Source of the DNA: Sediminibacterium sp. Gen4
Lineage (GTDB): Bacteria; Bacteroidota; Bacteroidia; Chitinophagales; Chitinophagaceae
Assembly (NCBI GenBank): GCA_013391385.1
Contig: JACBFI010000008.1
Span: 1 to 64,000, forward strand
Direction of reading: 5' to 3'
Length of the DNA stretch: 64,000 nt
Shown: in pieces, positions 1-64,000 of the stretch
Layout: each line of letters starts with the position of its first letter
Numbering within the stretch: the stretch's first letter is position 1
The notes under the pieces: model-generated
Databases searched by the model: none
What the model saw: the letters and a program-made list of their open reading frames with translations, nothing else
Told to the model about the DNA's origin: nothing
Program-made: the position numbers and the translations under genes

Positions 1-44
1 TTACTCATGGCTATTTTAGGTTGTGGTAAACTGAAAATAACCAA

Positions 45-75
45 AAAGGAGGCGAATAAAGCCTCCTTTCTTTTT
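45..75 (+). terminator. Intrinsic terminator
   Basis: AAAGGAGGC (45-53) pairs with GCCTCCTTT (61-69) around a 7-base loop, and a T-rich tract follows. A-rich sequence on the other side means it could work on both strands. It probably ends a gene that lies mostly left of the window, because bamD starts only at 259. Confidence 0.8.
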
Positions 76-102
76 TAAAATTTACTTTCACCGGACAGCA
101 AT

Positions 103-157
103 GGCTACAAGCTACAAGTGAATATCTTGCAGCTTCTAGCTTGTGGCTTGCAGCGCA
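103..157. repeat. Word-repeat hairpin element, class D (GCTACAAGCT)
   Basis: GCTACAAGCTACAAG on the left faces CTTGCAGCTTCTAGCTTGTGGC on the right, giving an imperfect inverted repeat made of reiterated short words. It lies in the spacer upstream of bamD. A second copy with the same vocabulary is at 27921-28022. No gene was found in 1-258. Confidence 0.55.
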
Positions 158-241
158 TAACCTTCAGCCAATTTTTGTGCTTTTCTTAACTCCCTGATAA
201 TCAATTCCTCAATTCAAGTTTCTAAATTGCCCATAATTAAC

Positions 242-249
242 TAATTTTG
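242..249 (+). promoter_or_regulatory. Possible -7 box for bamD
   Basis: TAATTTTG fits the Bacteroidota -7 consensus TAnnTTTG and lies 9 bases before the bamD ATG. The nearest upstream TTG (227-229) is too close for a normal -33 element, so this is weak. Confidence 0.3.
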
Positions 250-258
250 CCAACTTGT

Positions 259-1083
259 ATGAATAGGATCGTTGTCTTTTTATTGGCTGCTGGTTTACTG
301 GTATCGTGTTCGAATAAGTTCTCAAAGGTTTTGAAGAGCAAGGATTACGAGTACAAATACAAAATGGCTGAACAGTATTATGCCAAGAAAGATTATACGA
401 AAGCACAAGTGCTCTTTGAAGACATTTTTCCTTACGTAAAAGGTACTGCCCGTTATGAGGACATGTATTACAAGTTCGCTTATTCCTATTATTACCAGAA
501 CGATTTCATGAATGCTGAAAATCTGTTCAAGAGTTTTGTAGAGAATTTCCCGAACAGTACCAAAGGTGAGGAGTGCGATTACATGCGTGCGTATTGTTAT
601 TTCAGACAATCGCCCAAGATCGATTTGGATCAGACCAGTACGAATAAGACCATGCAGTTGATGCAGGCTTTTATCAATACACACCCTAGTTCTACTCGGG
701 TACAGGAAGCAACGGATATCATTGATAAGTGCAGAGAGAAACTGGAAGCAAAAGAATTTAAAAGTGCGCAGTTGTATTATAACTTAGGTTTTTACAAAGC
801 GGCTGCTATTGCTTTTGGAAATGTATCGGATAATTTTCCGGATTCTAAGAAAGCAGATGAATACAAGCTTCAAGTGATCAAATCTTATTTCCGTTATGCA
901 GAGATGAGTTATGAAGAAAAGCAGATAGAGCGTTTTCAGAAAGTGATCGAAGAATGTGAGGATTTTTCAGACCGATATGCAGATAGCAAGTATCTGGAAG
1001 AGGTCAACAAATTGAAATTACAATCAACAAATTATATTAAAAACCAGAAAAATGAGCAAGCTAAGAAGGCAAATGAGCGCTAA
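259..1083 (+). CDS. bamD: Outer membrane assembly lipoprotein BamD
   Basis: This 274-residue protein is the BamD/YfiO lipoprotein of the beta-barrel assembly machine, which folds outer-membrane proteins at the periplasmic face of the outer membrane. It has a short signal peptide ending in a lipobox (LLVSC), so Cys is acylated after cleavage. TPR-like helical repeats rich in Tyr, Phe and Ala follow, with YYAKKDYTKA and AENLFKSFVENFP typical of the family. The open frame extends upstream to a TTG at 247, but the ATG at 259 starts the signal peptide directly and is preferred. The gene overlaps rpoZ, and the bamD-rpoZ-coaBC-DUF4835 order is common in Bacteroidota, which supports the call. Confidence 0.92.
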   Translation: MNRIVVFLLAAGLLVSCSNKFSKVLKSKDYEYKYKMAEQYYAKKDYTKAQVLFEDIFPYVKGTARYEDMYYKFAYSYYYQNDFMNAENLFKSFVENFPNSTKGEECDYMRAYCYFRQSPKIDLDQTSTNKTMQLMQAFINTHPSSTRVQEATDIIDKCREKLEAKEFKSAQLYYNLGFYKAAAIAFGNVSDNFPDSKKADEYKLQVIKSYFRYAEMSYEEKQIERFQKVIEECEDFSDRYADSKYLEEVNKLKLQSTNYIKNQKNEQAKKANER

Positions 1084-1396
1084 TACCGCTAGTGTGGTTG
1101 AAACCAAAAGCCTGATCTCTATTAAAGAGAAAACAGGTAATCTGTATGAATCAATCGCCATTATTGCGCGCAGAGCTAACCAAATCAATGTTTCATTGAG
1201 AGAAGAGCTGCACAATAAACTGGAAGAGTTTGCCAGTCATACAGACAGTCTGGAAGAGATCCATGAGAACAAAGAGCAGATCGAGATCTCAAGAGCTTAT
1301 GAGAAAATGCCTAATCCTGCTATTCTGGCAACTCAGGAATTCATGGAAGACAAGATCTATTACAGAAAGAACAATGATAACGATCTGTTCAGATAA
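1052..1396 (+). CDS. rpoZ: RNA polymerase omega subunit
   Basis: This small protein (114 residues from 1052, or 107 from the ATG at 1073) matches the Bacteroidota form of RpoZ, which helps assemble and stabilise RNA polymerase. The core GNLYESIAIIARRANQI is the recognisable omega segment. It is followed by an acidic, helical tail ending in an Asn/Asp-rich stretch. The start overlaps the end of bamD by 11 or 32 bases depending on the ATG, which suggests translational coupling. The start at 1073 has a purine-rich AAGAAGG upstream and gives a typical N-terminus, so it may be the real one. A strong terminator follows. Confidence 0.85.
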   Translation: MSKLRRQMSANTASVVETKSLISIKEKTGNLYESIAIIARRANQINVSLREELHNKLEEFASHTDSLEEIHENKEQIEISRAYEKMPNPAILATQEFMEDKIYYRKNNDNDLFR

Positions 1397-1426
1397 GATC
1401 GTATCCCGGTATAATTTTATGAAAAG

Positions 1427-1452
1427 CGACAGTTATTTAACTGTCGTTTTTT
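1427..1452 (+). terminator. Intrinsic terminator after rpoZ
   Basis: CGACAGTT (1427-1434) pairs with AACTGTCG (1439-1446) around a 4-base loop and is followed by six T residues. It ends the bamD-rpoZ unit and separates it from coaBC. Confidence 0.85.
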
Positions 1453-1483
1453 GTTACTTTGAGGGGAGATAGGTGAAATGTCA

Positions 1484-1620
1484 ATGGTGAGTTGTGAATG
1501 GTGAATGGTGAATGAGGCGAGAGATTCATAAATCCGAGTCATCATTGGTAAGGCAATATCATTTTAGCCGTCATTATGTAGGAAATAAAAAACATTCACC
1601 ATTCACAATTGACCATTCAC
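1484..1620. repeat. Word-repeat element, class A' (GTGAATG)
   Basis: The left part repeats GTGAATG about three times and the right part carries its complement. TTGTGAATGGTGAATG (1492-1507) and CATTCACCATTCACAA (1593-1608) are a perfect 16-base inverted repeat. The arms are about 85 bases apart, so the element would enclose any coaBC promoter. It ends a few bases before the coaBC start at 1625. Confidence 0.7.
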
Positions 1621-1624
1621 AAAC

Positions 1625-2821
1625 ATGCTTAAAGGAAAAAAAATACTCGTTGGCATCACAGGAAGTATCGCTGCTTATAAAACCATTACATTGGTTCGCT
1701 TACTCATCAAAGCAGGTGCTGAAGTAAAAGTGGTAATGACCAATGCTGCAAGAGAATTTGCTTCACCCGTTGTACTCTCTACACTATCTAAAAATAAAGT
1801 TGTCAATGACCTGGTAGAAGGTGATGAATGGTCTAACCATGTCATGCTCGGACGCTGGGCAGATGTATTTGTGATCGCCCCACTCAGTTGCAACACCATG
1901 GCTAAAATGGCGAATGGATTATGTGATAATGTTTTATTAGCGGTGTATTTATCTGCTACTTGTCCGGTCGTACTGGCACCTGCCATGGATGAAGACATGT
2001 GGCATCATCCCTCTACCCAAAGAAACCTCGATCGGTTGGTGAAAGATGGTAATCAGGTCATCAAGGTAGGAAACGGTGAACTGGCGAGTGGCTTATTTGG
2101 AGAAGGAAGAATGGCTGAGCCGGAAGAAATTTATCAGTACCTGATCGAACATTTTTTTCGTACCGAAGAATTGAAAGGTAAAAAAGCCATTGTTACTGCC
2201 GGGCCCACTTATGAAGCGATAGATCCGGTTCGTTTTATTGGCAATCATTCTTCCGGTAAAATGGGTTTTGCAATTGCGGAAGAATTATACCTGCGTGGTG
2301 CGGAAGTGGTGTTGATCGCAGGCCCTACCCATCAAAAGACCAACTATAAAGGAATACAAGTACGCGCAGTGGTATCGGGTGATCAGATGTATGAAGTAGC
2401 TACCCAAGAGTTTAGTGATGCGCATATCGCAGTGATGTCTGCAGCGGTTGCAGATTATAAACCTGTTAGTGCAGCAACCGATAAGATCAAAAAGAAACAA
2501 GATGCATGGGAAATTGCATTGGTGAAGAACAAAGACATCTTATTGCAACTGGGAAAAGATAAAAAGCAAGGACAGTTTTTAGTAGGCTTTGCATTGGAAA
2601 CAAGCAATGAAAAAGAAAATGCATTAAGTAAGCTGCAGTCTAAGAATGCAGATGCTATTGTGCTCAATTCACTGAATGATAAAGATGCCGGATTTGGTAT
2701 TGATACCAATGACGTTACTATTTTTCATAGCAATGGAACCGAAGTAAAGACAGGCATAAAATCAAAGAAAGCAGTAGCAAGTGATATTGTTTCATTCATC
2801 ATAAAACACCTACATGCGTAA
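1625..2821 (+). CDS. coaBC: Bifunctional CoaBC (phosphopantothenate-cysteine ligase / decarboxylase)
   Basis: This 398-residue enzyme makes 4'-phosphopantetheine for coenzyme A. The N-terminal half (about 1-180) is the FMN-dependent decarboxylase, with GITGSIAAYK, the active-site His72 and APAMDEDMW. The C-terminal half (about 184-398) is the ligase, with VTAGPTYEAIDPVRFIGNHS. The position that in E. coli holds the decarboxylase Cys (LACG) reads LASG here, so residue 155 is Ser. I think this Ser also occurs in other Bacteroidota, but that is from memory. The stop codon overlaps the next gene by 8 bases, so the two are probably co-translated. Confidence 0.93.
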   Translation: MLKGKKILVGITGSIAAYKTITLVRLLIKAGAEVKVVMTNAAREFASPVVLSTLSKNKVVNDLVEGDEWSNHVMLGRWADVFVIAPLSCNTMAKMANGLCDNVLLAVYLSATCPVVLAPAMDEDMWHHPSTQRNLDRLVKDGNQVIKVGNGELASGLFGEGRMAEPEEIYQYLIEHFFRTEELKGKKAIVTAGPTYEAIDPVRFIGNHSSGKMGFAIAEELYLRGAEVVLIAGPTHQKTNYKGIQVRAVVSGDQMYEVATQEFSDAHIAVMSAAVADYKPVSAATDKIKKKQDAWEIALVKNKDILLQLGKDKKQGQFLVGFALETSNEKENALSKLQSKNADAIVLNSLNDKDAGFGIDTNDVTIFHSNGTEVKTGIKSKKAVASDIVSFIIKHLHA

Positions 2822-3737
2822 GAATTGGATGATCATGATTGTGTTTGCTTGTTTGGGTCTTGCCGTCAAAGCGCAGGAACTACAGGCAAGGGTTACTGTA
2901 TTGTCGAATAGAGTAACCACGAATATTGATCGTAAAATATTCACCACGCTACAAAATCAATTGACTAATCTGTTGAACAATCGTAAGTGGACAACGGATG
3001 CTTACAAGCAAAATGAAAAAATTGAATGCAGTTTTATCTTGAATATTGAAAGTGTAGTAGAGCTTAATATTTACAAAGCAACTTTGAATATTCAGGCAGC
3101 CCGTCCGGTGTATCATTCCTCTTACCAGGCAGCTTTAGTGAATTTTCAAGATCCGGATGTAACATTTAAGTACCTGGAATTTCAGCCGGTAGAATTCAAT
3201 GAAAACAGAGTGCAGGGAACGGATGCAACAGTAGCCAATCTGACCGCAGTCTTTGCTTTTTATGTGTATACCATTCTCGGATTGGATTATGATTCTTTTT
3301 CACCCAAGGCAGGAGATCCTTATTTCAGAAAGGCACAAAATATTGTTGTCAATGCGCCCGAGGGAAGAGGTATTTCCGGATGGAGAATTTTTGATGGATT
3401 GCGCAACCGATATTGGTTGAATGAAAACCTTATCAATACTCGTTACAATAGGATACATGATGTGATTTATGGTTATTATAGGAATGGGTTAGATAATTTA
3501 TATGATAAAGAAGCCGAAGCCAGAACCGGTATTTTGGATGCATTGATTCAATTACAGTCTTTTGGTAAAGAGAATCCAAATACCATGATCCAACAATTTT
3601 TTATGCAGGGGAAATACCAGGAATTGGTAGGCATCTTTAAAAAAGCCCCATCAGCAGAAAAAGCAAAAGCTGCAGAACTGCTGAGTGAGTTGGATGTGAT
3701 CAATGCAGCAAAATATAAAGAGGAGTTGAAACGATGA
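2814..3737 (+). CDS. DUF4835 family periplasmic protein
   Basis: The 307-residue product has an N-terminal signal peptide (about 1-20, ending KAQ) and belongs by overall pattern to the DUF4835 family, which is found next to coaBC across Bacteroidota. Some resources call it PorD and link it to type IX secretion. I cannot confirm that role from sequence. Recognisable segments are SSYQAALVNFQDPDV in the middle and RYWLNENLINTRYNRIHDVIYGYYR in shorter form around 200-225. It overlaps coaBC at its start and the next lipoprotein gene by 4 bases at its end, so the three form a tight operon. Confidence 0.8.
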   Translation: MRKNWMIMIVFACLGLAVKAQELQARVTVLSNRVTTNIDRKIFTTLQNQLTNLLNNRKWTTDAYKQNEKIECSFILNIESVVELNIYKATLNIQAARPVYHSSYQAALVNFQDPDVTFKYLEFQPVEFNENRVQGTDATVANLTAVFAFYVYTILGLDYDSFSPKAGDPYFRKAQNIVVNAPEGRGISGWRIFDGLRNRYWLNENLINTRYNRIHDVIYGYYRNGLDNLYDKEAEARTGILDALIQLQSFGKENPNTMIQQFFMQGKYQELVGIFKKAPSAEKAKAAELLSELDVINAAKYKEELKR

Positions 3738-4090
3738 AGAAATTATTGCTTTGTTGTTTAGCGGGGATCATCATAGGATGCTCAAATGATATGGATGGTC
3801 GTATCATTCCCATGGATAGCATGCAGGTGATCATGTGGGATATGATGAAAGCCGATGAAGTTTTTATCAGAAAGTTAGTTGCTGATACGAATGCAACAAA
3901 AAATAAAGAAGATGTGAAGTTGTATGAAACGGTCTTTCGCATTCATAAAATAAGCAAGGATCGTTTTTTTGAGAGTTATCGGTATTATGAAGCACATCCA
4001 CTCTTAATGAAAGAGATCGTTGATTCGATTGATGCTAAATCAAACCGTGAGCGTATTGAACGCTACAGTGGTAAAAGGAAGAAACCTTAA
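3734..4090 (+). CDS. DUF4296 lipoprotein
   Basis: A 118-residue predicted lipoprotein with signal peptide and lipobox (IIIGC) around residue 16. The segment IPMDSMQVIMWDMMKADEVF marks the DUF4296 family, whose function is unknown. The rest is charged and helical, with the Lys/Arg-rich tail RIERYSGKRKKP. Its ATG overlaps the stop of the DUF4835 gene (ATGA). In many relatives recN follows the DUF4835 gene; here this lipoprotein takes that place. Confidence 0.75.
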   Translation: MKKLLLCCLAGIIIGCSNDMDGRIIPMDSMQVIMWDMMKADEVFIRKLVADTNATKNKEDVKLYETVFRIHKISKDRFFESYRYYEAHPLLMKEIVDSIDAKSNRERIERYSGKRKKP

Positions 4091-4101
4091 TATTGCAGGC
4101 T

Positions 4102-4803
4102 ATGAATAAAGTATTTGCAAGTGCAGAAGCAGCGATACAGGATATACAAGATGGAGCAACGCTGATGCTGGGCGGATTTGGATTGAATGGGATTCCTGAA
4201 AATACCATTGCTGCATTGGTAAAAAAAGGAGTGAAAGAACTAACCTGTATTTCCAATAATGCAGGTGTAGATGATTTTGGTCTGGGTTTACTCTTGAAGA
4301 CCCGGCAGATCAAAAAAATGATGAGTAGTTATGTGGGGGAGAATGCAGAGTTTGAAAGACAGCTGTTGAGTGGTGAATTGGAAGTAGATCTGATTCCGCA
4401 AGGAACTTTGGCAACACGTATTCAGATGGCGGGAATGGGTATCCCTGCATTTTTTACTCCAGCAGGCTATGGAACGGAGATCGCAGAAGGAAAAGAAGTA
4501 CGTGTATTCAATGGGAAGCCGCATCTCATGGAAATGGCGTTACATGCAGATTTCGCTATTGTGAAAGCATGGAAAGGGGATACTTTAGGAAATCTCGTAT
4601 TCAGAAAAACGACACGTAATTTTTCTACTTCTATGGCAAAAGCAGGCAACATCACCATCGCAGAAGTTGAACAGCTCGTTCAACCCGGCGAATTAGATCC
4701 TGATGAGATTCATGTTGCAGGTGTATACGTGCATCGAATCTTTGAAGGAGCGAATTATGAGAAGCGAGTAGAAAGAAAAACAGTTAAATTAAGTGAAAAG
4801 TGA
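4102..4803 (+). CDS. scoA: 3-oxoacid CoA-transferase subunit A
   Basis: The 233-residue alpha subunit of a succinyl-CoA:3-ketoacid CoA-transferase, which moves CoA between succinate and acetoacetate in ketone-body or short-chain acid use. The N-terminal MLGGFGLNGIPENTI and the PQGTLATRIQMAGMGIPAFFTP segment are typical of the type I CoA-transferase A chain. A TTG at 4093 is also in frame but the ATG at 4102 is preferred. The last codons, GAA AAG TGA, lie inside the class A repeat element that follows, so the repeat supplies the stop. The catalytic subunit scoB follows after an 87-base gap. Confidence 0.92.
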   Translation: MNKVFASAEAAIQDIQDGATLMLGGFGLNGIPENTIAALVKKGVKELTCISNNAGVDDFGLGLLLKTRQIKKMMSSYVGENAEFERQLLSGELEVDLIPQGTLATRIQMAGMGIPAFFTPAGYGTEIAEGKEVRVFNGKPHLMEMALHADFAIVKAWKGDTLGNLVFRKTTRNFSTSMAKAGNITIAEVEQLVQPGELDPDEIHVAGVYVHRIFEGANYEKRVERKTVKLSEK

Positions 4804-4876
4804 AAAGTGAAAGGTGAAAGGTGAAAAGAAGAAATTATCTTTTACAACCGTTTCACTTTTCACCTTTCACTTTTCG
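4794..4876. repeat. Word-repeat hairpin element, class A (GTGAAA)
   Basis: Tandem GTGAAAAG/GTGAAAGG words on the left are complementary to CTTTTCAC/CTTTCAC words on the right. Bases 4802-4819 and 4858-4875 form a perfect 18-base inverted repeat around a 38-base loop. The element contains the scoA stop codon and fills the scoA-scoB gap, so it may set the ratio of the two subunits. Confidence 0.8.
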
Positions 4877-4890
4877 CAAAAAAATCTCCT

Positions 4891-5547
4891 ATGGCTTTAG
4901 ATAAATTCGGAATAGCAAAAAGAATCGCGCAGGAATTGCGGGATGGGATGTATGTGAATTTGGGGATCGGTATTCCTACCCTGGTATCCAACTTTATACC
5001 GGAGGGGATGACGGTGATTTTTCAGAGTGAGAATGGTATTCTTGGTATGGGACCTTATCCTACAGATGACCAAGTAGATGCAGATTTGATCAATGCAGGT
5101 AAAGAAACGGTAACCGTAATACCCGGCGGTGCTTTTTTTGATAGTGCAGAAAGTTTCGGAATGATACGTGCCGGCAAAATTGATTTGACGGTATTGGGAG
5201 CTATGGAAGTAAGTGAGAAAGGCGATATCGCGAATTGGAAAATACCCGGTAAAATGGTGAAAGGAATGGGTGGAGCCATGGATCTGGTGGCCAGCGCCAG
5301 AAATATCATTGTTGCTATGATGCATACCAATCCGAAAGGAGAAAGTAAACTACTTCCTGCTTGTACACTTCCTTTGACGGGTGTGGGCTGTGTTAAAAAA
5401 GTAGTGACAGAGCTGGCAGTACTGGATATCACAGAGCAAGGTTTTGTGTTGTTGGAAAGAGCGCCAGGTGTTTCAGTAGAGGATATCATCGCTAAAACAG
5501 CAGGAAAACTTATCGTACCTGATCATGTACCAGAGATGCAATTATAA
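4891..5547 (+). CDS. scoB: 3-oxoacid CoA-transferase subunit B
   Basis: The 218-residue beta subunit that carries the catalytic Glu of the CoA-transferase: Glu47 in the motif QSENGILG, which forms the glutamyl-CoA thioester. The preceding LGIGIPTLV and the later [21 protein letters not shown] are family hallmarks. It partners scoA upstream. The hairpin element between them is unusual for two subunits of one enzyme and could lower or buffer scoB expression. No other ketone-body genes (thiolase, 3-hydroxybutyrate dehydrogenase) are in the window. Confidence 0.93.
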
Positions 5548-5625
5548 TAGCGGTTTGTTTTGCAACTTTTATCTTAGAATCTTGTTTATCTTTTTATCTA
5601 ATCATCATCAATAAAAATACAACCT

Positions 5626-6099
5626 ATGAGTATTCAGGCTGGTGCAGTAGCACCTCAGTTCTCTCTTTTTGATACCGATAAAAACAAAGTATCATTGGCT
5701 GATCAGAAAGGAAAAAATGTAGTCGTACTATTTTTTCCATTAGCATTCACCGGTGTGTGTACCGCCGAGCTTTGTAATGTAAGAGATAATATCGCTCTTT
5801 ATAACAACACCAACGCCATTGTATTTGGTGTATCAGTGGATTCATTGTTCTCGTTGGGTAAATTCCGTGATGAACAAAACTTGAACTTCCAATTACTGAG
5901 CGATTTCAACAAAGAAGCTGCAAGTGCTTATGGGGTACTTTATGAAACTTTCCCAGCTTTTGAAATGCAAGGTGTGAGCAAACGTGCCGCATTTGTGATT
6001 GATAAAGAAGGAGTGGTTCGCTACGCAGAAGTATGTCCAACCCCTGGCGATCTTCCCAATTTTGAAGCTATTCAACAAACACTCAATAGTCTGAATTAA
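5626..6099 (+). CDS. Peroxiredoxin (BCP/AhpE-like)
   Basis: A 157-residue thiol peroxidase that reduces hydrogen peroxide and organic peroxides in the cytoplasm; no signal peptide is seen. The active-site motif PLAFTGVC puts the peroxidatic Cys at 45, and a second Cys at 50 has the Cys-X4-Cys spacing of atypical 2-Cys Prx of the BCP group. A third Cys lies in AEVCPTPGD near the C-terminus. The gene stands alone, with a long hairpin terminator downstream. Confidence 0.88.
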   Translation: MSIQAGAVAPQFSLFDTDKNKVSLADQKGKNVVVLFFPLAFTGVCTAELCNVRDNIALYNNTNAIVFGVSVDSLFSLGKFRDEQNLNFQLLSDFNKEAASAYGVLYETFPAFEMQGVSKRAAFVIDKEGVVRYAEVCPTPGDLPNFEAIQQTLNSLN

Positions 6100-6121
6100 G
6101 CTGTTTTTATCTGTTGACAAG

Positions 6122-6173
6122 TCCGCTGTCTATGAAGTTTGGCTTAAAAACCTGCTTCCAGACAGCGGATTTT
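6122..6173 (+). terminator. Hairpin terminator after the peroxiredoxin gene
   Basis: TCCGCTGTCT (6122-6131) pairs perfectly with AGACAGCGGA (6160-6169), followed by TTTT. The 28-base interior can form a second small GAAG/CTTC stem. Confidence 0.7.
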
Positions 6174-6248
6174 GCATTTATGGGGTCATTTTAACGTAGG
6201 TTTTTGCTTAAATCGACGGCTTTGACTATTTTAGAGTATTATTAACCT

Positions 6249-6611
6249 ATGGGAAATCGTTACACAGTCATCTTATTGATTTGTATGATGCTCGGAAGCA
6301 GCTACGCTCCCGACACAGTTTCCTATACCAACAACGGAATACCCTTTGGAGAAACTGCTTCCAAAGTCACCCGTTTCTATCCCAACCCTGCTACCACTGT
6401 CATTAATTTTGAGTTTGACAAGACTGTTGATAGAACCTATACTTTATTGATCACCAATTTTCTGGGTAAGCGCATGACGGAAGTGAGGATTACTGAATCG
6501 AAAATCACGGTGTCGTTGGATGATCAGTACTATCGTGGACTGTATATCTATCAACTAAGAGACCAAAGCAATCGTATTATTGAATCCGGTCGTTTTCAAG
6601 TGGTAAAATAA
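6249..6611 (+). CDS. Mini-protein consisting mainly of a T9SS type A sorting domain
   Basis: This 120-residue protein has a signal peptide (about 1-20), a linker of some 20 residues and then a type A C-terminal sorting domain from about 40 to the end. The domain begins FYPNPATTVINFEF and includes YRGLYIYQLRDQ. Such domains normally sit at the end of large secreted enzymes and direct them through the type IX system. Here there is almost no cargo. It may be a small secreted or surface peptide, a decayed gene or a decoy for the sorting machinery. A small UUCG-loop terminator lies downstream, so it is separate from the next gene. Confidence 0.75.
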   Translation: MGNRYTVILLICMMLGSSYAPDTVSYTNNGIPFGETASKVTRFYPNPATTVINFEFDKTVDRTYTLLITNFLGKRMTEVRITESKITVSLDDQYYRGLYIYQLRDQSNRIIESGRFQVVK

Positions 6612-6653
6612 CCACTTCGGGGCTTCTCTTTTTATTTTCCTTATATTTATTCT

Positions 6654-6674
6654 TAACCTTCGGGTTATTTTTTT
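6654..6674 (+). terminator. Short terminator with TTCG tetraloop
   Basis: TAACC (6654-6658), loop TTCG, GGTTA (6663-6667), then seven T residues. It ends the mini-protein gene, just ahead of the next start. Confidence 0.6.
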
Positions 6675-6691
6675 ATTAATACCAAAGCCAT

Positions 6692-9600
6692 ATGAAAATG
6701 CTGCTACGTAGCGTAATGCTATCGCTCACTTATTTTCTTTTCTTATCTGCATTTGCACAAAACAAGACTTCTGGAGTTGAGTGGAATGCGGGAACTTTTT
6801 CCAATCTAAAATTCAGATCCATCGGTCCGGCAGTGACTTCCGGTCGTATCGCTGATTTTGCTGTGAATCCTGCCAATACCAGTGAGTATTATGTTGCCAC
6901 AGCAGCCGGTGGTGTTTGGAAAACAACCAATCACGGTGTGACTTTTCAACCTGTATTTGATGCACAAGGATCTTATTCAATTGGTTGTGTTACCATCGAT
7001 CCCAATAATAGTAATGTAGTGTGGGTGGGCTCAGGAGAAAATAATAACCAGCGTTCTGTTTCTTATGGAGATGGCGTGTATAAATCTGAAGATGGAGGTA
7101 AGACTTGGAAAAATATGGGTTTAAAAAACTCTGAGCATATTGCCGAAATCATTGTAGATCCTACGAATTCCAATATTATTTATGTAGCTGCTTATGGACC
7201 TGTTTGGAATGAAGGAGGAGATCGTGGTGTGTATAAATCAGTAGATGGCGGACAAACATGGAATCTCATCAAATCAGTAAGTGCTTATACCGGTTGTAAT
7301 GATTTGGTAATGGATCCTCGTAATCCGAATGTATTGTATGCTGCTTTTCATCAACGCATGAGAAAAGTATTTACATATATTGGTGGTGGACCTGAATCAG
7401 CACTCTATAAAACAACAGATGGCGGTACTACCTGGAAAAAAATCGAAGGTGGATTTCCAAGTGGGGAACTGGGAAGAATCGGATTGGCGATCAGTCCTGT
7501 GAATCCGGATGTATTGTATACCGTAATAGAAGCTAAAGACAATAAGGGGGGCATTTATTTGTCAAGAGATAAAGGTGCGAGTTGGGAAAAGAGGAGTGGT
7601 TATGCTACTTCAGGTAACTATTATCAGGAAATTACTTGTGACCCTGTAGATGTGAATCGCATTTTTATTACAGATGTTTATTATAAAGTGAGTGATGATG
7701 CAGGTAAATCTGTCTACAATCTCGGAGAGATCAATAAACATATCGATAATCATGCTATCTGGATCGATCCTACTGATACCGATCACCTAATGGTAGGTTG
7801 TGATGGGGGCATTTATGAAACATGGGATTTTGCTAAGAGTTGGGATTTCAAATCCAATTTGCCGGTTACACAGTTTTATAAAGTAGCTACGGATAATGCA
7901 TATCCATTTTATAGTGTACATGGTGGAACACAAGATAATTTGAGTTTAGGTGGACCAAGTAGAACTACATCTGCGAATGGTATTGTAAATGCTGATTGGT
8001 ACATCACTTCTATTGGGGATGGTTTTGAAACACAGGTCGATCAATCCAATCCTGATATCATCTATGCCCAAAGTCAATACGGAGGCCTTGTTCGTTTTGA
8101 TCGTAAAAGTGGAGAATATCTTTCCATCAAACCATCCGAAGGAGAGAATGAACCAGCTTATCGTTGGAACTGGGATGCGCCATTACTCATTAGTCAGCAT
8201 GATAATGCTCGCTTATATTTTGGTGCCAATAAATTATTCAGAACAGATGACAGAGGCAATAGCTGGAAACTGATCAGTCCAGATCTTACACGTCAAGTAG
8301 ATAGGAATAAATTTGAAGTGATGGGCAAAATATGGTCAGTAGATGCCATCGCTAAAAATGGAAGCACTGATATCTTTGGACAGTTGACGACTATCGCAGA
8401 ATCAAAATTCAATCAGAATATGATCTGGGTAGGTACTGATGATGGATTGATTCAACTGACGATAGATGGTGGAGCCAACTGGACAAAATTTGACAATCTT
8501 CCGGGTGTGCCACCGATGAGTTATGTACATCAAATTATCGCATCATTACACGATGTGAATACAGCTTATGTTTGTTTCAACCAGCATCGTAATGGCGATT
8601 TCAAGCCTTATGTTCTCAAGACAACCGATGCAGGTAAAACATGGAAACCCATTCAATCGAATTTACCACATAGAGGAAGTGTGTATACCATTGCAGAAGA
8701 TCATATTGATCGTGATCTGTTGTTTGTAGGCACTGAATTTGGTGTATTCTTCTCGAATAATGGTGGACAAGAATGGACACAATTAAAAGGAGGCTTACCG
8801 GTAGCAGCTGTACGTGATATGGAAATTCAGCGTAGAGAAAATGACCTGGTAATCGCAACATTTGGTCGTGGGTTTTATATTTTGGATGATTACAGTGTAT
8901 TGAGAAATTTCAAAAAAGAAACACTCAATAAAGACGCTGTGATTTTCCCTGTAAAAGAAAGTTTGATGTTTATTGAAAGATATCCATTGGGCTTACGCGA
9001 TAAGGGACATTTGGGTAGTAGTTATTTCAGTACACCCAATCCATCTGTTGGTGCAGTGTTTACTTACTACGTAAAAGATGACAGTAAAAAATTACGTGAT
9101 CTTCGATTGGAACAGGAGAAGGCAAAAGGAGAGAAGGGAGAAAAAGTATATTATCCTTCTATGGATAGTTTACGGATGGAAGACAGTCAACCCGATCCTT
9201 ATTTGTTATTTACCATTCGAGATAAAGCCGGAGATGTGGTTCGTCATTTAAAAGCACCGGCGAAAAAAGGCTTACAAAAAATTGTTTGGGATTTCCGTTA
9301 TGCTACACCGGCACCTGTGTTGGGTAGGGTAACACTTGCCCCCGATCAATTATTTGGCGGAGAAGAAAAGGGACATCTGGCTATGCCTGGAGAATATACT
9401 GTTTCACTATCTAAATATGAAGACGGTAAACTGACTGAACTTGCAGGCCCTGTTACTTTCACTTGCAAATTGTTACAGCAAAGTAGCTTACCGGTGAACA
9501 TGGAAGAGAATGTGAAGTTCTATAAGCAAGTTGCTGCACTCAGAAAAGCTGCCAGCGCTACTACGGATATTTTTAATAATATGCGTAGCCGATTGAACAA

Positions 9601-9976
9601 TATCAATGCAGCTACAAATGATATGTTAGCAGCACCAAAATCAATACTGGAAAAAGCCTATGCATTGATGCAAGAGTTGAATAGGATCGGTATTCAGCTC
9701 AATGGTGATCAATCAGTAGCAAGAAGAGAATTTGAAACCGTACCATCTATTAATGGAAGAATAGGAGATGTTGAGGGCGGTATTTGGAATTCTACATCTA
9801 TGATTACCGAAACATTCAAAAAAGATTATGCAATCGCTTCTAAAGGATTGACAACTGTTCTAACTGCCATGCGAAAACTAGATACTGAGATCAAGGCATT
9901 GGAAAAAGAACTGGATCTGAATAAAGCACCTTACACACCGGGTAGATGGCCTGAGTGGGAGGGAGGTGAAAAGTGA
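6692..9976 (+). CDS. Large secreted BNR/sortilin-type beta-propeller protein
   Basis: The 1094-residue product has a signal peptide ending near AFAQ (about residue 23). Many Asp-box type repeats follow (SEDGGKTWK, SVDGGQTWN, TTDGGTTWK, SRDKGASWE, TDDRGNSWK, SNNGGQEWT), marking a VPS10/sortilin or BNR-like multi-bladed propeller over about residues 30-740. The rest is a beta-rich stretch followed by a helical tail near the C-terminus. The family is often annotated as glycosyl hydrolase, but no catalytic residues can be assigned here. It is probably periplasmic or outer-surface. No sorting domain is evident at the C-terminus. The stop codon lies in a class A repeat (GAA AAG TGA), as in scoA. 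Confidence 0.8.
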   Translation: MKMLLRSVMLSLTYFLFLSAFAQNKTSGVEWNAGTFSNLKFRSIGPAVTSGRIADFAVNPANTSEYYVATAAGGVWKTTNHGVTFQPVFDAQGSYSIGCVTIDPNNSNVVWVGSGENNNQRSVSYGDGVYKSEDGGKTWKNMGLKNSEHIAEIIVDPTNSNIIYVAAYGPVWNEGGDRGVYKSVDGGQTWNLIKSVSAYTGCNDLVMDPRNPNVLYAAFHQRMRKVFTYIGGGPESALYKTTDGGTTWKKIEGGFPSGELGRIGLAISPVNPDVLYTVIEAKDNKGGIYLSRDKGASWEKRSGYATSGNYYQEITCDPVDVNRIFITDVYYKVSDDAGKSVYNLGEINKHIDNHAIWIDPTDTDHLMVGCDGGIYETWDFAKSWDFKSNLPVTQFYKVATDNAYPFYSVHGGTQDNLSLGGPSRTTSANGIVNADWYITSIGDGFETQVDQSNPDIIYAQSQYGGLVRFDRKSGEYLSIKPSEGENEPAYRWNWDAPLLISQHDNARLYFGANKLFRTDDRGNSWKLISPDLTRQVDRNKFEVMGKIWSVDAIAKNGSTDIFGQLTTIAESKFNQNMIWVGTDDGLIQLTIDGGANWTKFDNLPGVPPMSYVHQIIASLHDVNTAYVCFNQHRNGDFKPYVLKTTDAGKTWKPIQSNLPHRGSVYTIAEDHIDRDLLFVGTEFGVFFSNNGGQEWTQLKGGLPVAAVRDMEIQRRENDLVIATFGRGFYILDDYSVLRNFKKETLNKDAVIFPVKESLMFIERYPLGLRDKGHLGSSYFSTPNPSVGAVFTYYVKDDSKKLRDLRLEQEKAKGEKGEKVYYPSMDSLRMEDSQPDPYLLFTIRDKAGDVVRHLKAPAKKGLQKIVWDFRYATPAPVLGRVTLAPDQLFGGEEKGHLAMPGEYTVSLSKYEDGKLTELAGPVTFTCKLLQQSSLPVNMEENVKFYKQVAALRKAASATTDIFNNMRSRLNNINAATNDMLAAPKSILEKAYALMQELNRIGIQLNGDQSVARREFETVPSINGRIGDVEGGIWNSTSMITETFKKDYAIASKGLTTVLTAMRKLDTEIKALEKELDLNKAPYTPGRWPEWEGGEK

Positions 9977-10000
9977 AAGGTGAAAAGTGAAAGGTGAAAA
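9967..10000. repeat. Class A word repeat (single arm)
   Basis: GTGAAAAGTGAAAG is repeated twice in tandem with no complementary arm nearby. It includes the stop codon of the propeller gene and runs straight into the terminator hairpin at 9999-10072. Confidence 0.7.
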
Positions 10001-10072
10001 GCTGTGTTACTCTGTGCCTAACTCTGCGTAACTCTGTAGTAAAATAAACCACAGAGTTGCACAGCTTTTTTT
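9999..10072 (+). terminator. Compound hairpin terminator (class E words)
   Basis: Outer arms AAGCTGTG (9999-10006) and CACAGCTT (10060-10067) enclose inner arms AACTCTGT (10030-10037) and ACAGAGTT (10051-10058), followed by a run of T. The interior reiterates CTCTG words (ACTCTGTG, ACTCTGCG, ACTCTGTA). It lies between convergent genes. Confidence 0.7.
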
Positions 10073-10078
10073 ATAAAG

Positions 10079-10116
10079 CAGACATCAGAAATCAGACATC
10101 AGAAATCAGACATCTG
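10079..10116. repeat. Class B word repeat (14-base unit)
   Basis: CAGACATCAGAAAT is repeated in tandem about 2.6 times. It is the right-arm vocabulary of the class B hairpins without its partner. It lies just downstream of the 3' end of the minus-strand methyltransferase gene. Confidence 0.7.
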
Positions 10117-10124
10117 CATTCCCT

Positions 10125-11300
10125 CTATCTATCCGTAACCTCCACAATTAAAAATTTCAAATAGTTGGTATTCTCCATCCCCCAAATAATCGGGTGATCA
10201 CTGGCTTGTGCCTGGAATGTAACTTGTCTGATCTTTTTGCGAGCATCTTTGGCAGCCATTTCGATGGTCTGTAAAAAAAGTTCGGGTTGAACGAGATTGG
10301 TACAACTGGAAGTCACTAAAAATCCTCCATTGCGAATCAGTTTCATACCTCTGAGGTTGATCTCTTTATAACCTGTAATTGCTTTTTGAATATTTTCTCT
10401 GCTCTTGGTAAAGGCAGGTGGGTCTAACATCACTACATCATATTGTCTGCCATCCTTACCCCATTGTTTTAATACATCAAAAGCATTCATCGCTTCGAAC
10501 TTACAGATGCTATCAAGTCCGTTTAAAGCTGCATTTCTATTGGCTTGTGCCACTGCATTTTCAGAAATATCCAAACCCAAAACCGATTTTGCTCCGTAAT
10601 GTGCAGCATGAATTTCAAAAGTGCCGGTATAGGTGAAAGCCCCTAATACTTCTGCGCCTTTTACTATGTGCTGAATGGCTCTTCTATTATCCTGTTGATC
10701 TAAAAAATAACCTGTTTTTTGTCCGTTCTCAATATCAACATGAAACTTCAATCCGTTTTCCTGGATGATGATATTAGTATCGAAAGGGGTAGATAAAAAT
10801 CCTTTCTGCTGAACTAATCCTTCCAGTTCGCGAACGGGCACATCATTTCTTTCATAAATACCTTTGGGGGTAAAGATGGATTCCAGTGCTTTTACAATGG
10901 CAGGTTTCCATTGATCCATTCCATATGACAAGGTTTGTAAAACAAAATAGTCATTGAATTTATCGATAATGAGTGCAGGCATTTGATCGGCTTCTCCAAA
11001 AATCAAGCGGCAATTTTCTGTGTAACCGATTTTTTGTCGGTACTGCCAGGCATTGGCAATACGGTCATGAAAAAACTGGTCATTGATCTCTTCTTGTTTG
11101 CGGGTCAGCAATCTGACCATGATCTGCGATTTCGGGTTTGCATATCCTCTTCCGGCGTATTTCCCATCTGCATAATATACATCTACAATATCTCCGGCTT
11201 CGACAGGTCCGGTTAGCCTGTCTACCTCATTCCCAAATATCCAAGGGTGCCCGTTGGCAATACGCTGGGCGATTTTTTTTCTAAGATATACTTTCGTCAT
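10125..11300 (-). CDS. RlmI-like class I rRNA methyltransferase
   Basis: This 391-residue protein has an N-terminal PUA-type RNA-binding domain (about 1-75, with GHPWIFGNEV) and a C-terminal SAM-dependent methyltransferase domain. It shows motif I near residues 215-240 (AFTYTGTFEIHAA, GLDIS) and motif IV LDPPAF near 290. It fits the RlmI family, which methylates a cytosine of 23S rRNA. The ORF can be extended to a TTG at 11327, but the ATG at 11300 begins the conserved N-terminus and has a promoter-like box exactly 4 bases upstream. It is divergent from grpE. Confidence 0.87.
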   Translation of the reverse strand: MTKVYLRKKIAQRIANGHPWIFGNEVDRLTGPVEAGDIVDVYYADGKYAGRGYANPKSQIMVRLLTRKQEEINDQFFHDRIANAWQYRQKIGYTENCRLIFGEADQMPALIIDKFNDYFVLQTLSYGMDQWKPAIVKALESIFTPKGIYERNDVPVRELEGLVQQKGFLSTPFDTNIIIQENGLKFHVDIENGQKTGYFLDQQDNRRAIQHIVKGAEVLGAFTYTGTFEIHAAHYGAKSVLGLDISENAVAQANRNAALNGLDSICKFEAMNAFDVLKQWGKDGRQYDVVMLDPPAFTKSRENIQKAITGYKEINLRGMKLIRNGGFLVTSSCTNLVQPELFLQTIEMAAKDARKKIRQVTFQAQASDHPIIWGMENTNYLKFLIVEVTDR

Positions 11301-11304
11301 GCCG

Positions 11305-11312
11305 CGAAGATA
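11305..11312 (-). promoter_or_regulatory. TATCTTCG box 4 bases from the ATG
   Basis: Read on the minus strand, TATCTTCG is followed by 4 bases and the methyltransferase ATG. It is near the TAnnTTTG -7 consensus. Transcription starting a few bases downstream would give a leaderless mRNA. The same arrangement occurs before the genes starting at 17489 and 27902. Confidence 0.45.
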
Positions 11313-11401
11313 GTCCACACCCTCCAAGCCCTGTTCTTTGGCAGCTAAAAACCTGAAAAACAGGGCGTTTGACTGACAGGAAGCCTTGATTTATCAGGCA
11401 G

Positions 11402-11454
11402 ACTGTCAATTTTTCCCTTTTCTTTGCATCGGCAAAATTTTTGACAGTTTTGCC
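11402..11454. promoter_or_regulatory. Overlapping inverted repeats upstream of grpE
   Basis: ACTGTCAA (11402-11409) and TTGACAGT (11441-11448) are perfect 8-base arms. GGCAAAA (11431-11437) and TTTTGCC (11448-11454) form a second, tighter hairpin sharing sequence with the first. They lie 26-78 bases before the grpE ATG, in the shared promoter region. This is not the CIRCE element of HrcA. It may be an operator or part of the heat-shock promoter. Confidence 0.4.
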
Positions 11455-11479
11455 CCGAAAAGTATTCAATCAATTAATT

Positions 11480-12049
11480 ATGGAAGAGCAGGCAACAACA
11501 CAGACACCCGTGAACGAAGAAACACAAGCCAATATTGATATCAATGCCGATGAGAATGCAGCAGGTACTTCTCATTTGAATGAGCCGGTAGCAGAGGAAA
11601 ATCAGTTGGAAAAACTGCAGGCTGAGTTACAAGAGCAGAAGGATAAATACCTCCGTCTCATGGCTGAGTTCGACAATTTCAGACGTCGTACTGCCAAAGA
11701 GCGTATTGAGCTGATTCAAACAGCCGGGAAAGATGTGATTGTTTCATTGCTGGATGTGTTGGATGATTGTGATCGTGCAGAGAAACAATTGCAAAGCAAT
11801 GATGATATCGCTGTGCAAAAAGAGGGTATTCAATTGGTCTTCAATAAACTTCGTTCTAACCTTCAATCTAAAGGAGTGAAAGCCATGGAAAGTATCCATG
11901 CAGAGTTTGATGTAGAAAAACACGAAGCCATTACAGAAATTCCAGCTCCAACTGAAGAGTTAAAAGGAAAAGTACTGGATGAAGTCATGAAAGGATACTA
12001 CCTCAATGATAAGATCATTCGTTTTGCAAAAGTGGTGGTAGGGAAATAA
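11480..12049 (+). CDS. grpE: Nucleotide exchange factor GrpE
   Basis: The 189-residue co-chaperone that releases ADP from DnaK. An acidic, low-complexity N-terminus (about 1-45) leads to a coiled coil (LQAELQEQKDKYLRLMAEFD) with the core signature FDNFRRRTAKER, and a C-terminal beta domain ends KIIRFAKVVVGK. The open frame begins at 11441, but the ATG at 11480 is the natural start. It is followed by dnaJ with a class B hairpin in the gap. dnaK is not in this window. Confidence 0.95.
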   Translation: MEEQATTQTPVNEETQANIDINADENAAGTSHLNEPVAEENQLEKLQAELQEQKDKYLRLMAEFDNFRRRTAKERIELIQTAGKDVIVSLLDVLDDCDRAEKQLQSNDDIAVQKEGIQLVFNKLRSNLQSKGVKAMESIHAEFDVEKHEAITEIPAPTEELKGKVLDEVMKGYYLNDKIIRFAKVVVGK

Positions 12050-12054
12050 TGTTT

Positions 12055-12111
12055 GATGTCTGATGTAGGATGTCTGATTTGAATTATATCAGACATCCTA
12101 CATCAGACATC
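12055..12111. repeat. Word-repeat hairpin element, class B, perfect 24-bp stem
   Basis: Bases 12055-12078 (reiterated GATGTCTGAT/GTAGGATGTC words) are perfectly complementary to 12088-12111, with a 9-base loop. The element begins 5 bases after the grpE stop and ends 15 bases before the dnaJ ATG. It also forms an open frame in phase with dnaJ, from an ATG at 12070. Confidence 0.85.
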
Positions 12112-12126
12112 CTAAATTCAAGAAAG

Positions 12127-13287
12127 ATGGCTAAAAGAGATTTTTACGAAATATTGGGTGTGGGCAAATCAGCTTCTGCCGATGAGATTAAAAAAGCTTA
12201 TCGTAAGGTAGCTATGCAATACCATCCTGATCGTAACCCGAATGATAAAGAAGCAGAAGAAAAATTCAAAGAAGCTGCTGAAGCCTATGAAGTACTGAGC
12301 GATGCGGATAAGAAAGCCAAGTATGATCGTTATGGACATGCTGCTTTTGGTCCGGGTACCGGCGGTGGTGCAGGTGGGTATAGTAATATGGATGATATCT
12401 TCAGTCAGTTTGGAGATATTTTCGGTGATGATATGTTCGGAAGTTTCTTTGGTGGTGGAGGAAGGAGAAGTAGTGGTGCTGGAAGAGCCCGTGGACAAAG
12501 AGGAAGCAACTTGCGCATCAAACTGAAATTGAATTTTGAAGAAATTGCGAAAGGTGTCACCAAGAATGTAAAAGTGAAGAAACATGTCTTGTGTAATACC
12601 TGCGGCGGTAATGGCGCAAAAGATAAAAATAGTGTTCAGAATTGTGGAACCTGTGGTGGTAGCGGACAAGTGAGAAGAGTGACCAATACTTTTCTTGGAC
12701 AAATGCAAACCGTAACTACCTGCCCAACTTGTAATGGCGAAGGGTCTACTGTAACTGCTAAATGTGGTGGTTGTAAAGGAGAGGGTAGGGTGTATGGAGA
12801 AGAAACCATTAGCATTGATATTCCGGCAGGTGTTTCTGAGGGAATGCAGTTAAGCATGAGTGGAAAAGGAAATGCAGGAGAGCGTGGTGGATTTGCAGGA
12901 GATTTAATCATTCAAATTGAAGAAGAAACACATCCTGAATTACAGCGCGACGGATTGAATGTTGCTTATGACCTTCATATCTCTTTTCCGGATGCTGTTT
13001 TCGGAACACAAGTAGAAGTGCCTACCATTGATGGGAGAGCAAAAATTAAAATTCCGGCCGGTACACAGAGTGGTAAAATATTCAGACTCAAAGGCAAAGG
13101 ATTTCCGGAAGTACAAGGGTACAATAAAGGAGATCAATTGATTTATGTAAATGTTTGGACACCACAGCAAGTGAGCGATGAAGAGAAACAGATATTGGAG
13201 AAGCTAAGTCATAGTCCCAACTTTAAACCTCAACCTACCAAAAGCGATAAGAGTTTCTTTGATCGCGTAAAAGAAGCATTCAGTTAA
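12127..13287 (+). CDS. dnaJ: Chaperone DnaJ
   Basis: The 386-residue Hsp40 that delivers substrates to DnaK and stimulates its ATPase. It has a J domain (1-70, with HPD in YHPDRNP), a Gly/Phe-rich linker and four CXXCXGXG zinc-binding repeats ([32 protein letters not shown]), followed by the C-terminal substrate-binding domains. An in-frame ATG at 12070 lies in the upstream hairpin and would add 19 residues; the [11 protein letters not shown] start at 12127 is preferred. Its TAA shares the palindrome TTAA with the stop of the convergent next gene. Confidence 0.96.
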
Positions 13288-15044
13288 TCTGATTTTCTTT
13301 TTTTCTTTGGCGGGTTGTAAAGTTGAATAGCTTTTTCCAACAAATGTTGAAATTCCTGTTGCAGGATATTGTTGGGTGAGACAGTATGTTTACTAAACAA
13401 AGCCACATCTTCCAACTGAAATCCATGCGTGGATTTTGATTTTCGTAGGATATTCCCAAACATGGCAACAGCGGCGGCAAAACGATAGATGCTATCAGTG
13501 CGTTTTATTTTTTGTCCGCGATAATTGGCTGTAAAATTTTGCTCTTTTTGATTACCACTCAAAGGGTCTTTATATCTTAGTACTACTTCTGCTAAAGGTA
13601 AATTTGCAGAATTGCTGCTGTCTTTCGCAGGAATGATTTCAGCGATTGCCATGATGGAATGCCCACTGCCTATTTCTCCTCCCTCTAATGTACTGCTGCT
13701 ATCTTCTAAAGCAGTTTTTTTATTGTCAAATCCAATCAGTCGATATGCTGCAACAGTTTCCGGATTGAATTGAAGTGTAATGGATGCATCATTTGCGACA
13801 GTAAAAATATTTTTGGTAAACTCTGTTACCAATACTTTCTCAGCTTCTCTGATTTGATCGATGTATGCGAAATTGCCATTACCTTTTTTAGATAGGGTTT
13901 CCAGTTTACTATCTTTATAATTCCCCATTCCTACACCCAAACAAGTGAGATAGATGCCACTCATTTGATAACGCGTGATGAGTTCTTCCAGTTCCTTTTC
14001 GGATGATTGTCCAACATTGAAATCTCCATCAGTGGCCAGTATCACCCGATTGTTGCCTCCTTTGATAAAATTTTTCTTTGCGGTTTCATAAGCCAACTGA
14101 ATGGCTCCAGAGCCGGGTGTGTCACCTCCGGCAGATAAAGAATCAATGGCTTTTTTGATCAGGTCTTTATGTTGTCCACCAGTCGGTGCCAATACCATCG
14201 CCACTCCGCCGCCATATGTAATGACAGAAACAGTGTCGATAGGTCTTAAATTATTGATGAGTAAACGAAACCCGGATTGTAATAAAGGCAATCGATTGGG
14301 CTTATCCATCGAGCCGGAAACATCAATCAAGAAAACCAGATTGGAAGCCGGGACTTCATGAAGTGGAATGGTAGGTGCTTGTAATTGTAAGAATAATAGT
14401 TGATGTTTAGGATTCCATGGACAACTACTATGTTCATACGCATATGAAAATCCTTTTTCTATTTGTAGGCTATTGGGGGGAAGTGGTAAGCTGAAATAGT
14501 TCAGCATTTCTTCAATACGTACTGCATCTTGTGGAATCATCATTCCATTATTGATGAATCTTCTGATATTGCTGTAAGAGGCATTATCGATATTCAAAGA
14601 AAATCCTGTTTCAGGAAATGTGTTAGTTTTCATCAACTCATTCTCGATGATGCCGGTATAACTTTCTCCCAAACCCAGACTATTGATGACAGAGCCTGTA
14701 GAGAAATTTTTTACAATAGAAGATTTATAGTTTTTATACAATTTCGAAGTGCCCGAACTTGATTTCATCTGTAGTAGTTGAAACTGTCGGCTGTCCACAT
14801 ATATACTTAATGGATCATAGCCATCAAAGCTTAAGTGGATGCTGTCTTTTACAGAAGGTATCGGTATACCAAAAGATCCACTTCCCCCCGAATGAAAAAT
14901 GAGACTAGGTTTTGAACTGATTTTTATTTTGACACCACTCAATAAAACACCTTGCTCATTTCTGATCTCACCGCGTAAATAATATTGAGCGTGTGCAGTA
15001 TGGGTCACCGATAGCAATAGCAGTATCCAAATGAATGAGCGCAT
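13284..15044 (-). CDS. Exported von Willebrand factor A protein (YfbK-like)
   Basis: A 586-residue protein with a signal peptide ([19 protein letters not shown]). It then has a small carboxypeptidase-regulatory-like beta domain (about 20-85, [20 protein letters not shown]) and a central vWA domain with the metal-binding MIDAS motif DVSGSMD, with later ATDGDFNVG. It ends in a DUF3520-like C-terminal part. Proteins of this type probably bind metal-dependent ligands in the periplasm or on the surface; the partner is unknown. The ORF extends to a TTG at 15101, but the ATG at 15044 gives the clean signal peptide. It ends convergent with dnaJ, overlapping 4 bases. Confidence 0.85.
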
Positions 15045-15116
15045 TTGGCAGGGGTTTACATAACAAGTTAACGTAAAAATGCTGCTACTCGGTATGTACA
15101 AGCCGTTAAAGCCTTG

Positions 15117-15659
15117 TTATGCTTCGTCTTTGAGCTGATAGATTTCGCGAATATTCCTACCCAAACCATCATAATCCAGTCCATAACCAAGTACAAAACG
15201 GTTAGGGATGGTAAAACAACAATAATCGATCTGTACCGGATACTTCATGGCATCAGGCTTGTGTAGTAGTACGGCCACTTTTAAAGAGAGTGGTTGTTGA
15301 TTGACAAGTTGTGGCAGAAATTCACTGAGTGTTTTACCGGTATCAATAATGTCTTCCAATATTACAACATGTCGGTTATTGATCTCTGTATCTAATCCAA
15401 TGGCAGTAATAACATGTCCGGTTGATTTGGTACCCTTGTAAGAAGCCAATTTAATAAAGCAGATCTCAGCTTCAATTGATAGCTCTTTGAACAAATCAGC
15501 AGAAAACATGAAAGATCCATTCAAGATGGAAATGAACAAAGGTTTTTTACCCTGATAATCTTTATCCAATTGAGCTGCCAGTTCTTTGATCTTTTCATGG
15601 ATCAATGTTTCCGGTAAATAGGGAATGAATTCTTTGTCATGAACTTTGATTACCTGCAT
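15117..15659 (-). CDS. hpt: Hypoxanthine phosphoribosyltransferase
   Basis: A 180-residue purine salvage enzyme that converts hypoxanthine (and usually guanine) with PRPP to IMP or GMP. The PRPP-binding loop ILEDIIDTGKTL contains the paired acids Glu102-Asp103, and LNGSFMFSADL holds the N-terminal flexible-loop region. The C-terminal VLGYGLDYDG carries the base-contacting segment. It lies 7 bases after the stop of the glucosaminidase gene on the same strand, so the two are probably in one operon. Confidence 0.93.
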   Translation of the reverse strand: MQVIKVHDKEFIPYLPETLIHEKIKELAAQLDKDYQGKKPLFISILNGSFMFSADLFKELSIEAEICFIKLASYKGTKSTGHVITAIGLDTEINNRHVVILEDIIDTGKTLSEFLPQLVNQQPLSLKVAVLLHKPDAMKYPVQIDYCCFTIPNRFVLGYGLDYDGLGRNIREIYQLKDEA

Positions 15660-15666
15660 GGATCTG

Positions 15667-16839
15667 TTATTTTGTAGATTTCTTTTTTGTTCCTTTATTG
15701 ATCTCTGTTGGGGAGCGTAACAATAATTTTTGTCCGGCAGAAAGCTGACTGTCTTTTTTCAATTTATTATACTCTAATAAACTATCCATTCTAATGCCTT
15801 CTTTCTGACAAATATCATGTAGATTTTCACCTGCTGTTACTTCATGAAAATCAGAAGCACCTCTTTTTTGTTTTTTCTCGATGAACAGTACCCGATCCAT
15901 ATCAAGGATGTCCATTTCTGTTAATTCATTGAACTCAAAAAGTTTGCTCAAGCTAATATCATATTGATGTGCCAATGCCAGTAAAGAAGTACCCTCTCTG
16001 GCATGTACAGCTTTTGTGTGATTGATGGTAAATACGCCTTCAGGATACGTAACTATTTTCTTTTCTTCAGCAACAGTGGTTGTTTTTCTATCCGCCTCTT
16101 CTATGGGCTTTATTTTTTCAACACTAGTATTAGCTGTCTGAAGCTCTGCTTGTGGAGCCTCTGTTTCCTCTTTTACTAACGTTGCTTTTTGAGTATCATT
16201 TTTAATAGCAGATTCATTTTTGATGGCAGGTGCAACTGTTTGTTCAGTAACCACATTGGCGGCTGTTGTATTTTGTACCGTTGCTACAATGGGGGCCGTT
16301 TTATTTTCCATCATGGCGATGCCCTGAATGGTGTATTGATTCAATTGATAGTCTTCAATGACGCGTAATAATTTTTCAGGATAGGTTTTATTGGTGGCAT
16401 AACCTGCTCTTTTCAATCCGTATGCCCAACCGGTAATATCGGTTAGTTCCAATTTAAAGAGAAAAGAATAGTGGGGACGTGTCTTTAAAAAATCAGAATG
16501 ATCGCGGTAAGATTCTTCCGCTGATTTGTATACACGGAAACATTCACCTTTGGCATCATCATCCTGGAATATTTTGTCTCCGGTCCATTCGGTTTTACAT
16601 TTGATACCAAAATGATTATTAGCATTTTTAGCCAGCGTACTTTCACCAAACTGTGATTCCAGAATACCCTGTGCCAATTTGATGGAAGCAGGAACACCCG
16701 TACGGATCATTTCCTGAATGGCAAGGTCTTTATAGCTATTGATATAAGCTTCTGTTCTTTCTTTCACACCGGCAGTCTGTGCAACTGAACTTAACAGTGC
16801 AGCGTTTAGCAGTGTGATCAATACGAAGATTTTTTTCAT
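15667..16839 (-). CDS. Glucosaminidase with LysM repeats
   Basis: A 390-residue exported murein hydrolase. A signal peptide (about 1-20) precedes a GH73/FlgJ-type N-acetylglucosaminidase domain (about 28-175) with ILESQFGESTLAKNANNHFGIK holding the catalytic Glu region. A low-complexity Ala/Thr/Glu-rich linker (about 180-275) leads to two LysM peptidoglycan-binding modules (about 283-325 and 335-380). It probably trims peptidoglycan during growth or division. The start overlaps the stop of the upstream O-methyltransferase gene by 4 bases. Confidence 0.87.
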   Translation of the reverse strand: MKKIFVLITLLNAALLSSVAQTAGVKERTEAYINSYKDLAIQEMIRTGVPASIKLAQGILESQFGESTLAKNANNHFGIKCKTEWTGDKIFQDDDAKGECFRVYKSAEESYRDHSDFLKTRPHYSFLFKLELTDITGWAYGLKRAGYATNKTYPEKLLRVIEDYQLNQYTIQGIAMMENKTAPIVATVQNTTAANVVTEQTVAPAIKNESAIKNDTQKATLVKEETEAPQAELQTANTSVEKIKPIEEADRKTTTVAEEKKIVTYPEGVFTINHTKAVHAREGTSLLALAHQYDISLSKLFEFNELTEMDILDMDRVLFIEKKQKRGASDFHEVTAGENLHDICQKEGIRMDSLLEYNKLKKDSQLSAGQKLLLRSPTEINKGTKKKSTK

Positions 16840-17489
16840 GTCGTTTTCTTTTTTACCATCAGTAATCCGTCTCTGATGGTGAGTAAAACCTGTTCAGTTC
16901 TAGGGTCTTGTTTCACATGTTCATTGAATGCATGTATGGCTTTGGCATTCTTTCCACTAATAGGGTCTTCCAATACCTGTCCGTGAAACAGCACATTATC
17001 CGCAAGAATGATACCATTTTCAGCTATACGTGGAATCAATTGTTCATAGTAACCTATATATCCTGTCTTATCTGCATCAATAAAAACCAGATCCCATGGA
17101 TGATTCAGCGTAGGAATGATTTCCCCCGCATTTCCGATGTGCAAATGTATTTGATCCTTTCTGTAGCTTTTGCTAAAATAGTTCCGGGCTGTTTGGGCAT
17201 CTTCCTCCCTGCATTCGATGGTATGGAGTTCTCCACCGTTCTGCAGGCCTTCTGCCAGACAAAGTGCACTGTATCCGGTAAAAGTTCCTATCTCTAAAAC
17301 GTATTTGGGACGTAGAATAGTACTTAAGAAAGCAAGGAATTTTCCCTGAACCTGTCCGCTCAGCATATGGGCATGGGGGTGATGGGCTTTTGTATACTCC
17401 TCAATCTCCGTCAACAGCGTATCATCAGCCGTGGTAAATAGCTGTGCATAGGCTTCTGCCTCCGGGGAAACAATCAGGGGGGTAGACAT
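16836..17489 (-). CDS. Class I SAM-dependent O-methyltransferase
   Basis: A 217-residue enzyme of the caffeoyl-CoA/catechol O-methyltransferase type. The SAM-binding motif I is VLEIGTFTGYSALCLAEGL, followed by HTIECREEDAQTARNYF. The metal-binding Asp and following region appear in DLVFIDADKTGY and ILADNVLFHGQV. The substrate cannot be predicted. It heads an apparent operon with the glucosaminidase and hpt. A TATCTTTG box lies 4 bases before the ATG, suggesting a leaderless transcript. Confidence 0.88.
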   Translation of the reverse strand: MSTPLIVSPEAEAYAQLFTTADDTLLTEIEEYTKAHHPHAHMLSGQVQGKFLAFLSTILRPKYVLEIGTFTGYSALCLAEGLQNGGELHTIECREEDAQTARNYFSKSYRKDQIHLHIGNAGEIIPTLNHPWDLVFIDADKTGYIGYYEQLIPRIAENGIILADNVLFHGQVLEDPISGKNAKAIHAFNEHVKQDPRTEQVLLTIRDGLLMVKKKTT

Positions 17490-17493
17490 GGGG

Positions 17494-17501
17494 CAAAGAT
17501 A
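17494..17501 (-). promoter_or_regulatory. TATCTTTG box 4 bases from the ATG
   Basis: A perfect TAnnTTTG -7 match on the minus strand, separated from the ATG at 17489 by CCCC. A normal start site would fall at or within a few bases of the ATG. No clear -33 TTG was seen; upstream is a class C repeat. Confidence 0.5.
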
Positions 17502-17503
17502 GG

Positions 17504-17612
17504 GATAGCTGATGGTTCATGGCTTATGGTCGCCGATAGCGGATAGTTCATAGCTAATGGCTTATGGAATATGGACCATTTGCTATGAACTATCAGCTAT
17601 GAACTATAAGCT
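17504..17612. repeat. Word-repeat element, class C variant (GATAGTTCATAGC)
   Basis: Words such as GGCTTATGG, GATAGTTCATAGC and ATAGCTAATGG are repeated with variation. GATAGTTCATAGC (17542-17554) pairs perfectly with GCTATGAACTATC (17582-17594). It fills the gap between the symporter gene end (17611) and the methyltransferase start, both on the minus strand. Confidence 0.65.
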
Positions 17613-19059
17613 ACTTATCCCCTTTCTTCGAAATCAGCATCAACCCTATAAAAGTAATGGCTCCATTGATGATCAGGAGTTCCAATCCAATTTCGAAAGA
17701 TCCGAATATTTGTTTTTGAAATTTATCCAACATCAGACAGATCAATGGAGATGCGATACAAATAATAGGCACCAGTTTATCATTCACTGAACGTTTCAAT
17801 AAAATACCGAAAGTAAAGAGACCTAATAATGGTCCATAAGTATAAGCAGCTACTTTTAGTATGACGCCAATCATACTGCTGCTATCAATCCATTTATACA
17901 CCATCACAAACAACAAGAATATTCCGGCAAATACCAGGTGTACCCTTTGTCTGATTTTTTTCTTTTGTACATCTGTCCAGTCTTCTCTTCTTTGTAATCC
18001 AATGATATCAATACAAAATGAAGAGGTCAATGCCGTGATGGCACCATCGGCACTGGGGAATAAGGCTGAGATCAGGGCTATGATGAATATCACAGATACC
18101 AAACTTGGCATATGGTTGAGTGCAATTGTAGGGAAGAGTTTATCTCCTGTTGCAGCTATTCCTTGTGCATCGGCATACAAGTGTAAGAGTCCACCAAGGA
18201 ATAAGAACAAACCGATGACCGCCAACATAATAAATCCTAAAGTCACTACATTCTTTTGTGAGTCTTTCAAAGTCTTCACAGAAATGTTTTTTTGCATCAT
18301 CTCTTGATCCATACCAGTCATGGTAATGGTTACAAAAGCACCTGCAAGAATTTGCTTCAGGAAAAAGAAACGACTTTCGGGTTCAGTGAAGAATATTTTT
18401 GAATAGCCTTTATCGCCCATGGCAGCAAAGCTTTCAGAGATACCCATATCCAGCTGACTCAAAATATACACTACGCAAATCACCAGTCCAATCAACATAC
18501 AGGAAGTCTGTAAGGTGTCGGTCCATACGATTGTTTTTACACCTCCTTCATACGTATACAATAAGATCATCGCCAGAATGATGAGGGTGGTTGCCCAGAA
18601 CGGTACGTGAAAACTTTCTAGAATTGCATCTTGTAAAATGCGCACTACTAAATACAGGCGTGCAGTGGCACCCAGTGTTCGGGATAAGATAAAAAACGAT
18701 GCGCCCGTTTTATAGGAATTCACTCCCAAGCGAGAGCTTAGATAGTTGTAGATGGAAGTGAGATTAAGTTTATAATACAATGGTAATAATACAAATGCTA
18801 TCACCATATAACCGATCAGGTAGCCCAGTGTGATCTGCATATATGCAAATGATTCTTTGGCCACAGCTCCGGGAACACTTACAAAAGTGACACCACTCAA
18901 TGAAGTACCGATCATACCAAATGCCACCAGCATCCAGTTACTATTTCTGTTACCGATAAAGAAAGAATCGTTGTTACTATTTCTTCCGGTATACCAGGCA
19001 ACTACCAATAAGATTAAAAAGTAAATGATGACAAATGAGAACAACAGGAGTGGGGACAT
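17611..19059 (-). CDS. Sodium:solute symporter (SSS family)
   Basis: A 482-residue inner-membrane transporter with about 13 hydrophobic segments. The N-terminus has the SSS hallmark FFIGNRNSNWMLVAFGMIGTS in a shorter form (NRNSNWMLVAFGMIG). Later segments such as MTGMDQEMMQKNIS and ALISALFPSADGAITALTSS are typical of the family. The solute is unknown; sugars, proline, pantothenate and sialic acid are all possible. The ATG at 19059 is chosen over the TTG at 19065. The C-terminal stop lies at the edge of a class C repeat. It is divergent from the LOG-family gene. Confidence 0.87.
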   Translation of the reverse strand: MSPLLLFSFVIIYFLILLVVAWYTGRNSNNDSFFIGNRNSNWMLVAFGMIGTSLSGVTFVSVPGAVAKESFAYMQITLGYLIGYMVIAFVLLPLYYKLNLTSIYNYLSSRLGVNSYKTGASFFILSRTLGATARLYLVVRILQDAILESFHVPFWATTLIILAMILLYTYEGGVKTIVWTDTLQTSCMLIGLVICVVYILSQLDMGISESFAAMGDKGYSKIFFTEPESRFFFLKQILAGAFVTITMTGMDQEMMQKNISVKTLKDSQKNVVTLGFIMLAVIGLFLFLGGLLHLYADAQGIAATGDKLFPTIALNHMPSLVSVIFIIALISALFPSADGAITALTSSFCIDIIGLQRREDWTDVQKKKIRQRVHLVFAGIFLLFVMVYKWIDSSSMIGVILKVAAYTYGPLLGLFTFGILLKRSVNDKLVPIICIASPLICLMLDKFQKQIFGSFEIGLELLIINGAITFIGLMLISKKGDK

Positions 19060-19218
19060 ATCCAAAGGGTTTATGGCGTTAATACGATCGTTCCCGATAA
19101 AGATAGGGGTTGTTTGCGTTTTATTGCAGGTTTTAGCTGGTAAAATTCATAAATAAAATACATCGTTCAATATTCTATAAACATATTCCTGCTTACATTG
19201 CGACGTAAATTCAAATAG

Positions 19219-19758
19219 ATGCAGGTAAAGCATGTTGCAGTTTTTTGCGGTTCAAAAAATGGAAATAATCCTCTTTTCGTAGCAGATGCTTCAAGATTGG
19301 GTAGGTCAATGGCTGAAAAGAAAATAACACTGATCTATGGTGGTGGTAATAAAGGATTGATGGGTGCTATTGCCAATGCAGTAATGGAACATGGAGGTAA
19401 AGCCATTGGTGTCATACCGGAAGTGTTATTGGAATGGGAACATCAACACGAAGGCATTACAGAATTACATGTGGTGAAGGATATGCATATCCGTAAAAAA
19501 ATGATGTATGAATTATGCGATGCTGCCATTGTATTACCTGGCGGTCATGGTACATTGGATGAACTGTTTGAAATGCTTACCTGGAATACTTTGAATATCC
19601 ACAATAAAAAAATTATCCTGCTGAATTCAGCAGGATATTATGAATCGTTGATTGATCATATTAAAAAAATGACCGAAGAAGGTTTTCTGTATGAAGACTG
19701 GCGGAAACGTTTGATTGTGGCCGACAGTGTAGATGAAGCGCTTACTTCTTTCGATTGA
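19219..19758 (+). CDS. TIGR00730/LOG family Rossmann-fold protein
   Basis: A 179-residue cytoplasmic protein of the LOG family, which includes cytokinin riboside monophosphate phosphoribohydrolases and bacterial nucleotide-cleaving homologues. The family motif PGGHGTLDELFEMLTW (with its catalytic Glu) is intact, as is the Arg of the MHIRKKMMYELCDAAIVL segment. In bacteria it probably hydrolyses AMP or related nucleotides to base and ribose phosphate, but the substrate is not certain. The 3' end overlaps the convergent outer-membrane protein gene by 17 bases. Confidence 0.88.
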   Translation: MQVKHVAVFCGSKNGNNPLFVADASRLGRSMAEKKITLIYGGGNKGLMGAIANAVMEHGGKAIGVIPEVLLEWEHQHEGITELHVVKDMHIRKKMMYELCDAAIVLPGGHGTLDELFEMLTWNTLNIHNKKIILLNSAGYYESLIDHIKKMTEEGFLYEDWRKRLIVADSVDEALTSFD

Positions 19759-20338
19759 GATACATACCAAATCCCGCTCTGAAAACAGGTAAAGGATCAT
19801 TGAACTGATCACGATAAGGGGAATTGATATTTTGTAACACATCAATCATCAGTGTTACATAAGAATATTGTGAGCCAACCATTCTGGAACCATAACCAAT
19901 ACCTACCAATAAACTTTCTGCACTGTAGTTGTATTTAAAAGTTTGTCCCGATATCACATTCTTTTGTGAGGAGTTGATCCAGTTGTATTCAGGTTGGACT
20001 TGCACATGTAGAAAATTCACCGGCCAAATACGTAGAAATGTACCTGCTCCATAATTAAAATTCCGAAAACGTGTATTACTGAAATCAGAAGCATTTTGTG
20101 AAAAATAATTCACGTTCAGTGCTACGCCTGCATCTAACCAGTTATTGAAACTGTATCCGATTTCCGGGTTGACACCTACATTAAAAAAACGATTGCCTAA
20201 AGAAAGATTGACTGCGGCACCCAAAAAAGTATTTTCTCTTTTAAACTTTCCTTTCTTTTCATCTGCTTCATTGTTTTGTGCCATAGAAGACAAGCAAAGA
20301 AGCAAACAGAGAGAGGTTAACAGTATACTGTTTTTCAT
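19742..20338 (-). CDS. Outer membrane beta-barrel protein
   Basis: A 198-residue predicted small porin-like barrel. The signal peptide (MKNSILLTSLCLLLCLSSMA) is followed by a charged stretch, then alternating aromatic and polar strands such as LDAGVALNVNYFSQNA and FLHVQVQPEYNWINSS. It ends in aromatic-rich strands. No family-specific motif was recognised, so a ligand or partner cannot be named. It sits between the LOG gene (convergent) and the GlcD-like oxidase (same strand, 30 bases upstream). Confidence 0.7.
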   Translation of the reverse strand: MKNSILLTSLCLLLCLSSMAQNNEADEKKGKFKRENTFLGAAVNLSLGNRFFNVGVNPEIGYSFNNWLDAGVALNVNYFSQNASDFSNTRFRNFNYGAGTFLRIWPVNFLHVQVQPEYNWINSSQKNVISGQTFKYNYSAESLLVGIGYGSRMVGSQYSYVTLMIDVLQNINSPYRDQFNDPLPVFRAGFGMYLNRKK

Positions 20339-20368
20339 AGTTGCAGGTGTTTCATCAAAAATACGTTA

Positions 20369-21790
20369 CTAGTTGAGGTCAAAAATCTTTCCGGCATTTA
20401 AAATATTGTTAGGATCAAATGCTTTTTTGATCTCTCTCATCAAATACATGTTGGCATCACGGAACACTGTAGATAGATATGGCTTTTGAATCAAACCAAT
20501 ACCATGTTCACCACTAATGGTTCCGCCTAATTTTTGTACCAGTTCGAATAAAGCCCGTAATGCTTGCGTCATTTCTTCATTACCATGACTATTCTTAATG
20601 GTAGGGTGATTGATCCTGATATGCAGATTACCATCACCGGCATGTCCATAACAAACAGCATGGAAGCCATATTGTTTACCCAATTCTTTTACTCCTTTGA
20701 TCAGAGCGGGTAATTCGGCACGAGGTACTACCGTATCTTCTTCGATGGTATAACCACTGGTTTTCACCGCTTCTGCTACACGGCGACGTAGTTTCCAGAG
20801 TTCTGCTTTTTGTTGTGCGTCATCTGCAAAGAATATCTCTCCGGCATCAAATTGCGTCAAGAGTTCTGCAATGGATTCCATCTCACTCATCAATACATCC
20901 ATATTGTTGCCATCTACTTCAATGATGAGATGTGCTGCAATAGAATCATCAACAGGAACAGCGGTACTGTCTACCATTTGACTCACAATCTTCAATGCAT
21001 CAATCTCTACCAATTCCAAAGCACTTGGTACAAAACCCGCTCGGAATATGGCACTTACGGCTTCACTTGCTTTTTCCAAAGAAGCGAATGGTACCAGCAT
21101 CAGCAGATCATATTTTGGGAAAGGAATCAGTTTCAACACGATTTTGGTGACAATACCCAATGTACCTTCACTACCCACCATTAACTGAGTAAGATTATAA
21201 CCTGTTGAATTTTTCAAAACATTGGCGCCTGTCCAAATGATTTCTCCATTGGGTAAAACCACTTCAAGATTCAATACATAATCTTTTACCACGCCATATT
21301 TTACAGCTTTTGGTCCACCACTATTTTCTGCGATATTTCCACCGATGAAACAACTCCCTCTACTACTGGGATCGGGAGGGTAGAATAAACCCTTTTCTTT
21401 TACAGCATTTTGTAATACTTCTGTAATCACACCGGGCTCAGTGATGACCTGTAGATTTCTTTCATCGATAGATAGAATACTGTTCATTCTTTCTGTCGAT
21501 AATAATACCCCACCCAAATGCGGTAACGCGCCACCACTTAGACCTGTACCTGCACCTCTTGGAGTTACAGGAATACGGTCTTGGTTGCAAATTTTCATGA
21601 TGGCGGCAATTTCTTCAGCCGTTCTAGGTTTCAATACGACTTCCGGTAGAAAGAGCAATTGCTCCGTTTCATCGTGCCCATAATGATTCAGATTTTCTTC
21701 ATCTGCTAACACATAAGCATCCCCAACAATAGATTTGAATTTTTCTACATGTGCGGTTGTAATCAATCCCTTTCCGGCTATAACCCCCAT
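20369..21790 (-). CDS. FAD-linked oxidase (GlcD-like)
   Basis: A 473-residue flavoprotein of the glycolate oxidase GlcD / D-lactate dehydrogenase group, which oxidises 2-hydroxy acids. The FAD_binding_4 domain covers about 30-180, with PRGAGTGLSGGALP and PPDPSSRGSCFIGGNIAENS. The FAD-oxidase C domain follows to the end, with HAVCYGHAGDGNLHIRINHP and ISGEHGIGLIQKPYL. A GTG 39 bases further upstream is in frame, but the ATG at 21790 is preferred. No GlcE or GlcF partner is next to it, so it probably works alone or with a distant iron-sulfur subunit. Confidence 0.9.
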   Translation of the reverse strand: MGVIAGKGLITTAHVEKFKSIVGDAYVLADEENLNHYGHDETEQLLFLPEVVLKPRTAEEIAAIMKICNQDRIPVTPRGAGTGLSGGALPHLGGVLLSTERMNSILSIDERNLQVITEPGVITEVLQNAVKEKGLFYPPDPSSRGSCFIGGNIAENSGGPKAVKYGVVKDYVLNLEVVLPNGEIIWTGANVLKNSTGYNLTQLMVGSEGTLGIVTKIVLKLIPFPKYDLLMLVPFASLEKASEAVSAIFRAGFVPSALELVEIDALKIVSQMVDSTAVPVDDSIAAHLIIEVDGNNMDVLMSEMESIAELLTQFDAGEIFFADDAQQKAELWKLRRRVAEAVKTSGYTIEEDTVVPRAELPALIKGVKELGKQYGFHAVCYGHAGDGNLHIRINHPTIKNSHGNEEMTQALRALFELVQKLGGTISGEHGIGLIQKPYLSTVFRDANMYLMREIKKAFDPNNILNAGKIFDLN

Positions 21791-21995
21791 ATCTGAATAA
21801 TTTTGGTAAAAATAATTCCTGTCAGGCACAAGTATGCAGGAATCTGCGCTTTTGCGCTGAATTTTTTATAAAAACTTCAAATTTTTCATCAAGAGCTCAT
21901 AAAATTCGCCAGAGTATGTTGGTTTTTTTGAATATCGTACAAGAATTTCCGCAAACGATTGATGAACTATAACGTGTAGATATTACATAAAAGAA

Positions 21996-22024
21996 TTGGT
22001 GAAATGATTAAACGGTTAATTTTG
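21996..22024 (+). promoter_or_regulatory. Promoter of pckA
   Basis: TTG (21996-21998), an 18-base spacer and TAATTTTG (22017-22024) match the Bacteroidota housekeeping promoter (TTG / TAnnTTTG). The start site would fall near 22031, giving a leader of about 20 bases. Nothing else was seen in the 260-base gap 21791-22050. Confidence 0.65.
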
Positions 22025-22050
22025 CCGAACTAACTAACGATTGTTCGTAT

Positions 22051-23655
22051 ATGACTGAATCTATGACCCAATTGAATCTGCAACAAATCACAGCATTAGG
22101 TTTAACCGGTACCCATCAGCTTCATTATCAATTAAGTCCGGAAGTATTGACTGAGCAAGCCGTATTGAGAAATCAGGGAACACTGAATGATACAGGTGCT
22201 CTCTGTATCAATACCGGAGAGTTCACCGGTCGTTCTCCTCAAGACAAATTCATTGTGAAGGACAGTATCACTGAAAATACCGTTCATTGGAACAATTTCA
22301 ACATTGCCATTGAAGAAAAATATTTTTTCCAGTTGAAAGAAAAAATGATGCAATATCTCAATGGTAAGGAAGAACTATGGGTTCGTGATGCTTATGCTTG
22401 TGCTGATCCTGCTTATCGCATGAATATCCGTGTGATCAATGAGAATCCATGGAGTAATTTATTTGCTTACAACATGTTCCTTCGTCCAACAGAACAGGAA
22501 CTGGAAAATTTTCAACCTGAATGGCACATCATTCAGGCACCTGGCTTCAAAGCCGATCCTGCAGTAGACGGAACACGCCAACATAATTTTGCGGTTGTTT
22601 CATTTACACACAAAACCATTCTGATTGGTGGCACTGGCTACACCGGTGAAATGAAGAAGGGCATTTTTACCATCTTGAATTATGTATTACCCCATCAGAA
22701 AAATGTGTTGAGCATGCATTGCAGTGCCAATATGGGTAAGGATGGTGATGTAGCTATTTTCTTTGGTTTAAGTGGAACCGGAAAAACGACCTTGAGTGCA
22801 GATCCTAATCGTAAACTGATTGGTGATGATGAACATGGTTGGACTGCCAACAGCGTTTTCAATTTTGAAGGCGGTTGTTATGCAAAGACCATTGACCTAA
22901 GTGAAGAAAAAGAACCGGAGATTTATCATGCGATTCGTCCGGGTGCATTGGTAGAGAATGTTGGTTTTGAAAATGGCACCAATAAAATTGATTTTGCGAG
23001 TAAAAAAATTACAGAAAATACACGTGTAAGTTATCCGCTTCATTTTATCAGCAATGCTGCTGAACCCAGCATTGGAGGGTTACCTAAAAATATCTTCTTC
23101 CTGACTTGTGATGCTTATGGTGTTTTACCTCCGATCAGTAAATTAACGCCGGGACAGGCAATGTATCAATTCATCAGTGGATACACAGCCAAAGTTGCAG
23201 GAACGGAAGCCGGAGTTACTGAACCTAAGTCTACTTTCAGTGCATGTTTCGGCGCACCTTTCTTGCCTTTACATCCTGGTAAATATGCTGAGATGTTGGG
23301 TAACAAAATGAGAGAACATGAAGTGAATGTTTGGATGATCAATACCGGATGGAGTGGTGGTTCTTACGGCGTTGGTAGCAGAATGAAACTCAGCTATACC
23401 AGGGCTATGATTACAGCAGCTTTGAATGGTGATTTAGATCATGTTCAATTTGAAGCACATCCAGTTTTTGGTATGATGATGCCTGTAAGCTGTCCGAACG
23501 TGCCTTCAGAAATGTTGAATCCACGTAATACCTGGGCTGACGCCAATGCCTATGATGCAAAAGCAAAAGACCTGGCACAACAATTCATCAATAATTTCTC
23601 TAAATATGCAGCCGGTGTAAGCGATGAAATTTTACAAGCAGCCCCTCATGCTTAA
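22051..23655 (+). CDS. pckA: ATP-dependent phosphoenolpyruvate carboxykinase
   Basis: The 534-residue gluconeogenic enzyme that converts oxaloacetate and ATP to PEP and CO2. The family signatures are present: FTGRSPQDKF in the N-terminal domain, and the nucleotide-binding P-loop GLSGTGKTTLS starting at residue 239. The following LIGDDEHGW supplies metal ligands. Length is normal for the ATP-using class. It has its own promoter and stands alone, convergent with the DUF2490 gene; a class C hairpin lies between. Confidence 0.97.
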   Translation: MTESMTQLNLQQITALGLTGTHQLHYQLSPEVLTEQAVLRNQGTLNDTGALCINTGEFTGRSPQDKFIVKDSITENTVHWNNFNIAIEEKYFFQLKEKMMQYLNGKEELWVRDAYACADPAYRMNIRVINENPWSNLFAYNMFLRPTEQELENFQPEWHIIQAPGFKADPAVDGTRQHNFAVVSFTHKTILIGGTGYTGEMKKGIFTILNYVLPHQKNVLSMHCSANMGKDGDVAIFFGLSGTGKTTLSADPNRKLIGDDEHGWTANSVFNFEGGCYAKTIDLSEEKEPEIYHAIRPGALVENVGFENGTNKIDFASKKITENTRVSYPLHFISNAAEPSIGGLPKNIFFLTCDAYGVLPPISKLTPGQAMYQFISGYTAKVAGTEAGVTEPKSTFSACFGAPFLPLHPGKYAEMLGNKMREHEVNVWMINTGWSGGSYGVGSRMKLSYTRAMITAALNGDLDHVQFEAHPVFGMMMPVSCPNVPSEMLNPRNTWADANAYDAKAKDLAQQFINNFSKYAAGVSDEILQAAPHA

Positions 23656-23754
23656 CTGCTGAAGGGTACTCTATAAAGATACTAAACTCGGTCTCTTCGA
23701 TTGCTTTGTCTGTTTGAGTGAAATCCCGTCCTCGTGGCGGGATTTCTGTTTTGG

Positions 23755-23874
23755 TCGATGGTCCATAGTCCATAGCCCATGGAGGATATCATATAGATCA
23801 TAGTTTCTTGCGCATAATCTTAAAACTATACGCAATAAACTATATGCCATGGACCATGGACTATGGTCTATGTT
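23755..23874. repeat. Word-repeat hairpin element, class C (CCATAGTCC)
   Basis: Left words ATGGTCCATAGTCCATAGCCCATGG face right words CCATGGACCATGGACTATGG as an imperfect inverted repeat between convergent genes. The right arm continues into the last codons and TAG stop of the DUF2490 gene (23861-23863). No gene lies between 23656 and 23860. Confidence 0.75.
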
Positions 23875-24550
23875 CTCTCCGATGTAACTCAAAATAATAC
23901 CCGATCTGAATAAAGTCCCTACCTGTTTCATCGTTGATTTTGTAATCAAACTGGTGAAGGAATCCTAATTGAAGTGTTGTTGTTGCAGAAGTTTTGTATT
24001 GAAGACCTAGCGCCATTCTGTTTCTCTCAAAAAAAGGTTCTCCATCTGTGAGGAAGATTTCATTATTGAAATATACTTGCCATGGTTTTGTTTGTGATGT
24101 TGATGAACCGAAAGGATAGGAGACACCGAATCTATACCTGAATCTATTGCGATAACCATTCGAAGTGAATCGTAACTCTGCACGATAGCGTTGCTCTATT
24201 TTAAAATTCCCTAATGATTGTGTCAATAATACCTGTGGCCAAATTCTGAATTCGTCATTGTTCTTTGGTTTCACAAAATTACCACCCTCTTTATAGGTTT
24301 GATAAGACCCCGCGGCTAATGACAACATTAAATTATTATTCGCTTTGTAATTAACTCCTCCTTTGTACTCATAATAATGAAACTGATTGTACAATTTCAG
24401 AGAACGAATCTGACCTTCACCAAATACACTCCATTTTTGATTAATACTATAACGGAGGTTCAAGATATTCCAAGTGCCGATATCAAGCCCCTGTGCTTTG
24501 AGAACTAACGATGTAACAAAAAGTACTAAAACAAGGAATAGTTTTTTCAT
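23861..24550 (-). CDS. DUF2490 outer membrane protein
   Basis: A 229-residue predicted outer-membrane beta-barrel. The signal peptide is MKKLFLVLVLFVTSLVLKAQ. Alternating strands follow with typical DUF2490 features (WTILNLRYSINQKW-like start, FKIEQRYRAELRF, NRFRYRFGVSYPF, NNEIFL) and a final FDYKINDETGRDFIQIGYYF. The function is unknown. The frame also opens to 24562 but the ATG at 24550 is used. The last residues (about HRREHRP) and the stop codon come from the class C repeat, beyond the normal final beta strand, so the C-terminus may have been altered by the repeat. Confidence 0.78.
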   Translation of the reverse strand: MKKLFLVLVLFVTSLVLKAQGLDIGTWNILNLRYSINQKWSVFGEGQIRSLKLYNQFHYYEYKGGVNYKANNNLMLSLAAGSYQTYKEGGNFVKPKNNDEFRIWPQVLLTQSLGNFKIEQRYRAELRFTSNGYRNRFRYRFGVSYPFGSSTSQTKPWQVYFNNEIFLTDGEPFFERNRMALGLQYKTSATTTLQLGFLHQFDYKINDETGRDFIQIGYYFELHRREHRP

Positions 24551-24595
24551 GTCAATACTCACAAAATTATTAGTAAATCACCTTACAACTCACCT

Positions 24596-24636
24596 AGTGT
24601 AACTCCGTGTTCAACTCTGCGTAACACTGTGGTTAT
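24596..24636. repeat. Class E word repeat (single arm)
   Basis: GTGTAACTCCGTG, TCAACTCTGCG and TAACACTGTGG repeat one word with changes, as in the terminator at 9999-10072. It lies between two minus-strand genes. Confidence 0.5.
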
Positions 24637-24643
24637 ACCAATA

Positions 24644-25921
24644 CTATTTTTTGAATTCAATGACATACTCAGACATATACTTCCCTAAATCCGAGTACTT
24701 AAAAAATAAACGAGCTTTTTTCCCCAAACGCATGCTGGTTCGTTTTGCTGCAATATCCTCAGGGGTATTCAAAGGTTGTAAGGAAGGATACCACAATACA
24801 TGTCCGGGTTTCTGCAATAATAATTGTGGGGTACTCCATTGTTGTGAATGATCATCTTTACCTAGGTCTTTGTGTGGATTGAATGAGATATAGAGTTTAT
24901 CACCCACCCATGATTGTCCTTCTACACGTCCCATTAACATCACCCAACACTCCAAGTATTCATTCCAGCTAACAGAGGGTCCCCAGTGAAAGCCACCTTT
25001 AGGCGATGAAGCGGCGCCTCCTCCTTTTTCTATCGGTATCTGAAGTGATGCGATGGGTTTGCCTGTTCCATCCCAAGGAGCATGGAAGCCTTTGCCATCC
25101 CAACGTTTCGCTTTTCCTTGTGGATGATCTAAATCCGTTAAAGCGATTTTCGCAATACTGATACATTGTCCACCCCATTCTTGTTTTGCATCATAGCTGA
25201 GTGAATCATAACTATCCGGATAACCATATTCACCATAAAACAAATAGAGATCATTACCCACAGCTACCGCTGAAGGATCGCCTACACCACCTGCAAAGGT
25301 TTTTGAAGTATTGTGTGGTTTCAGGATCATGCGTGGTTGTTTATCTTCCAGAAACAATCCCTTATTCTCCCAACTCCATCCACCATTGGTAGATTTCATG
25401 ATACCAATTCTACAAACAGCAGCAGGGGTGATTCTTTCTGTTAATCCTAATGGCCATTTATGATCTATATATCCTTCTTTTGTTGTACTGTCATAGGGTA
25501 ATGTTTCCGGATAATTTTCATTGTGATAAACAGCATACAATGTTTTACCGGTTTTGTCTTTTGTATCCTGATACACGGTTTCAAACCAAACAGCACCATG
25601 TAATCCGGGTTTCCCTTTGGCTGCATTTAAGGGCATTGTAGGGGCTATGTAAGCAGATGCCGGACTTGCGAACACTTCATCTGCATTTTTTCCTGAAGCA
25701 AATTTTAAATCATGTGCTTCACCCCAAACCGGGTCTTCACCATATTTACCGGGAAAGATGCGGAGTGTATCGCCTATCCAAGCCTCAGCCATATTACAAT
25801 CCACAAAATTGTTGAAGTGAAATGTGTCAGTGGCAGTCAATGTAAACTCAGGAAGTTTCGTGGAGGTTGATTGACAAGAGATGAGGAGCAAAAAAGGAAG
25901 TAGGCGTTTCATCTTTCTCAT
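24644..25921 (-). CDS. Propeller-fold lipoprotein, GH43-like
   Basis: A 425-residue predicted lipoprotein with lipobox LLISC near residue 16. The mature part has repeated beta blades with GDPSAVAVGNDLYLFYGEYG, NYPETLPYDSTTKEGY and FHWGPSVSWNEYLECWVMLM in shorter form, resembling a five-bladed propeller of the GH43/DUF4185 type. Conserved Asp and Glu residues are present, but a catalytic set cannot be assigned with certainty. It may bind or cleave a carbohydrate outside the cytoplasm. Two ATG starts (25921 and 25912) both give a good signal peptide. Confidence 0.6.
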   Translation of the reverse strand: MRKMKRLLPFLLLISCQSTSTKLPEFTLTATDTFHFNNFVDCNMAEAWIGDTLRIFPGKYGEDPVWGEAHDLKFASGKNADEVFASPASAYIAPTMPLNAAKGKPGLHGAVWFETVYQDTKDKTGKTLYAVYHNENYPETLPYDSTTKEGYIDHKWPLGLTERITPAAVCRIGIMKSTNGGWSWENKGLFLEDKQPRMILKPHNTSKTFAGGVGDPSAVAVGNDLYLFYGEYGYPDSYDSLSYDAKQEWGGQCISIAKIALTDLDHPQGKAKRWDGKGFHAPWDGTGKPIASLQIPIEKGGGAASSPKGGFHWGPSVSWNEYLECWVMLMGRVEGQSWVGDKLYISFNPHKDLGKDDHSQQWSTPQLLLQKPGHVLWYPSLQPLNTPEDIAAKRTSMRLGKKARLFFKYSDLGKYMSEYVIEFKK

Positions 25922-25946
25922 TTTGCTTCCTAAGTTATTTATTTAT

Positions 25947-26007
25947 TGCCACTGAAAGCACAGAAATACACAGAATCATTCAGTGGATTTCTGTGCTTTC
26001 AGTGGCA
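25947..26007. repeat. Perfect 21-base inverted repeat
   Basis: Bases 25947-25967 (TGCCACTGAAAGCACAG...) are exactly complementary to 25987-26007 around a 19-base loop that itself contains ACACAGAAT and CAGTGG words. It is upstream of the lipoprotein gene and could be a terminator of the kinase gene or a class E relative. Confidence 0.75.
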
Positions 26008-26040
26008 TTTTTAATAACCAAAGTACAGTATCCCGCAAAA

Positions 26041-26085
26041 GAAAAAGCCACAGATATATTTGCAGGGGCAAGCGTATCTGTGGCT
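26041..26085 (-). terminator. Intrinsic terminator of the kinase gene
   Basis: AGCCACAGATA (26046-26056) pairs perfectly with TATCTGTGGCT (26075-26085). On the minus strand the stem is followed by TTTTTC, and it lies about 20 bases beyond the kinase stop. Confidence 0.7.
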
Positions 26086-26104
26086 GTATGAAAAAGGGTA
26101 GCTT

Positions 26105-26740
26105 TTAAAATAAACCAAATAGCATACCATCTACTTTGCTAATGATCTCTCCAAAATGCTCCTCACTTTCTGCGAATTTATTTTTGTCGCAATCAATTAC
26201 CAGCAATTGACCTTCTTTATAACCATCAATCCATTTATTATAATACTCATTCAATCGTTTCAAATAATCCAAACGAATATTCTCTTCATATTCTCTCCCT
26301 CTTTTTTGGATTTGTGCTACTAGTGTAGGTACGGATGCTTTCAAATAGATCAAAAGATCCGGAGGTTGTACCATGGTTTTTAAGGTCTGAAAGAATTGAT
26401 AATAATTATCAAAATCGCGTTTGCTCATCAGTCCCATCTCATGCAGATTGGGAGCAAAGATGTTGGCATCTTCATAAATGGTTCTGTCTTGTATGACAGT
26501 TTCAGTCCCATGATGAATATCCAAAAGTTGATTCAATCGGCTATTCAAAAAATAGATCTGCAGATTGAAGCTCCAGCGAGGCATATCCTCATAAAAATCC
26601 ATCAGATAAGGGTTGTGATCAACATCTTCAAACTGAGGAATCCAGCGGTAGTGCTTACTCAACATCTCCGTAAGCGTCGTTTTACCCGCACCGATATTTC
26701 CGGCTACGGCTACATGTTTTGGTTTCTTAGGTTTCGCCAT
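26105..26740 (-). CDS. Deoxynucleoside kinase (dNK1)
   Basis: A 211-residue kinase of the dCK/dGK family that phosphorylates deoxynucleosides in salvage. It has the P-loop GNIGAGKTTLTEML near residues 14-28, the catalytic-acid region DVDHNPYLMDFY, the QDRTIYEDANIF motif (the DRS-like site) and the lid KRGREYEENIRLDY. Purine deoxynucleosides are a likely substrate, but specificity is not readable from motifs. A second member of the family lies at 43105-43737. Confidence 0.88.
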   Translation of the reverse strand: MAKPKKPKHVAVAGNIGAGKTTLTEMLSKHYRWIPQFEDVDHNPYLMDFYEDMPRWSFNLQIYFLNSRLNQLLDIHHGTETVIQDRTIYEDANIFAPNLHEMGLMSKRDFDNYYQFFQTLKTMVQPPDLLIYLKASVPTLVAQIQKRGREYEENIRLDYLKRLNEYYNKWIDGYKEGQLLVIDCDKNKFAESEEHFGEIISKVDGMLFGLF

Positions 26741-26789
26741 AAAAATGAAAATACGAAAGTTGGGAGAATTGGGAGGAGAATTTTGGTGT

Positions 26790-26887
26790 GAGCTTATAGC
26801 TTATGGCAAATAGGTCATAGTAGCACCCAAAAAACACCATCATAACTCATAATTTACTATTCGCCATGATCTATATGCCATATGCTA
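26790..26887. repeat. Word-repeat element, class C variant
   Basis: Left TATAGCTTATGGCAAATAGG and right CTATTCGCCATGATC, CATATGCTAGAG reiterate the CATAGC/CTATGG words with many mismatches. It is the decayed member of the class and lies between the kinase start and the trpS stop. Confidence 0.45.
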
Positions 26888-26891
26888 GAGA

Positions 26892-27902
26892 CTAATAATC
26901 CATCCCCACCGCCGTCCTCACCAAGCTGAGCGTTTTACTGGCACTGTCTCGGGCTTTGTCTGCGCCTTGTTGGATGATTTTTTTTAGTAAGCCTTGGTTT
27001 TTTTGAATATCGGCAGCTTGGGTTCTGATCGGCTGGATAAAACGGATCATATCTTCTGCCAGTTGTTTTTTCATATCCCCATAACGAATGATACAGTTTC
27101 CGGCACTACTGTTATTGAAATCGTCTTCGAATTTTTGAACAGTATCCGGAGTACTTACCAGCTTCATGAGGGTAAAAAGATTTTCGATATAATCGGGTTT
27201 CACTGCGTTAGGCTCGGCCGGACCTTGATCGGTCTTTGCTTTCATGATTTTTTTGCGAATGCTCTCGTCTTCATCAGCCAGGTATAAGGTGTTCATTTGG
27301 TTTTCACTCTTACTCATTTTTCCTACACCATCGAGACTTAAAATTTTCACCAATTCTCCGCCGTAGTTAAATGCATATGGTAATGGGAGCACTTCACCAT
27401 ACCTGTGATTAAAACGTTCCGCATAGTTGCGAGCCATTTCAAGGTGTTGTTCCTGATCTTTTCCGACCGGCACTTTCACAGCGCGATGAATCAGGATATC
27501 CGCAGCTTGTAATACCGGATACGTCAATAAACCTGCATTGACATTATCGGGTTGTAGTCTGACTTTCTCTTTGAATGTGACTGTTTTTTCCAACTCGCCT
27601 TTATAAGCCATCATGTTCAAATAGAGATACAGTTCAGCTATTTCAGGAACATCACTTTGAATGTACAAAGCAACTTTTTCAGGATCGAGTCCACAAGCAA
27701 TGTTTTCTGCGATCACACGATGTACACTATTCTTCAATTCTTTTGTATCGGGATGTGTGGTCAGACTATGCCAGTTTGCAACAAAAAAATAACAATTGTA
27801 TTCGTCCTGCATGCGCACATAGTTGCGCATCGCTCCAAAATAGTTTCCTAAATGCAGAAATCCGGTTGGACGGATACCGCTTAAAACAACCTCTTTATTC
27901 AT
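26892..27902 (-). CDS. trpS: Tryptophanyl-tRNA synthetase
   Basis: The 336-residue class I synthetase that charges tRNA-Trp. The HIGH-like motif is GIRPTGFLHLGNYFGAM near the N-terminus, and the KMSKS loop is GVGKMSKSENQMNTLY. The frame is open to 27986, but that extension crosses a class D repeat and the ATG at 27902 gives the normal MNKEVVLSGIRPTG N-terminus. A TATCTTCG box lies exactly 4 bases upstream. Confidence 0.95.
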   Translation of the reverse strand: MNKEVVLSGIRPTGFLHLGNYFGAMRNYVRMQDEYNCYFFVANWHSLTTHPDTKELKNSVHRVIAENIACGLDPEKVALYIQSDVPEIAELYLYLNMMAYKGELEKTVTFKEKVRLQPDNVNAGLLTYPVLQAADILIHRAVKVPVGKDQEQHLEMARNYAERFNHRYGEVLPLPYAFNYGGELVKILSLDGVGKMSKSENQMNTLYLADEDESIRKKIMKAKTDQGPAEPNAVKPDYIENLFTLMKLVSTPDTVQKFEDDFNNSSAGNCIIRYGDMKKQLAEDMIRFIQPIRTQAADIQKNQGLLKKIIQQGADKARDSASKTLSLVRTAVGMDY

Positions 27903-27906
27903 GGGG

Positions 27907-27914
27907 CGAAGATA
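27907..27914 (-). promoter_or_regulatory. TATCTTCG box 4 bases from the trpS ATG
   Basis: Read on the minus strand, TATCTTCG-CCCC-ATG. It is one base from TAnnTTTG, with the same spacing as at 11305 and 17494, and fits a leaderless start. Confidence 0.45.
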
Positions 27915-27920
27915 AGGAAG

Positions 27921-28022
27921 AGAAGCTACAAGCTGCACGCTGCACGCTTCAAGCTTTTTTAGTGGGTTGGACTCGAATAAGCTCATCTGAAGCGTGCAGC
28001 TTATAGCGTGAAGCTTGTGGCT
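27921..28022. repeat. Word-repeat hairpin element, class D (GCTGCACGC)
   Basis: The left side reiterates GCTACAAGCTGCACGCTGCACGC words and the right side carries GAAGCGTGCAGC and AGCTTGTGGC. GCTGCACGCTTC (27939-27950) pairs exactly with GAAGCGTGCAGC (27989-28000). It fills the divergent gap between trpS and recG, which is unusual since most elements follow genes. In 28023-28123 I see no further feature. Confidence 0.7.
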
Positions 28023-28123
28023 TAAATCCTACTGCTTTCCCAAGAATGAATTTTCTATATGCCTCCCAGAAAGGATATTTGTAAGGCGAGATAAAGCAAG
28101 TTTGGTAAGCTTTTAGGTTCTGA

Positions 28124-28147
28124 AAATCAAGAAATCAAAAAATCAAA
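28124..28147. repeat. Tandem octamer AAATCAA(G/A)
   Basis: Three contiguous 8-base units: AAATCAAG, AAATCAAA, AAATCAAA. It lies directly upstream of, and in frame with, the recG N-terminal coding sequence, immediately after a TGA at 28121-28123. The word resembles the AGAAATCAG words of class B elements. Confidence 0.7.
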
Positions 28148-28201
28148 GATCCCTCAACGATATTATCCTCACCCATCGAATACCTCAAAGGCGTTGGTCC
28201 G

Positions 28202-30253
28202 TTGAGGGGTGACCTATTGAAAAAAGAGTTGCAGATTTTTACGTTTGATGATCTTTTGCATCATTTTCCGCATCGGCATATTGATAAGACGAAAGTGAGT
28301 AAGATCAATATGATCAACTATCAAACCGACTTCATTCAAGTAACAGGTATTCTGCAGCAGTTTGAGATAATTGGAGAGAAAAGAGCCAAGAGATTGGTTG
28401 CTTATCTGAGGGATGATACCGGTGCATTGGAATTAACTTGGTTCCAGGGCATTAGCTGGGTGCAGAAAAATCTGGTGCCCGGACAAAAATACCTGGTATT
28501 TGGTCGCACCGGTTTTTTTAATGGGAGACCCCAAATGGTACATCCGGAAATAGAGCCTTTTGTGTTAGCTAAAGCGGATGGGAAAGATTATCTGGAACCG
28601 GTATATCCTGCAACCGAGAAACTCAAGGCAAGGGGTTTGAATGGCAGGCAATTGGCTAAGTTGACTTTTCAGCTTTTCTCACAAATCAAACCCACGGATA
28701 TCCCTGAAAATATTCCCGAAGACATTTTCAAAAAGCTGAAACTCATGAATCGGTATGAGGCTTTTTCGAACCTGCATTTTCCTGTATCACAAGAAGCCTA
28801 TCAATTGGCTTTGCGACGACTAAAATTTGAAGAGTTTTTTATCGCTCAAATTCGGTTGAATCTGGTTCGCTTGCAAAGACATCATAGCAGTAGAGGCGTT
28901 GTTTTTGAAAAAGTAGGGGAGTTATTCAACGACTTTTATAATCATCACCTGCCGTTTGAACTAACAGGCGCACAAAAACGAGTGATTCGGGAAATTAGAA
29001 CCGATACGGGTAGGGGTCATCAAATGAATCGATTATTACAGGGGGATGTAGGCAGCGGTAAAACCATTGTAGCGCTCCTTAGTATGTTATTGGCAGCCGA
29101 TAACGGCTACCAAAGTTGTATGATGGCACCCACAGAGATATTGGCACAACAACATTACAATGGATTAAAGGAGTTACTAAAGAATATGCCTGTTGAAATT
29201 GCATTATTAACGGGCAGTATAAAGGGAAAAGAACGAAAGCGAATACTAAGTGGATTATTGGATGATACGATTCATTTTGTGGTGGGTACCCATGCTGTGA
29301 TTGAAGATGTAGTTCAGTTTAAAAATCTCGGGTTGGTCATAGTAGATGAACAACACCGTTTTGGAGTAGCACAAAGGGCCAGATTATGGGAGAAAGCAAC
29401 CGTACCGCCGCATGTATTGGTGATGACAGCCACACCCATTCCCAGAACATTGGCCATGACGGCATATGGTGATCTGGATTATAGTGTGATGGATGAATTA
29501 CCACCAGGCAGACAACCCATCACAACCGTTCATCGTAATGAGATGGCGAGGGCCAGTGTGATGGAGTTTGTGCGAACAGAAATCAATAAAGGCAGGCAAG
29601 CCTACTTTATATATCCGTTGATTGAAGAGAGTGAAAAGTTGAGTTATGAAGACCTGAAGCAAGGATATGAACAGGTAAAAAGTTTTTTTCCGGAACCGGC
29701 TTATCGCATCAGTATGGTGCATGGAAGACAGTCTGCAGAAGAAAAAGAGACCAATATGCAGCGCTTTGTTCAACATGACACACATATTATGGTAAGCACA
29801 ACGGTGATTGAAGTGGGGGTGAATGTACCCAATGCCACAGTAATGGTGATCGAAAGCGCTGAAAAGTTTGGTTTATCGCAATTGCATCAGCTTCGGGGAA
29901 GGGTAGGAAGAGGTAGCGAAAAAAGTTTTTGCATTTTATTAACGGGGTCTAAAGTAAGCAAAGATGCCAAAGAACGGATCAATACCATGTGCGCTACCAA
30001 CGATGGTTTCAAGATTGCCGAGAAAGACTTGGAACTACGAGGTCCGGGTGATATTGAAGGTACCAGACAAAGTGGGGAACTGAACTTTAAAGTTGCCAGC
30101 ATTGTTAATGATAAGGATCTTCTGGAACTTGCCAAAACAACTGCTGAGCAATGCTGTGAAGAAGACCCAACGCTGGATATGGCAAAGAATTTGCTATTAA
30201 AAAATTACCTAAGGTCACAGAAAGGTAAAAATGCTTGGAGTCGTATATCCTGA
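28202..30253 (+). CDS. recG: ATP-dependent DNA helicase RecG (start uncertain)
   Basis: The branch-migrating helicase that remodels stalled replication forks. Wedge and OB domains occupy the first third, then helicase motifs follow, including GDVGSGKTIVALL, DEQHRFG and MTATPIPRTLAM. From the TTG at 28202 it has 683 residues, slightly short. The frame upstream encodes a typical RecG N-terminus (ILSSPIEYLKGVGP, 28160-28201), yet between the TGA at 28121 and 28202 there is no ATG, GTG or TTG. Either a rare codon (ATC 28142, ATA 28160) is used, or the TTG inside the conserved motif is, or the gene has lost its start. The octamer repeat sits there. It overlaps the next gene by 23 bases. Confidence 0.88.
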   Translation: MRGDLLKKELQIFTFDDLLHHFPHRHIDKTKVSKINMINYQTDFIQVTGILQQFEIIGEKRAKRLVAYLRDDTGALELTWFQGISWVQKNLVPGQKYLVFGRTGFFNGRPQMVHPEIEPFVLAKADGKDYLEPVYPATEKLKARGLNGRQLAKLTFQLFSQIKPTDIPENIPEDIFKKLKLMNRYEAFSNLHFPVSQEAYQLALRRLKFEEFFIAQIRLNLVRLQRHHSSRGVVFEKVGELFNDFYNHHLPFELTGAQKRVIREIRTDTGRGHQMNRLLQGDVGSGKTIVALLSMLLAADNGYQSCMMAPTEILAQQHYNGLKELLKNMPVEIALLTGSIKGKERKRILSGLLDDTIHFVVGTHAVIEDVVQFKNLGLVIVDEQHRFGVAQRARLWEKATVPPHVLVMTATPIPRTLAMTAYGDLDYSVMDELPPGRQPITTVHRNEMARASVMEFVRTEINKGRQAYFIYPLIEESEKLSYEDLKQGYEQVKSFFPEPAYRISMVHGRQSAEEKETNMQRFVQHDTHIMVSTTVIEVGVNVPNATVMVIESAEKFGLSQLHQLRGRVGRGSEKSFCILLTGSKVSKDAKERINTMCATNDGFKIAEKDLELRGPGDIEGTRQSGELNFKVASIVNDKDLLELAKTTAEQCCEEDPTLDMAKNLLLKNYLRSQKGKNAWSRIS

Positions 30254-33200
30254 GAACAACTTTAACAAGGATCGGAACGTATATTATAGTAACTTATTAA
30301 AAATTTTAAGCTTGGCAGCACTGAAGAAGATAGCAGGATTGTTTTTGATACTCATGACGGGTTTCCAGGTTATGGCGCAGAATTATCTGGAATTTGTAGA
30401 GAATAAAGGACAGTGGGACAAAAAAATTCTCTTTCTTGCCAATACAGGTGTTGGTTCTATCGCTTTGCAATCGGATGGATATCGTGTGTTGTTGCACAAT
30501 GAAAATGATCTTAAAAAAATCAATCCACACCCACATCCGGGAAATCATCAACATACAACCGATGCTGTAAAACAAACCACTGCATTAGATCCTTCTCGTG
30601 GTGGCGAGGGTGGAACCGGTACAGACGGTAATTTTGTACTTCGATCACATGCTTATCAAGTTCGTTTTTTAAATGCCAATCCCAATCCACAGATTGTTCC
30701 TGATAAGGCTTTGCCGACTTACAATAATTATTTTTTAGGAAATGATTCAACGAAATGGGCAACAAATGTCAAGATATATCAAGGGGTTACACTCAAAAAT
30801 GTATATCCGAATATTGATATCAGGTATTATACCACATTGGGTAAATTAAAGTATGATGTAATTGTTCATCCCGGTGGTGATATTAACAATGTAGCACTCT
30901 ATTTCGATGGGGTGGATGGATTGAAAATTAAAGAAGGTAAGCTCAGCATTAAGACTTCTGTTATTGAAGTACAAGAGGAATCACCTTATACCTACCAATT
31001 ATTGCGCAATACTAAAAATGAAATTCCATGTAGTTATGAAGTACGTGGAAATATTGTAAGATTCAAACTGAATGGTGCTTATAATAAAGATGCGATGCTG
31101 GTTGTAGATCCATCAATTGTTTTCTATGGGTATACAGGTAGTACTGCTGATAACTGGGGTTTTACTGCAACCTATGATGGACAGGGAAATTTTTATGGGG
31201 GTGGAATTGTATTTAGAAATGGACAGTTTCCTACGAACAATGGAGCTTTTCAAACCAGTTTTCAGGGAGGTATTACAGAAGGTCAACTTTCAGGGACTGA
31301 TATTGCTATTATAAAATTTGATCCTTCAGGGGTCAATCGTATTTATGCAACTTATCTAGGAGGTTCCGGTAATGAACAACCACATAGTTTAGTAGCGGAT
31401 GGAGCAGGTAATTTATTTATTGGAGGAAGAACATCATCAGGTTCAAGTTATCCTGTACGCGGGGTAGGTTTGTATGGTACCGGTGGTGGGGTGTATGATA
31501 TCATTATATCAAAATTAAGTGCCAATGGTGCAACACTCTTAAGTTCGGTAAGAATTGGTGGATCTGGTAATGATGGTGTCAATATACAGGCAAATTATGC
31601 CGGGGAATTAACACCTATTAGTATCAGGAGAAATTATGGTGATGATGCAAGAAGTGAAATTATTTTAGATCGAGGAGGTAATCCAATCCTAGCTTCAGCA
31701 ACCCAGTCTAGCAATTTCCCGGTTACAACCGGTGTATTCCAATCACAACCTGCGCAAGCCGTAGGGAATCGTTATCAGGATGGAGTGGTCATAAAACTGA
31801 CGCCCGATTTAAATACCATGTTGTTCAGTTCTTATTTAGGAGGTGATGGAGATGATGCTGCTTTTGTACTTGCAACCCATCCACAGAATGGTAATATATA
31901 CGTCGCAGGAGCTACTGCTAGTACTAATTTTCCGGGCAACAAAACAGGTGTTCGATTCCCTACCAGTCAGGGTAATATCGATGGCTATGTTGCGATCATT
32001 AGTCCGGATGGCTCGCAATTAATCCGAAGTAGTTATTTTGGAACTACGGGGCTTGATTTAATCTATGGTGTTCAGTTTGATCGTAATGGATTCCCTTACA
32101 TTATGGGCACTACCACAGTTGCATGGCCTGTCATCAATGCACCTGTAAATGCCAATGGAAGTCAAACAACCGGAAAACAGTTCATTGCCAAACTTCAACC
32201 GGATTTATCCAATTTTATTTATTCAACAAATTTTGGAACCAATAGTGCCAACATACCGAATATATCACCAACTGCCTTCTTAGTGGATAGATGTGAGAAT
32301 GTATATGTATCAGGCTGGGGAGGGGATTTAGGATATCCAAGTGCCGGTACACGTGGATTGATCGTTACTCCTGATGCTATTAAAACGGATTCAGATGGGG
32401 CGGATCTTTATTTTTATGTGATTGAAAGAGATGCTCAACGTATCTTATTTGGTTCCTTTTTTGGTGCTACAACAGGAACAGGCGGTATCCCAACACCGGA
32501 TCATGTTGATGGTGGCACGAGTAGATTTGATGCGAATGGTACCATCTATCAATCTATTTGTTCTTGTAAAGGAACTGGTGATGGTTCAACTCCGCCCGGT
32601 TATTTGAGGGGTACAGCCGGTGTTTGGTCACCTACCAATGCAACGAATACAGCATCCGCAGGAACCTGTAACCTCATGGCCATCAAAATTGCTTTCAATC
32701 TTGCCGGTGTGGGTGCTGGTCTGAGTGCATCTATCAATGGGGTAAGAGATACTGCCGGCTGTGTGCCAATGACCGTTCAGTTTACAGATACATTGGCACA
32801 GGGTCGTGCTTACTATTGGAATTTTAATGATGGCTCACCTGAAGTAAGAACTACTACACCTACTATTTCTCATACTTTTAATACGATTGGTGTGTATCGT
32901 GTTCGATTGGTTTCGGTGGATTCTACTACCTGTAACCAAACGGATACCGCTTATATTACTTTGCGCGTAAGAGGTGATGAAGCTACTTTAGGTTTTACAT
33001 CCACCAAATTACCTCCATGTGAATCTTTAGCATTTGAATTCAATAATACGTCTATCGCACCTGCCGGTAAGCCATTCACCAATCAAAGTTTCCGTTGGGA
33101 TTTTGGAGATGGTAATACCAGAATAGCAGGGCCCGGACTGGTTACACATACCTATGCGGCAGGTGGTACTTATGATGTAAAACTTGTGTTGATCGATACC

Positions 33201-34022
33201 AATTATTGTAATCATCCTGATAGTGTAGTACAGCAAATCAGAATTGCACCCAATGTAGATGCTCGTTTTGTTACACCGGCTGTGGGTTGTGCGCCTTATA
33301 ATGCGGTGTTTAATAATACTTCCTTAGCCGGACAACAATTCCAGTGGGATTTTGGTGATGGTAGTACTTCTAATGCTACCAATCCAACTCATTTATATCC
33401 CAATCCCGGTACCTATACGGTTCGTTTGATTGCTATCGATAATGCCACCTGTAATATTCGAGATACGGCATTTCAAACCATAACAGTAAGTGGAAGTCCA
33501 ACTGCAGCATTTACCTATTCTCCCAATCCAACAGAACCGAATACAGCAGTTAGTTTTACCAATAATTCGATTGGAGCCACATCTTTCAAATGGTTGTTCG
33601 GCGATGGAGATAGCACGGTGGGAAATAATATTGACGCTCCGGTTCGGCATTTGTACAACCAAACCGGAACCTTTAATGTCTGTTTGATTGCTTTCAATGC
33701 TGCCGGTTGTAGCGATACTACTTGCCAGTCTATTAGTGTCGTCATTAATGTTGCAGCCAATGTTCCTAATGCATTCTCACCCAATGGAGATGGAAACAAT
33801 GATCGAATATTTGTACGCGGATTTGGTATTGCAAAAATGACCTGGCGTATTTATAATAGATGGGGTACACAAGTATACGTAAGTAACAACCCGGCTGAAG
33901 GTTGGGATGGAACGTATAAAGGCAAATTACAACCACAGGAAGTGTATCACTATACGTTGCAGATTGAATTTACCAATGGTGATAAGCTTTCCAAAAAAGG
34001 AGATATTACTTTACTTAGATAA
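30231..34022 (+). CDS. Large PKD-domain surface protein with T9SS type B sorting domain
   Basis: This 1263-residue secreted protein has an N-terminal hydrophobic signal (ending VMAQN, near residue 50). A beta-rich N-terminal domain comes next, then SBBP-type repeats (DGVVIKLTPDLNT, YLGGDGDDAAFV, about 270-800) and four PKD domains with WDFGDG-like motifs (FNDGSPE, WDFGDGNT, WDFGDGST, LFGDGDST). The final ~85 residues are a gliding-motility-associated/CHU_C sorting domain (VPNAFSPNGDGNNDRIFV, RIYNRWGTQVY). It should leave the cell by type IX secretion and attach to the surface as an adhesin. The ATG at 30231 gives a long signal; a start further in is possible. The PorP/SprF partner gene follows. 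Confidence 0.82.
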   Translation: MLGVVYPENNFNKDRNVYYSNLLKILSLAALKKIAGLFLILMTGFQVMAQNYLEFVENKGQWDKKILFLANTGVGSIALQSDGYRVLLHNENDLKKINPHPHPGNHQHTTDAVKQTTALDPSRGGEGGTGTDGNFVLRSHAYQVRFLNANPNPQIVPDKALPTYNNYFLGNDSTKWATNVKIYQGVTLKNVYPNIDIRYYTTLGKLKYDVIVHPGGDINNVALYFDGVDGLKIKEGKLSIKTSVIEVQEESPYTYQLLRNTKNEIPCSYEVRGNIVRFKLNGAYNKDAMLVVDPSIVFYGYTGSTADNWGFTATYDGQGNFYGGGIVFRNGQFPTNNGAFQTSFQGGITEGQLSGTDIAIIKFDPSGVNRIYATYLGGSGNEQPHSLVADGAGNLFIGGRTSSGSSYPVRGVGLYGTGGGVYDIIISKLSANGATLLSSVRIGGSGNDGVNIQANYAGELTPISIRRNYGDDARSEIILDRGGNPILASATQSSNFPVTTGVFQSQPAQAVGNRYQDGVVIKLTPDLNTMLFSSYLGGDGDDAAFVLATHPQNGNIYVAGATASTNFPGNKTGVRFPTSQGNIDGYVAIISPDGSQLIRSSYFGTTGLDLIYGVQFDRNGFPYIMGTTTVAWPVINAPVNANGSQTTGKQFIAKLQPDLSNFIYSTNFGTNSANIPNISPTAFLVDRCENVYVSGWGGDLGYPSAGTRGLIVTPDAIKTDSDGADLYFYVIERDAQRILFGSFFGATTGTGGIPTPDHVDGGTSRFDANGTIYQSICSCKGTGDGSTPPGYLRGTAGVWSPTNATNTASAGTCNLMAIKIAFNLAGVGAGLSASINGVRDTAGCVPMTVQFTDTLAQGRAYYWNFNDGSPEVRTTTPTISHTFNTIGVYRVRLVSVDSTTCNQTDTAYITLRVRGDEATLGFTSTKLPPCESLAFEFNNTSIAPAGKPFTNQSFRWDFGDGNTRIAGPGLVTHTYAAGGTYDVKLVLIDTNYCNHPDSVVQQIRIAPNVDARFVTPAVGCAPYNAVFNNTSLAGQQFQWDFGDGSTSNATNPTHLYPNPGTYTVRLIAIDNATCNIRDTAFQTITVSGSPTAAFTYSPNPTEPNTAVSFTNNSIGATSFKWLFGDGDSTVGNNIDAPVRHLYNQTGTFNVCLIAFNAAGCSDTTCQSISVVINVAANVPNAFSPNGDGNNDRIFVRGFGIAKMTWRIYNRWGTQVYVSNNPAEGWDGTYKGKLQPQEVYHYTLQIEFTNGDKLSKKGDITLLR

Positions 34023-34030
34023 TAGTGTGT

Positions 34031-35053
34031 ATGCGTATTCGTGTCTGGATAATAATGATGGGTTTTGTATTTAGTTTGCTTACTGTGCATGTGAGTGGAC
34101 AGGGATTGAATTTTTCTCAATACTTCAATACGCCCATGTTGGTGAATCCGGCGAATACCGGATTTAATCCTGACTTTGATTATCGAATTGGGGGTAATTA
34201 TCGTAACCAATGGGCCAGCGTCGGTACTCCTTTTCGAACCATGAGTTTGTGGGGAGATACCAAATTATTTGGTAACCGTTTTGAGAATGGATGGATGGGA
34301 GTGGGGGCTGCTTTATACAGTGATAGAGCAGGTAGTGGTAATTTAGTAGCTACCAATGGCTATGCCAGTGTGGCTTATCATCAAATGTTGGGATACAATA
34401 GTTTGCTGAGTGGTGGATTTTCAGTAGGGTTCATCAATAAACGGATTGATATCAGTAAACTCAATTTCGATAACCAATGGAACGGACAATTTTTTGATAT
34501 TTCCATTCCTTCCAATGAGCCATTCTTGTTTAGTCAAACCACTTTTGTTGATCTTCAGGTAGGTATGAACTATGCCTATTTTGCTTCCGATAATTTTTAT
34601 TTCAATTTAGGGGTGAGCGCGCAACATGTGAATCGTCCACGTGAAAGTTTCTTATCACCTACAACTGTTGATGCCAGATTGAATCCACGCTATACCGGTT
34701 TTTTAAATGCCAGTATCAAGTTCGAAGATCTATGGATCGTGAACCCCAATATCTATGTCAGTAAAATGGGCAATGCATGGGAAACCGTATTGGGTTTTAA
34801 TGCCAATCGTAATCTGAGTGGCGATGGTGAACAACAAATGATTTTAGGCTTATATTATCGCCATAAAGACGCAGTAATTCCAATGGTAGGTTACCAGGTA
34901 AATGATACACGATTTACATTTAATTATGATGCCACAGTTTCTAATTTAGGCAACATCAATGGATACCGCGGTGCCTATGAAATCTCCATCATTAAAAGCG
35001 GCATCTTCTCCAATAGCAGTAATGCAGTGAAATGTCCGACGGTGAGATTTTAG
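34031..35053 (+). CDS. PorP/SprF family type IX secretion outer membrane protein
   Basis: A 340-residue outer-membrane protein with a signal peptide (about 1-25, ending VSGQG). The family start is LNFSQYFNTPMLVNPANTGF, then YRIGGNYRNQWASVGTPFRT and repeated strands to the end. PorP/SprF proteins help secrete or anchor substrates that carry type B sorting domains, and their genes usually follow such a substrate gene, as here. The ATG at 34031 is used instead of the GTG at 34025. A class A hairpin starts within the stop codon (TAG, 35051-35053). Confidence 0.9.
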   Translation: MRIRVWIIMMGFVFSLLTVHVSGQGLNFSQYFNTPMLVNPANTGFNPDFDYRIGGNYRNQWASVGTPFRTMSLWGDTKLFGNRFENGWMGVGAALYSDRAGSGNLVATNGYASVAYHQMLGYNSLLSGGFSVGFINKRIDISKLNFDNQWNGQFFDISIPSNEPFLFSQTTFVDLQVGMNYAYFASDNFYFNLGVSAQHVNRPRESFLSPTTVDARLNPRYTGFLNASIKFEDLWIVNPNIYVSKMGNAWETVLGFNANRNLSGDGEQQMILGLYYRHKDAVIPMVGYQVNDTRFTFNYDATVSNLGNINGYRGAYEISIIKSGIFSNSSNAVKCPTVRF

Positions 35054-35110
35054 GTGAAAAGTGAAAGGTGAAACGAAGATTATTCACCTTTCACTTTTCA
35101 CCTTTCACTT
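35052..35110. repeat. Word-repeat hairpin element, class A, perfect 21-bp stem
   Basis: Bases 35052-35072 (GTGAAAAGTGAAAGGTGAA words) pair exactly with 35083-35103 around a 10-base loop. It starts within the PorP/SprF stop and ends just before the stop of the convergent coiled-coil gene (35116), so it could end transcripts from both sides. Confidence 0.85.
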
Positions 35111-35115
35111 CTTCA

Positions 35116-35865
35116 TCAATCCTCATCTCTCTCAATCGAATAATCTTCTTTATCCAAATACTTACTATACTTTTTATTCACTTCAGCTGATTGTTCTTTT
35201 CCGTTAATAAAGAGCTTTTTGTTTTTGATCTGGATCTTGTACGATTTGTCTTTATCAATTAATCCGTCTTTGTCTAGTTCATCTACAAAAGCCTTCAGTT
35301 CGGCAATGTGTTTTTTGGCTTCGCGAATGCCTTCTTTGGCTTCAGCCATTCCTTTTTCTACTTCTTTTCTGATACCTTCAAAATCAATATTGTGTTTGAT
35401 TTTTTCACCCTTGAGCTCTTCTTTTACTTTTACCATTTCTTTTTCTACCTCTTTATGTATTTCTTTAAAATCGATTTCGCGTAAAGCAGCTTGTACCTCT
35501 CTCATCGCACTCTCTACTTCTTTTCTGATGCCTTCCACATCAATTTTTTTGATTTCTTCCATGGCCTTTTTCATTTCCTTTTCCATTTTGGTGAAATCAA
35601 TTTTGAGTTCACGGTCCAGTTCAAGTGTGGCTTTGTCGAGTTCCTTCAAAGCTTTGTCCAGATCTCCCACTTTGTATTCTCTGTCATGATCTCCATACAC
35701 TTTGAACTTCTTTTTGCTTTTGGTGGTGTCCTCATCTGTATAAGTGAAGGAAAAGGGTTTGGGAGGGTTTACAGATTCATCTGCAACTTTCCAGGCACTA
35801 AAGCCAATCACTGAAAGTGCCAATATTGCTGCTCCGATCCATTTGCTGTTGATAAACGTTTTCAT
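35116..35865 (-). CDS. Exported coiled-coil protein of unknown function
   Basis: A 249-residue product with one N-terminal hydrophobic segment (WIGAAILALSVIGFSAW), so it is anchored or secreted. The rest is extremely Lys/Glu-rich and largely coiled coil, with repeats around IRKEVESAMREVQAALREID, KEIHKEVEKEMVKVKEEL and IRKEVEKGMAEAKEGIREA. It ends with a small beta part (YKIQIKNKKLFINGKEQ). I do not recognise a named family. The repeated phrase (I/V)(E/D)(G/F)IRKEVE suggests internal duplication. The ORF upstream of 35865 is not a normal start. Palindromic half-sites lie just upstream. Confidence 0.6.
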   Translation of the reverse strand: MKTFINSKWIGAAILALSVIGFSAWKVADESVNPPKPFSFTYTDEDTTKSKKKFKVYGDHDREYKVGDLDKALKELDKATLELDRELKIDFTKMEKEMKKAMEEIKKIDVEGIRKEVESAMREVQAALREIDFKEIHKEVEKEMVKVKEELKGEKIKHNIDFEGIRKEVEKGMAEAKEGIREAKKHIAELKAFVDELDKDGLIDKDKSYKIQIKNKKLFINGKEQSAEVNKKYSKYLDKEDYSIERDED

Positions 35866-35883
35866 GCTGTTTGTTTTTATTAA

Positions 35884-35921
35884 ACGAATAATTTCGTAGT
35901 AAATATACGAGCATGTTCGTA
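35884..35921. promoter_or_regulatory. Operator-like TCGTA/TACGA half-sites
   Basis: TACGA-GCATGT-TCGTA (35906-35921) is a perfect 5-base-arm inverted repeat, and a further TTCGTA (35893-35898) forms a second pair with TACGA. They sit 19-56 bases upstream of the minus-strand coiled-coil gene, where a dimeric repressor could bind. No cognate regulator is in the window. Confidence 0.4.
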
Positions 35922-36039
35922 AATAAGAAATATTTCGTGGATATTGATGTTTTTTTAACAATTGCCTCCTGAGATAGGGGCAAGTTTTGAGATCAACTGC
36001 ACCATAAAGTTTTATATTGCAAACTTCAAATACCCACCG

Positions 36040-37338
36040 ATGAAATACTTGCCGCTTGATCCCAATCTATTCATAATCAATCGTAAGCGTTTTATAAAAG
36101 CCATGTTACCCAACAGCATCGCCATTTTTGTCAGCAATGATGAATGGCCGATGAATGGCGACGCTTTACACAAGTTCAAACAGAACAGTAATCTGTATTG
36201 GCTGAGCGGCATTACCCAAGAAGACTCCATGGTGGTGCTATTCCCCGATTGTCCGGATCCGAAATACAGAGAAGTACTGGTACTGGTTCGTCCCAATGAA
36301 CTGAAAGAAAAATGGGACGGCAAAAGACTCCGCAAACAGGAGGCCACGGCTATTTCCGGGATCGCAACGATTGTTTGGCTTGACAGCATCGATGCCTTTT
36401 TACAAACATGGGTTCATTTAGCCGATAATGTGTATTTAGATACCAATGAAAACGATCGTAAAGCATCATTGATCAGAAGCAGGGATTATCGTTTTGTAGA
36501 TGAGATGAAGGAACGTTATCCATTGCATGTATATCATCGTACCGCTAAGATCATGAAATCTTTACGGGCTATCAAGACCAAAGAGGAAGTGGCAGTTTTG
36601 CAACAAGCGATCAATATCACTGATAACACTTTCCGTAGATTATTAGGGTTTATCAAACCCGGTGTTTTCGAATATGAGATCGAGGCGGAGATATTTCACA
36701 GTTTTTATAGTCAACGCGCTACCGGTCCCGCCTATGGAAGTATTATTGCGAGTGGCGACAGGGCCAGAATCCTGCACTATGTTTCCAATAACCAGGAATG
36801 TAAGGATGGAGAAATGGTACTGATGGATTTTGGTGCAGAGTATGGCGGATATTGCGCGGATCTCACCAGGACGGTACCCGTTAACGGTAAATTCACACGC
36901 AGACAAAAAACGGTTTACAATGCTTGTTTACATTTACACAATTATGCAAAGAGCATTTTAAAGCCGGGTATTTCGATTGTAGATTATACCGAAAAAGTAG
37001 GAGAGGAAGCCACACAACAGTTTTTGAAAATTGGGTTGCTGAGAAAAACGGAAGTGAAGAATGAAGATCCGGAGAACAGAGCATATCGCAAATACTTATA
37101 CCATGGAATATCCCATCATCTAGGTATTGATGTGCACGATCTCGGAACAAGAACAGCACCTATTCAAGCTGGAATGGTCTTTACAATTGAACCCGGTATC
37201 TATATTGAAGAAGAACAAATGGGTGTACGAATTGAGAATAATTTCTGGATTACTAAAAACGGCAATATCGACCTCATGAAAAATATTCCTATTACCGTGG
37301 AAGAGATTGAGGGGTTGATGAAGAAAATAAGTGAGTAG
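36040..37338 (+). CDS. pepP: Xaa-Pro aminopeptidase (aminopeptidase P)
   Basis: A 432-residue M24B metallopeptidase that removes N-terminal residues before proline. The N-terminal creatinase-like domain (about 1-170) is followed by the pita-bread domain. Its two-metal ligands lie in MDFGAEYGGYCADLTRT, HGISHHLGIDVHDLG, FTIEPGIY and GVRIENNF. The open frame reaches 35962, but the ATG at 36040 gives the usual start. The stop TAG (37336-37338) falls in a class C element that begins there. Confidence 0.92.
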   Translation: MKYLPLDPNLFIINRKRFIKAMLPNSIAIFVSNDEWPMNGDALHKFKQNSNLYWLSGITQEDSMVVLFPDCPDPKYREVLVLVRPNELKEKWDGKRLRKQEATAISGIATIVWLDSIDAFLQTWVHLADNVYLDTNENDRKASLIRSRDYRFVDEMKERYPLHVYHRTAKIMKSLRAIKTKEEVAVLQQAINITDNTFRRLLGFIKPGVFEYEIEAEIFHSFYSQRATGPAYGSIIASGDRARILHYVSNNQECKDGEMVLMDFGAEYGGYCADLTRTVPVNGKFTRRQKTVYNACLHLHNYAKSILKPGISIVDYTEKVGEEATQQFLKIGLLRKTEVKNEDPENRAYRKYLYHGISHHLGIDVHDLGTRTAPIQAGMVFTIEPGIYIEEEQMGVRIENNFWITKNGNIDLMKNIPITVEEIEGLMKKISE

Positions 37339-37387
37339 TCCATAGTCAATAGACCATGGTCCATGGACTATGGTCTATCAACCATAA
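37336..37387. repeat. Word-repeat hairpin element, class C
   Basis: TAGTCCATAGTCAATAGACC leads into a near-perfect palindrome centred on TCCATGGA; the stem has a single G-T mismatch in about 15 pairs. Bases 37349-37382 are identical to 51110-51143. The element supplies the pepP stop and ends 6 bases before the pssA start. Confidence 0.85.
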
Positions 37388-37392
37388 ATATC

Positions 37393-38157
37393 ATGAAACA
37401 AATCCCAAACCTCTTTACCCTTTTGAACTTATTATGTGGTTGTCTTGCCATTGTAATGGTGATGCAGACCGGTTTAACGATGGCCTATTCATCCAACGGA
37501 GAAACCATTGTAGAAATACCGGAGCAAATGCAATGGGCAAGTGTACTGTTGGCAGTGGCTGCTATCATTGATTTTTGTGACGGCTTTTTTGCACGTTTGT
37601 TAAAAGTGCCCTCCGATATGGGAAAGCAACTGGATTCTTTAGCAGATGTGGTAAGTTTTGGGGTGGTTCCCGGATTGATTGCCTGGCAGTTCCTCAGATT
37701 ATCAGTAGCACAAGAAGTAGACGGATTGGATACATCGATGGTTTGGATATTACCGGCATTCATCTTGCCATGCGCAGGTGCATACAGATTAGCAAGATTC
37801 AATATCGATACTACCCAGCAGCATGGATTTAAAGGGGTGCCCATACCGGCTGCAGGCTTATTGCTGGCCTCTTTTCCATTGATCTATTGGAATACCCAAG
37901 AAACATGGGTGATTACGCTATTGCTCAATAAATGGATTTGGTATGCCATCATTGTTTTGGTGAGTTATCTGATGGTTTCAACACTGCCTATGCTGGCACT
38001 CAAATTCACACAGCTAACCTTCCAAAAATTATTTCCCTTTCTACTGATGGCTGTTATTGCTGTAATTACAGCTTTCTTGTGGGGATGGTTATCAGTTCCC
38101 GTCACTTTTATTGCTTATGTAGTTCTATCTTTGCTCCTTAAACAAAAAGAATCATGA
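37393..38157 (+). CDS. pssA: CDP-diacylglycerol-serine O-phosphatidyltransferase
   Basis: A 254-residue inner-membrane enzyme that makes phosphatidylserine, the precursor of phosphatidylethanolamine. The CDP-alcohol phosphotransferase motif (D-X2-DG-X2-AR-X8-G-X3-D-X3-D) is complete around residues 56-80, starting DFCDGFFAR. There are about seven membrane segments. The upstream frame starts inside the repeat, so the ATG at 37393 is used. The next gene, purS, overlaps by 4 bases. Confidence 0.93.
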   Translation: MKQIPNLFTLLNLLCGCLAIVMVMQTGLTMAYSSNGETIVEIPEQMQWASVLLAVAAIIDFCDGFFARLLKVPSDMGKQLDSLADVVSFGVVPGLIAWQFLRLSVAQEVDGLDTSMVWILPAFILPCAGAYRLARFNIDTTQQHGFKGVPIPAAGLLLASFPLIYWNTQETWVITLLLNKWIWYAIIVLVSYLMVSTLPMLALKFTQLTFQKLFPFLLMAVIAVITAFLWGWLSVPVTFIAYVVLSLLLKQKES

Positions 38158-38402
38158 CCTATAACGTGCAGATCAAAGTAATGCCATTAAAAGACCTTCT
38201 CGATCCACAAGGTAAAGCAGTGCTGGGTGGACTACAAAACCTCGGTTTAGGAGCCGTGAGTGATGTACGAGTAGGAAAACACATTACGCTGCAGATTGAA
38301 GCTGCTTCAGAAGCAGAAGCCAGACAAATAGCCGAAGACGCCTCCAAAAAACTACTCGCCAATCCGGTAATGGAGTTTTATGAGATTGAAATGATAAATT
38401 GA
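38154..38402 (+). CDS. purS: Phosphoribosylformylglycinamidine synthase subunit PurS
   Basis: The 82-residue PurS subunit, which in multi-subunit bacterial FGAM synthases bridges PurQ and PurL in step 4 of purine synthesis. The family pattern is KDLLDPQGKAVLGGLQNLG and the beta-alpha-beta fold VRVGKHITLQIEAASEAEARQIAED. Its ATG overlaps the pssA stop (ATGA). PurQ and PurL are not nearby. The stop TGA adjoins a class B element. Confidence 0.9.
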   Translation: MTYNVQIKVMPLKDLLDPQGKAVLGGLQNLGLGAVSDVRVGKHITLQIEAASEAEARQIAEDASKKLLANPVMEFYEIEMIN

Positions 38403-38468
38403 TGATGTCGGATGTCTGATGTCTGATTTGAGCAATACATACATCAGACATCAGAAATCAGAAATCCT
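38401..38468. repeat. Word-repeat element, class B
   Basis: GATGTCTGATGT (38411-38422) pairs with ACATCAGACATC (38441-38452), flanked by further GATGTCGG/CAGAAATC words. It starts at the purS stop and reaches into the rsmI upstream frame; an ATG at 38419 lies in phase with rsmI. Confidence 0.75.
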
Positions 38469-38475
38469 ACCTCGC

Positions 38476-39144
38476 ATGCTGTATCTCGTCCCCACACCCA
38501 TCGGTAACCTCAAGGATGTAACACTTCGCTCATTGGAAGTATTACAGCAGGTGGATGTGATCTTATGTGAGGATACACGTACCTCTTCCAAGTTTTTGAA
38601 TCACTATCAGATACAGAAGCCGCTTTCTCCCTATCACCAACACAATGAACATAAAGTAGTGGCTCATTTGACCGATCAGATGAAAGCCGGAAAAACCTTT
38701 GCATTGATTACAGATGCAGGCACACCGGGAATTTCTGATCCGGCTTTTTTACTGGTAAGAGCCTGTGTACAGGAAGGTATCAAAGTAGAATGTTTACCCG
38801 GCACCACTGCATTTGTTCCGGCACTGGTGAATAGTGGAATACCTTCTAACCGTTTTGTGTTTGAAGGATTTTTACCATTGAAAAAAGGCAGACAAACACT
38901 TTTTAAACAATTGGCGACCGAGGAGCGAACCATGGTATTTTATGAAAGTCCGATGCGACTCGTGAAAACCTTGGAGGAAATGGCAGGTTATTTTGGAGCT
39001 GATCGATACTGTAGTGTTAGCAGAGAACTCACAAAAATGTTTGAAGAAAATTATCGAGGTACATTACAGGAAGTAGCAGACCATTTTCGCGTAAAAACGG
39101 TCAAGGGAGAAATAGTAATTGTTGTAGCAGGTAAAGCAGATTAA
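38476..39144 (+). CDS. rsmI: 16S rRNA 2'-O-methyltransferase RsmI
   Basis: A 222-residue enzyme that methylates the ribose of C1402 of 16S rRNA. The SAM-binding signatures are LYLVPTPIGNLKDVTLRSLE and ALITDAGTPGISDP; the family start MLYLVPTPIGNL decides the ATG at 38476. An upstream ATG at 38419, inside the class B repeat, is in phase and would add 19 residues. The end overlaps the convergent nitroreductase gene by 4 bases. Confidence 0.94.
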   Translation: MLYLVPTPIGNLKDVTLRSLEVLQQVDVILCEDTRTSSKFLNHYQIQKPLSPYHQHNEHKVVAHLTDQMKAGKTFALITDAGTPGISDPAFLLVRACVQEGIKVECLPGTTAFVPALVNSGIPSNRFVFEGFLPLKKGRQTLFKQLATEERTMVFYESPMRLVKTLEEMAGYFGADRYCSVSRELTKMFEENYRGTLQEVADHFRVKTVKGEIVIVVAGKAD

Positions 39145-39824
39145 TACCACACTGTAATTTCTTCTAAACTTTTTCTTTTTAAATCCGGCACCGAACATTC
39201 TTTAGCTGGATATCCAACAGGAATTAATAAAAAAGGCTTTTCATTTTCCGGTCTATTCAACAATTGTACTAAAAAATTCATAGGTGAAGGGGTATGGGTA
39301 AGCGCTGCTAAACCTGCGTGATGGATGGCCGTTAACAACATGCCACAAGCAATGCCACAGCTTTCTGTTACATAATAGTTTTGCTTTTTCTTTCCGGTAT
39401 CCGTGAATTCATAACTTCTTCTGAATACCACAATTAAATAAGGGGCTGTTTCCAAAAAAGATTTTTGCCAATCTGTTTGTAGTGGCGCAAGGTCTTCTAA
39501 CCATTCTTCACTCATTCTATTTTCATAACTCTCTTTTTCTTCAGCTTCAGCTGCCTGTCTGATGGCAGTTTTAATGGAAGGATTGCTTACAACACAAAAT
39601 GTCCATGGCTGTTTATGAGCACCTGAAGGTGCCGTAGAAGCACTTAAAAGAATATTCTGTATTACTGTAAGTGGTACAGGTTGATCTGAAAACTCACGAA
39701 TACTACGCCGTTTATTCATCCATTCATAAAAATCTGATGATCGTTGTAAAGTTTCTGATTCAGTATATGTTTCTTTACTATATGAGATAAAAGGATGACC
39801 ATTAATCATTCGTTGTTCTTTCAT
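39141..39824 (-). CDS. Iodotyrosine deiodinase-like nitroreductase
   Basis: A 227-residue FMN protein of the nitroreductase superfamily that resembles vertebrate iodotyrosine deiodinase rather than ordinary NfsA/B enzymes. RRSIREFS, TAPSGAHKQPWTF and the C-terminal PVGYPAKECSVPDLKRKSL align well with the known animal sequence as I remember it. The three substrate-lid residues of human IYD (Glu157, Tyr161, Lys182) correspond to Glu96, Tyr100 and Lys121 here, in the same spacing. It could reductively dehalogenate halotyrosines, or have a related, non-iodine substrate. It has no close functional partner. Confidence 0.8.
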   Translation of the reverse strand: MKEQRMINGHPFISYSKETYTESETLQRSSDFYEWMNKRRSIREFSDQPVPLTVIQNILLSASTAPSGAHKQPWTFCVVSNPSIKTAIRQAAEAEEKESYENRMSEEWLEDLAPLQTDWQKSFLETAPYLIVVFRRSYEFTDTGKKKQNYYVTESCGIACGMLLTAIHHAGLAALTHTPSPMNFLVQLLNRPENEKPFLLIPVGYPAKECSVPDLKRKSLEEITVWY

Positions 39825-39869
39825 ACCTCTTTTTTTCTGAAATTAGCACATTAAACCGATTAGCACGAC

Positions 39870-41753
39870 ATGAAAAAATCACTTTTGAAATTTCTCTTCC
39901 TGTCAACTCTTACCTGTCAACTGTCAACTATTACCTCCGCACAATCAGACCGTTGGCAGCAAAAGATCAAATACCAGATCAATGTAAACATGGATGTAAA
40001 TACCAACCGGTTTACAGGAACCGAGAAAATTGATTATTGGAATAATTCTCCGGACACTTTAACAAGGGTTTTCTTTCACTTGTACTGGAATGCATTTCAG
40101 CCCAATAGCAGCATGGATGTTCGTAGTCGTGAACTTGGTAAAACGGTTTTGCGCGAACCTTCCAGAGGAAGTGATGGATTGGATTGGGATGCAAGAGTAA
40201 AAGACAGAATCAGTAAACTGACTCCTGAGCAAATCGGATTTCAGCAAGTAGCATCTGTCAAAGTTAATGGTGTAGCGCAAGAGTTAAGAGAGCATGAAAC
40301 CATTCTGGAAGTGGTGTTGGCAAAACCCATCATGCCCAAATCCAAAATTCAAATGGATGTTCAATTTGAAGCACAAGTGCCTTTGCAAATACGGAGAAGC
40401 GGAAGAGATAATGCAGAAGGTGTTCGCTATAGTATGAGTCAGTGGTATCCTAAGTTGGTAGAATATGATTACCAAGGTTGGAATGCCAATCCCTATATCG
40501 CTCGTGAATTTTATGGTGTGTGGGGAGATTTTGATGTCAATATCACCATTGATAAAAACTATTTCGTTACTGCCGGTGGGGATTTAATCAATGCCAATGA
40601 GATCGGGCGCGGTTATGAAGCTGCAGGTAGTAAACCTATAGCTCCTTCAGGAAATACGGTTACCTGGAAATGGCAAGCCTATAACGTTCATGATTTTATG
40701 TGGGCCGCCGATCCGAAATATAAAATGATCACAAAAGCAGTTACTAACGGACCATTGATCCGCGTTGTGTATAAAGGAGTAGATTCAGCTGCAGCTGTCA
40801 ATGATGCTCGTTGGCAACGTGTTTTAGATACTGCTGTGTTGGCGTATCCGATCATTGCCCAAACTTTTGGTCCTTACCCTTATAAAACATACACTTTTGT
40901 GCAAGGTGGAGATGGAGGTATGGAATATCCGATGGCTACCTTAATGAAAAACGCCAGTATAGGAACAGCAATACATGAGTGGATGCATAGTTGGTATCAA
41001 ATGATGATGGGTTCCAATGAAGCTTTGTATCCCTGGATGGATGAAGGGTTTACAGATTATGCAACATCCAGGGTTATGGCTGAAATGAGAGGCAGCAAAG
41101 CCTTTGCAGCCGAAGGGGCTTATCGCAGTTATTTCAATTTGGCGAGAAGTGGGTTTGAAGAACCTGCCAGTACACATGCCGATCATTACAATACCAATTT
41201 TGCGTATGGAGCAGCATCTTATAGCAAAGGCGCCGTGTTCATGGAACAATTGGGTTATATCGTAGGTGCAAAAGTGCGCGACCAAATTTTGTTAGACTAT
41301 TATTATCAATGGCGCTTCAAACATCCCAATCCCAATGATTTCATTCGTGTAGCAGAAAAAAGAAGTGGAATGGAATTGGATTGGTATAAAGAATATTTTA
41401 TCAACTCTACCAAAACCATTGATTACGCAGTTGGCGATATCAATGTAGTAGAAGGTAAGACAACATTGACCATGAAACGCATTGGTAAAATGCCCATGCC
41501 TTTGGATGTATTGGTAACTTATAAAGATGGTAAACAGGAAATACACAATATTCCACTCGATCTCATGTATGGTGTAAAACCTGCAGAAGATGCAACCGAG
41601 CGAATGGTAGAAAAGCCATGGCGCTGGACACATCCCGAATACAAATTCACGATCAGCAGGGGTATACAGGATATTAAATCCATCGAGATAGACCCATCCA
41701 TGCGATTAGCCGATATCAATCGAAACAACAATAAACTGGTAATACCCGATTAA
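39870..41753 (+). CDS. M1 family metallopeptidase
   Basis: A 627-residue exported zinc aminopeptidase. The zinc site is HEWMHSWYQ (HExxH) with a downstream Glu in WMDEGFTDYA, and GGDGGMEYPMATL is the GxMEN-type substrate loop. The signal peptide ends near TITSAQ. Its hydrophobic region is encoded by three CTGTCAA units (39900-39927), a repeat word also seen in spacer elements of this kind. It is followed by a strong terminator and convergent to the MFS gene. Confidence 0.88.
   Translation: MKKSLLKFLFLSTLTCQLSTITSAQSDRWQQKIKYQINVNMDVNTNRFTGTEKIDYWNNSPDTLTRVFFHLYWNAFQPNSSMDVRSRELGKTVLREPSRGSDGLDWDARVKDRISKLTPEQIGFQQVASVKVNGVAQELREHETILEVVLAKPIMPKSKIQMDVQFEAQVPLQIRRSGRDNAEGVRYSMSQWYPKLVEYDYQGWNANPYIAREFYGVWGDFDVNITIDKNYFVTAGGDLINANEIGRGYEAAGSKPIAPSGNTVTWKWQAYNVHDFMWAADPKYKMITKAVTNGPLIRVVYKGVDSAAAVNDARWQRVLDTAVLAYPIIAQTFGPYPYKTYTFVQGGDGGMEYPMATLMKNASIGTAIHEWMHSWYQMMMGSNEALYPWMDEGFTDYATSRVMAEMRGSKAFAAEGAYRSYFNLARSGFEEPASTHADHYNTNFAYGAASYSKGAVFMEQLGYIVGAKVRDQILLDYYYQWRFKHPNPNDFIRVAEKRSGMELDWYKEYFINSTKTIDYAVGDINVVEGKTTLTMKRIGKMPMPLDVLVTYKDGKQEIHNIPLDLMYGVKPAEDATERMVEKPWRWTHPEYKFTISRGIQDIKSIEIDPSMRLADINRNNNKLVIPD
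39900..39927 (+). repeat. CTGTCAA word repeat inside a signal-peptide coding sequence
   Basis: CTGTCAA occurs at 39900-39906, 39914-39920 and 39921-39927, encoding LSTLTCQLSTI of the M1 peptidase signal. It is the only repeat of this kind clearly inside a coding region here. Confidence 0.6.
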
Positions 41754-41768
41754 TGCAAATAATAAAAG

Positions 41769-41805
41769 GAGGCTGGATCAAAAATCTGATCCAGCCTCTT
41801 TTTTT
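41769..41805. terminator. Bidirectional terminator, 11-bp stem
   Basis: GAGGCTGGATC (41769-41779) and GATCCAGCCTC (41788-41798), 8-base loop, T-run after and A-run before. It serves the convergent M1 peptidase and MFS genes. Confidence 0.85.
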
Positions 41806-41843
41806 ATACTATGGTCCATGGACCATAAGCCATAAGCTATCCC
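41806..41843. repeat. Class C word repeat, short
   Basis: ACTATGGTCCATGGACCATAAGCC carries the same TCCATGGA centre as the copies at 37336 and 51104. It lies against the MFS gene stop. Confidence 0.6.
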
Positions 41844-43085
41844 TCAATATTCCATCTTCCGAAGACTGGGCGCCTTGAACCAGGTAGTGACTACCACGAG
41901 TATCGTCATACATCCACCGAAAACAACAGATGGAACAACGCCTAACAATTTCGCTGCAACACCGCTTTCAAATTGTCCCAATTCATTACTGCTGTTGATG
42001 AACATAGAGTTCACACTCATTACTCTTCCGCGCATTTGATCAGGTGTTTTCAGTTGAACAATGGTTCCGCGAATAATCATACTGATGCCATCTAGCATGC
42101 CACTTAATAACAATACAGCAAACGAAAGCCAGAATAATCTTGAGAAAGCGAATATGATGATGCAAATACCAAAACCAGCTACTGCTAGTAATAACTTCTT
42201 GCCTTGTTGTCTTTTTAGTGGGAATAGGGTTAATAAAATTACAATGAGGATGGAGCCAATATCTGATGCCGCATTCAACCAGCCAAATCCAATTGGTCCC
42301 GTTTTGAGAATGTCTTTGGCAAAGACCGGGATCATGGCTACCGCACCACCAAATAAAACAGCAAACAGGTCAAGACTTAATGCGCCTAGTAACTCTTTTG
42401 TTTTAAAAACAAAACTCAGTCCCTCTTTCACACTGTCTAAGGTTTTTTTATCACTACGTTCGTTGAGAGAAGGTTTGGGTTTGATCTGATACATAAACAT
42501 AAAGCCTATGAATACTAAAGAACAGATTATCGCAAGTGAACCTGTATTACCCAATAAGGCAATTAAGAAACCTACTGTTGCATGGCCGGTTACAGAAGCA
42601 GAAAGCCAGATTCCCTGATTCCAGGTAGTGGCATTTTGGAGTAGCTCTCTGGGTACAATCGATGCAACCATCGTCCCAAATGTAGGGCCGGTAAATGCGC
42701 GAATGATACCGGTAAAAAATATGATGATATAAATTGAGAAAGCAATCCAATGTTTACTCAGTTGCGCTGTTGTGTAGGAAGTAGATAATAGCAATAAAAA
42801 CAAGGCACAAACAAAATACAGTGTAACCCCTCTCAGCAATAACTTTCTTTTTTCACTGATGTCGATCACATGTCCGGCATACAAGGAAAGTGATACAGCA
42901 GGAATGACTTCAGAAAGACCAATCAGTCCAATAGCAAATGGGTCATTGGTAAGTTCATAGATCCACCAGCCTACCAGGGTTCCCATCATACGCAATCCCA
43001 TGATGAAAAGAAACCTCCCCATCATCAGATTTCTATATTCAGGAATTCGCATGGCTGCGAATGGATCATATACCGGTTTGTCCAT
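41844..43085 (-). CDS. MFS transporter
   Basis: A 413-residue major facilitator with about 12 hydrophobic segments. It resembles the EntS-type branch (MFS_3) in length and in the N-terminal FAAMRIPEYRNLMMGRFLF pattern, which begins a domain often linked to export. KRKLLLRG-like charged loops separate the first membrane segments. The substrate is unknown. It lies 19 bases from the deoxynucleoside kinase gene on the same strand, so it may share its transcript. Confidence 0.82.
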   Translation of the reverse strand: MDKPVYDPFAAMRIPEYRNLMMGRFLFIMGLRMMGTLVGWWIYELTNDPFAIGLIGLSEVIPAVSLSLYAGHVIDISEKRKLLLRGVTLYFVCALFLLLLSTSYTTAQLSKHWIAFSIYIIIFFTGIIRAFTGPTFGTMVASIVPRELLQNATTWNQGIWLSASVTGHATVGFLIALLGNTGSLAIICSLVFIGFMFMYQIKPKPSLNERSDKKTLDSVKEGLSFVFKTKELLGALSLDLFAVLFGGAVAMIPVFAKDILKTGPIGFGWLNAASDIGSILIVILLTLFPLKRQQGKKLLLAVAGFGICIIIFAFSRLFWLSFAVLLLSGMLDGISMIIRGTIVQLKTPDQMRGRVMSVNSMFINSSNELGQFESGVAAKLLGVVPSVVFGGCMTILVVVTTWFKAPSLRKMEY

Positions 43086-43104
43086 GTACTGATTTTATAC
43101 TTTC

Positions 43105-43737
43105 TCAGGGTAAGCTGAAATAATGTTGTCCGCCATCATACTCTTTTTCCAGTGCATCTAAAACAATATCCAGGTGCTTTTCATTGCCTAAAAAATCAGC
43201 ATTGCTGGCATCAATGAAGATGGTTTTGATATTGTGTTGTTTAATATAGCTGGTATAGGTTTCTTGAATATTGAACAAGTATTCATCAGGAATGGATTGC
43301 TCATATTCGCGGTTTCGTTTCCTGATATTCTGCTGCAGTTTATTAACAGGTGCATGCAGATAGATTAAAATATCAGGAAATACCAATTGCTGATGAATGA
43401 TGTCAAACAATTTCTGATACAACCTAAACTCTTCTTCGGGTAAATTGACTTTAGCGAACAACAGACATTTTGTAAAGAGATAATCTGAAACGGTTACATG
43501 CTGAAACATGTCTTTGGTGTGTAACATGTCCTTCAATTGCTTATAACGCTCAGCCATAAAAAACAGCTCTAATGGAAAAGCATATTGTTGAGGGTTATCA
43601 TAAAATTTTGGTAGGAATGGATTGTCAGCAAATTCCTCCAAGATCAACCTGGCATTTAATTTTTTGGATAATAAATGAGCCAATGTTGTTTTACCCGCGC
43701 CGATATTTCCTTCAACTGTAATATATTGATACTTCAT
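43105..43737 (-). CDS. Deoxynucleoside kinase (dNK2)
   Basis: A 210-residue deoxynucleoside kinase with P-loop GNIGAGKTTLAHLL and lid RNREYEQSIPDEY. The catalytic DRS-type motif is replaced by SDYLFTKCLLFAK, typical of kinases found next to folK. The start at 43737 (ATG) is chosen over a TTG at 43749. It lies 50 bases downstream of folK on the same strand. The substrate probably differs from dNK1 at 26105-26740, but I cannot read it from sequence. Confidence 0.85.
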   Translation of the reverse strand: MKYQYITVEGNIGAGKTTLAHLLSKKLNARLILEEFADNPFLPKFYDNPQQYAFPLELFFMAERYKQLKDMLHTKDMFQHVTVSDYLFTKCLLFAKVNLPEEEFRLYQKLFDIIHQQLVFPDILIYLHAPVNKLQQNIRKRNREYEQSIPDEYLFNIQETYTSYIKQHNIKTIFIDASNADFLGNEKHLDIVLDALEKEYDGGQHYFSLP

Positions 43738-43756
43738 GTCCGATAGCAATAGCGTC

Positions 43757-43764
43757 CAAAATTA
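43757..43764 (-). promoter_or_regulatory. Possible -7 box for dNK2
   Basis: TAATTTTG on the minus strand, 19 bases before the ATG at 43737. No -33 TTG with proper spacing was found, and folK read-through is likely too. Confidence 0.3.
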
Positions 43765-43786
43765 ACCGTGCAACAGTAGCGATCCT

Positions 43787-44266
43787 TTATTTTTTTTGCA
43801 CATTTAAAGTATCCGGACAAATTTCAAGCAATTCCAGAATCGATTTCTTTTCGAGGGGATGCATGAGCAGTGGGGCAATTTCGGCCAATGGTAACAATGC
43901 AAATTTGCGTAAGGGAAGTGCCGGGTGGGGGATGGTTAGTAGTGCAGATGTTTGTATCAAGTCATCAATCAATAAAATATCCAGATCAATGATCCGAGGT
44001 CCCATTTTGATGGTTCTGGTACGTCCCATTTCAGTTTCTATATCCAGCAATGCTTGCATCAGTGCATCTGGCGATAAGTCTGTTTCTACTTGTAAAGCCT
44101 GGTTCAAAAAGGCCGGCTGGTCTGTTTTACCCCAAGCTTCCGTTTCATATATAGACGATTGGGCAACGATTTTGCCACATTTCTGTTGAATGAATTCAGC
44201 GGCTTGCTGCAAATGATTCAACCGGTTTCCCATATTACCGCCTGTCAGCAAATACACTGTATTCAT
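43787..44266 (-). CDS. folK: 6-hydroxymethyl-7,8-dihydropterin pyrophosphokinase
   Basis: A 159-residue folate-pathway enzyme that pyrophosphorylates hydroxymethyl-dihydropterin. It shows LTGGNMGNRLNHLQQAAEFI at the N-terminus, then FLNQALQVET and the metal-binding GPRIIDLDILLIDD, followed by IPHPALPLRKFALLPLAEIAP. Length is normal for the single-domain enzyme. It heads a folK-kinase pair and is divergent from sppA. Confidence 0.93.
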   Translation of the reverse strand: MNTVYLLTGGNMGNRLNHLQQAAEFIQQKCGKIVAQSSIYETEAWGKTDQPAFLNQALQVETDLSPDALMQALLDIETEMGRTRTIKMGPRIIDLDILLIDDLIQTSALLTIPHPALPLRKFALLPLAEIAPLLMHPLEKKSILELLEICPDTLNVQKK

Positions 44267-44375
44267 AAATTGGAGATATTTACAGCTCCAAATATCTTTA
44301 AATTCACAAAGTCATACAGGATTATTTCATGGAAACAATAAGTGTGTCTGTAGACAGTTATTAAATAAAGGCATT

Positions 44376-46133
44376 ATGCGTAATTTTTTTAAAACATTCT
44401 TTGCATCCTTACTGGCATTGATTGTGTTTACAGTGATAGGATTGTTTTTATTGATTGGATTTATTTCGAGTGCAGCATCACCTGAAGTACCGGTAGTAGG
44501 TTCTAAAGCAGTATTGGTACTTGACCTGTCCGTTAATTTCAAAGAACAATCTCAGGAAAACCCTTTTGGAGCTATTATCTCTAATGCAGAAGCAGAAATT
44601 CCATCACTTTTTGAAGTTGTGAGATTGTTGGATGAGGCGAAATCGGATTCATCTGTGAAGGGCTTATACATTTTAGCGGCAGACAATGCCAATGGTTTTT
44701 CTGCTAGTGAAGAATTACGTAAAGCTGTATTGGATTTCAAAAAATCAGGAAAGTTTGTACTGGCTTATGGAGAAACCATGACACAAAAAGCATACTATGT
44801 AGCCAACGCTGCTGAAAGAGTGTATGTGCATCCGCAGGGCGGATTGGAGTGGTCTGGCTTTTCTTCCAATCTCTTTTTTCTGAAGGGGATGCTGGATAAA
44901 CTACAAATTGAACCGCAAATATTTTATGCAGGGAAATTTAAGAGTGCTACCGAGCCACTGAGAGAAACCAAAATGACGGAAGCCAATCGTTTACAGACTG
45001 CAGTGTGGTTGGGTGATCTATATGCTTCTTTTTTGCGTTCTACAGCTACATCCAGAAATATGGATTCTACTACATTGCATCAATTGGCCATCAACGGTAC
45101 CATTCAAACAGCTGCAGATGCATTACAATATAAACTGGTAGATGGGTTGAAATATGATGATGAAGTAAAAGGAGAAATGCTCAAATGGTTAAAAAAGGAT
45201 CCCAAGTCATCGATTAATTTTGTAACCATCAATGAATATGCAAAAGCAACATCACTTGATAACTATGGCAGTGGCGGCAAAATAGCAGTGGTGTATGCGC
45301 AGGGCGATATTGTTAGTGGTGAAGGTGATGATGAGCAGGTAGGTAGTAATGTTTTCAAAAATGTATTGCGTAAAGCAAGATTGGATAAGGATGTAAAAGC
45401 CATTGTGCTTCGGGTGAATTCACCCGGAGGAAGTGCTTTGGCTAGTGATGTGATTTGGCGTGAAATTTCTTTGGCTAAACAAGTAAAACCTGTTGTAGTT
45501 AGTATGGGAGATGTGGCGGCCTCCGGTGGTTATTACATCGCATGTAATGCCAATGCTGTTTTCGCCAATGAAACAACTATTACAGGCTCTATTGGCGTAT
45601 TCAGTATTGTTCCGAATTTTGAATCTTTCCTAAAAAATAAATTAGGTATTACTACAGATCGAGTGCGTACAGCACCTTTTGCAGACATGGGAGCAGGTGA
45701 TCGTCCATTGACGGAAGCTGAAAAAAGATTTTTTCAATCAGCCACCGATTCTATCTATCATACTTTTAAAAGCAGAGTATCTGAAGGTCGTGATCGAAGC
45801 ATGGAATATGTAGATAGTATTGCACAGGGAAGGGTATGGACCGGTTCTAGGGCCATGCAAATTGGGCTGGTAGATAAAATTGGAACATTGCAAGATGCAA
45901 TTGAGCATGCGGCTGATCTGGCCAAAGTAGATAACTATCGGATCAGAGAATATCCTGAGAAAAAAGATTTGTTTCAACAGATCATGGGTAACTATAAAAA
46001 ATCCATCCAATCATCTTTCATCAGTGAAGAAATTGGCTTAGAGCAATGGAATTTCTTGAAGCAGCTAAAGCAAGTGAAACAAATGGTAGGAGAACCGCAG
46101 ACAAGAATGCCTTATTTTCTAACGGTTCACTAA
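44376..46133 (+). CDS. sppA: Signal peptide peptidase SppA (67 kDa type)
   Basis: A 585-residue inner-membrane serine protease that degrades cleaved signal peptides. The N-terminal membrane anchor (about 8-33) precedes two tandem crotonase-like protease domains. The Ser-Lys catalytic dyad is seen as Lys189 in GKFKSATEP and Ser383 in DVAASGGYYIA, which fits the known long-form SppA layout. The 3' end overlaps the convergent RES toxin gene by 15 bases. Confidence 0.92.
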   Translation: MRNFFKTFFASLLALIVFTVIGLFLLIGFISSAASPEVPVVGSKAVLVLDLSVNFKEQSQENPFGAIISNAEAEIPSLFEVVRLLDEAKSDSSVKGLYILAADNANGFSASEELRKAVLDFKKSGKFVLAYGETMTQKAYYVANAAERVYVHPQGGLEWSGFSSNLFFLKGMLDKLQIEPQIFYAGKFKSATEPLRETKMTEANRLQTAVWLGDLYASFLRSTATSRNMDSTTLHQLAINGTIQTAADALQYKLVDGLKYDDEVKGEMLKWLKKDPKSSINFVTINEYAKATSLDNYGSGGKIAVVYAQGDIVSGEGDDEQVGSNVFKNVLRKARLDKDVKAIVLRVNSPGGSALASDVIWREISLAKQVKPVVVSMGDVAASGGYYIACNANAVFANETTITGSIGVFSIVPNFESFLKNKLGITTDRVRTAPFADMGAGDRPLTEAEKRFFQSATDSIYHTFKSRVSEGRDRSMEYVDSIAQGRVWTGSRAMQIGLVDKIGTLQDAIEHAADLAKVDNYRIREYPEKKDLFQQIMGNYKKSIQSSFISEEIGLEQWNFLKQLKQVKQMVGEPQTRMPYFLTVH

Positions 46134-46583
46134 AGGGAATAATCGTTCATCAAAATAAAAATCACTCACTTCCTTCATGCGTATTTTAGCGTAGTCTTTA
46201 TGTAAAGGATTCAATAAAAAATTGGATTCTTGTGGAATGATGGCAGATGGACATTCAATTACCAATGCTTTTTTCTCTTGAAGTATTTCTGTACCCATCC
46301 ATTGGGTATAACTGATATCCTGCTGCCAGTTCTTTTTTAGATTTTTTGTAGTGATCTGATATTTACTGGCAGTATCGGGAAGGGTTAACTGGATTAATTT
46401 GAATGGTTGTAGTGCTTCAAAACTTCCTGCATTCACTAGAATCTCTAATAAAGACAAAGAAATGGTACCGCTGGTGTACAAAACGTTTGTACCTATATTA
46501 TTCCATCGTCCGCCGTGTAATTTTGCTCCGGTGCCGGTTAAGTCATCCGCAAATAAATGATGGGCAAAACGATAAAGGATCAT
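46119..46583 (-). CDS. RES-domain toxin of a type II toxin-antitoxin system
   Basis: A 154-residue RES-domain protein. Family features include YRFAHHLFADDLTGTGAKLHGGRWN at the start (shorter core GGRWNNIGTNVLYTS), SLSLLEILVN and the final PQESNFLLNPLHKDY. RES toxins degrade cellular NAD and so stop growth. Its ATG overlaps the antitoxin stop by 4 bases, giving coupled expression. Together with the antitoxin it forms a complete, intact module. Confidence 0.87.
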   Translation of the reverse strand: MILYRFAHHLFADDLTGTGAKLHGGRWNNIGTNVLYTSGTISLSLLEILVNAGSFEALQPFKLIQLTLPDTASKYQITTKNLKKNWQQDISYTQWMGTEILQEKKALVIECPSAIIPQESNFLLNPLHKDYAKIRMKEVSDFYFDERLFPLVNR

Positions 46584-47026
46584 GCGTAAATACCTTGCTG
46601 AATACGTACAAGTTGATGAATGGTTTCCTGAATACCACGGGCTGAAGCAAGCGATTGAAAATTGAGCACCTGCCCCATAACGAGTTTATCCTTTTTTAAC
46701 CATTGATAAAAGTTATCAGGAGAGGTAAAGGTAGAAAGACCTATATCAATGAGTTCTTGTAATTGCAAAATACGATCAGTATAAATACCTTCAAAAGAGC
46801 CATTGTTTTTGGCATAACGTTGTAGTGTACGCTCAGATAAATGCAAAATAGCCGCCCATTCACTTTGTGTAAAAGGAACTTTGTCAGCAATTTTTTTGAA
46901 TTTACGATAGGTGAATTCCGCAACCAATGGAACCGATACTTTGCTGGTAGGAATATAAGGCATAGCAAACTCCTCTACCATACGATTGGTAGTGTTGGGT
47001 GGAGTTACTTTTTTTGCTTTTGCCAT
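46580..47026 (-). CDS. Xre/MbcA/ParS-type antitoxin
   Basis: The 148-residue antitoxin partner. A short charged N-terminus leads to a helix-turn-helix-like segment (FTQSEWAAILHLSERTLQRYAK) and a C-terminal DUF2384 region (GIYTDRILQLQELIDIGLS, FYQWLKKDK, ARGIQETIHQLVRIQQG) that binds the toxin. Such antitoxins usually autoregulate the operon. A TTG start at 47047 is also in frame, but the ATG at 47026 is preferred. A TATATTTG box lies just upstream. Confidence 0.85.
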   Translation of the reverse strand: MAKAKKVTPPNTTNRMVEEFAMPYIPTSKVSVPLVAEFTYRKFKKIADKVPFTQSEWAAILHLSERTLQRYAKNNGSFEGIYTDRILQLQELIDIGLSTFTSPDNFYQWLKKDKLVMGQVLNFQSLASARGIQETIHQLVRIQQGIYA

Positions 47027-47044
47027 ATCGTCACTTTTGTCATC

Positions 47045-47052
47045 CAAATATA
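47045..47052 (-). promoter_or_regulatory. Likely -7 box of the RES/Xre operon
   Basis: TATATTTG on the minus strand, 18 bases before the antitoxin ATG. CAAAT and ATTTG (47045-47061) form a short inverted repeat over it, a possible site for autoregulation. No clear -33 element was found. Confidence 0.4.
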
Positions 47053-47089
47053 CGACATTTGTCTTAATATCTAACTGATCTCATCTTTT

Positions 47090-47119
47090 TTTGGATTGTT
47101 TCAGAAAAGGATAGATTTG
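47090..47119 (+). promoter_or_regulatory. Promoter of the ABC permease operon
   Basis: TTTG (47090-47093), 18-base spacer, TAGATTTG (47112-47119): a full match to the Bacteroidota consensus, ending 17 bases before the permease ATG. It shows the permease has its own start. Confidence 0.65.
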
Positions 47120-47135
47120 TAGCCAATTGAAGGAT

Positions 47136-48242
47136 ATGTCAGCACACTATAGTCAATTTAAGGCGATGTTAGCCATTACCCGGGCTAGTCTGAAAGCGGT
47201 ATTCAGAAGTCCGTCGGCAGTTATTTTCAGTATAGCATTTCCTTTGATATTCATCCTGGTTTTCGGATTTGTAGGCAGTGGGGGGAAAGTCTCACTAAGT
47301 ATTGCTTTTGCACAGCAGACAGACACCCTTAATCCCATCTATCCATCATTAAAAAAGATACCCGGTATACGCATCATTGAAAAATCGGCACAGGAGTTAA
47401 AAGAAGATCTTGAAAAAGGACGATTGACCGCTATCGTCGATATACAAAAGTCGGGGTTGGAGAATCCGCCATATACTATTCAGTTATCCAGTTCGGAAGC
47501 AGTAAACCCGCAAAACTTACAAGTACTTCGTTCTATATTAAATGCGGTGATAGCCGGTATCAATCAACAAACATTTGCGAATACACCCACCATCGCGCTG
47601 GTGAATAGTGAAGTTGAAAAGATTCCGGGTCGTGTCTATCGTACGATTGATTTTATTTTACCCGGACAGTTAGGTTTTTCTTTATTGAGCGCCGGTGTAT
47701 TTGGGGTAGCTTTTTTGTTTTTCAATTTGCGTCAACAATTGGTGTTGAAGCGGTTTTATGCCACACCTATCAGAAGACCTTATATTGTTTTGGGAGAAGC
47801 ATTGAGCAGGGTCATCTTTCAAATGATGACCGCAGTGATCATTATAGGGGTGGGACATTTTGCATTTAAATTCACACTCGTCAATGGTATGGAAACCTTT
47901 TTGACGATTATGTTGCTGAGTTTTATTGCGCTGATACTTTTTATGGGATTTGGATTTATCGTGAGTAGTCTGGCAAAAAATGAAAGCAGTATTCCCCCAT
48001 TTGCCAATCTGATTACACTTCCCCAGTTTTTGTTAGCAGGGACTTTTTTTTCCATTGACGCATTTCCTTCTTGGTTACAGCCGCTTTGTAAAATATTGCC
48101 ATTGACTCATTTCAATAATGCGATGCGAAATATTGCATTTGAAGGAGCGGGGTTGGCGGCTTGTGGACAAGAGTTATTGATATTGGGAGCATGGACCATT
48201 GTGGTATATGCCGTTGCTTTTAAGACCTTTAAATGGGAATAA
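47136..48242 (+). CDS. ABC-2 type transporter permease
   Basis: A 368-residue permease with one N-terminal membrane segment, a long periplasmic region (about 50-180) and five C-terminal membrane segments. RPYIVLGEALSRVIFQMM and GFGFIVSSLAKNESS are ABC-2 features. The ATPase that should energise it is not next to it: upstream is the toxin-antitoxin module, downstream an SRPBCC protein. It must use an ATPase elsewhere or have lost its partner. The ATG at 47136 is preferred over the TTG at 47127. Confidence 0.83.
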   Translation: MSAHYSQFKAMLAITRASLKAVFRSPSAVIFSIAFPLIFILVFGFVGSGGKVSLSIAFAQQTDTLNPIYPSLKKIPGIRIIEKSAQELKEDLEKGRLTAIVDIQKSGLENPPYTIQLSSSEAVNPQNLQVLRSILNAVIAGINQQTFANTPTIALVNSEVEKIPGRVYRTIDFILPGQLGFSLLSAGVFGVAFLFFNLRQQLVLKRFYATPIRRPYIVLGEALSRVIFQMMTAVIIIGVGHFAFKFTLVNGMETFLTIMLLSFIALILFMGFGFIVSSLAKNESSIPPFANLITLPQFLLAGTFFSIDAFPSWLQPLCKILPLTHFNNAMRNIAFEGAGLAACGQELLILGAWTIVVYAVAFKTFKWE

Positions 48243-48243
48243 T

Positions 48244-48747
48244 ATGAAACTGCTCAAATTAGGATTGATTAGCTTGGTGATTTTGTTTTTGTTAGCTACC
48301 ATCATGGGAGCGATGCTACCTTCCAAAGTATTGGTATCAAGAGCAGTCAACATCAAAGCCCCCATTGATTCAGTACGAAATCAAATAGAAGATATCCGCC
48401 AATGGCCAAATTGGGTTGAGGGAATGAATGATCCATCCGTTCATATTCAATCTTCCGTCAATGCACAGATCGGTAAAAGCGAAGTAACCATTGCAGAAAA
48501 AAATGATAGCACCGTTATCAGCACTTGGATAACGGCAAAGGGTAAGCCTCAAATCAGTACCATGCGTGTCATTTACCAACCACAGCAGGGAGTCACCATT
48601 GTACAGTGGCAATTTGAGCAATCCATCGGTTGGTTGCCATGGGAAAGACTGGGTTCTATTATGAATGATAAGATCTTAGGTCCTATGATGGAGAAGAATT
48701 TAGACCAACTTAAACGACTGATAGAGGCAGAAACTAGCAGTTTGTAG
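48244..48747 (+). CDS. SRPBCC (START-like) protein
   Basis: A 167-residue protein with one N-terminal membrane anchor (MKLLKLGLISLVILFLLATI). A SRPBCC/polyketide-cyclase-like domain follows, with VSRAVNIKAPIDSVRNQIED and WPNWVEGMNDPS typical of the fold. It may bind a hydrophobic ligand; the role is unknown. It starts 1 base after the permease stop, so it is in the same operon. Confidence 0.75.
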   Translation: MKLLKLGLISLVILFLLATIMGAMLPSKVLVSRAVNIKAPIDSVRNQIEDIRQWPNWVEGMNDPSVHIQSSVNAQIGKSEVTIAEKNDSTVISTWITAKGKPQISTMRVIYQPQQGVTIVQWQFEQSIGWLPWERLGSIMNDKILGPMMEKNLDQLKRLIEAETSSL

Positions 48748-48929
48748 AATTTTCTTGCTGATTTATCCCCATTTTCTAAAATTTATTTGCGTTTATTTGC
48801 GTTTTTAGAAAAAAAGTTGCAGTTTTATACAAGGGTTACAACTAATGTTTGTTAGTTTTAGGCGAGTTCAAGATTCAGTTAAACAACTTCTTATTAGGGT
48901 ATATGGGAGTTGTTGGTTGTTAAATGAAA

Positions 48930-48962
48930 AAAGCCATCCGTCTCAGGCGGATGGCTTTCTCT
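48930..48962. terminator. Intrinsic terminator, 11-bp stem
   Basis: AAAGCCATCCG (48930-48940) and CGGATGGCTTT (48948-48958) with a 7-base loop, A-rich before and T-rich after. It serves the permease/SRPBCC unit and the convergent queA. The rest of 48748-48978 holds nothing else I can identify. Confidence 0.82.
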
Positions 48963-48978
48963 TTGAAAGTATAGGATG

Positions 48979-50028
48979 TTAGATGATTAACAATGCATCA
49001 CCATAACTAAAGAATCGATACTTATCTTTTATCGCTTTTTTATAAGCTTCCATCGCCAAATCATAACCGGCAAATGCACAGGTCATAATCAGCAGACTGG
49101 TTTTTGGTAAATGGAAATTGGTCACCAGACTATCTGCAACATTGAAATTGTAGGGAGGGTGAATGAAGTGATTGGTCCAGCCTTCACTTGGTTTCAACAA
49201 TTTCTGAGCAGTGAAGCTACTCTCCATTGCACGCATGGTTGTGGTGCCGATAGAGCAGATGCGATGTCCGCCTTCTTTTGCTTTATTCACGATCTTACAT
49301 GCTTCCTCTGAAATGGCATAATATTCAGCATCCATTTTGTGTTTGCTGAGATCTTCCACTTCAATCGGACGGAAGGTTCCCAATCCGGTATGTAATGTTA
49401 CTTCTGCAAAACGAATGCCCAGAATTTCGCAACGCTTGATCAGCTCTTTACTGAAATGCAAACCTGCAGTAGGGGCAGCAACAGCGCCTTCATGCTTAGC
49501 ATATACAGTCTGGTAGCGTTCCTTATCTTCTTCATCAGGCTTACGCTTGATATATTTCGGAAGAGGGGTTTCGCCTAAAAACTCCAACATTTTCTTGAAG
49601 CTTTCGTCATCATCATCCCACAGGAAACGGATGGTACGTCCACGGCTGGTGGTGTTGTCGATCACTTCAGCAACCAGTTCTTCGTTGTCGCCGAAATACA
49701 ATTTGTTGCCCACACGAATCTTTCTTGCGGGATCAACGATCACATCCCACAGACGGTTGGGTTTGTTGAGTTCACGCAGTAAGAATACTTCGATCTTGGC
49801 GCCGGTTTTTTCTTTGCGGCCATACATACGTGCAGGGAACACTTTGGTATTGTTCACTACAAATACGTCTTTGTCGTCGTAGTACTCCAGGATATCACGG
49901 AAATGTCTGTTTTCCATGTGACCACTTTTACGATCAACAACCATCAATCGGCTGTCTTCTCTTTTCTTGGTCGGGTGCTGCGCAATAAGGTTAAGGGGTA
50001 AATCGAACTTAAATTGAGATAATTTCAT
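48979..50028 (-). CDS. queA: S-adenosylmethionine:tRNA ribosyltransferase-isomerase
   Basis: A 349-residue enzyme that converts preQ1 in tRNA to epoxyqueuosine using SAM. It shows [51 protein letters not shown] and [13 protein letters not shown], all diagnostic. The frame opens further up to 50151, but the ATG at 50028 ([11 protein letters not shown]) is the natural start. A TACCTTTG box is 28 bases upstream. No preQ1 riboswitch was recognised. Confidence 0.95.
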
Positions 50029-50056
50029 GTTACGGCATGATTTTTTATGAAGTCGG

Positions 50057-50064
50057 CAAAGGTA
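50057..50064 (-). promoter_or_regulatory. -7 box of queA
   Basis: TACCTTTG on the minus strand matches TAnnTTTG; the start site would be near 50050. The -33 region is T-rich but lacks a clean TTG. Confidence 0.45.
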
Positions 50065-50152
50065 CGGAATTTTCCCTGCTTTAAAAACTGTTGTTACAGA
50101 TTTAGGGGGATAATATTTTCCAATTCCGTAGACATATTGAAGGGCTTTCACC

Positions 50153-50160
50153 TAATTTTG
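50153..50160 (+). promoter_or_regulatory. Possible -7 box of the ccmC operon
   Basis: TAATTTTG lies 54 bases before the ccmC ATG. The nearest TTG upstream (50137) is only 13 bases away, so the match is partial. Confidence 0.35.
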
Positions 50161-50214
50161 CGCCAACAGTTGTTAGTTTGACTGGTGTTAAGGGAAAACT
50201 GTAAAAACCCGATC

Positions 50215-50895
50215 ATGATTCGAAAAGTCTGGTGGAAGATATTAGCTATTGTTCTATTGCTCTACACCTGTTCCTATGGGTTTCTGGTGAAAATACCCAA
50301 GTTGGATGACCGATTACAAGAGTCTATCCGCAATTTCTTTTTCCATGTACCTATGTGGTTTGCCATGATGATTCTCTTGGGTGTTTCTGTTGTATACGCT
50401 ATCAAGTATCTGCGCAGCAGGAATCAGGTCCATGACTTTTACTCTTCTGCCTTCGCGATTACAGGTACCATTTTTGGTTTCCTAGGTCTTACTACCGGAG
50501 CCATCTGGGCCAACTACCAGTGGGGAAGTCCTTGGAGCGGTGATCCCAAACAAAACGGAGCCGCTATCGCTATGCTCATCTACCTGGCCTATTTCGTTTT
50601 GCGTGGTAGTATGAATGAAGAAGAAAAGAAAGCAAGGATTGGGGCAGTCTATAATATTTTCGCCTTTTTTATGCTTTTTCCAACACTTTGGATTCTACCC
50701 AGACTTACAGAGTCCTTGCATCCGGGTGGAGAAGGCAGTGAAGGTAATCCTGGTTTGAATGGGAAAGATATGGACGCCAATATGCGTTCTGTCTTTTATC
50801 CGGCAGTGATTGGCTGGACTTTACTCGGTGTTTGGATCAGTACTTTGCGTATTCGATATGAAATTTTAAAAGAACAACAACTTATTCATGAATAA
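50215..50895 (+). CDS. ccmC: Cytochrome c biogenesis protein CcmC/CcsA
   Basis: A 226-residue heme-handling membrane protein with about six membrane segments. The WWD-type heme motif appears as WANYQWGSPWSGDPKQ, close to the usual W-A-x4-WG-x2-W pattern but with SGD where many have NWD. It presents heme for cytochrome c maturation. The ATG at 50215 is used; the upstream frame opens at 50185. It overlaps the CcmD-like gene by 8 bases. Confidence 0.85.
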   Translation: MIRKVWWKILAIVLLLYTCSYGFLVKIPKLDDRLQESIRNFFFHVPMWFAMMILLGVSVVYAIKYLRSRNQVHDFYSSAFAITGTIFGFLGLTTGAIWANYQWGSPWSGDPKQNGAAIAMLIYLAYFVLRGSMNEEEKKARIGAVYNIFAFFMLFPTLWILPRLTESLHPGGEGSEGNPGLNGKDMDANMRSVFYPAVIGWTLLGVWISTLRIRYEILKEQQLIHE

Positions 50896-51103
50896 ACTAC
50901 TGAAAACCATTTATACATTCGCAGCCATATTGCTGTTCCATGTTGCTGCATCAGCACAAGAAGTTGCAGCTGAAAATGATGTGATGAGAAGTAATGGTAA
51001 GATATACGTAGTGATGGCAGTAGTACTTACGATCATTATCGGATTATTCATCTACCTAGCATCATTAGATAAAAAGATCAGTAAACTAGAAAAGAAAAGT
51101 TAA
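50888..51103 (+). CDS. CcmD-like small membrane protein
   Basis: A 71-residue protein with a signal-like N-terminus (ILLFHVAASA), one membrane segment (IYVVMAVVLTIIIGLFIYLA) and a Lys-rich tail. Size, topology and position right after ccmC fit the CcmD family, which holds heme with CcmC/E. A class C hairpin follows immediately after the TAA. Confidence 0.7.
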   Translation: MNKLLKTIYTFAAILLFHVAASAQEVAAENDVMRSNGKIYVVMAVVLTIIIGLFIYLASLDKKISKLEKKS

Positions 51104-51156
51104 TAGTCCATAGACCATGGTCCATGGACTATGGTCTATCAACTATCAGCTAAACC
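51104..51156. repeat. Word-repeat hairpin element, class C
   Basis: TAGTCCATAGACCATGG leads to a near-perfect palindrome centred on TCCATGGA, then ACTATCAGC words. Bases 51110-51143 equal 37349-37382 exactly. It begins directly after the CcmD-like stop codon. Confidence 0.85.
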
Positions 51157-51186
51157 ATAAAAGTCAAAAACAAAAACGATTAGCTC

Positions 51187-52608
51187 ATGTCAGATCACAA
51201 ACCGTATAGCTTCTTTCAAAGTGTTGAGAGAAGTTTTGATAAAGCGGCCAAGTTTACCAAATGGGAGAAGGGTTTGCTAGAACAGATCAAAGCCTGTAAC
51301 AGCATCTACAGTATGCGTTTTCCCGTAAAAATGGATGATGGCCGTATTGAAGTTATTGAAGCATACCGTGTGCAACATTCGCAGCATAAATCGCCTTGTA
51401 AAGGTGGTATCCGTTTCAGTGAAGAAGTGAATCAGGATGAAGTGATGGCACTGGCATCTTTGATGACTTACAAATGTGCGATTGTAAACGTACCATTTGG
51501 TGGTGGTAAAGGCGGTATCAAAATCAACCCTCGTAACCACAGTGCGTATGAATTAGAAAAAATCACACGTCGTTATACTGCTGAACTGGTGAAGAAAAAT
51601 TTCATTGGTCCAGGTATTGACGTGCCTGCTCCGGATTACGGAACAGGCGAACGTGAAATGGCATGGATAGTAGATACTTATGCCTCTTTGAAACCAGGTG
51701 AAATTGATGCTGCGGGTTGTGTTACCGGTAAACCTGTTACACAAGGTGGTGTTCGCGGAAGAAAAGAAGCTACCGGCTTAGGTGTTTTCTACGGTATCCG
51801 TGAAGTATGCAATATGCCCGATGTGATGAAAAAACTCGGATTGGCTATTGGTGTGCAAGGAAAATCTGTTGTTGTACAAGGGTTGGGTAATGTGGGATAC
51901 CATTCTGCAAAATTCTTCCGTGAAGCAGGTTCAAAAGTAATATCTATCGCGGAATATGAAGGTGCTATTTTCAATGCAGATGGATTGAATGAAGAAGAAG
52001 TATTCCAGCATAGAAAGAAAACAGGATCTATTTTAAATTTCCCCGGCGCTACCAACTTGGCAAAGAGTACAGATGCATTGGAACTGGAATGTGATATTTT
52101 AATTCCTGCTGCTTTAGAGAATGTCATCAATGGCGATAATGCTCCTCGTGTAAAAGCAAAAATTATCGGAGAAGCTGCTAACGGACCATTAACTCCGGAA
52201 GCAGATGAAATATTTGCCGCCAAAGGAACATTGGTAGTTCCTGATATGTACCTGAATGCAGGTGGTGTAACCGTTTCTTATTTTGAGTGGTTAAAGAACC
52301 TGAGTCATGTGCGTTATGGTCGTATGGAAAAACGTTTTACTGAAAACATGAATAACCATATCCTCGGACAAATTGAGGAGCTTACTGGTAAGCAGGTTTC
52401 AGGGAAAGAGCGTTCTTTCATTTTACATGGACCTGAAGAAGTAGATCTGGTACACAGTGGATTGGAAGAAACCATGATCACTGCTACTCGTGAGATCATG
52501 GAGATTTGGAAGAATAATCCTGAAATTCCTGATATGCGTACTGCAGCATATGTATGTGCCATCAATAAAGTAGGCACTTCATACGCTGAGTTGGGTATAT
52601 TCCCATAA
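51187..52608 (+). CDS. Glu/Leu/Phe/Val dehydrogenase (glutamate dehydrogenase-like)
   Basis: A 473-residue NAD(P)-dependent amino acid dehydrogenase. The catalytic Lys lies in [13 protein letters not shown], with the upstream substrate-binding segment [19 protein letters not shown]. The coenzyme domain has the Rossmann motif [15 protein letters not shown]. The large size and the [20 protein letters not shown] segment suggest a glutamate dehydrogenase. Direction (ammonia assimilation or catabolism) and NAD or NADP preference are not readable. In many relatives it follows ccmC/ccmD, as here. Confidence 0.92.
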
Positions 52609-52624
52609 TAGTACCGATCTATTT

Positions 52625-52692
52625 TAGATGTCGGATATCGGATGTCTGATTTGAATTTTACGTTCAATCAGACATTAGATATCCGATATTTT
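52625..52692. repeat. Word-repeat hairpin element, class B (GATATCGGATGTC)
   Basis: A long imperfect inverted repeat of GGATATCGGATGTCTGATTTGAA-type words fills the gap between the convergent dehydrogenase and nuclease-like genes, ending against the latter's stop codon at 52693. Confidence 0.75.
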
Positions 52693-53127
52693 TTATTGGT
52701 AGGAGGGAATGGTATTCAAAGTAGTAAACTGATTATTTTCTTTTCCGATTCCTCGGGTTTCATTTCCATTGGTAACAATCAAGTAATCTGCTTGAACGAT
52801 GGTTTGATAACGCAGTAATTGTTGCATGACAGATTCATTGATGGGGACATTCATTTCCTTACATTCAATCAATAGCCAAGGATAATCATTTTTATATACA
52901 AGAATATCAAAGCGCTTTTTTAATTCTCCGATTTGTATTTCTTTCTCGATGGCTATCAATGATGCAGGATAATGCATCACTTGCAGCAGGTACTGAAGAA
53001 AGTTTTGTCGCACCCATTCTTCCGGTGTTAGCCGGATCCATTTTTTCCTCAAAGGATCAAAAATATACTCCTTCTCTTCTCTGGTTTCTATTTTGAAAGG
53101 ATAGGAGGGGTAGCTTATTTTAATCAT
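52693..53127 (-). CDS. HSDR_N-domain nuclease-like protein
   Basis: A 144-residue protein matching the type I restriction enzyme R N-terminal domain (HSDR_N_2). The PD-(D/E)xK-like core is RFDILVYKNDYPWLLIECK, with the Asp and Glu-x-Lys positions intact. The N-terminal half (EEKEYIFDPLRKKWIRLTPEEWVRQ) is typical of the family. No methylase, specificity or helicase genes lie nearby, so it is not a restriction system by itself. The role is unknown. Confidence 0.8.
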   Translation of the reverse strand: MIKISYPSYPFKIETREEKEYIFDPLRKKWIRLTPEEWVRQNFLQYLLQVMHYPASLIAIEKEIQIGELKKRFDILVYKNDYPWLLIECKEMNVPINESVMQQLLRYQTIVQADYLIVTNGNETRGIGKENNQFTTLNTIPSYQ

Positions 53128-53213
53128 ACTACTTGCAAATAGAATTGATTTTTTGTATTTTAGCCAATTAGCCTGATCAAAGATAACCGGCAGTCCATCA
53201 AAATAGTCATGTT

Positions 53214-53984
53214 ATGAAAACGAAAGCGGAAATTGTGAACAATTGGCTCCCCCGATATACAGGAGAGAAATTAGAGAACTTTGGTAAGTATGTTTTACTG
53301 ACCAATTTCAGCAACTATGTAACCATGTTTGCGAAATGGAATAAAGTAAAAGTGATTGGGGCTGACAGACCCATGCAATGTGCAACCGCCAACGGTATCA
53401 CCATTATTAATTTTGGAATGGGTAGTCCGGGTGCAGCCACTATCATGGATCTTTTAACTGCCATCGCCCCTGAAGCGGTACTATTCTTGGGGAAATGCGG
53501 TGGGTTAAAAAGAAGAAATAAGATTGGAGATCTGATTTTGCCTATTGCCGCTATCAGAGGAGAGGGTACTTCCAATGATTATTTCCCTCCTGAAGTTCCT
53601 GCTATGCCTGCGTTTGCGCTGCAGAAAGCTATTTCAACTACCATCAGAGATTATAAAGTAGATTATTGGACAGGTACTGTTTATACCACCAACAGAAGGG
53701 TTTGGGAACACGATGATGCATTCAAAGCCTATCTTACCAAAGTACGTGCTTATGCGATTGATATGGAAACAGCCACCATTTTTACGGTCGGATTCTTTAA
53801 TAAAATTCCAACAGGTGCATTACTCTTAGTAAGCGATCAACCCATGATACCCGAAGGAGTAAAGACAGAAGCCAGTGATAAAAAAGTAACTGCCGACTAC
53901 GTAGAAAGACACCTCAAGATCGGTATCGACTCCCTCAAACAACTCATCAATAAAGGACAAACAGTGAGACACCTTAGGTTTTGA
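53214..53984 (+). CDS. amn: AMP nucleosidase (short type)
   Basis: A 256-residue nucleoside phosphorylase-fold enzyme that splits AMP to adenine and ribose 5-phosphate. It shows GMGSPGAATIMDLL, FLGKCGGLKRR and AIDMETATIFTVGF, and the substrate-binding region VSDQPMIPEG. It lacks the large N-terminal domain of the E. coli enzyme, as is usual in Bacteroidota. The stop TGA lies at the edge of a class B hairpin. Confidence 0.9.
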   Translation: MKTKAEIVNNWLPRYTGEKLENFGKYVLLTNFSNYVTMFAKWNKVKVIGADRPMQCATANGITIINFGMGSPGAATIMDLLTAIAPEAVLFLGKCGGLKRRNKIGDLILPIAAIRGEGTSNDYFPPEVPAMPAFALQKAISTTIRDYKVDYWTGTVYTTNRRVWEHDDAFKAYLTKVRAYAIDMETATIFTVGFFNKIPTGALLLVSDQPMIPEGVKTEASDKKVTADYVERHLKIGIDSLKQLINKGQTVRHLRF

Positions 53985-54050
53985 TGTATGATGTAAGATG
54001 TCGGATGTCTGATGTCGGATATATTAAATCCGACATCAGACATCCGACAT
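53982..54050. repeat. Word-repeat hairpin element, class B, perfect 23-bp stem
   Basis: Bases 53998-54020 and 54028-54050 are exact complements (GATGTCGG words) around a 7-base loop; ATGTATGATGTAAG leads in from the amn stop. It lies between convergent genes and ends 6 bases before the ccmB stop, so it can end both transcripts. Confidence 0.88.
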
Positions 54051-54055
54051 TTACT

Positions 54056-54715
54056 TTAGTCTTTCCACAAAAAAGGAAACAAAATCACCGCTAGTGCAAC
54101 CACAAGGATATCTAGTCCTACCAGCATGAGTACCATTTGCCACCAGCCGGCTTGAATCACATCAGAAAATCCGGTGCCAGCAATTTTCATGAGTAATAGT
54201 AGTTGTGGGATAATCAACGGGAATCCCATGATGGCCATCAATGCAGCCTGCTGTTGCGCTTTGGCTGCGATAGCGGCTAAGAAAGTGAATACAAGACTCA
54301 GGCTCATACCACCCAGACAAGCAATGGCAGTAAAAGTGATAAAGTTTTCAAGCGGATTGCCTAATAATACAGCAAAGATTCCCAAACTGAGTAAGCTCAT
54401 CAGTACCATGAGCAGCAGATTGAAGATCAGTTTGGAGAGTACAAAGTCAATAGGCCCGGCAATTGAATAGAAGTACAACATGCGGCCCCTGCTTTCTTGT
54501 AAAAAACTTTTGGCGACAGCGTTCACACACACGAATAATTGAATCACCCAGAAAAGTCCATTCCATACGGTATCATCGGGTTGTCCCATAGACAGGTACA
54601 CAACAAAAATGGTAGATGCCACGTACAATAGGATACCATACAATGTGTACTGCTGTCGCATTTCCAGCAACAGGTCTTTTTTAACCAATGATAATATCGT
54701 GTGGCTACTTTTCAT
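54056..54715 (-). CDS. ccmB: Heme exporter subunit CcmB
   Basis: A 219-residue membrane protein with six hydrophobic segments, matching the CcmB permease family. [22 protein letters not shown] and [13 protein letters not shown] fit the family. It should cooperate with CcmA (not in the window) and with CcmC, whose gene is about 3 kb away on the other strand; in many relatives ccmB precedes ccmC. The ATG at 54715 is chosen; one at 54742 would deepen the overlap with tdk. Confidence 0.85.
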
Positions 54716-55271
54716 GGAAACATTTTCGACAACGAGGTTCATAGGTTTCTTTTTCGCCTAATAATACCTGCCCATCACCCTCTATTTTTCTGTAAGATAC
54801 ATTAGCAATATTGCCACATTTCATGCAGATGGCGTGTAATTTTGTGATATAATCTGCAACTGCCAGCAAATTCGGCATTTGACCAAAGGGGCGTCCTAAA
54901 TAATCCATATCTAACCCTGCTACAATCACCCGGGTACCTCTCAATGCAAGTGTTTCGCATACATGCATGATCTCGGCATCAAAAAATTGAGCTTCATCAA
55001 TGCCTACCACATCCACATCTTGGGCCATCAGTAAGATGGTCTGTGAATTTTCAATAGGCGTACTTTGTATGCTATTGGCATCATGACTCACCACTTGTGT
55101 TTCATCGTAACGAACATCAATAGCGGGTTTGTATATTTCTACTTTCAGGTTGGCAATTTTGGCTCTTTTCAAGCGACGGATCAATTCTTCGGTCTTACCG
55201 CTGAACATGCTTCCGCAGATCACTTCGATCCAACCCCTGCGTTCACCTGTTAAATTTGGTTCAATAAACAT
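54705..55271 (-). CDS. tdk: Thymidine kinase (TK1 type)
   Basis: A 188-residue zinc-containing thymidine kinase for dTMP salvage. The P-loop is [12 protein letters not shown], the catalytic Glu region [10 protein letters not shown], and the zinc is bound by Cys pairs in ICMKCGN and RCRKCF. The lasso loop follows [10 protein letters not shown]. It overlaps ccmB by 11 bases on the same strand. Confidence 0.95.
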
Positions 55272-55322
55272 ATAAATAGAGAATCAAGGCGGGCAAATTA
55301 GTCTAAACGAAACTTATTTTCA

Positions 55323-55330
55323 TATTTTTG
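55323..55330 (+). promoter_or_regulatory. Possible -7 box for the efflux region
   Basis: TATTTTTG matches TAnnTTTG, 54 bases before the ATG of the small exported protein. No -33 TTG was seen at the right distance. Confidence 0.35.
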
Positions 55331-55383
55331 TCTTGCATCTTACAAACAAACTAAGTCCGGAAAAAGCAAGTAGGTATTTAAGC

Positions 55384-55794
55384 ATGAAAACTATCTTACA
55401 AAAGTTTTTTGTATTGCTGCTGCTGATCTCCTTCGCCAATATAGTGACTGCGAGACCCGGATGCCATTTGAGAACGGTAGAGACATCTGCCGATGCCGAA
55501 GACCTTAAGTTCAATAAGACTGAATCATTTACACTTATTGAGTTTCTTCTGGAACGGGTACATGGTCTTTCAGATAATATACCCAATAATGAGGAAACCG
55601 GTGTTCATTACAGTGTTTTTAGGACTCACGGTAAAATTACCTCTACTCCACGTATTAAATCTACAGAACAGCTAAAGGATGTCATTTCCTTGGTATCTGT
55701 TCCTACTGTCGATTTGGAGCACCATACGATTCGGTATAGTTCACCTCTTACAGGTATCTTTCATAGCTTTCTTTTTAGGCTAACACCATTTTGA
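55384..55794 (+). CDS. Small exported protein of unknown function
   Basis: A 136-residue product with a signal peptide (KFFVLLLLISFANIVTAR) and a mature part of about 110 residues. It contains Cys in RPGCHLRTVE and the C-terminal RYSSPLTGIFHSFLFRL. No family was recognised. It starts 88 bases before the efflux operon on the same strand and may be co-regulated with it, or even belong to it. The frame extends to a TTG at 55333, but the ATG at 55384 is the better start. Confidence 0.5.
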   Translation: MKTILQKFFVLLLLISFANIVTARPGCHLRTVETSADAEDLKFNKTESFTLIEFLLERVHGLSDNIPNNEETGVHYSVFRTHGKITSTPRIKSTEQLKDVISLVSVPTVDLEHHTIRYSSPLTGIFHSFLFRLTPF

Positions 55795-55882
55795 TCTCTA
55801 CTTGTCTTCGTCTTTTTTCTTTGCTTCCAATTCGGTGAAGCATGCACATGATTCGTACTATTCATCAATTTAAACGAGTGAA

Positions 55883-57001
55883 ATGAGATCAATTTTACCT
55901 GTAATGGGCGTATGCATATTATTATTCTTTTCTTGTACATCTGAAAATAAGGAAGGGCAAAAAGAACAGGAAATGATTTTGCCTGTTCTTGAGATCACAA
56001 AAACCGATACACAACTGCTGGTTGATTATGTATCAGATATTCAAGCCGTAAAAAATGTTGAGATACGTGCACGTGTCAATGGTTTCTTGGAGAAAATTTT
56101 TGTTGATGAAGGACAAAACGTAAAAAAAGGACAACTCCTTTTCCAAATCAATGATTTAGAATACACCACTGATCTGGCAAGAGCAAAAGCCAATGTGTCT
56201 AATGCCCAAGCGGAAGCAAAAGCTGCTGAATTGGAAGTGTCAAGGACAAAGCTCTTGGTGGAAAAGAAAGTGATATCCTCTACAGAATATGAGTTAGCGT
56301 CAGCCAGACTCAGGGCAGCTAATGCAAAAGTAGAAGAGGCATTAGCGTTGCAGGCAAGTGCTCAAAACAAATTATCCTTAACAAGTGTAAAGTCTCCATT
56401 TGATGGCATCATTGATCGTATTCCATTGAAGATTGGAAGTATGATTGATCCGGGGGCTTTATTAACAACCATTTCAGATATTCATGATGTATTTGCTTAC
56501 TTCCATATTTCAGAGAGTGAATACTTGCGGATCAAAAAGGGGATGAGTGATACGCGTCAGAATGTTCCAGTGCAATTGATCTTGGCTGATGGTACAAAAT
56601 ACCTTCAAGAAGGGAGAATTGAAACGGTTGATGGGGAAATCAATGAAAATACCGGCGCCATTGCTTTCAGAGCAAGGTTTCCCAATCCTGATAAATTATT
56701 GCGACATGGCGCTTCTGGGAAAGTGCGATTGATTAGTGAAATAAAAGATGCCATGTTGATACCACAGAAATCAGTATTTGAAATACAGGATAAAAACTAT
56801 GTTTTTGTGGTTGGTTCAGACAATATTGTTAAGATGCGTGGGTTCACTTATAGCAAACGCGTTGCAAATTTTTATATAGCAGAACAAGGGTTGATGGCGG
56901 GCGAGAAAATTGTATATGAAGGTGTACAAAATATTCGCGACGGCATTAAAATCAAACCCAAAATGATCACTGCTGCTAATATGATTGCTTACAAAAAATA
57001 A
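55883..57001 (+). CDS. RND efflux periplasmic adaptor (lipoprotein)
   Basis: A 372-residue membrane-fusion protein, lipid-anchored (lipobox around LLFFSC, Cys 18). Order: a beta-barrel edge, lipoyl half-motif (RARVNGFLEKIFVDEGQNVKKGQLLFQI), coiled coil (ARAKANVSNAQAEAKAAELEV), the second lipoyl half (SPFDGIIDRIPLKIGSMIDPG) and a C-terminal membrane-proximal domain. It links the RND pump to the outer-membrane channel encoded downstream. The pump gene starts 8 bases after its stop. Confidence 0.92.
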   Translation: MRSILPVMGVCILLFFSCTSENKEGQKEQEMILPVLEITKTDTQLLVDYVSDIQAVKNVEIRARVNGFLEKIFVDEGQNVKKGQLLFQINDLEYTTDLARAKANVSNAQAEAKAAELEVSRTKLLVEKKVISSTEYELASARLRAANAKVEEALALQASAQNKLSLTSVKSPFDGIIDRIPLKIGSMIDPGALLTTISDIHDVFAYFHISESEYLRIKKGMSDTRQNVPVQLILADGTKYLQEGRIETVDGEINENTGAIAFRARFPNPDKLLRHGASGKVRLISEIKDAMLIPQKSVFEIQDKNYVFVVGSDNIVKMRGFTYSKRVANFYIAEQGLMAGEKIVYEGVQNIRDGIKIKPKMITAANMIAYKK

Positions 57002-57009
57002 TCCATCCC

Positions 57010-60000
57010 ATGTTTGATATATTCATCAAGCGACCCATCTTGTCGCTTGTTATTTCGTTATTAATTACATTGTTGGGATTACTAGCTTTGTTTACTCTTC
57101 CGGTAACTCAGTTTCCTGATATTGTTCCTCCATCTGTTACAGTAACTGCTAAATATACTGGTGCTAACGCTGAAGTATGTGCAAAGGCAGTAGCTACTCC
57201 ATTGGAAAGAGCCATTAATGGTGTTCCCGGTATGACCTATATGTCGTCTGTGTCTAGTAATAATGGTATTACATTAATTACAGTTTCATTTAAAGTAGGT
57301 ACTGATCCTGATCAAGCAGCAGTGAATGTACAAAACCGTGTTACCACAGTATTGGATGAACTGCCCGAGGAAGTAATCAAAGCGGGTGTTACTACTGAGA
57401 AGGAAGTGAATAGTATGTTGTTGTACCTGAATATCATGAGTGATGATAGTACGGCAGATGAAAAATTCATTTACAATTTCGCAGATATCAATATCCTGCA
57501 AGAGCTCAAGAGAATTGATGGCGTTGGTTTTGCTGAGATCATGGGTTCGAAAGAGTACGCAATGCGTGTTTGGCTGAAACCGGATAAAATGCTTACCTAT
57601 AATATCTCAGCCAATGAAGTGGTTGATATTCTTCGTAATCAAAATGTGGAAGCCGCACCAGGAAAAACCGGAGAAAGTTCTGGGATGGATGCAGGCTCAT
57701 TGCAATATGTACTTCGTTATACCGGTAAAAAAGCCAGTGCTCCTGAGTATGAAAATATTGTCATCAGATCTGAACAGAATGGTTCTGTTCTTCGACTAAA
57801 AGATATTGCCGATGTTGAATTTGGGTCGATGACTTATAGTATGGTGTCTGAAACCGATGGCAAGCCATCTGCTTCTATCATGCTAAAGCAAAGACCGGGA
57901 TCGAATGCTAGAGATGTGATCAAGAATGTAAAGCAACGAATGGCTGAACTCCAGGAAAGTTCTTTTCCTCCGGGTATGAAATACAATTTTGCCTATGACG
58001 TCTCCCGCTTTTTGGATGCATCTATTAAAGAAGTACTTAAAACATTAGTGGAAGCCTTCATCCTAGTGTTCATTGTAGTATTCATTTTTCTGCAGGATTT
58101 TCGCTCTACTTTGATTCCTGCATTAGCAGTACCTGTAGCGCTGATTGGTACGCTGGCCTTTATGCAGATGTTAGGATTCTCGATTAACCTTCTCACATTA
58201 TTTGCCTTGGTACTCGCTATTGGTATTGTGGTTGATAATGCCATTGTTGTAGTTGAAGCCGTACATGTAAAAATGACCGAGCATCATATGACACCTATGA
58301 ATGCTACAATTGCAGCCATGAAAGAAATCAGCGGCGCATTGATTGCAATTACACTGGTAATGTCTGCGGTGTTTGTTCCGGTAGCGTTTCTTTCGGGTCC
58401 CGTAGGTGTATTTTATCGTCAGTTTTCTTTAACACTGGCTATCTCTATCGTGATATCAGGTATCAATGCTGTTACGCTTACACCTGCCTTATGTGCTTTG
58501 ATGTTAAAGCATGAACCAACTCGAGTAAAAAAGAATCTGTTAGCTAAATTCTTTGATGGGTTCAATAAAAGATATGATCAGACATCTTCAAAATATCAAA
58601 GACTGATAGGGGCCATCGTTACAAAGCGAATGGTTACAATGGCGCTTCTAGTTACTTTTTTTGTAGCAACATGGGGAGTATCAACGATTCTGCCAAGTGG
58701 CTTTATACCAACAGAAGATCAGGGAATGGTATATGTGAATGTAACAACACCCCCGGGGTCTACTGTTGAAAGAACCGAAACAGTAATGCAACAAATGCAG
58801 GAAGCCATTAAAGATATTGAAGCGATTGAGAATATTTCAACATTGGCCGGATATAGTTTAGTGACAGAAGTTGCGGGTGCATCATATGGAATGGCAATGA
58901 TCAATCTGAAGCCATGGAAGGAGAGGTTTGTATCCGTTAATCAACTGATAGAAGAACTCAGGGAAAAAACTGCTTTTATCAAAGATGCAGATATTGAATT
59001 TTTTCCACCACCTACAGTGCCTGGTTTTGGTAATGCAAGCGGATTTGAAATGCGGATATTAGATAAAACAGGAACCGGTAATCTTCAACAGACAGCTGCG
59101 GTTGCTAATGATCTGATTGATTCATTAAAGAAAACAAAAGAGATCGGATCAGCTTTTACCAGTTTTGATCCCGACTTCCCGCAATACCTGATACATGTGG
59201 ATCAGGACATGGCAGCAAAAAAAGGAGTTACTGTTGAGAATGCAATGAGTACACTACAAACCTTAATCGGAAGTTATTATGCTACCAACTTTATTCGATT
59301 TGGACAGATGTATAAAGTAATGGTACAAGCATATCCGGAATATCGAAATAAACCGGAAGACCTGCTAAATCTGTATGTGAAGAATGATAAGGGTAATATG
59401 ATTCCTTATTCTACTTTCATCAGATTGGAAAGAGTATTTGGTCCTGAACAACTCACCCGTTATAACATGTATACCTCTGCATTGATTACAGGAGATGCAG
59501 CTGCCGGTTACAGTAGTGGGGAAGCTATTGAAACATTAAAAGCAAAAGCTGGTGAATTATTACCCAAAGGATTTAGTTATGAATGGTCTGGCATGACAAG
59601 AGAACAGATTCTTTCAGGTAATCAGGCTGTTTTCATCTTTGGTATCTGTTTATTATTCGTATACCTGTTACTAGCGGCGCAATATGAAAGTTTCTTACTG
59701 CCATTATCTGTGATCTTATCATTACCTGCAGGTATTTTCGGTGCTTTCTTGAGTTTGAAATTATTTGGATTAGAAAACAATATCTATGCTCAAGTAGCTT
59801 TGGTGATGTTAATTGGTCTATTAGGAAAAAATGCCATCTTGATTGTAGAGTTTGCGATTCTCAGACGCAAACAGGGGCATCGTATTGCAGATGCCGCCAT
59901 CGAAGGAGCGGTATCCAGATTGCGTCCGATTCTAATGACTTCTTTTGCCTTTATTGCCGGATTGATACCATTGTGTATTGCTTCCGGCGCAGGAGCAATG

Positions 60001-60183
60001 GGAAACAGATCTATTGGTACAGCCGCCGCCGGAGGTATGTTGATAGGAACCATTTTCGGGGTACTCGTGATTCCAGGTTTATACTACTTATTCGCAGTTT
60101 TATCTGAACGTACCAAACCAAAGTCAGTAACGGAATCAGTCGCAATAGCAGATGAGAATACAGAACAATTCAGTGATCAATAA
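57010..60183 (+). CDS. RND multidrug efflux pump (HAE1 family)
   Basis: A 1057-residue inner-membrane proton antiporter with 12 membrane segments and two large periplasmic loops. It is of the AcrB/HAE1 type: it starts FIKRPILSLVISLLITLLG, and proton-relay residues can be placed by alignment to AcrB. Lys940 (LLGKNAIL) is present and Asp409 (VVDNAIVVVEA) matches AcrB Asp407. The neighbour that is Asp408 in AcrB reads Asn410 here. Substrates are unknown. Confidence 0.92.
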   Translation: MFDIFIKRPILSLVISLLITLLGLLALFTLPVTQFPDIVPPSVTVTAKYTGANAEVCAKAVATPLERAINGVPGMTYMSSVSSNNGITLITVSFKVGTDPDQAAVNVQNRVTTVLDELPEEVIKAGVTTEKEVNSMLLYLNIMSDDSTADEKFIYNFADINILQELKRIDGVGFAEIMGSKEYAMRVWLKPDKMLTYNISANEVVDILRNQNVEAAPGKTGESSGMDAGSLQYVLRYTGKKASAPEYENIVIRSEQNGSVLRLKDIADVEFGSMTYSMVSETDGKPSASIMLKQRPGSNARDVIKNVKQRMAELQESSFPPGMKYNFAYDVSRFLDASIKEVLKTLVEAFILVFIVVFIFLQDFRSTLIPALAVPVALIGTLAFMQMLGFSINLLTLFALVLAIGIVVDNAIVVVEAVHVKMTEHHMTPMNATIAAMKEISGALIAITLVMSAVFVPVAFLSGPVGVFYRQFSLTLAISIVISGINAVTLTPALCALMLKHEPTRVKKNLLAKFFDGFNKRYDQTSSKYQRLIGAIVTKRMVTMALLVTFFVATWGVSTILPSGFIPTEDQGMVYVNVTTPPGSTVERTETVMQQMQEAIKDIEAIENISTLAGYSLVTEVAGASYGMAMINLKPWKERFVSVNQLIEELREKTAFIKDADIEFFPPPTVPGFGNASGFEMRILDKTGTGNLQQTAAVANDLIDSLKKTKEIGSAFTSFDPDFPQYLIHVDQDMAAKKGVTVENAMSTLQTLIGSYYATNFIRFGQMYKVMVQAYPEYRNKPEDLLNLYVKNDKGNMIPYSTFIRLERVFGPEQLTRYNMYTSALITGDAAAGYSSGEAIETLKAKAGELLPKGFSYEWSGMTREQILSGNQAVFIFGICLLFVYLLLAAQYESFLLPLSVILSLPAGIFGAFLSLKLFGLENNIYAQVALVMLIGLLGKNAILIVEFAILRRKQGHRIADAAIEGAVSRLRPILMTSFAFIAGLIPLCIASGAGAMGNRSIGTAAAGGMLIGTIFGVLVIPGLYYLFAVLSERTKPKSVTESVAIADENTEQFSDQ

Positions 60184-60196
60184 ATGTTTGTCAACT

Positions 60197-61642
60197 ATGA
60201 ATCTACATACTTTGAATAATAAGGTCATCATAATGATGATGGGAATCATTTTACTGGGAAGTTGTGCGGTACCTAAAGATGCCAATCAGTTTAAAGAAAT
60301 GGAACTGCCTGGTTCATTCACAGATAAAAAAGATACAGTAAGTCTTGCGCAATTAGATCTAAAAACATTTTTCAGCGATACTACTTTGTATGGATTGATT
60401 GAAATAGCCATTGAAAACAATCCCGACATACAAAAAGCTTTAAGAAGAATTATGATGGCTCAAGCTCAATTGCAAATGGCACATAATGCAAGACTTCCTG
60501 TATTAGATGCCGTTGCATCCGCAGGCTTCAATAAGTTTGGAAAATATACCATTGATGGTGTGGGTAATTTTGATACCAATCTATCACCCAATATTAATAA
60601 GGATCAGCGTATACCTGTATTGACACCTGATCTATTTCTTGGCTTTAGAAGCAACTGGGAAGTGGATATATGGGGCAAATTGAATGATAAAAAGAAAGCG
60701 GCTTTATCAAGGTCATATGCTTCAGAAAAAGAACGTCAATGGCTTACTACTCAATTAGCAGCCCAAGTGGCATCTATGTATTATGAGTTGTTGGCATTAG
60801 ACAGTGAGCTGGATATTTTGTATAAGAATTTACGTCTGCAAGAAGATGCATTGGAAGTAGTTAAAATTCAAAAGAGCGGTGGAAGGGCAACGGAACTTGC
60901 AGTACAACAATTTGAATCACAATTATATACTACCCGAAGTTATATAGTGAGTTTGAAGCAGGGTGTTATTAAAACTGAAAATGAACTGAATCTTTTATTA
61001 GGTAGGTTGCCACAGCCGATTAAAAGATCTAAAAATATTTTTTCCGAATCGGTACTGCCGGAGATTCGCACAGGAATACCTTCACATTTGCTGGTAAGAA
61101 GACCAGATATCCAAGCTTCACAGATGAAGCTGATGGCCGCAGGGTTTGATGTGCGTGCTGCAAGAAAATCTTTTCTGCCTTCATTGAATATTACACCTTA
61201 CACCGCATTCAATTCTTTCAATCCATCTATGATGTTAACACCTGCATCTATTGCTTATGGGTTGATAGGGGGTATCAGTGGCCCGGTTTGGAATCGGGGC
61301 AGACTAAAAGGAATGTTAAAAGAAGCGGTGGCTTCAGAGGGAGAAGCCTGGTATGATTACCAACAATCTGTATTCAGGGCATACCAAGAAGTCGTAACCT
61401 GCATGAATGCCATCACTAATAATACCGATTTATTTGATCTGAAAAAGAAACAGGTGTCTGTATTGGAATCAGCTGTAAAAACGGCGCGGGAGCTGTATGT
61501 TACGGGATATGCTTCTTATTTAGAAGTGATTACTGCCCAAAAAGGAGCACTGGAAACCCAACTGGAATCAGTAGCCACTTACAAGAATGTATTATTGTCG
61601 CAGGTAGATCTTTACAGGGCATTAGGCGGCGGCTGGCAATAA
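60197..61642 (+). CDS. Outer membrane efflux lipoprotein (NodT/TolC type)
   Basis: A 481-residue outer-membrane channel, lipid-anchored (lipobox LLGSC). Two OEP repeats form the alpha-barrel: IALENNPDIQKALRRIMMAQAQLQMA-like start (EIAIENNPDIQKALRRIM) and the second half SGPVWNRGRLKGMLKEA and YASYLEVITAQKG. It completes a three-gene adaptor-pump-channel operon. An in-frame ATG at 60152 lies inside the pump gene; the ATG at 60197 is chosen because it gives the lipoprotein signal. Confidence 0.9.
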   Translation: MNLHTLNNKVIIMMMGIILLGSCAVPKDANQFKEMELPGSFTDKKDTVSLAQLDLKTFFSDTTLYGLIEIAIENNPDIQKALRRIMMAQAQLQMAHNARLPVLDAVASAGFNKFGKYTIDGVGNFDTNLSPNINKDQRIPVLTPDLFLGFRSNWEVDIWGKLNDKKKAALSRSYASEKERQWLTTQLAAQVASMYYELLALDSELDILYKNLRLQEDALEVVKIQKSGGRATELAVQQFESQLYTTRSYIVSLKQGVIKTENELNLLLGRLPQPIKRSKNIFSESVLPEIRTGIPSHLLVRRPDIQASQMKLMAAGFDVRAARKSFLPSLNITPYTAFNSFNPSMMLTPASIAYGLIGGISGPVWNRGRLKGMLKEAVASEGEAWYDYQQSVFRAYQEVVTCMNAITNNTDLFDLKKKQVSVLESAVKTARELYVTGYASYLEVITAQKGALETQLESVATYKNVLLSQVDLYRALGGGWQ

Positions 61643-61717
61643 AATGGTTGCTGACATAATAATGGCGTTTGGAATACGTTTTGTAACTTGAGCAGGCCTT
61701 AATGCCATCAAACCCCC

Positions 61718-62425
61718 ATGTCTGTTATGGAAAGAGTAGGCACATTAATCAATAAGCTCAAAGAGCAATTGGAGCAGGGAGCGGATGCTGCTTCTTTATT
61801 AATGAATACACGCTTATTACTGGCTGAGTTACAAACCCAGTTGCAGCAGAATCCTGTGCCATTAAAGGGTAAAGTATCTGTAGTCATGCCTGGATCTTTT
61901 GAAACAAAGCCATGTGCGGAGGAGTCAGAAAAGGTGATTGCAACTGAAGTACCATCGCCAGTCCAAGAAAAAGTAATTACAGAACATCAGGAACCCTCAG
62001 TTGCGGATACCAATTGGGCTATGAATATACCTGTTGAAATCCCCACTTTAGTTCATCAGGCTTCCATAAATGGAACTAAGGAAGTATATGAATTGAATCA
62101 AATGCTGGTTGCAAAATTTGAACAACCTGAGATCAATGAAAGATTAAGAGAAGACAAAACAGAAGTAGCTACCGTATTACAAGCAGCACCGGTTCGGGAT
62201 CTGAAAAAAGCAGTAGGTATTAATGACCGCTATTTATTCGTAAACGAACTTTTCCGCGGTGATGAAAGCATGTATGAGCGAAGCATGAAAACCATCAACG
62301 GGTTTTCAATTTATCCCGAAGCGCAATATTGGATCGAACGCGAATTAAAAGTAAAAATGGGCTGGGATGAAGGATGTGAAACGGTTAAACTATTTGATCA
62401 ATTGGTAAGAAGACGATTCGCTTGA
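61718..62425 (+). CDS. Conserved protein of unknown function
   Basis: A 235-residue soluble protein. The N-terminal ~45 residues are helical (LINKLKEQLEQGADAASLL), a Pro/Val/Glu-rich middle is likely disordered, and a conserved C-terminal block (about 170-225, GINDRYLFVNELFRGDESMY, then YPEAQYWIERELKVKMGW) looks like a Bacteroidota-wide domain. I know of similar proteins only as hypotheticals. Its last 28 bases overlap the convergent Kdo transferase gene. Confidence 0.65.
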   Translation: MSVMERVGTLINKLKEQLEQGADAASLLMNTRLLLAELQTQLQQNPVPLKGKVSVVMPGSFETKPCAEESEKVIATEVPSPVQEKVITEHQEPSVADTNWAMNIPVEIPTLVHQASINGTKEVYELNQMLVAKFEQPEINERLREDKTEVATVLQAAPVRDLKKAVGINDRYLFVNELFRGDESMYERSMKTINGFSIYPEAQYWIERELKVKMGWDEGCETVKLFDQLVRRRFA

Positions 62426-63654
62426 ATATAATCCATGATCTTATAACAAGCTCCCGATTTTTCTTTTACATAGGTTCCGGCTACCTTCCCTGAATGATTC
62501 AATAAAGCTGGATCATTCAATAGAGATGTTAATCGTTCTTCCAACTCTAATGCATCTTCAATACTATAAGCAGCTTCTCTTTCAATTAGTTCAATAGCTT
62601 CGGTATACTTATCATATACAGGTCCAAATACCAACGGCTTATTAAATACTGCAGCTTCTAAGGCATTGTGAATGCCATCATCTCCAAATCCCCCGCCAAT
62701 ATAAGCGATGCTGGCATAACGGTACAAGCTGCTAAGCATTCCCATATTATCCATAATTAAAACATGTACACCGTCGGGTACTTGTTTCTTTTCTTTAAGT
62801 AATGAATACCGAATGGTATGGGTATACAGTTGCTCACATTCTTTCAATCGATCTTGATCAATATCATGTGGTGCTATGATGAAACGGATATCCGGATGAT
62901 GATTCACAAAATGATCCAAAGCTTCATCATCTTCTGTCCAGGTACTACCCGCAATGATCACCGGGTAGTTACTACAGAACTGTTCAATGAGTTCAAAGGA
63001 AGCTGATGCATTGGCGATCTGAATCACGCGATCAAAACGGGTATCTCCACTGATGGAAGCTTTATGGGCATATCCAATTTGTGCTAACCTTGACAGTGAA
63101 CTTTCGTTCTGAACAAACAAATGTGAAAAGCACTCTAGCATCTTTCTATAAAAACCGCCATACCACTTAAAAAAAGGCTGATCTTCTCTGAACACGCCTG
63201 AGATCAATAGCAGTGGAATATCTCTTTCTTTGATTTCAGTCAGGTAATAAAACCAGTATTCATATTTTACGAAAAGCACCAATGATGGCTGTACGATATT
63301 TAAAAATTTTTGAGCCGTGTAGGGTCGATCCATCGGTAAATAACATATATGGTCTGCAACCGGATCATTCTTTCTGACCTCATATCCCGATGGAGAAAAA
63401 AAAGTCAGCAAAATAAAATAATGGGGATAACGATGTCGGATGGATTCCAGCACAGGTTTGCCCTGTTCAAATTCACCCAATGAAGAACAGTGCATCCATA
63501 CGACCGGACGCTCATTCTTATGGAATACTGCATGCAGTTTCCTGAATTGATCTTTTCTTCCACTGACCCATAGACCTGCTTTTGGGTTGTAAAAAGAGAG
63601 CAACCAGGCTGCTTTTGGATAAAGCCATACAAACAAACGATAGAGTAGACGCAA
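62398..63654 (-). CDS. waaA: 3-deoxy-D-manno-octulosonic acid transferase
   Basis: A 418-residue inner-membrane GT-B glycosyltransferase that adds Kdo to lipid A. The N-terminal anchor leads to AWLLSFYNPKAGLWVSGRKDQ, then VWMHCSSLGEFEQGKPVLE, SLVLFVKYEYWFYYL, and the late GGFGDDGIHNALEAAVFNKPLVFGP. No ATG or GTG is available near the family's normal N-terminus; TTG at 63654 is the best start (an ATT lies 6 bases further upstream). Confidence 0.9.
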   Translation of the reverse strand: MRLLYRLFVWLYPKAAWLLSFYNPKAGLWVSGRKDQFRKLHAVFHKNERPVVWMHCSSLGEFEQGKPVLESIRHRYPHYFILLTFFSPSGYEVRKNDPVADHICYLPMDRPYTAQKFLNIVQPSLVLFVKYEYWFYYLTEIKERDIPLLLISGVFREDQPFFKWYGGFYRKMLECFSHLFVQNESSLSRLAQIGYAHKASISGDTRFDRVIQIANASASFELIEQFCSNYPVIIAGSTWTEDDEALDHFVNHHPDIRFIIAPHDIDQDRLKECEQLYTHTIRYSLLKEKKQVPDGVHVLIMDNMGMLSSLYRYASIAYIGGGFGDDGIHNALEAAVFNKPLVFGPVYDKYTEAIELIEREAAYSIEDALELEERLTSLLNDPALLNHSGKVAGTYVKEKSGACYKIMDYIQANRLLTN

Positions 63655-63738
63655 ATCAATGATTTATGGCCACAAATTAAGAACTTAAACCGATTTAGAT
63701 CATGTTGAGTGCGAAACCTATTTCAGGCATTTTTACAG

Positions 63739-63746
63739 TAGTTTTG
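63739..63746 (+). promoter_or_regulatory. Possible -7 box of the aminotransferase gene
   Basis: TAGTTTTG matches TAnnTTTG and lies 19 bases before the ATG at 63766. The upstream TTG (63705) is 31 bases away, too far. Confidence 0.35.
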
Positions 63747-63765
63747 CAGCGAAAGGAATGAATAT

Positions 63766-64000
63766 ATGAGACCCATACAAATGGTGGATACCCGTACGCA
63801 GTACGAACATATCAAAACAGAAGTAGATGCTGCCATACAAGAAGTATTGAATAGCGCAGCTTATATCAATGGTAAAGCCGTACAGGATTTTGCCTCATCA
63901 CTCAGTCAATATTTAGGTGTAAAACATGTAATTCCCTGCGCGAATGGTACAGATGCCTTACAAATAGCCATGATGGCTTTAGGGCTACAACCGGGAGATG
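63766..64000 (+). CDS. DegT/DnrJ/EryC1/StrS aminotransferase, N-terminal part
   Basis: The first 78 codons of a PLP-dependent sugar aminotransferase, cut by the window end. MRPIQMVDTRTQYEHIKTEV and YLGVKHVIPCANGTDALQIA (the PLP phosphate-binding region GTDAL) identify the family, which makes aminosugars for surface polysaccharides. Its substrate cannot be told from this fragment. It fits with the nearby Kdo transferase as an envelope-sugar region. Confidence 0.85.
   Translation, partial: MRPIQMVDTRTQYEHIKTEVDAAIQEVLNSAAYINGKAVQDFASSLSQYLGVKHVIPCANGTDALQIAMMALGLQPGD

Follow-up and report, generated by a model that had tools for sequence, protein, structure and literature searches.

The stretch of DNA analyzed here, termed the window, comprises 64,000 nucleotides of the genome of Sediminibacterium sp. 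Gen4, and its intergenic spacers contain hairpins and arrays built from reiterated short words. The first, a hairpin of GCTACAAG / CTTGTGGCTTGCAGC words identified by reading the sequence, sits at 103–154, which bears out the extent given in a preliminary description of the window. At 1472–1622, a GTGAATG heptad hairpin separates two plus-strand genes, the downstream one being coaBC; the hairpin is placed 3ʹ of a conserved terminator-like hairpin, and its 3ʹ arm stops a few nucleotides ahead of the coaBC ATG. GTGAAAR words form a heptad hairpin at 4791–4875 with a longest perfect stem of 18 bp (4802–4819/4858–4875), a plus-strand array at 9964–10001 that overlaps the stop codon of a plus-strand gene, and a hairpin in the convergent spacer at 35052–35108 whose longest perfect stem is 21 bp (35052–35072/35083–35103). 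A minus-strand array of GATGTCT/GATTTCT words (10075–10114) is sense to a converging minus-strand gene. The GATGTCT hairpin at 12048–12118 contains a 24-bp perfect stem (12055–12078/12088–12111), and GATGTCK words make up the hairpins at 38398–38466, immediately 3ʹ of a small ORF, and at 53982–54050, which overlaps a stop codon and has a longest perfect stem of 23 bp (53998–54020/54028–54050).

Further heptad hairpins consist of ATAGC/TATGG (17505–17613), of CCATAGT (23752–23876, 3ʹ of a terminator-like hairpin in a convergent spacer), of GCTACAAG/GCTGCAC (27923–28016), of CCATAGA/CCATGGT (51095–51152) and of GATGTCGGATATC (52628–52689, in a convergent spacer). A palindromic CCATAGT/CCATGGT array lies at 37336–37378, and the spacer at 41754–41843 contains a terminator-like hairpin and, after it, a short CCATGG/CATAAGC palindrome. 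At 28123–28147 is a period-8 array of AAAATCAA; words similar to it make up two changed hairpins in the relative G100.

The four perfect stems quoted in the preliminary description are exact in coordinates and length. With arm starts no more than 160 bp apart, perfect stems 14 bp or longer form 8 clusters in the window versus a mean of 0.3 and a maximum of 2 in 20 second-order Markov sequences. For 10-bp stems the excess is slight (29 in the window versus a Markov mean of 19.4 and maximum of 29), so the weaker stems described earlier are not individually significant. Arrays are indeed present in the spacers, but the earlier figure of about 20 spacers was generous: 17 arrays exceed the threshold in the window, often two per spacer, at a threshold below which some of the hairpins originally listed, such as that at 12048–12118, score. 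The words, first put at 6 to 14 bases, have a true period of 7, of which 14 is the double, with a minor period-8 class. Among the five word families proposed, GTGAAAR and GATGTCK recur genome-wide, whereas CTCTGTG(T)AAC has no period-7 array and is to be kept apart; the stem at 25947–26007, in which no period-7 array was found, is likewise separated from the heptad hairpins. No Rfam RNA family matched the window above its gathering score.

Seven-base words across the genome

In the 464 kb sampled from this genome (G000, to which all C35 coordinates refer), tandem arrays with a period of exactly seven number 96, exceeding other, non-multiple periods (0–5 each); a first-order Markov control yielded no period-7 arrays. 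Three consecutive GTGAAAR words have 101 matches in the genome versus 3 for a reversed-pattern control, and three GATGTCK words have 71 versus 0, in keeping with the earlier observation that words are common to distant loci. In G102, the isolate Sediminibacterium goheungense DSM 28323, three consecutive GTSARTR words have 646 matches. For the 96 arrays, 25 canonical words are listed, several being variants of one another, and no G-run or TAACTGA word is among the commonest. Genes were called by a simple longest-ORF scheme with approximate start positions, and the 8 of 96 arrays called inside genes may reflect wrong ORFs.

Arm pairing and placement at gene ends

The heptad hairpin is a degenerate seven-base array that runs from the upstream stop codon and, in Sediminibacterium-like genomes, is usually mirrored, before the next gene, by an inverted array of the same word. 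In G000, G100, G102 and G103, neighboring same-word arrays form 51 inverted pairs and 1 direct pair, with 18 further pairs of differing words. The genome G106 breaks this rule, with 8 inverted, 15 direct and 34 different-word pairs. The arms follow a purine-first polarity in 73 of 85 hairpins, a tendency that is weak in G106 (7/13). An arm's own partner is a better match than the arms of other same-word hairpins in 24 of the 32 comparable hairpins (of 73; p = 0.008), and the two arms correspond only weakly in how their variable units are ordered (mean 18.6 versus 16.8 permuted, median p 0.33, 72 hairpins). Sense-strand mismatches comprise 32 G.U and 33 A.C, with no G.U excess. The median loop over the 85 hairpins is 33 nt, as measured with a detector whose limit on arm separation was 250 nt, and a T-tract (6 of 8 T) follows the stem on its 3ʹ side in 2 of them.

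Placement was counted in spacers of 25–700 bp. In seven genomes pooled, related genomes among them, so that the counts are not fully independent, arrays occur in 41 of 146 convergent, 100 of 457 codirectional and 22 of 183 divergent spacers. The divergent depletion holds in most genomes sampled and fails in G107 and G109; in G103, codirectional spacers are richer in arrays than convergent ones. Within the 100 array-bearing codirectional spacers, the median gap is 5 nt to the stop codon and 33 nt to the next start. Sixty-two arrays lie within 10 nt of the stop, 29 of them extending into the gene, versus 34% for random placement in the spacer; 28 lie within 10 nt of the start. The pooled arrays are, in short, intergenic, rarer between divergent genes and near stop codons on the sense strand.

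Arrays often supply the stop codon itself: array-abutting genes end in TAA in 28 of 101 cases versus 395 of 648 elsewhere (p = 2e-9). Because seven is a multiple of three plus one, a stop-bearing seven-base word gives a stop in every frame. Over the 85 hairpins, stops favor the 5ʹ arm in 53 and the 3ʹ arm in 23 and are equal in 9. A universal stop polarity, with stops in three frames on the 5ʹ arm and no stops on the 3ʹ arm, is true for most GTGAAA, GATGTC and CCATAG hairpins, but GCTACAAG and GTCAAAA words do not follow it, nor do 8 of the 13 hairpins in G106; the rule was dropped as a cause and kept as a reason for tolerance of the arrays.

Sites and words in related genomes

In the closest relative, G100 (93.8% nucleotide identity), 29 orthologous elements were compared: 9 retain an array, though of another word (0–2 common nine-mers), 19 have the same word and 1 is absent. 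Word changes were first called by eye and then checked through common nine-mers, and 11 of 40 elements were excluded as lacking an ortholog in the fetched stretches. The period-8 array at C35:8813, absent in G100, is not counted among the nine, and C35:121520, counted as keeping its word, falls under the array threshold in G100. The preliminary description had set its proposal against a picture of identical syntenic copies with ordinary drift; measured by that picture the outcome is mixed, with the word retained in 19 elements and a different one in nine. Old and new words have a common core in 7 of these nine (GTGA/GTSA in five, GAT in two), so concerted change of the word at its site and import from a different locus are equally possible. 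Among the same-word elements, 13 of 19 differ in length, only 4 of them by an exact multiple of seven.

Several such differences fall in the window. In G100, a GATTTCTT-type hairpin occupies the site of 38398–38466, another word that of 53982–54050, and the loop 4827–4850 of the 4791–4875 hairpin is inverted, the sole loop inversion seen. The site orthologous to 35052–35108 has GTGAGTA words in G100, a CCATGG type in G103 and a weaker repeat in G102. For window spacers with a strong inverted repeat, heptad or not, the orthologous spacer has one too in 7/8 cases in G100, 4/7 in G102 and 7/9 in G103, versus 1/17, 2/19 and 2/19, respectively, for the remaining window spacers. Comparison of these sequences, in which a relative often has an other-word hairpin in the same gap, suggests that the gene-end hairpin may renew its own structure. 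A position that is kept while its sequence changes is also expected from selection for a hairpin, and compensatory-looking changes in bacterial hairpins need not imply RNA function.

Known repeats and possible mechanisms

Cyanobacterial short tandemly repeated repetitive (STRR) heptanucleotides form tandem arrays, as the heptads do; they are not known as hairpins with changing words. REP/RAYT elements are intergenic palindromes often located at gene 3ʹ ends, like the hairpins here, but the sequence of a REP is fixed and GC-rich and has a Y1 transposase linked to it, features that were not seen for the heptad hairpins. As far as the accessible text of the report goes, GGGAATC heptamers of Xanthomonas and GGGGA(T/C)T heptamers of Nostoc likewise form arrays between genes and are scarce between divergent ORFs, with 70 and 75 convergent inverted pairs in Xanthomonas and few inverted pairs in Nostoc (PMC4692102). 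That text, which also mentions Calothrix heptanucleotides, presents one G-rich word type, read as G-quadruplexes, and describes no word change at fixed sites (PMC4692102), whereas in the hairpins here the words are many and lack G-runs, the stems are nearly perfect and words have changed. Direct repeats of TAACTGA, present in Beggiatoaceae, Cyanobacteria and some Bacteroidetes, resemble the heptads in being mostly intergenic heptamers that carry stops in all three frames and overlap upstream stop codons; they differ in being one word, which in the main genome mostly sits directly before start codons, and in almost never being inverted (169 direct sets versus one indirect), according to the available portion of PMC4679880. 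The same portion notes other heptamers in the intergenic spacers of two Bacteroidetes. Cold-shock, S1 or Csr proteins are the binders put forward for the Beggiatoaceae heptamers.

Heptamer intergenic repeats are known, then, from Xanthomonas, Nostoc and Beggiatoaceae, and what is new is the many-word, word-changing hairpin form; the single G-quadruplex-capable or TAACTGA word of the known arrays is not what is found here. A literature search that reached few subscription papers found no description of heptad hairpins that use many words and change them, which is weak evidence of absence. Earlier heptamer repeats were reported word by word and explained separately, by G-quadruplexes or translation control. 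Many words in one architecture, changing within about 6% nucleotide divergence, make shape separable from sequence, so that why there are seven bases, and whether the hairpins are selected or self-driven, become directly testable.

The reading we prefer, at a probability of roughly one half, is that gene ends keep a DNA hairpin through three processes: slippage by seven bases, template switching from arm to arm, and exchange among loci. Slippage by seven-base steps would create and resize arrays, template switching would let one arm copy the other and at times flip the loop, and occasional copying or gene conversion between loci would change and spread words, yielding a genome-specific vocabulary. 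Polymerase template switching between inverted repeats is described, in the accessible parts of two reports, as homogenizing arms and inverting the spacer (PMC8604942, PMC8794818). The heptad hairpins are alike in both respects: arm homogenization is evident by the partner-arm comparison (24/32), though weak in the unit-order test, and spacer inversion by the one case at 4827–4850. They differ in forming a genome-wide class of periodic hairpins, whereas the reported cases, in the same accessible parts, are mutation events in yeast genes and RNA genes (PMC8604942, PMC8794818). Gene 3ʹ ends may accumulate arrays because a stop codon overwritten there can be supplied anew by the array itself. A transcript-end boundary role would be secondary and is putative; the proposal gives no reason for seven. 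The earlier suggestion that elements of one kind were repeatedly seeded or expanded is supported by the single grammar (period 7, mostly inverted arms, gene-end anchoring), the genome-wide words, the word change at fixed sites and one copied hairpin.

The preliminary description also offered bidirectional termination or RNA 3ʹ-end stabilization, under which the hairpin is selected and its word, being free, turns over. Placement fits this less likely alternative, since arrays are anchored at stop codons and, when pooled, are commoner in convergent and codirectional than in divergent spacers; relatives also keep hairpin sites though words change, and at 52609–52692 and 41754–41843 a terminator-like hairpin in G103 lies at the position of a heptad hairpin in another genome. 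Against it, the short loop and T-tract of an intrinsic terminator are not characteristic of the 85 hairpins (a T-tract in only 2, median loop 33 nt), and the sense strand has no G.U excess, although a mild one could escape. Moreover, an ordinary terminator-like hairpin stands beside the heptads in the spacer at 1397–1624 in all 7 genomes compared, and such hairpins are not depleted in heptad spacers (5/41 versus 13/105 convergent spacers). No anticorrelation of heptads with terminator-like hairpins was found with a strict detector that finds few. Some arms also adjoin start codons, where a stable RNA stem should harm translation.

It is rather doubtful that some seven-base-step activity writes and rewrites heptad words on both sides of a spacer, making the gene end a self-renewing DNA structure with an interchangeable alphabet, in which the shape of the hairpin is inherited and its sequence is exchanged for other words of a lexicon common to the genome; if it did, the architecture common to Xanthomonas, Nostoc and Chitinophagaceae would reflect one widespread process and not three curiosities. 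Less plausible again is that the arrays are bound by a protein that recognizes DNA or RNA in a seven-base register. The heptads do stand in tandem, and CspB is reported to bind as one protein per heptamer (as cited in the available portion of PMC4679880), but many words per genome, changed at fixed sites, are unlike the site of one protein, and inverted arms with local co-variation require an additional cause.

Mobility of a REP/RAYT type, which the preliminary description had raised, is not supported, and mobility of that or of a MITE type seems very improbable. Words are common to distant loci, and in G100 one hairpin plus its loop stands at two loci 44 kb apart (83 bp, 94%), the sole dispersed hairpin copy seen, its loop pattern having no match in six other genomes with up to 3 mismatches allowed. 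The own genome has one closely spaced duplicate (68 bp, 91%), at C35:98.7 and 99.2 kb, and G106 has several nearby or partial element matches. Beyond these, loop and element-plus-flank comparisons speak against whole-element transposition: when all 74 loops 14 nt or longer were compared with one another, none was common to loci in the sampled own genome except in nested CCATGG palindromes and the C35 duplicate, the same exceptions applying to any fixed REP-like palindrome with a common loop, and no constant ends or core were seen among the hairpins. Y1 transposase genes are present in 18/20 genomes (17 over the cut-off), including one in the own genome, but their counts do not track heptad content (1 in G000, 1 in G103 and 1–3 in 8 of 10 genomes judged heptad-poor on a single locus apiece, none longer than 21 kb), and none of the six Y1 regions read is flanked by heptad hairpins.

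Equally remote is a templated writer, reverse transcriptase- or telomerase-like, adding heptads to broken ends that join as W...Wʹ with fixed polarity, like fused telomeres: the purine-first polarity fits, as do the same word on both sides, nested symmetrical words and words common across the genome, but no RVT_1 (PF00078) match occurs in G000, G100–G103, G105 or G107 (some being incomplete drafts), arms co-vary locally beyond their common word, and polarity is weak in G106. This candidate was demoted to a minor rival by the lack of an own-genome RVT_1 and by the locally co-varying arms; the weak unit-order test leaves it some room.

Seven-base period and paired arms

The preliminary description had recognized intergenic hairpins of reiterated short words at 103-54050, and the four stems that it named are exact, at 18, 24, 21 and 23 bp. 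Clusters of stems of at least 14 bp number 8 in the window, whereas 20 second-order Markov sequences average 0.3; with 10-bp stems the window is only slightly above the controls (29 versus a mean of 19.4, with a control maximum of 29). Tandem Repeats Finder placed most arrays in units of 7 and 14. Scoring of every period from 4 to 15 in the window plus 80 named coaBC loci yielded 88 arrays at period 7, 54 at period 14, 17 at period 8 and between 0 and 7 at each remaining period, and 56 of the 80 coaBC loci lacked a period-7 array. The own genome, a 3.5-Mb draft in 59 contigs with the window in contig C57, gave 96 arrays at period 7, 67 at period 14 and between 0 and 5 at each of the rest in the 464 kb sampled; no array of period 6, 7 or 8 turned up in a first-order Markov control. 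Period seven is the rule for these arrays, and their rate differs sharply among genomes (110 in 221 kb of the Chitinophagaceae bacterium DXS; 4 in 100 kb of Sediminibacterium soli).

The words vary by genome. Searched as three tandem copies, GTGAAAR has 101 matches in the own genome; 7 of 99 other genomes have any, and 6 of these also match the reversed control pattern. GATGTCK has 71 matches in the own genome and none in 59 others searched, and GTSARTR has 646 in S. goheungense, with 0 for the control.

A heptad hairpin comprises a degenerate seven-base array at a gene end and, usually, an inverted array of the same word. In the own genome, its closest relative (G100), S. goheungense and a Sediminibacterium MAG (G103), adjacent same-word arrays are inverted in 51 cases and direct in 1, with 18 further pairs joining different words; the corresponding DXS counts are 8 inverted, 15 direct and 34 with different words. 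Of 85 hairpins, 73 have a purine-rich 5ʹ arm; in a differently defined, overlapping set of 73 the tally is 59 to 10 with 4 ties, whereas in DXS this holds for just 7 of 13. In the outward direction from the gene, arrays are purine-rich by 89 to 29 when they lie within 40 nt of a stop codon and by 46 to 21 when they are near a start. Stop codons favour the 5ʹ arm over the 3ʹ arm by 53 to 23, with 9 equal (85 hairpins), a bias that is real, yet not general.

Other repeats occur alongside. CTCTGTG/CACAGAG words at 9997-10069, 24563-24643 and 25947-26007, two of the three in hairpins, lack period 7 and are probably a separate class. Short TCC..AGGACTCCT..GGA palindromes adjoin heptad arrays as a second family at C35:83355-88233 and C35:98737-99307 of the own genome (G000). 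In DXS, locus L142 (G106:C1:2550001-2570000) carries near-identical tandem units at 15502-16510, with matches of ~140-150 bp and heptad words in each.

Placement at gene ends

Of the 25-700-bp spacers pooled from seven sampled genomes, 41 of 146 with convergent, 100 of 457 with codirectional and 22 of 183 with divergent flanking genes hold arrays. G103 is an exception, its codirectional spacers being richer in arrays than its convergent ones, and Terrimonas ferruginea (divergent 2/8, convergent 2/9) and S. soli (divergent 2/22, convergent 0/21) are off the trend. In the 100 codirectional array-bearing spacers, the median distance from stop codon to first array is 5 nt; the gap is at most 10 nt in 62, 29 of which overlap the gene, compared with 34% when the same span is set at random inside the spacer. 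The median distance from array to next start is 33 nt, and it is at most 10 nt in 28. TAA terminates 28 of 101 genes abutting an array (within 8 nt of the gene end) versus 395 of 648 other gene ends (p = 2e-9, optimistic because related genomes are pooled), and 45 of the 101 abutting arrays overlap the stop codon or last codons. At the gene end at 4803, the array encodes the terminal residues in the window; in the more distant relatives L016 and L010, the stop comes right after the same leucine codon. The L016 spacer 3ʹ of the orthologue of 4093-4803 holds a CGCAAAGGCGC-type hairpin, where Sediminibacterium has heptads.

Retained hairpins with changed words

The window coaBC protein shares 82% identity with its S. 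goheungense DSM 28323 counterpart and 97% with that of a MAG, which makes the host a Sediminibacterium-like member of the Chitinophagaceae. Identity of the window is 93.8% to G100 (the closest pair) over 47.6 kb aligned and 78% to S. goheungense where aligned. Across orthologous spacers, the best inverted repeat is often still strong although the words differ. The site at 35054-35115 carries GTGAAAR in the window, GTGAGTA in G100, CCATGG in G103 and a weaker repeat (score 11) in S. goheungense; that at 53985-54055 carries GATGTCK, GATCTTT/GATTTCTT in G100 and GATGTCA-type words in S. goheungense and G103. Where the window spacer has a strong inverted repeat, a few of which are not heptads, so does the orthologue in 7 of 8 cases in G100, 4 of 7 in S. 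goheungense and 7 of 9 in G103, versus 1 of 17, 2 of 19 and 2 of 19 where it has none.

G100 orthologues were found for 29 of the 40 own-genome elements in the stretches compared: 19 keep the word, 9 have an array with 0-2 nine-mers in common and 1 has no array. Since the flanks of the nine changed elements are 84-98% identical, ordinary independent drift does not account for the change. Five changes are among GTGA/GTSA-type words and two among GAT-type words; each of these seven may as well be a concerted change at the site as the arrival of a related word from elsewhere. The other two introduce a GTTGACA hairpin, present in G100 with the same loop at 31.5 kb and 75.7 kb on C90 (83 bp, 94%), two sites occupied in the own genome by a GTCAATT-type and a GTGAAAR hairpin, respectively; with up to 3 mismatches allowed, its loop pattern has no match in six other genomes. 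Within the own sample, similarity reaches well past the heptads only between two nearby copies at C35:98.7 and 99.2 kb and among nested arrays of CCATGG.

Arms are matched within hairpins: of 32 hairpins that could be compared, 24 have an arm closer to its own partner than to the arms of other same-word hairpins (p = 0.008). Unit order agrees weakly between arms, and among 19 same-word elements, length differs in 13, in 4 by an exact multiple of seven. In G100, the 4827-4850 loop is reverse-complemented relative to the window and G101. Template switching by polymerase between inverted repeats is reported to homogenize arms and invert the spacer (PMC8604942) and to be able to create and maintain hairpins (PMC8794818); the matched arms and the inverted loop described above correspond to the first two of these effects.

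Function and related repeats

A DNA structure that maintains itself is the preferred reading, at a probability of about one half. A dedicated RNA element, distinctly less likely, would suit the placement, which fits a 3ʹ-end element. However, the hairpins are poor intrinsic terminators, because only 2 of 85 are followed by a T-tract and loops have a median length of 33 nt. The spacer at 1397-1624 has a conserved terminator-like hairpin upstream of its heptad hairpin in 7 of 7 genomes compared, and the window has no Rfam family match; the self-maintaining DNA structure is therefore ranked higher. Sense-RNA mismatches in codirectional hairpins comprise 32 G.U and 33 A.C; under selection for RNA pairing, G.U would be expected to predominate.

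Of 20 genomes, 18 encode Y1 transposases (PF01797), with no visible relation to heptad content, mostly known from one locus each, and none of six Y1 regions inspected is flanked by heptad hairpins. RVT_1 is present in DXS and G108; the own genome, G100-G103, G105 and T. ferruginea have no match.

Known heptamer repeats offer partial parallels. Xanthomonas GGGAATC repeats, with 70 and 75 convergent inverted pairs (PMC4692102), share period, placement, orientation rule and convergent inverted pairing, and Beggiatoaceae TAACTGA repeats (PMC4679880) share period and three-frame stops. Many words in one hairpin architecture per genome, with word change at fixed sites, were not found described in the literature searched and are apparently new.

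Several neighbouring features were also noted. The 231-nt convergent spacer at 48748-48978 has no heptads. It is remarkably well conserved in G100, S. goheungense and G103, despite the 78% identity of the window to S. goheungense; it carries TTTATTTGCG repeats and may be a small RNA gene or a regulatory region. Small conserved ORFs below the 100-aa cut-off lie at 38158-38418 and 50896-51186, which we take to resemble PurS and a CcmD-like protein by sequence. Finally, the offset between C35 and C90 of G100 is unequal on the two sides of C35 ~20-79 kb (about +12 kb and -37 kb), a difference that hints at a large insertion or a rearrangement of this region in one genome relative to the other.
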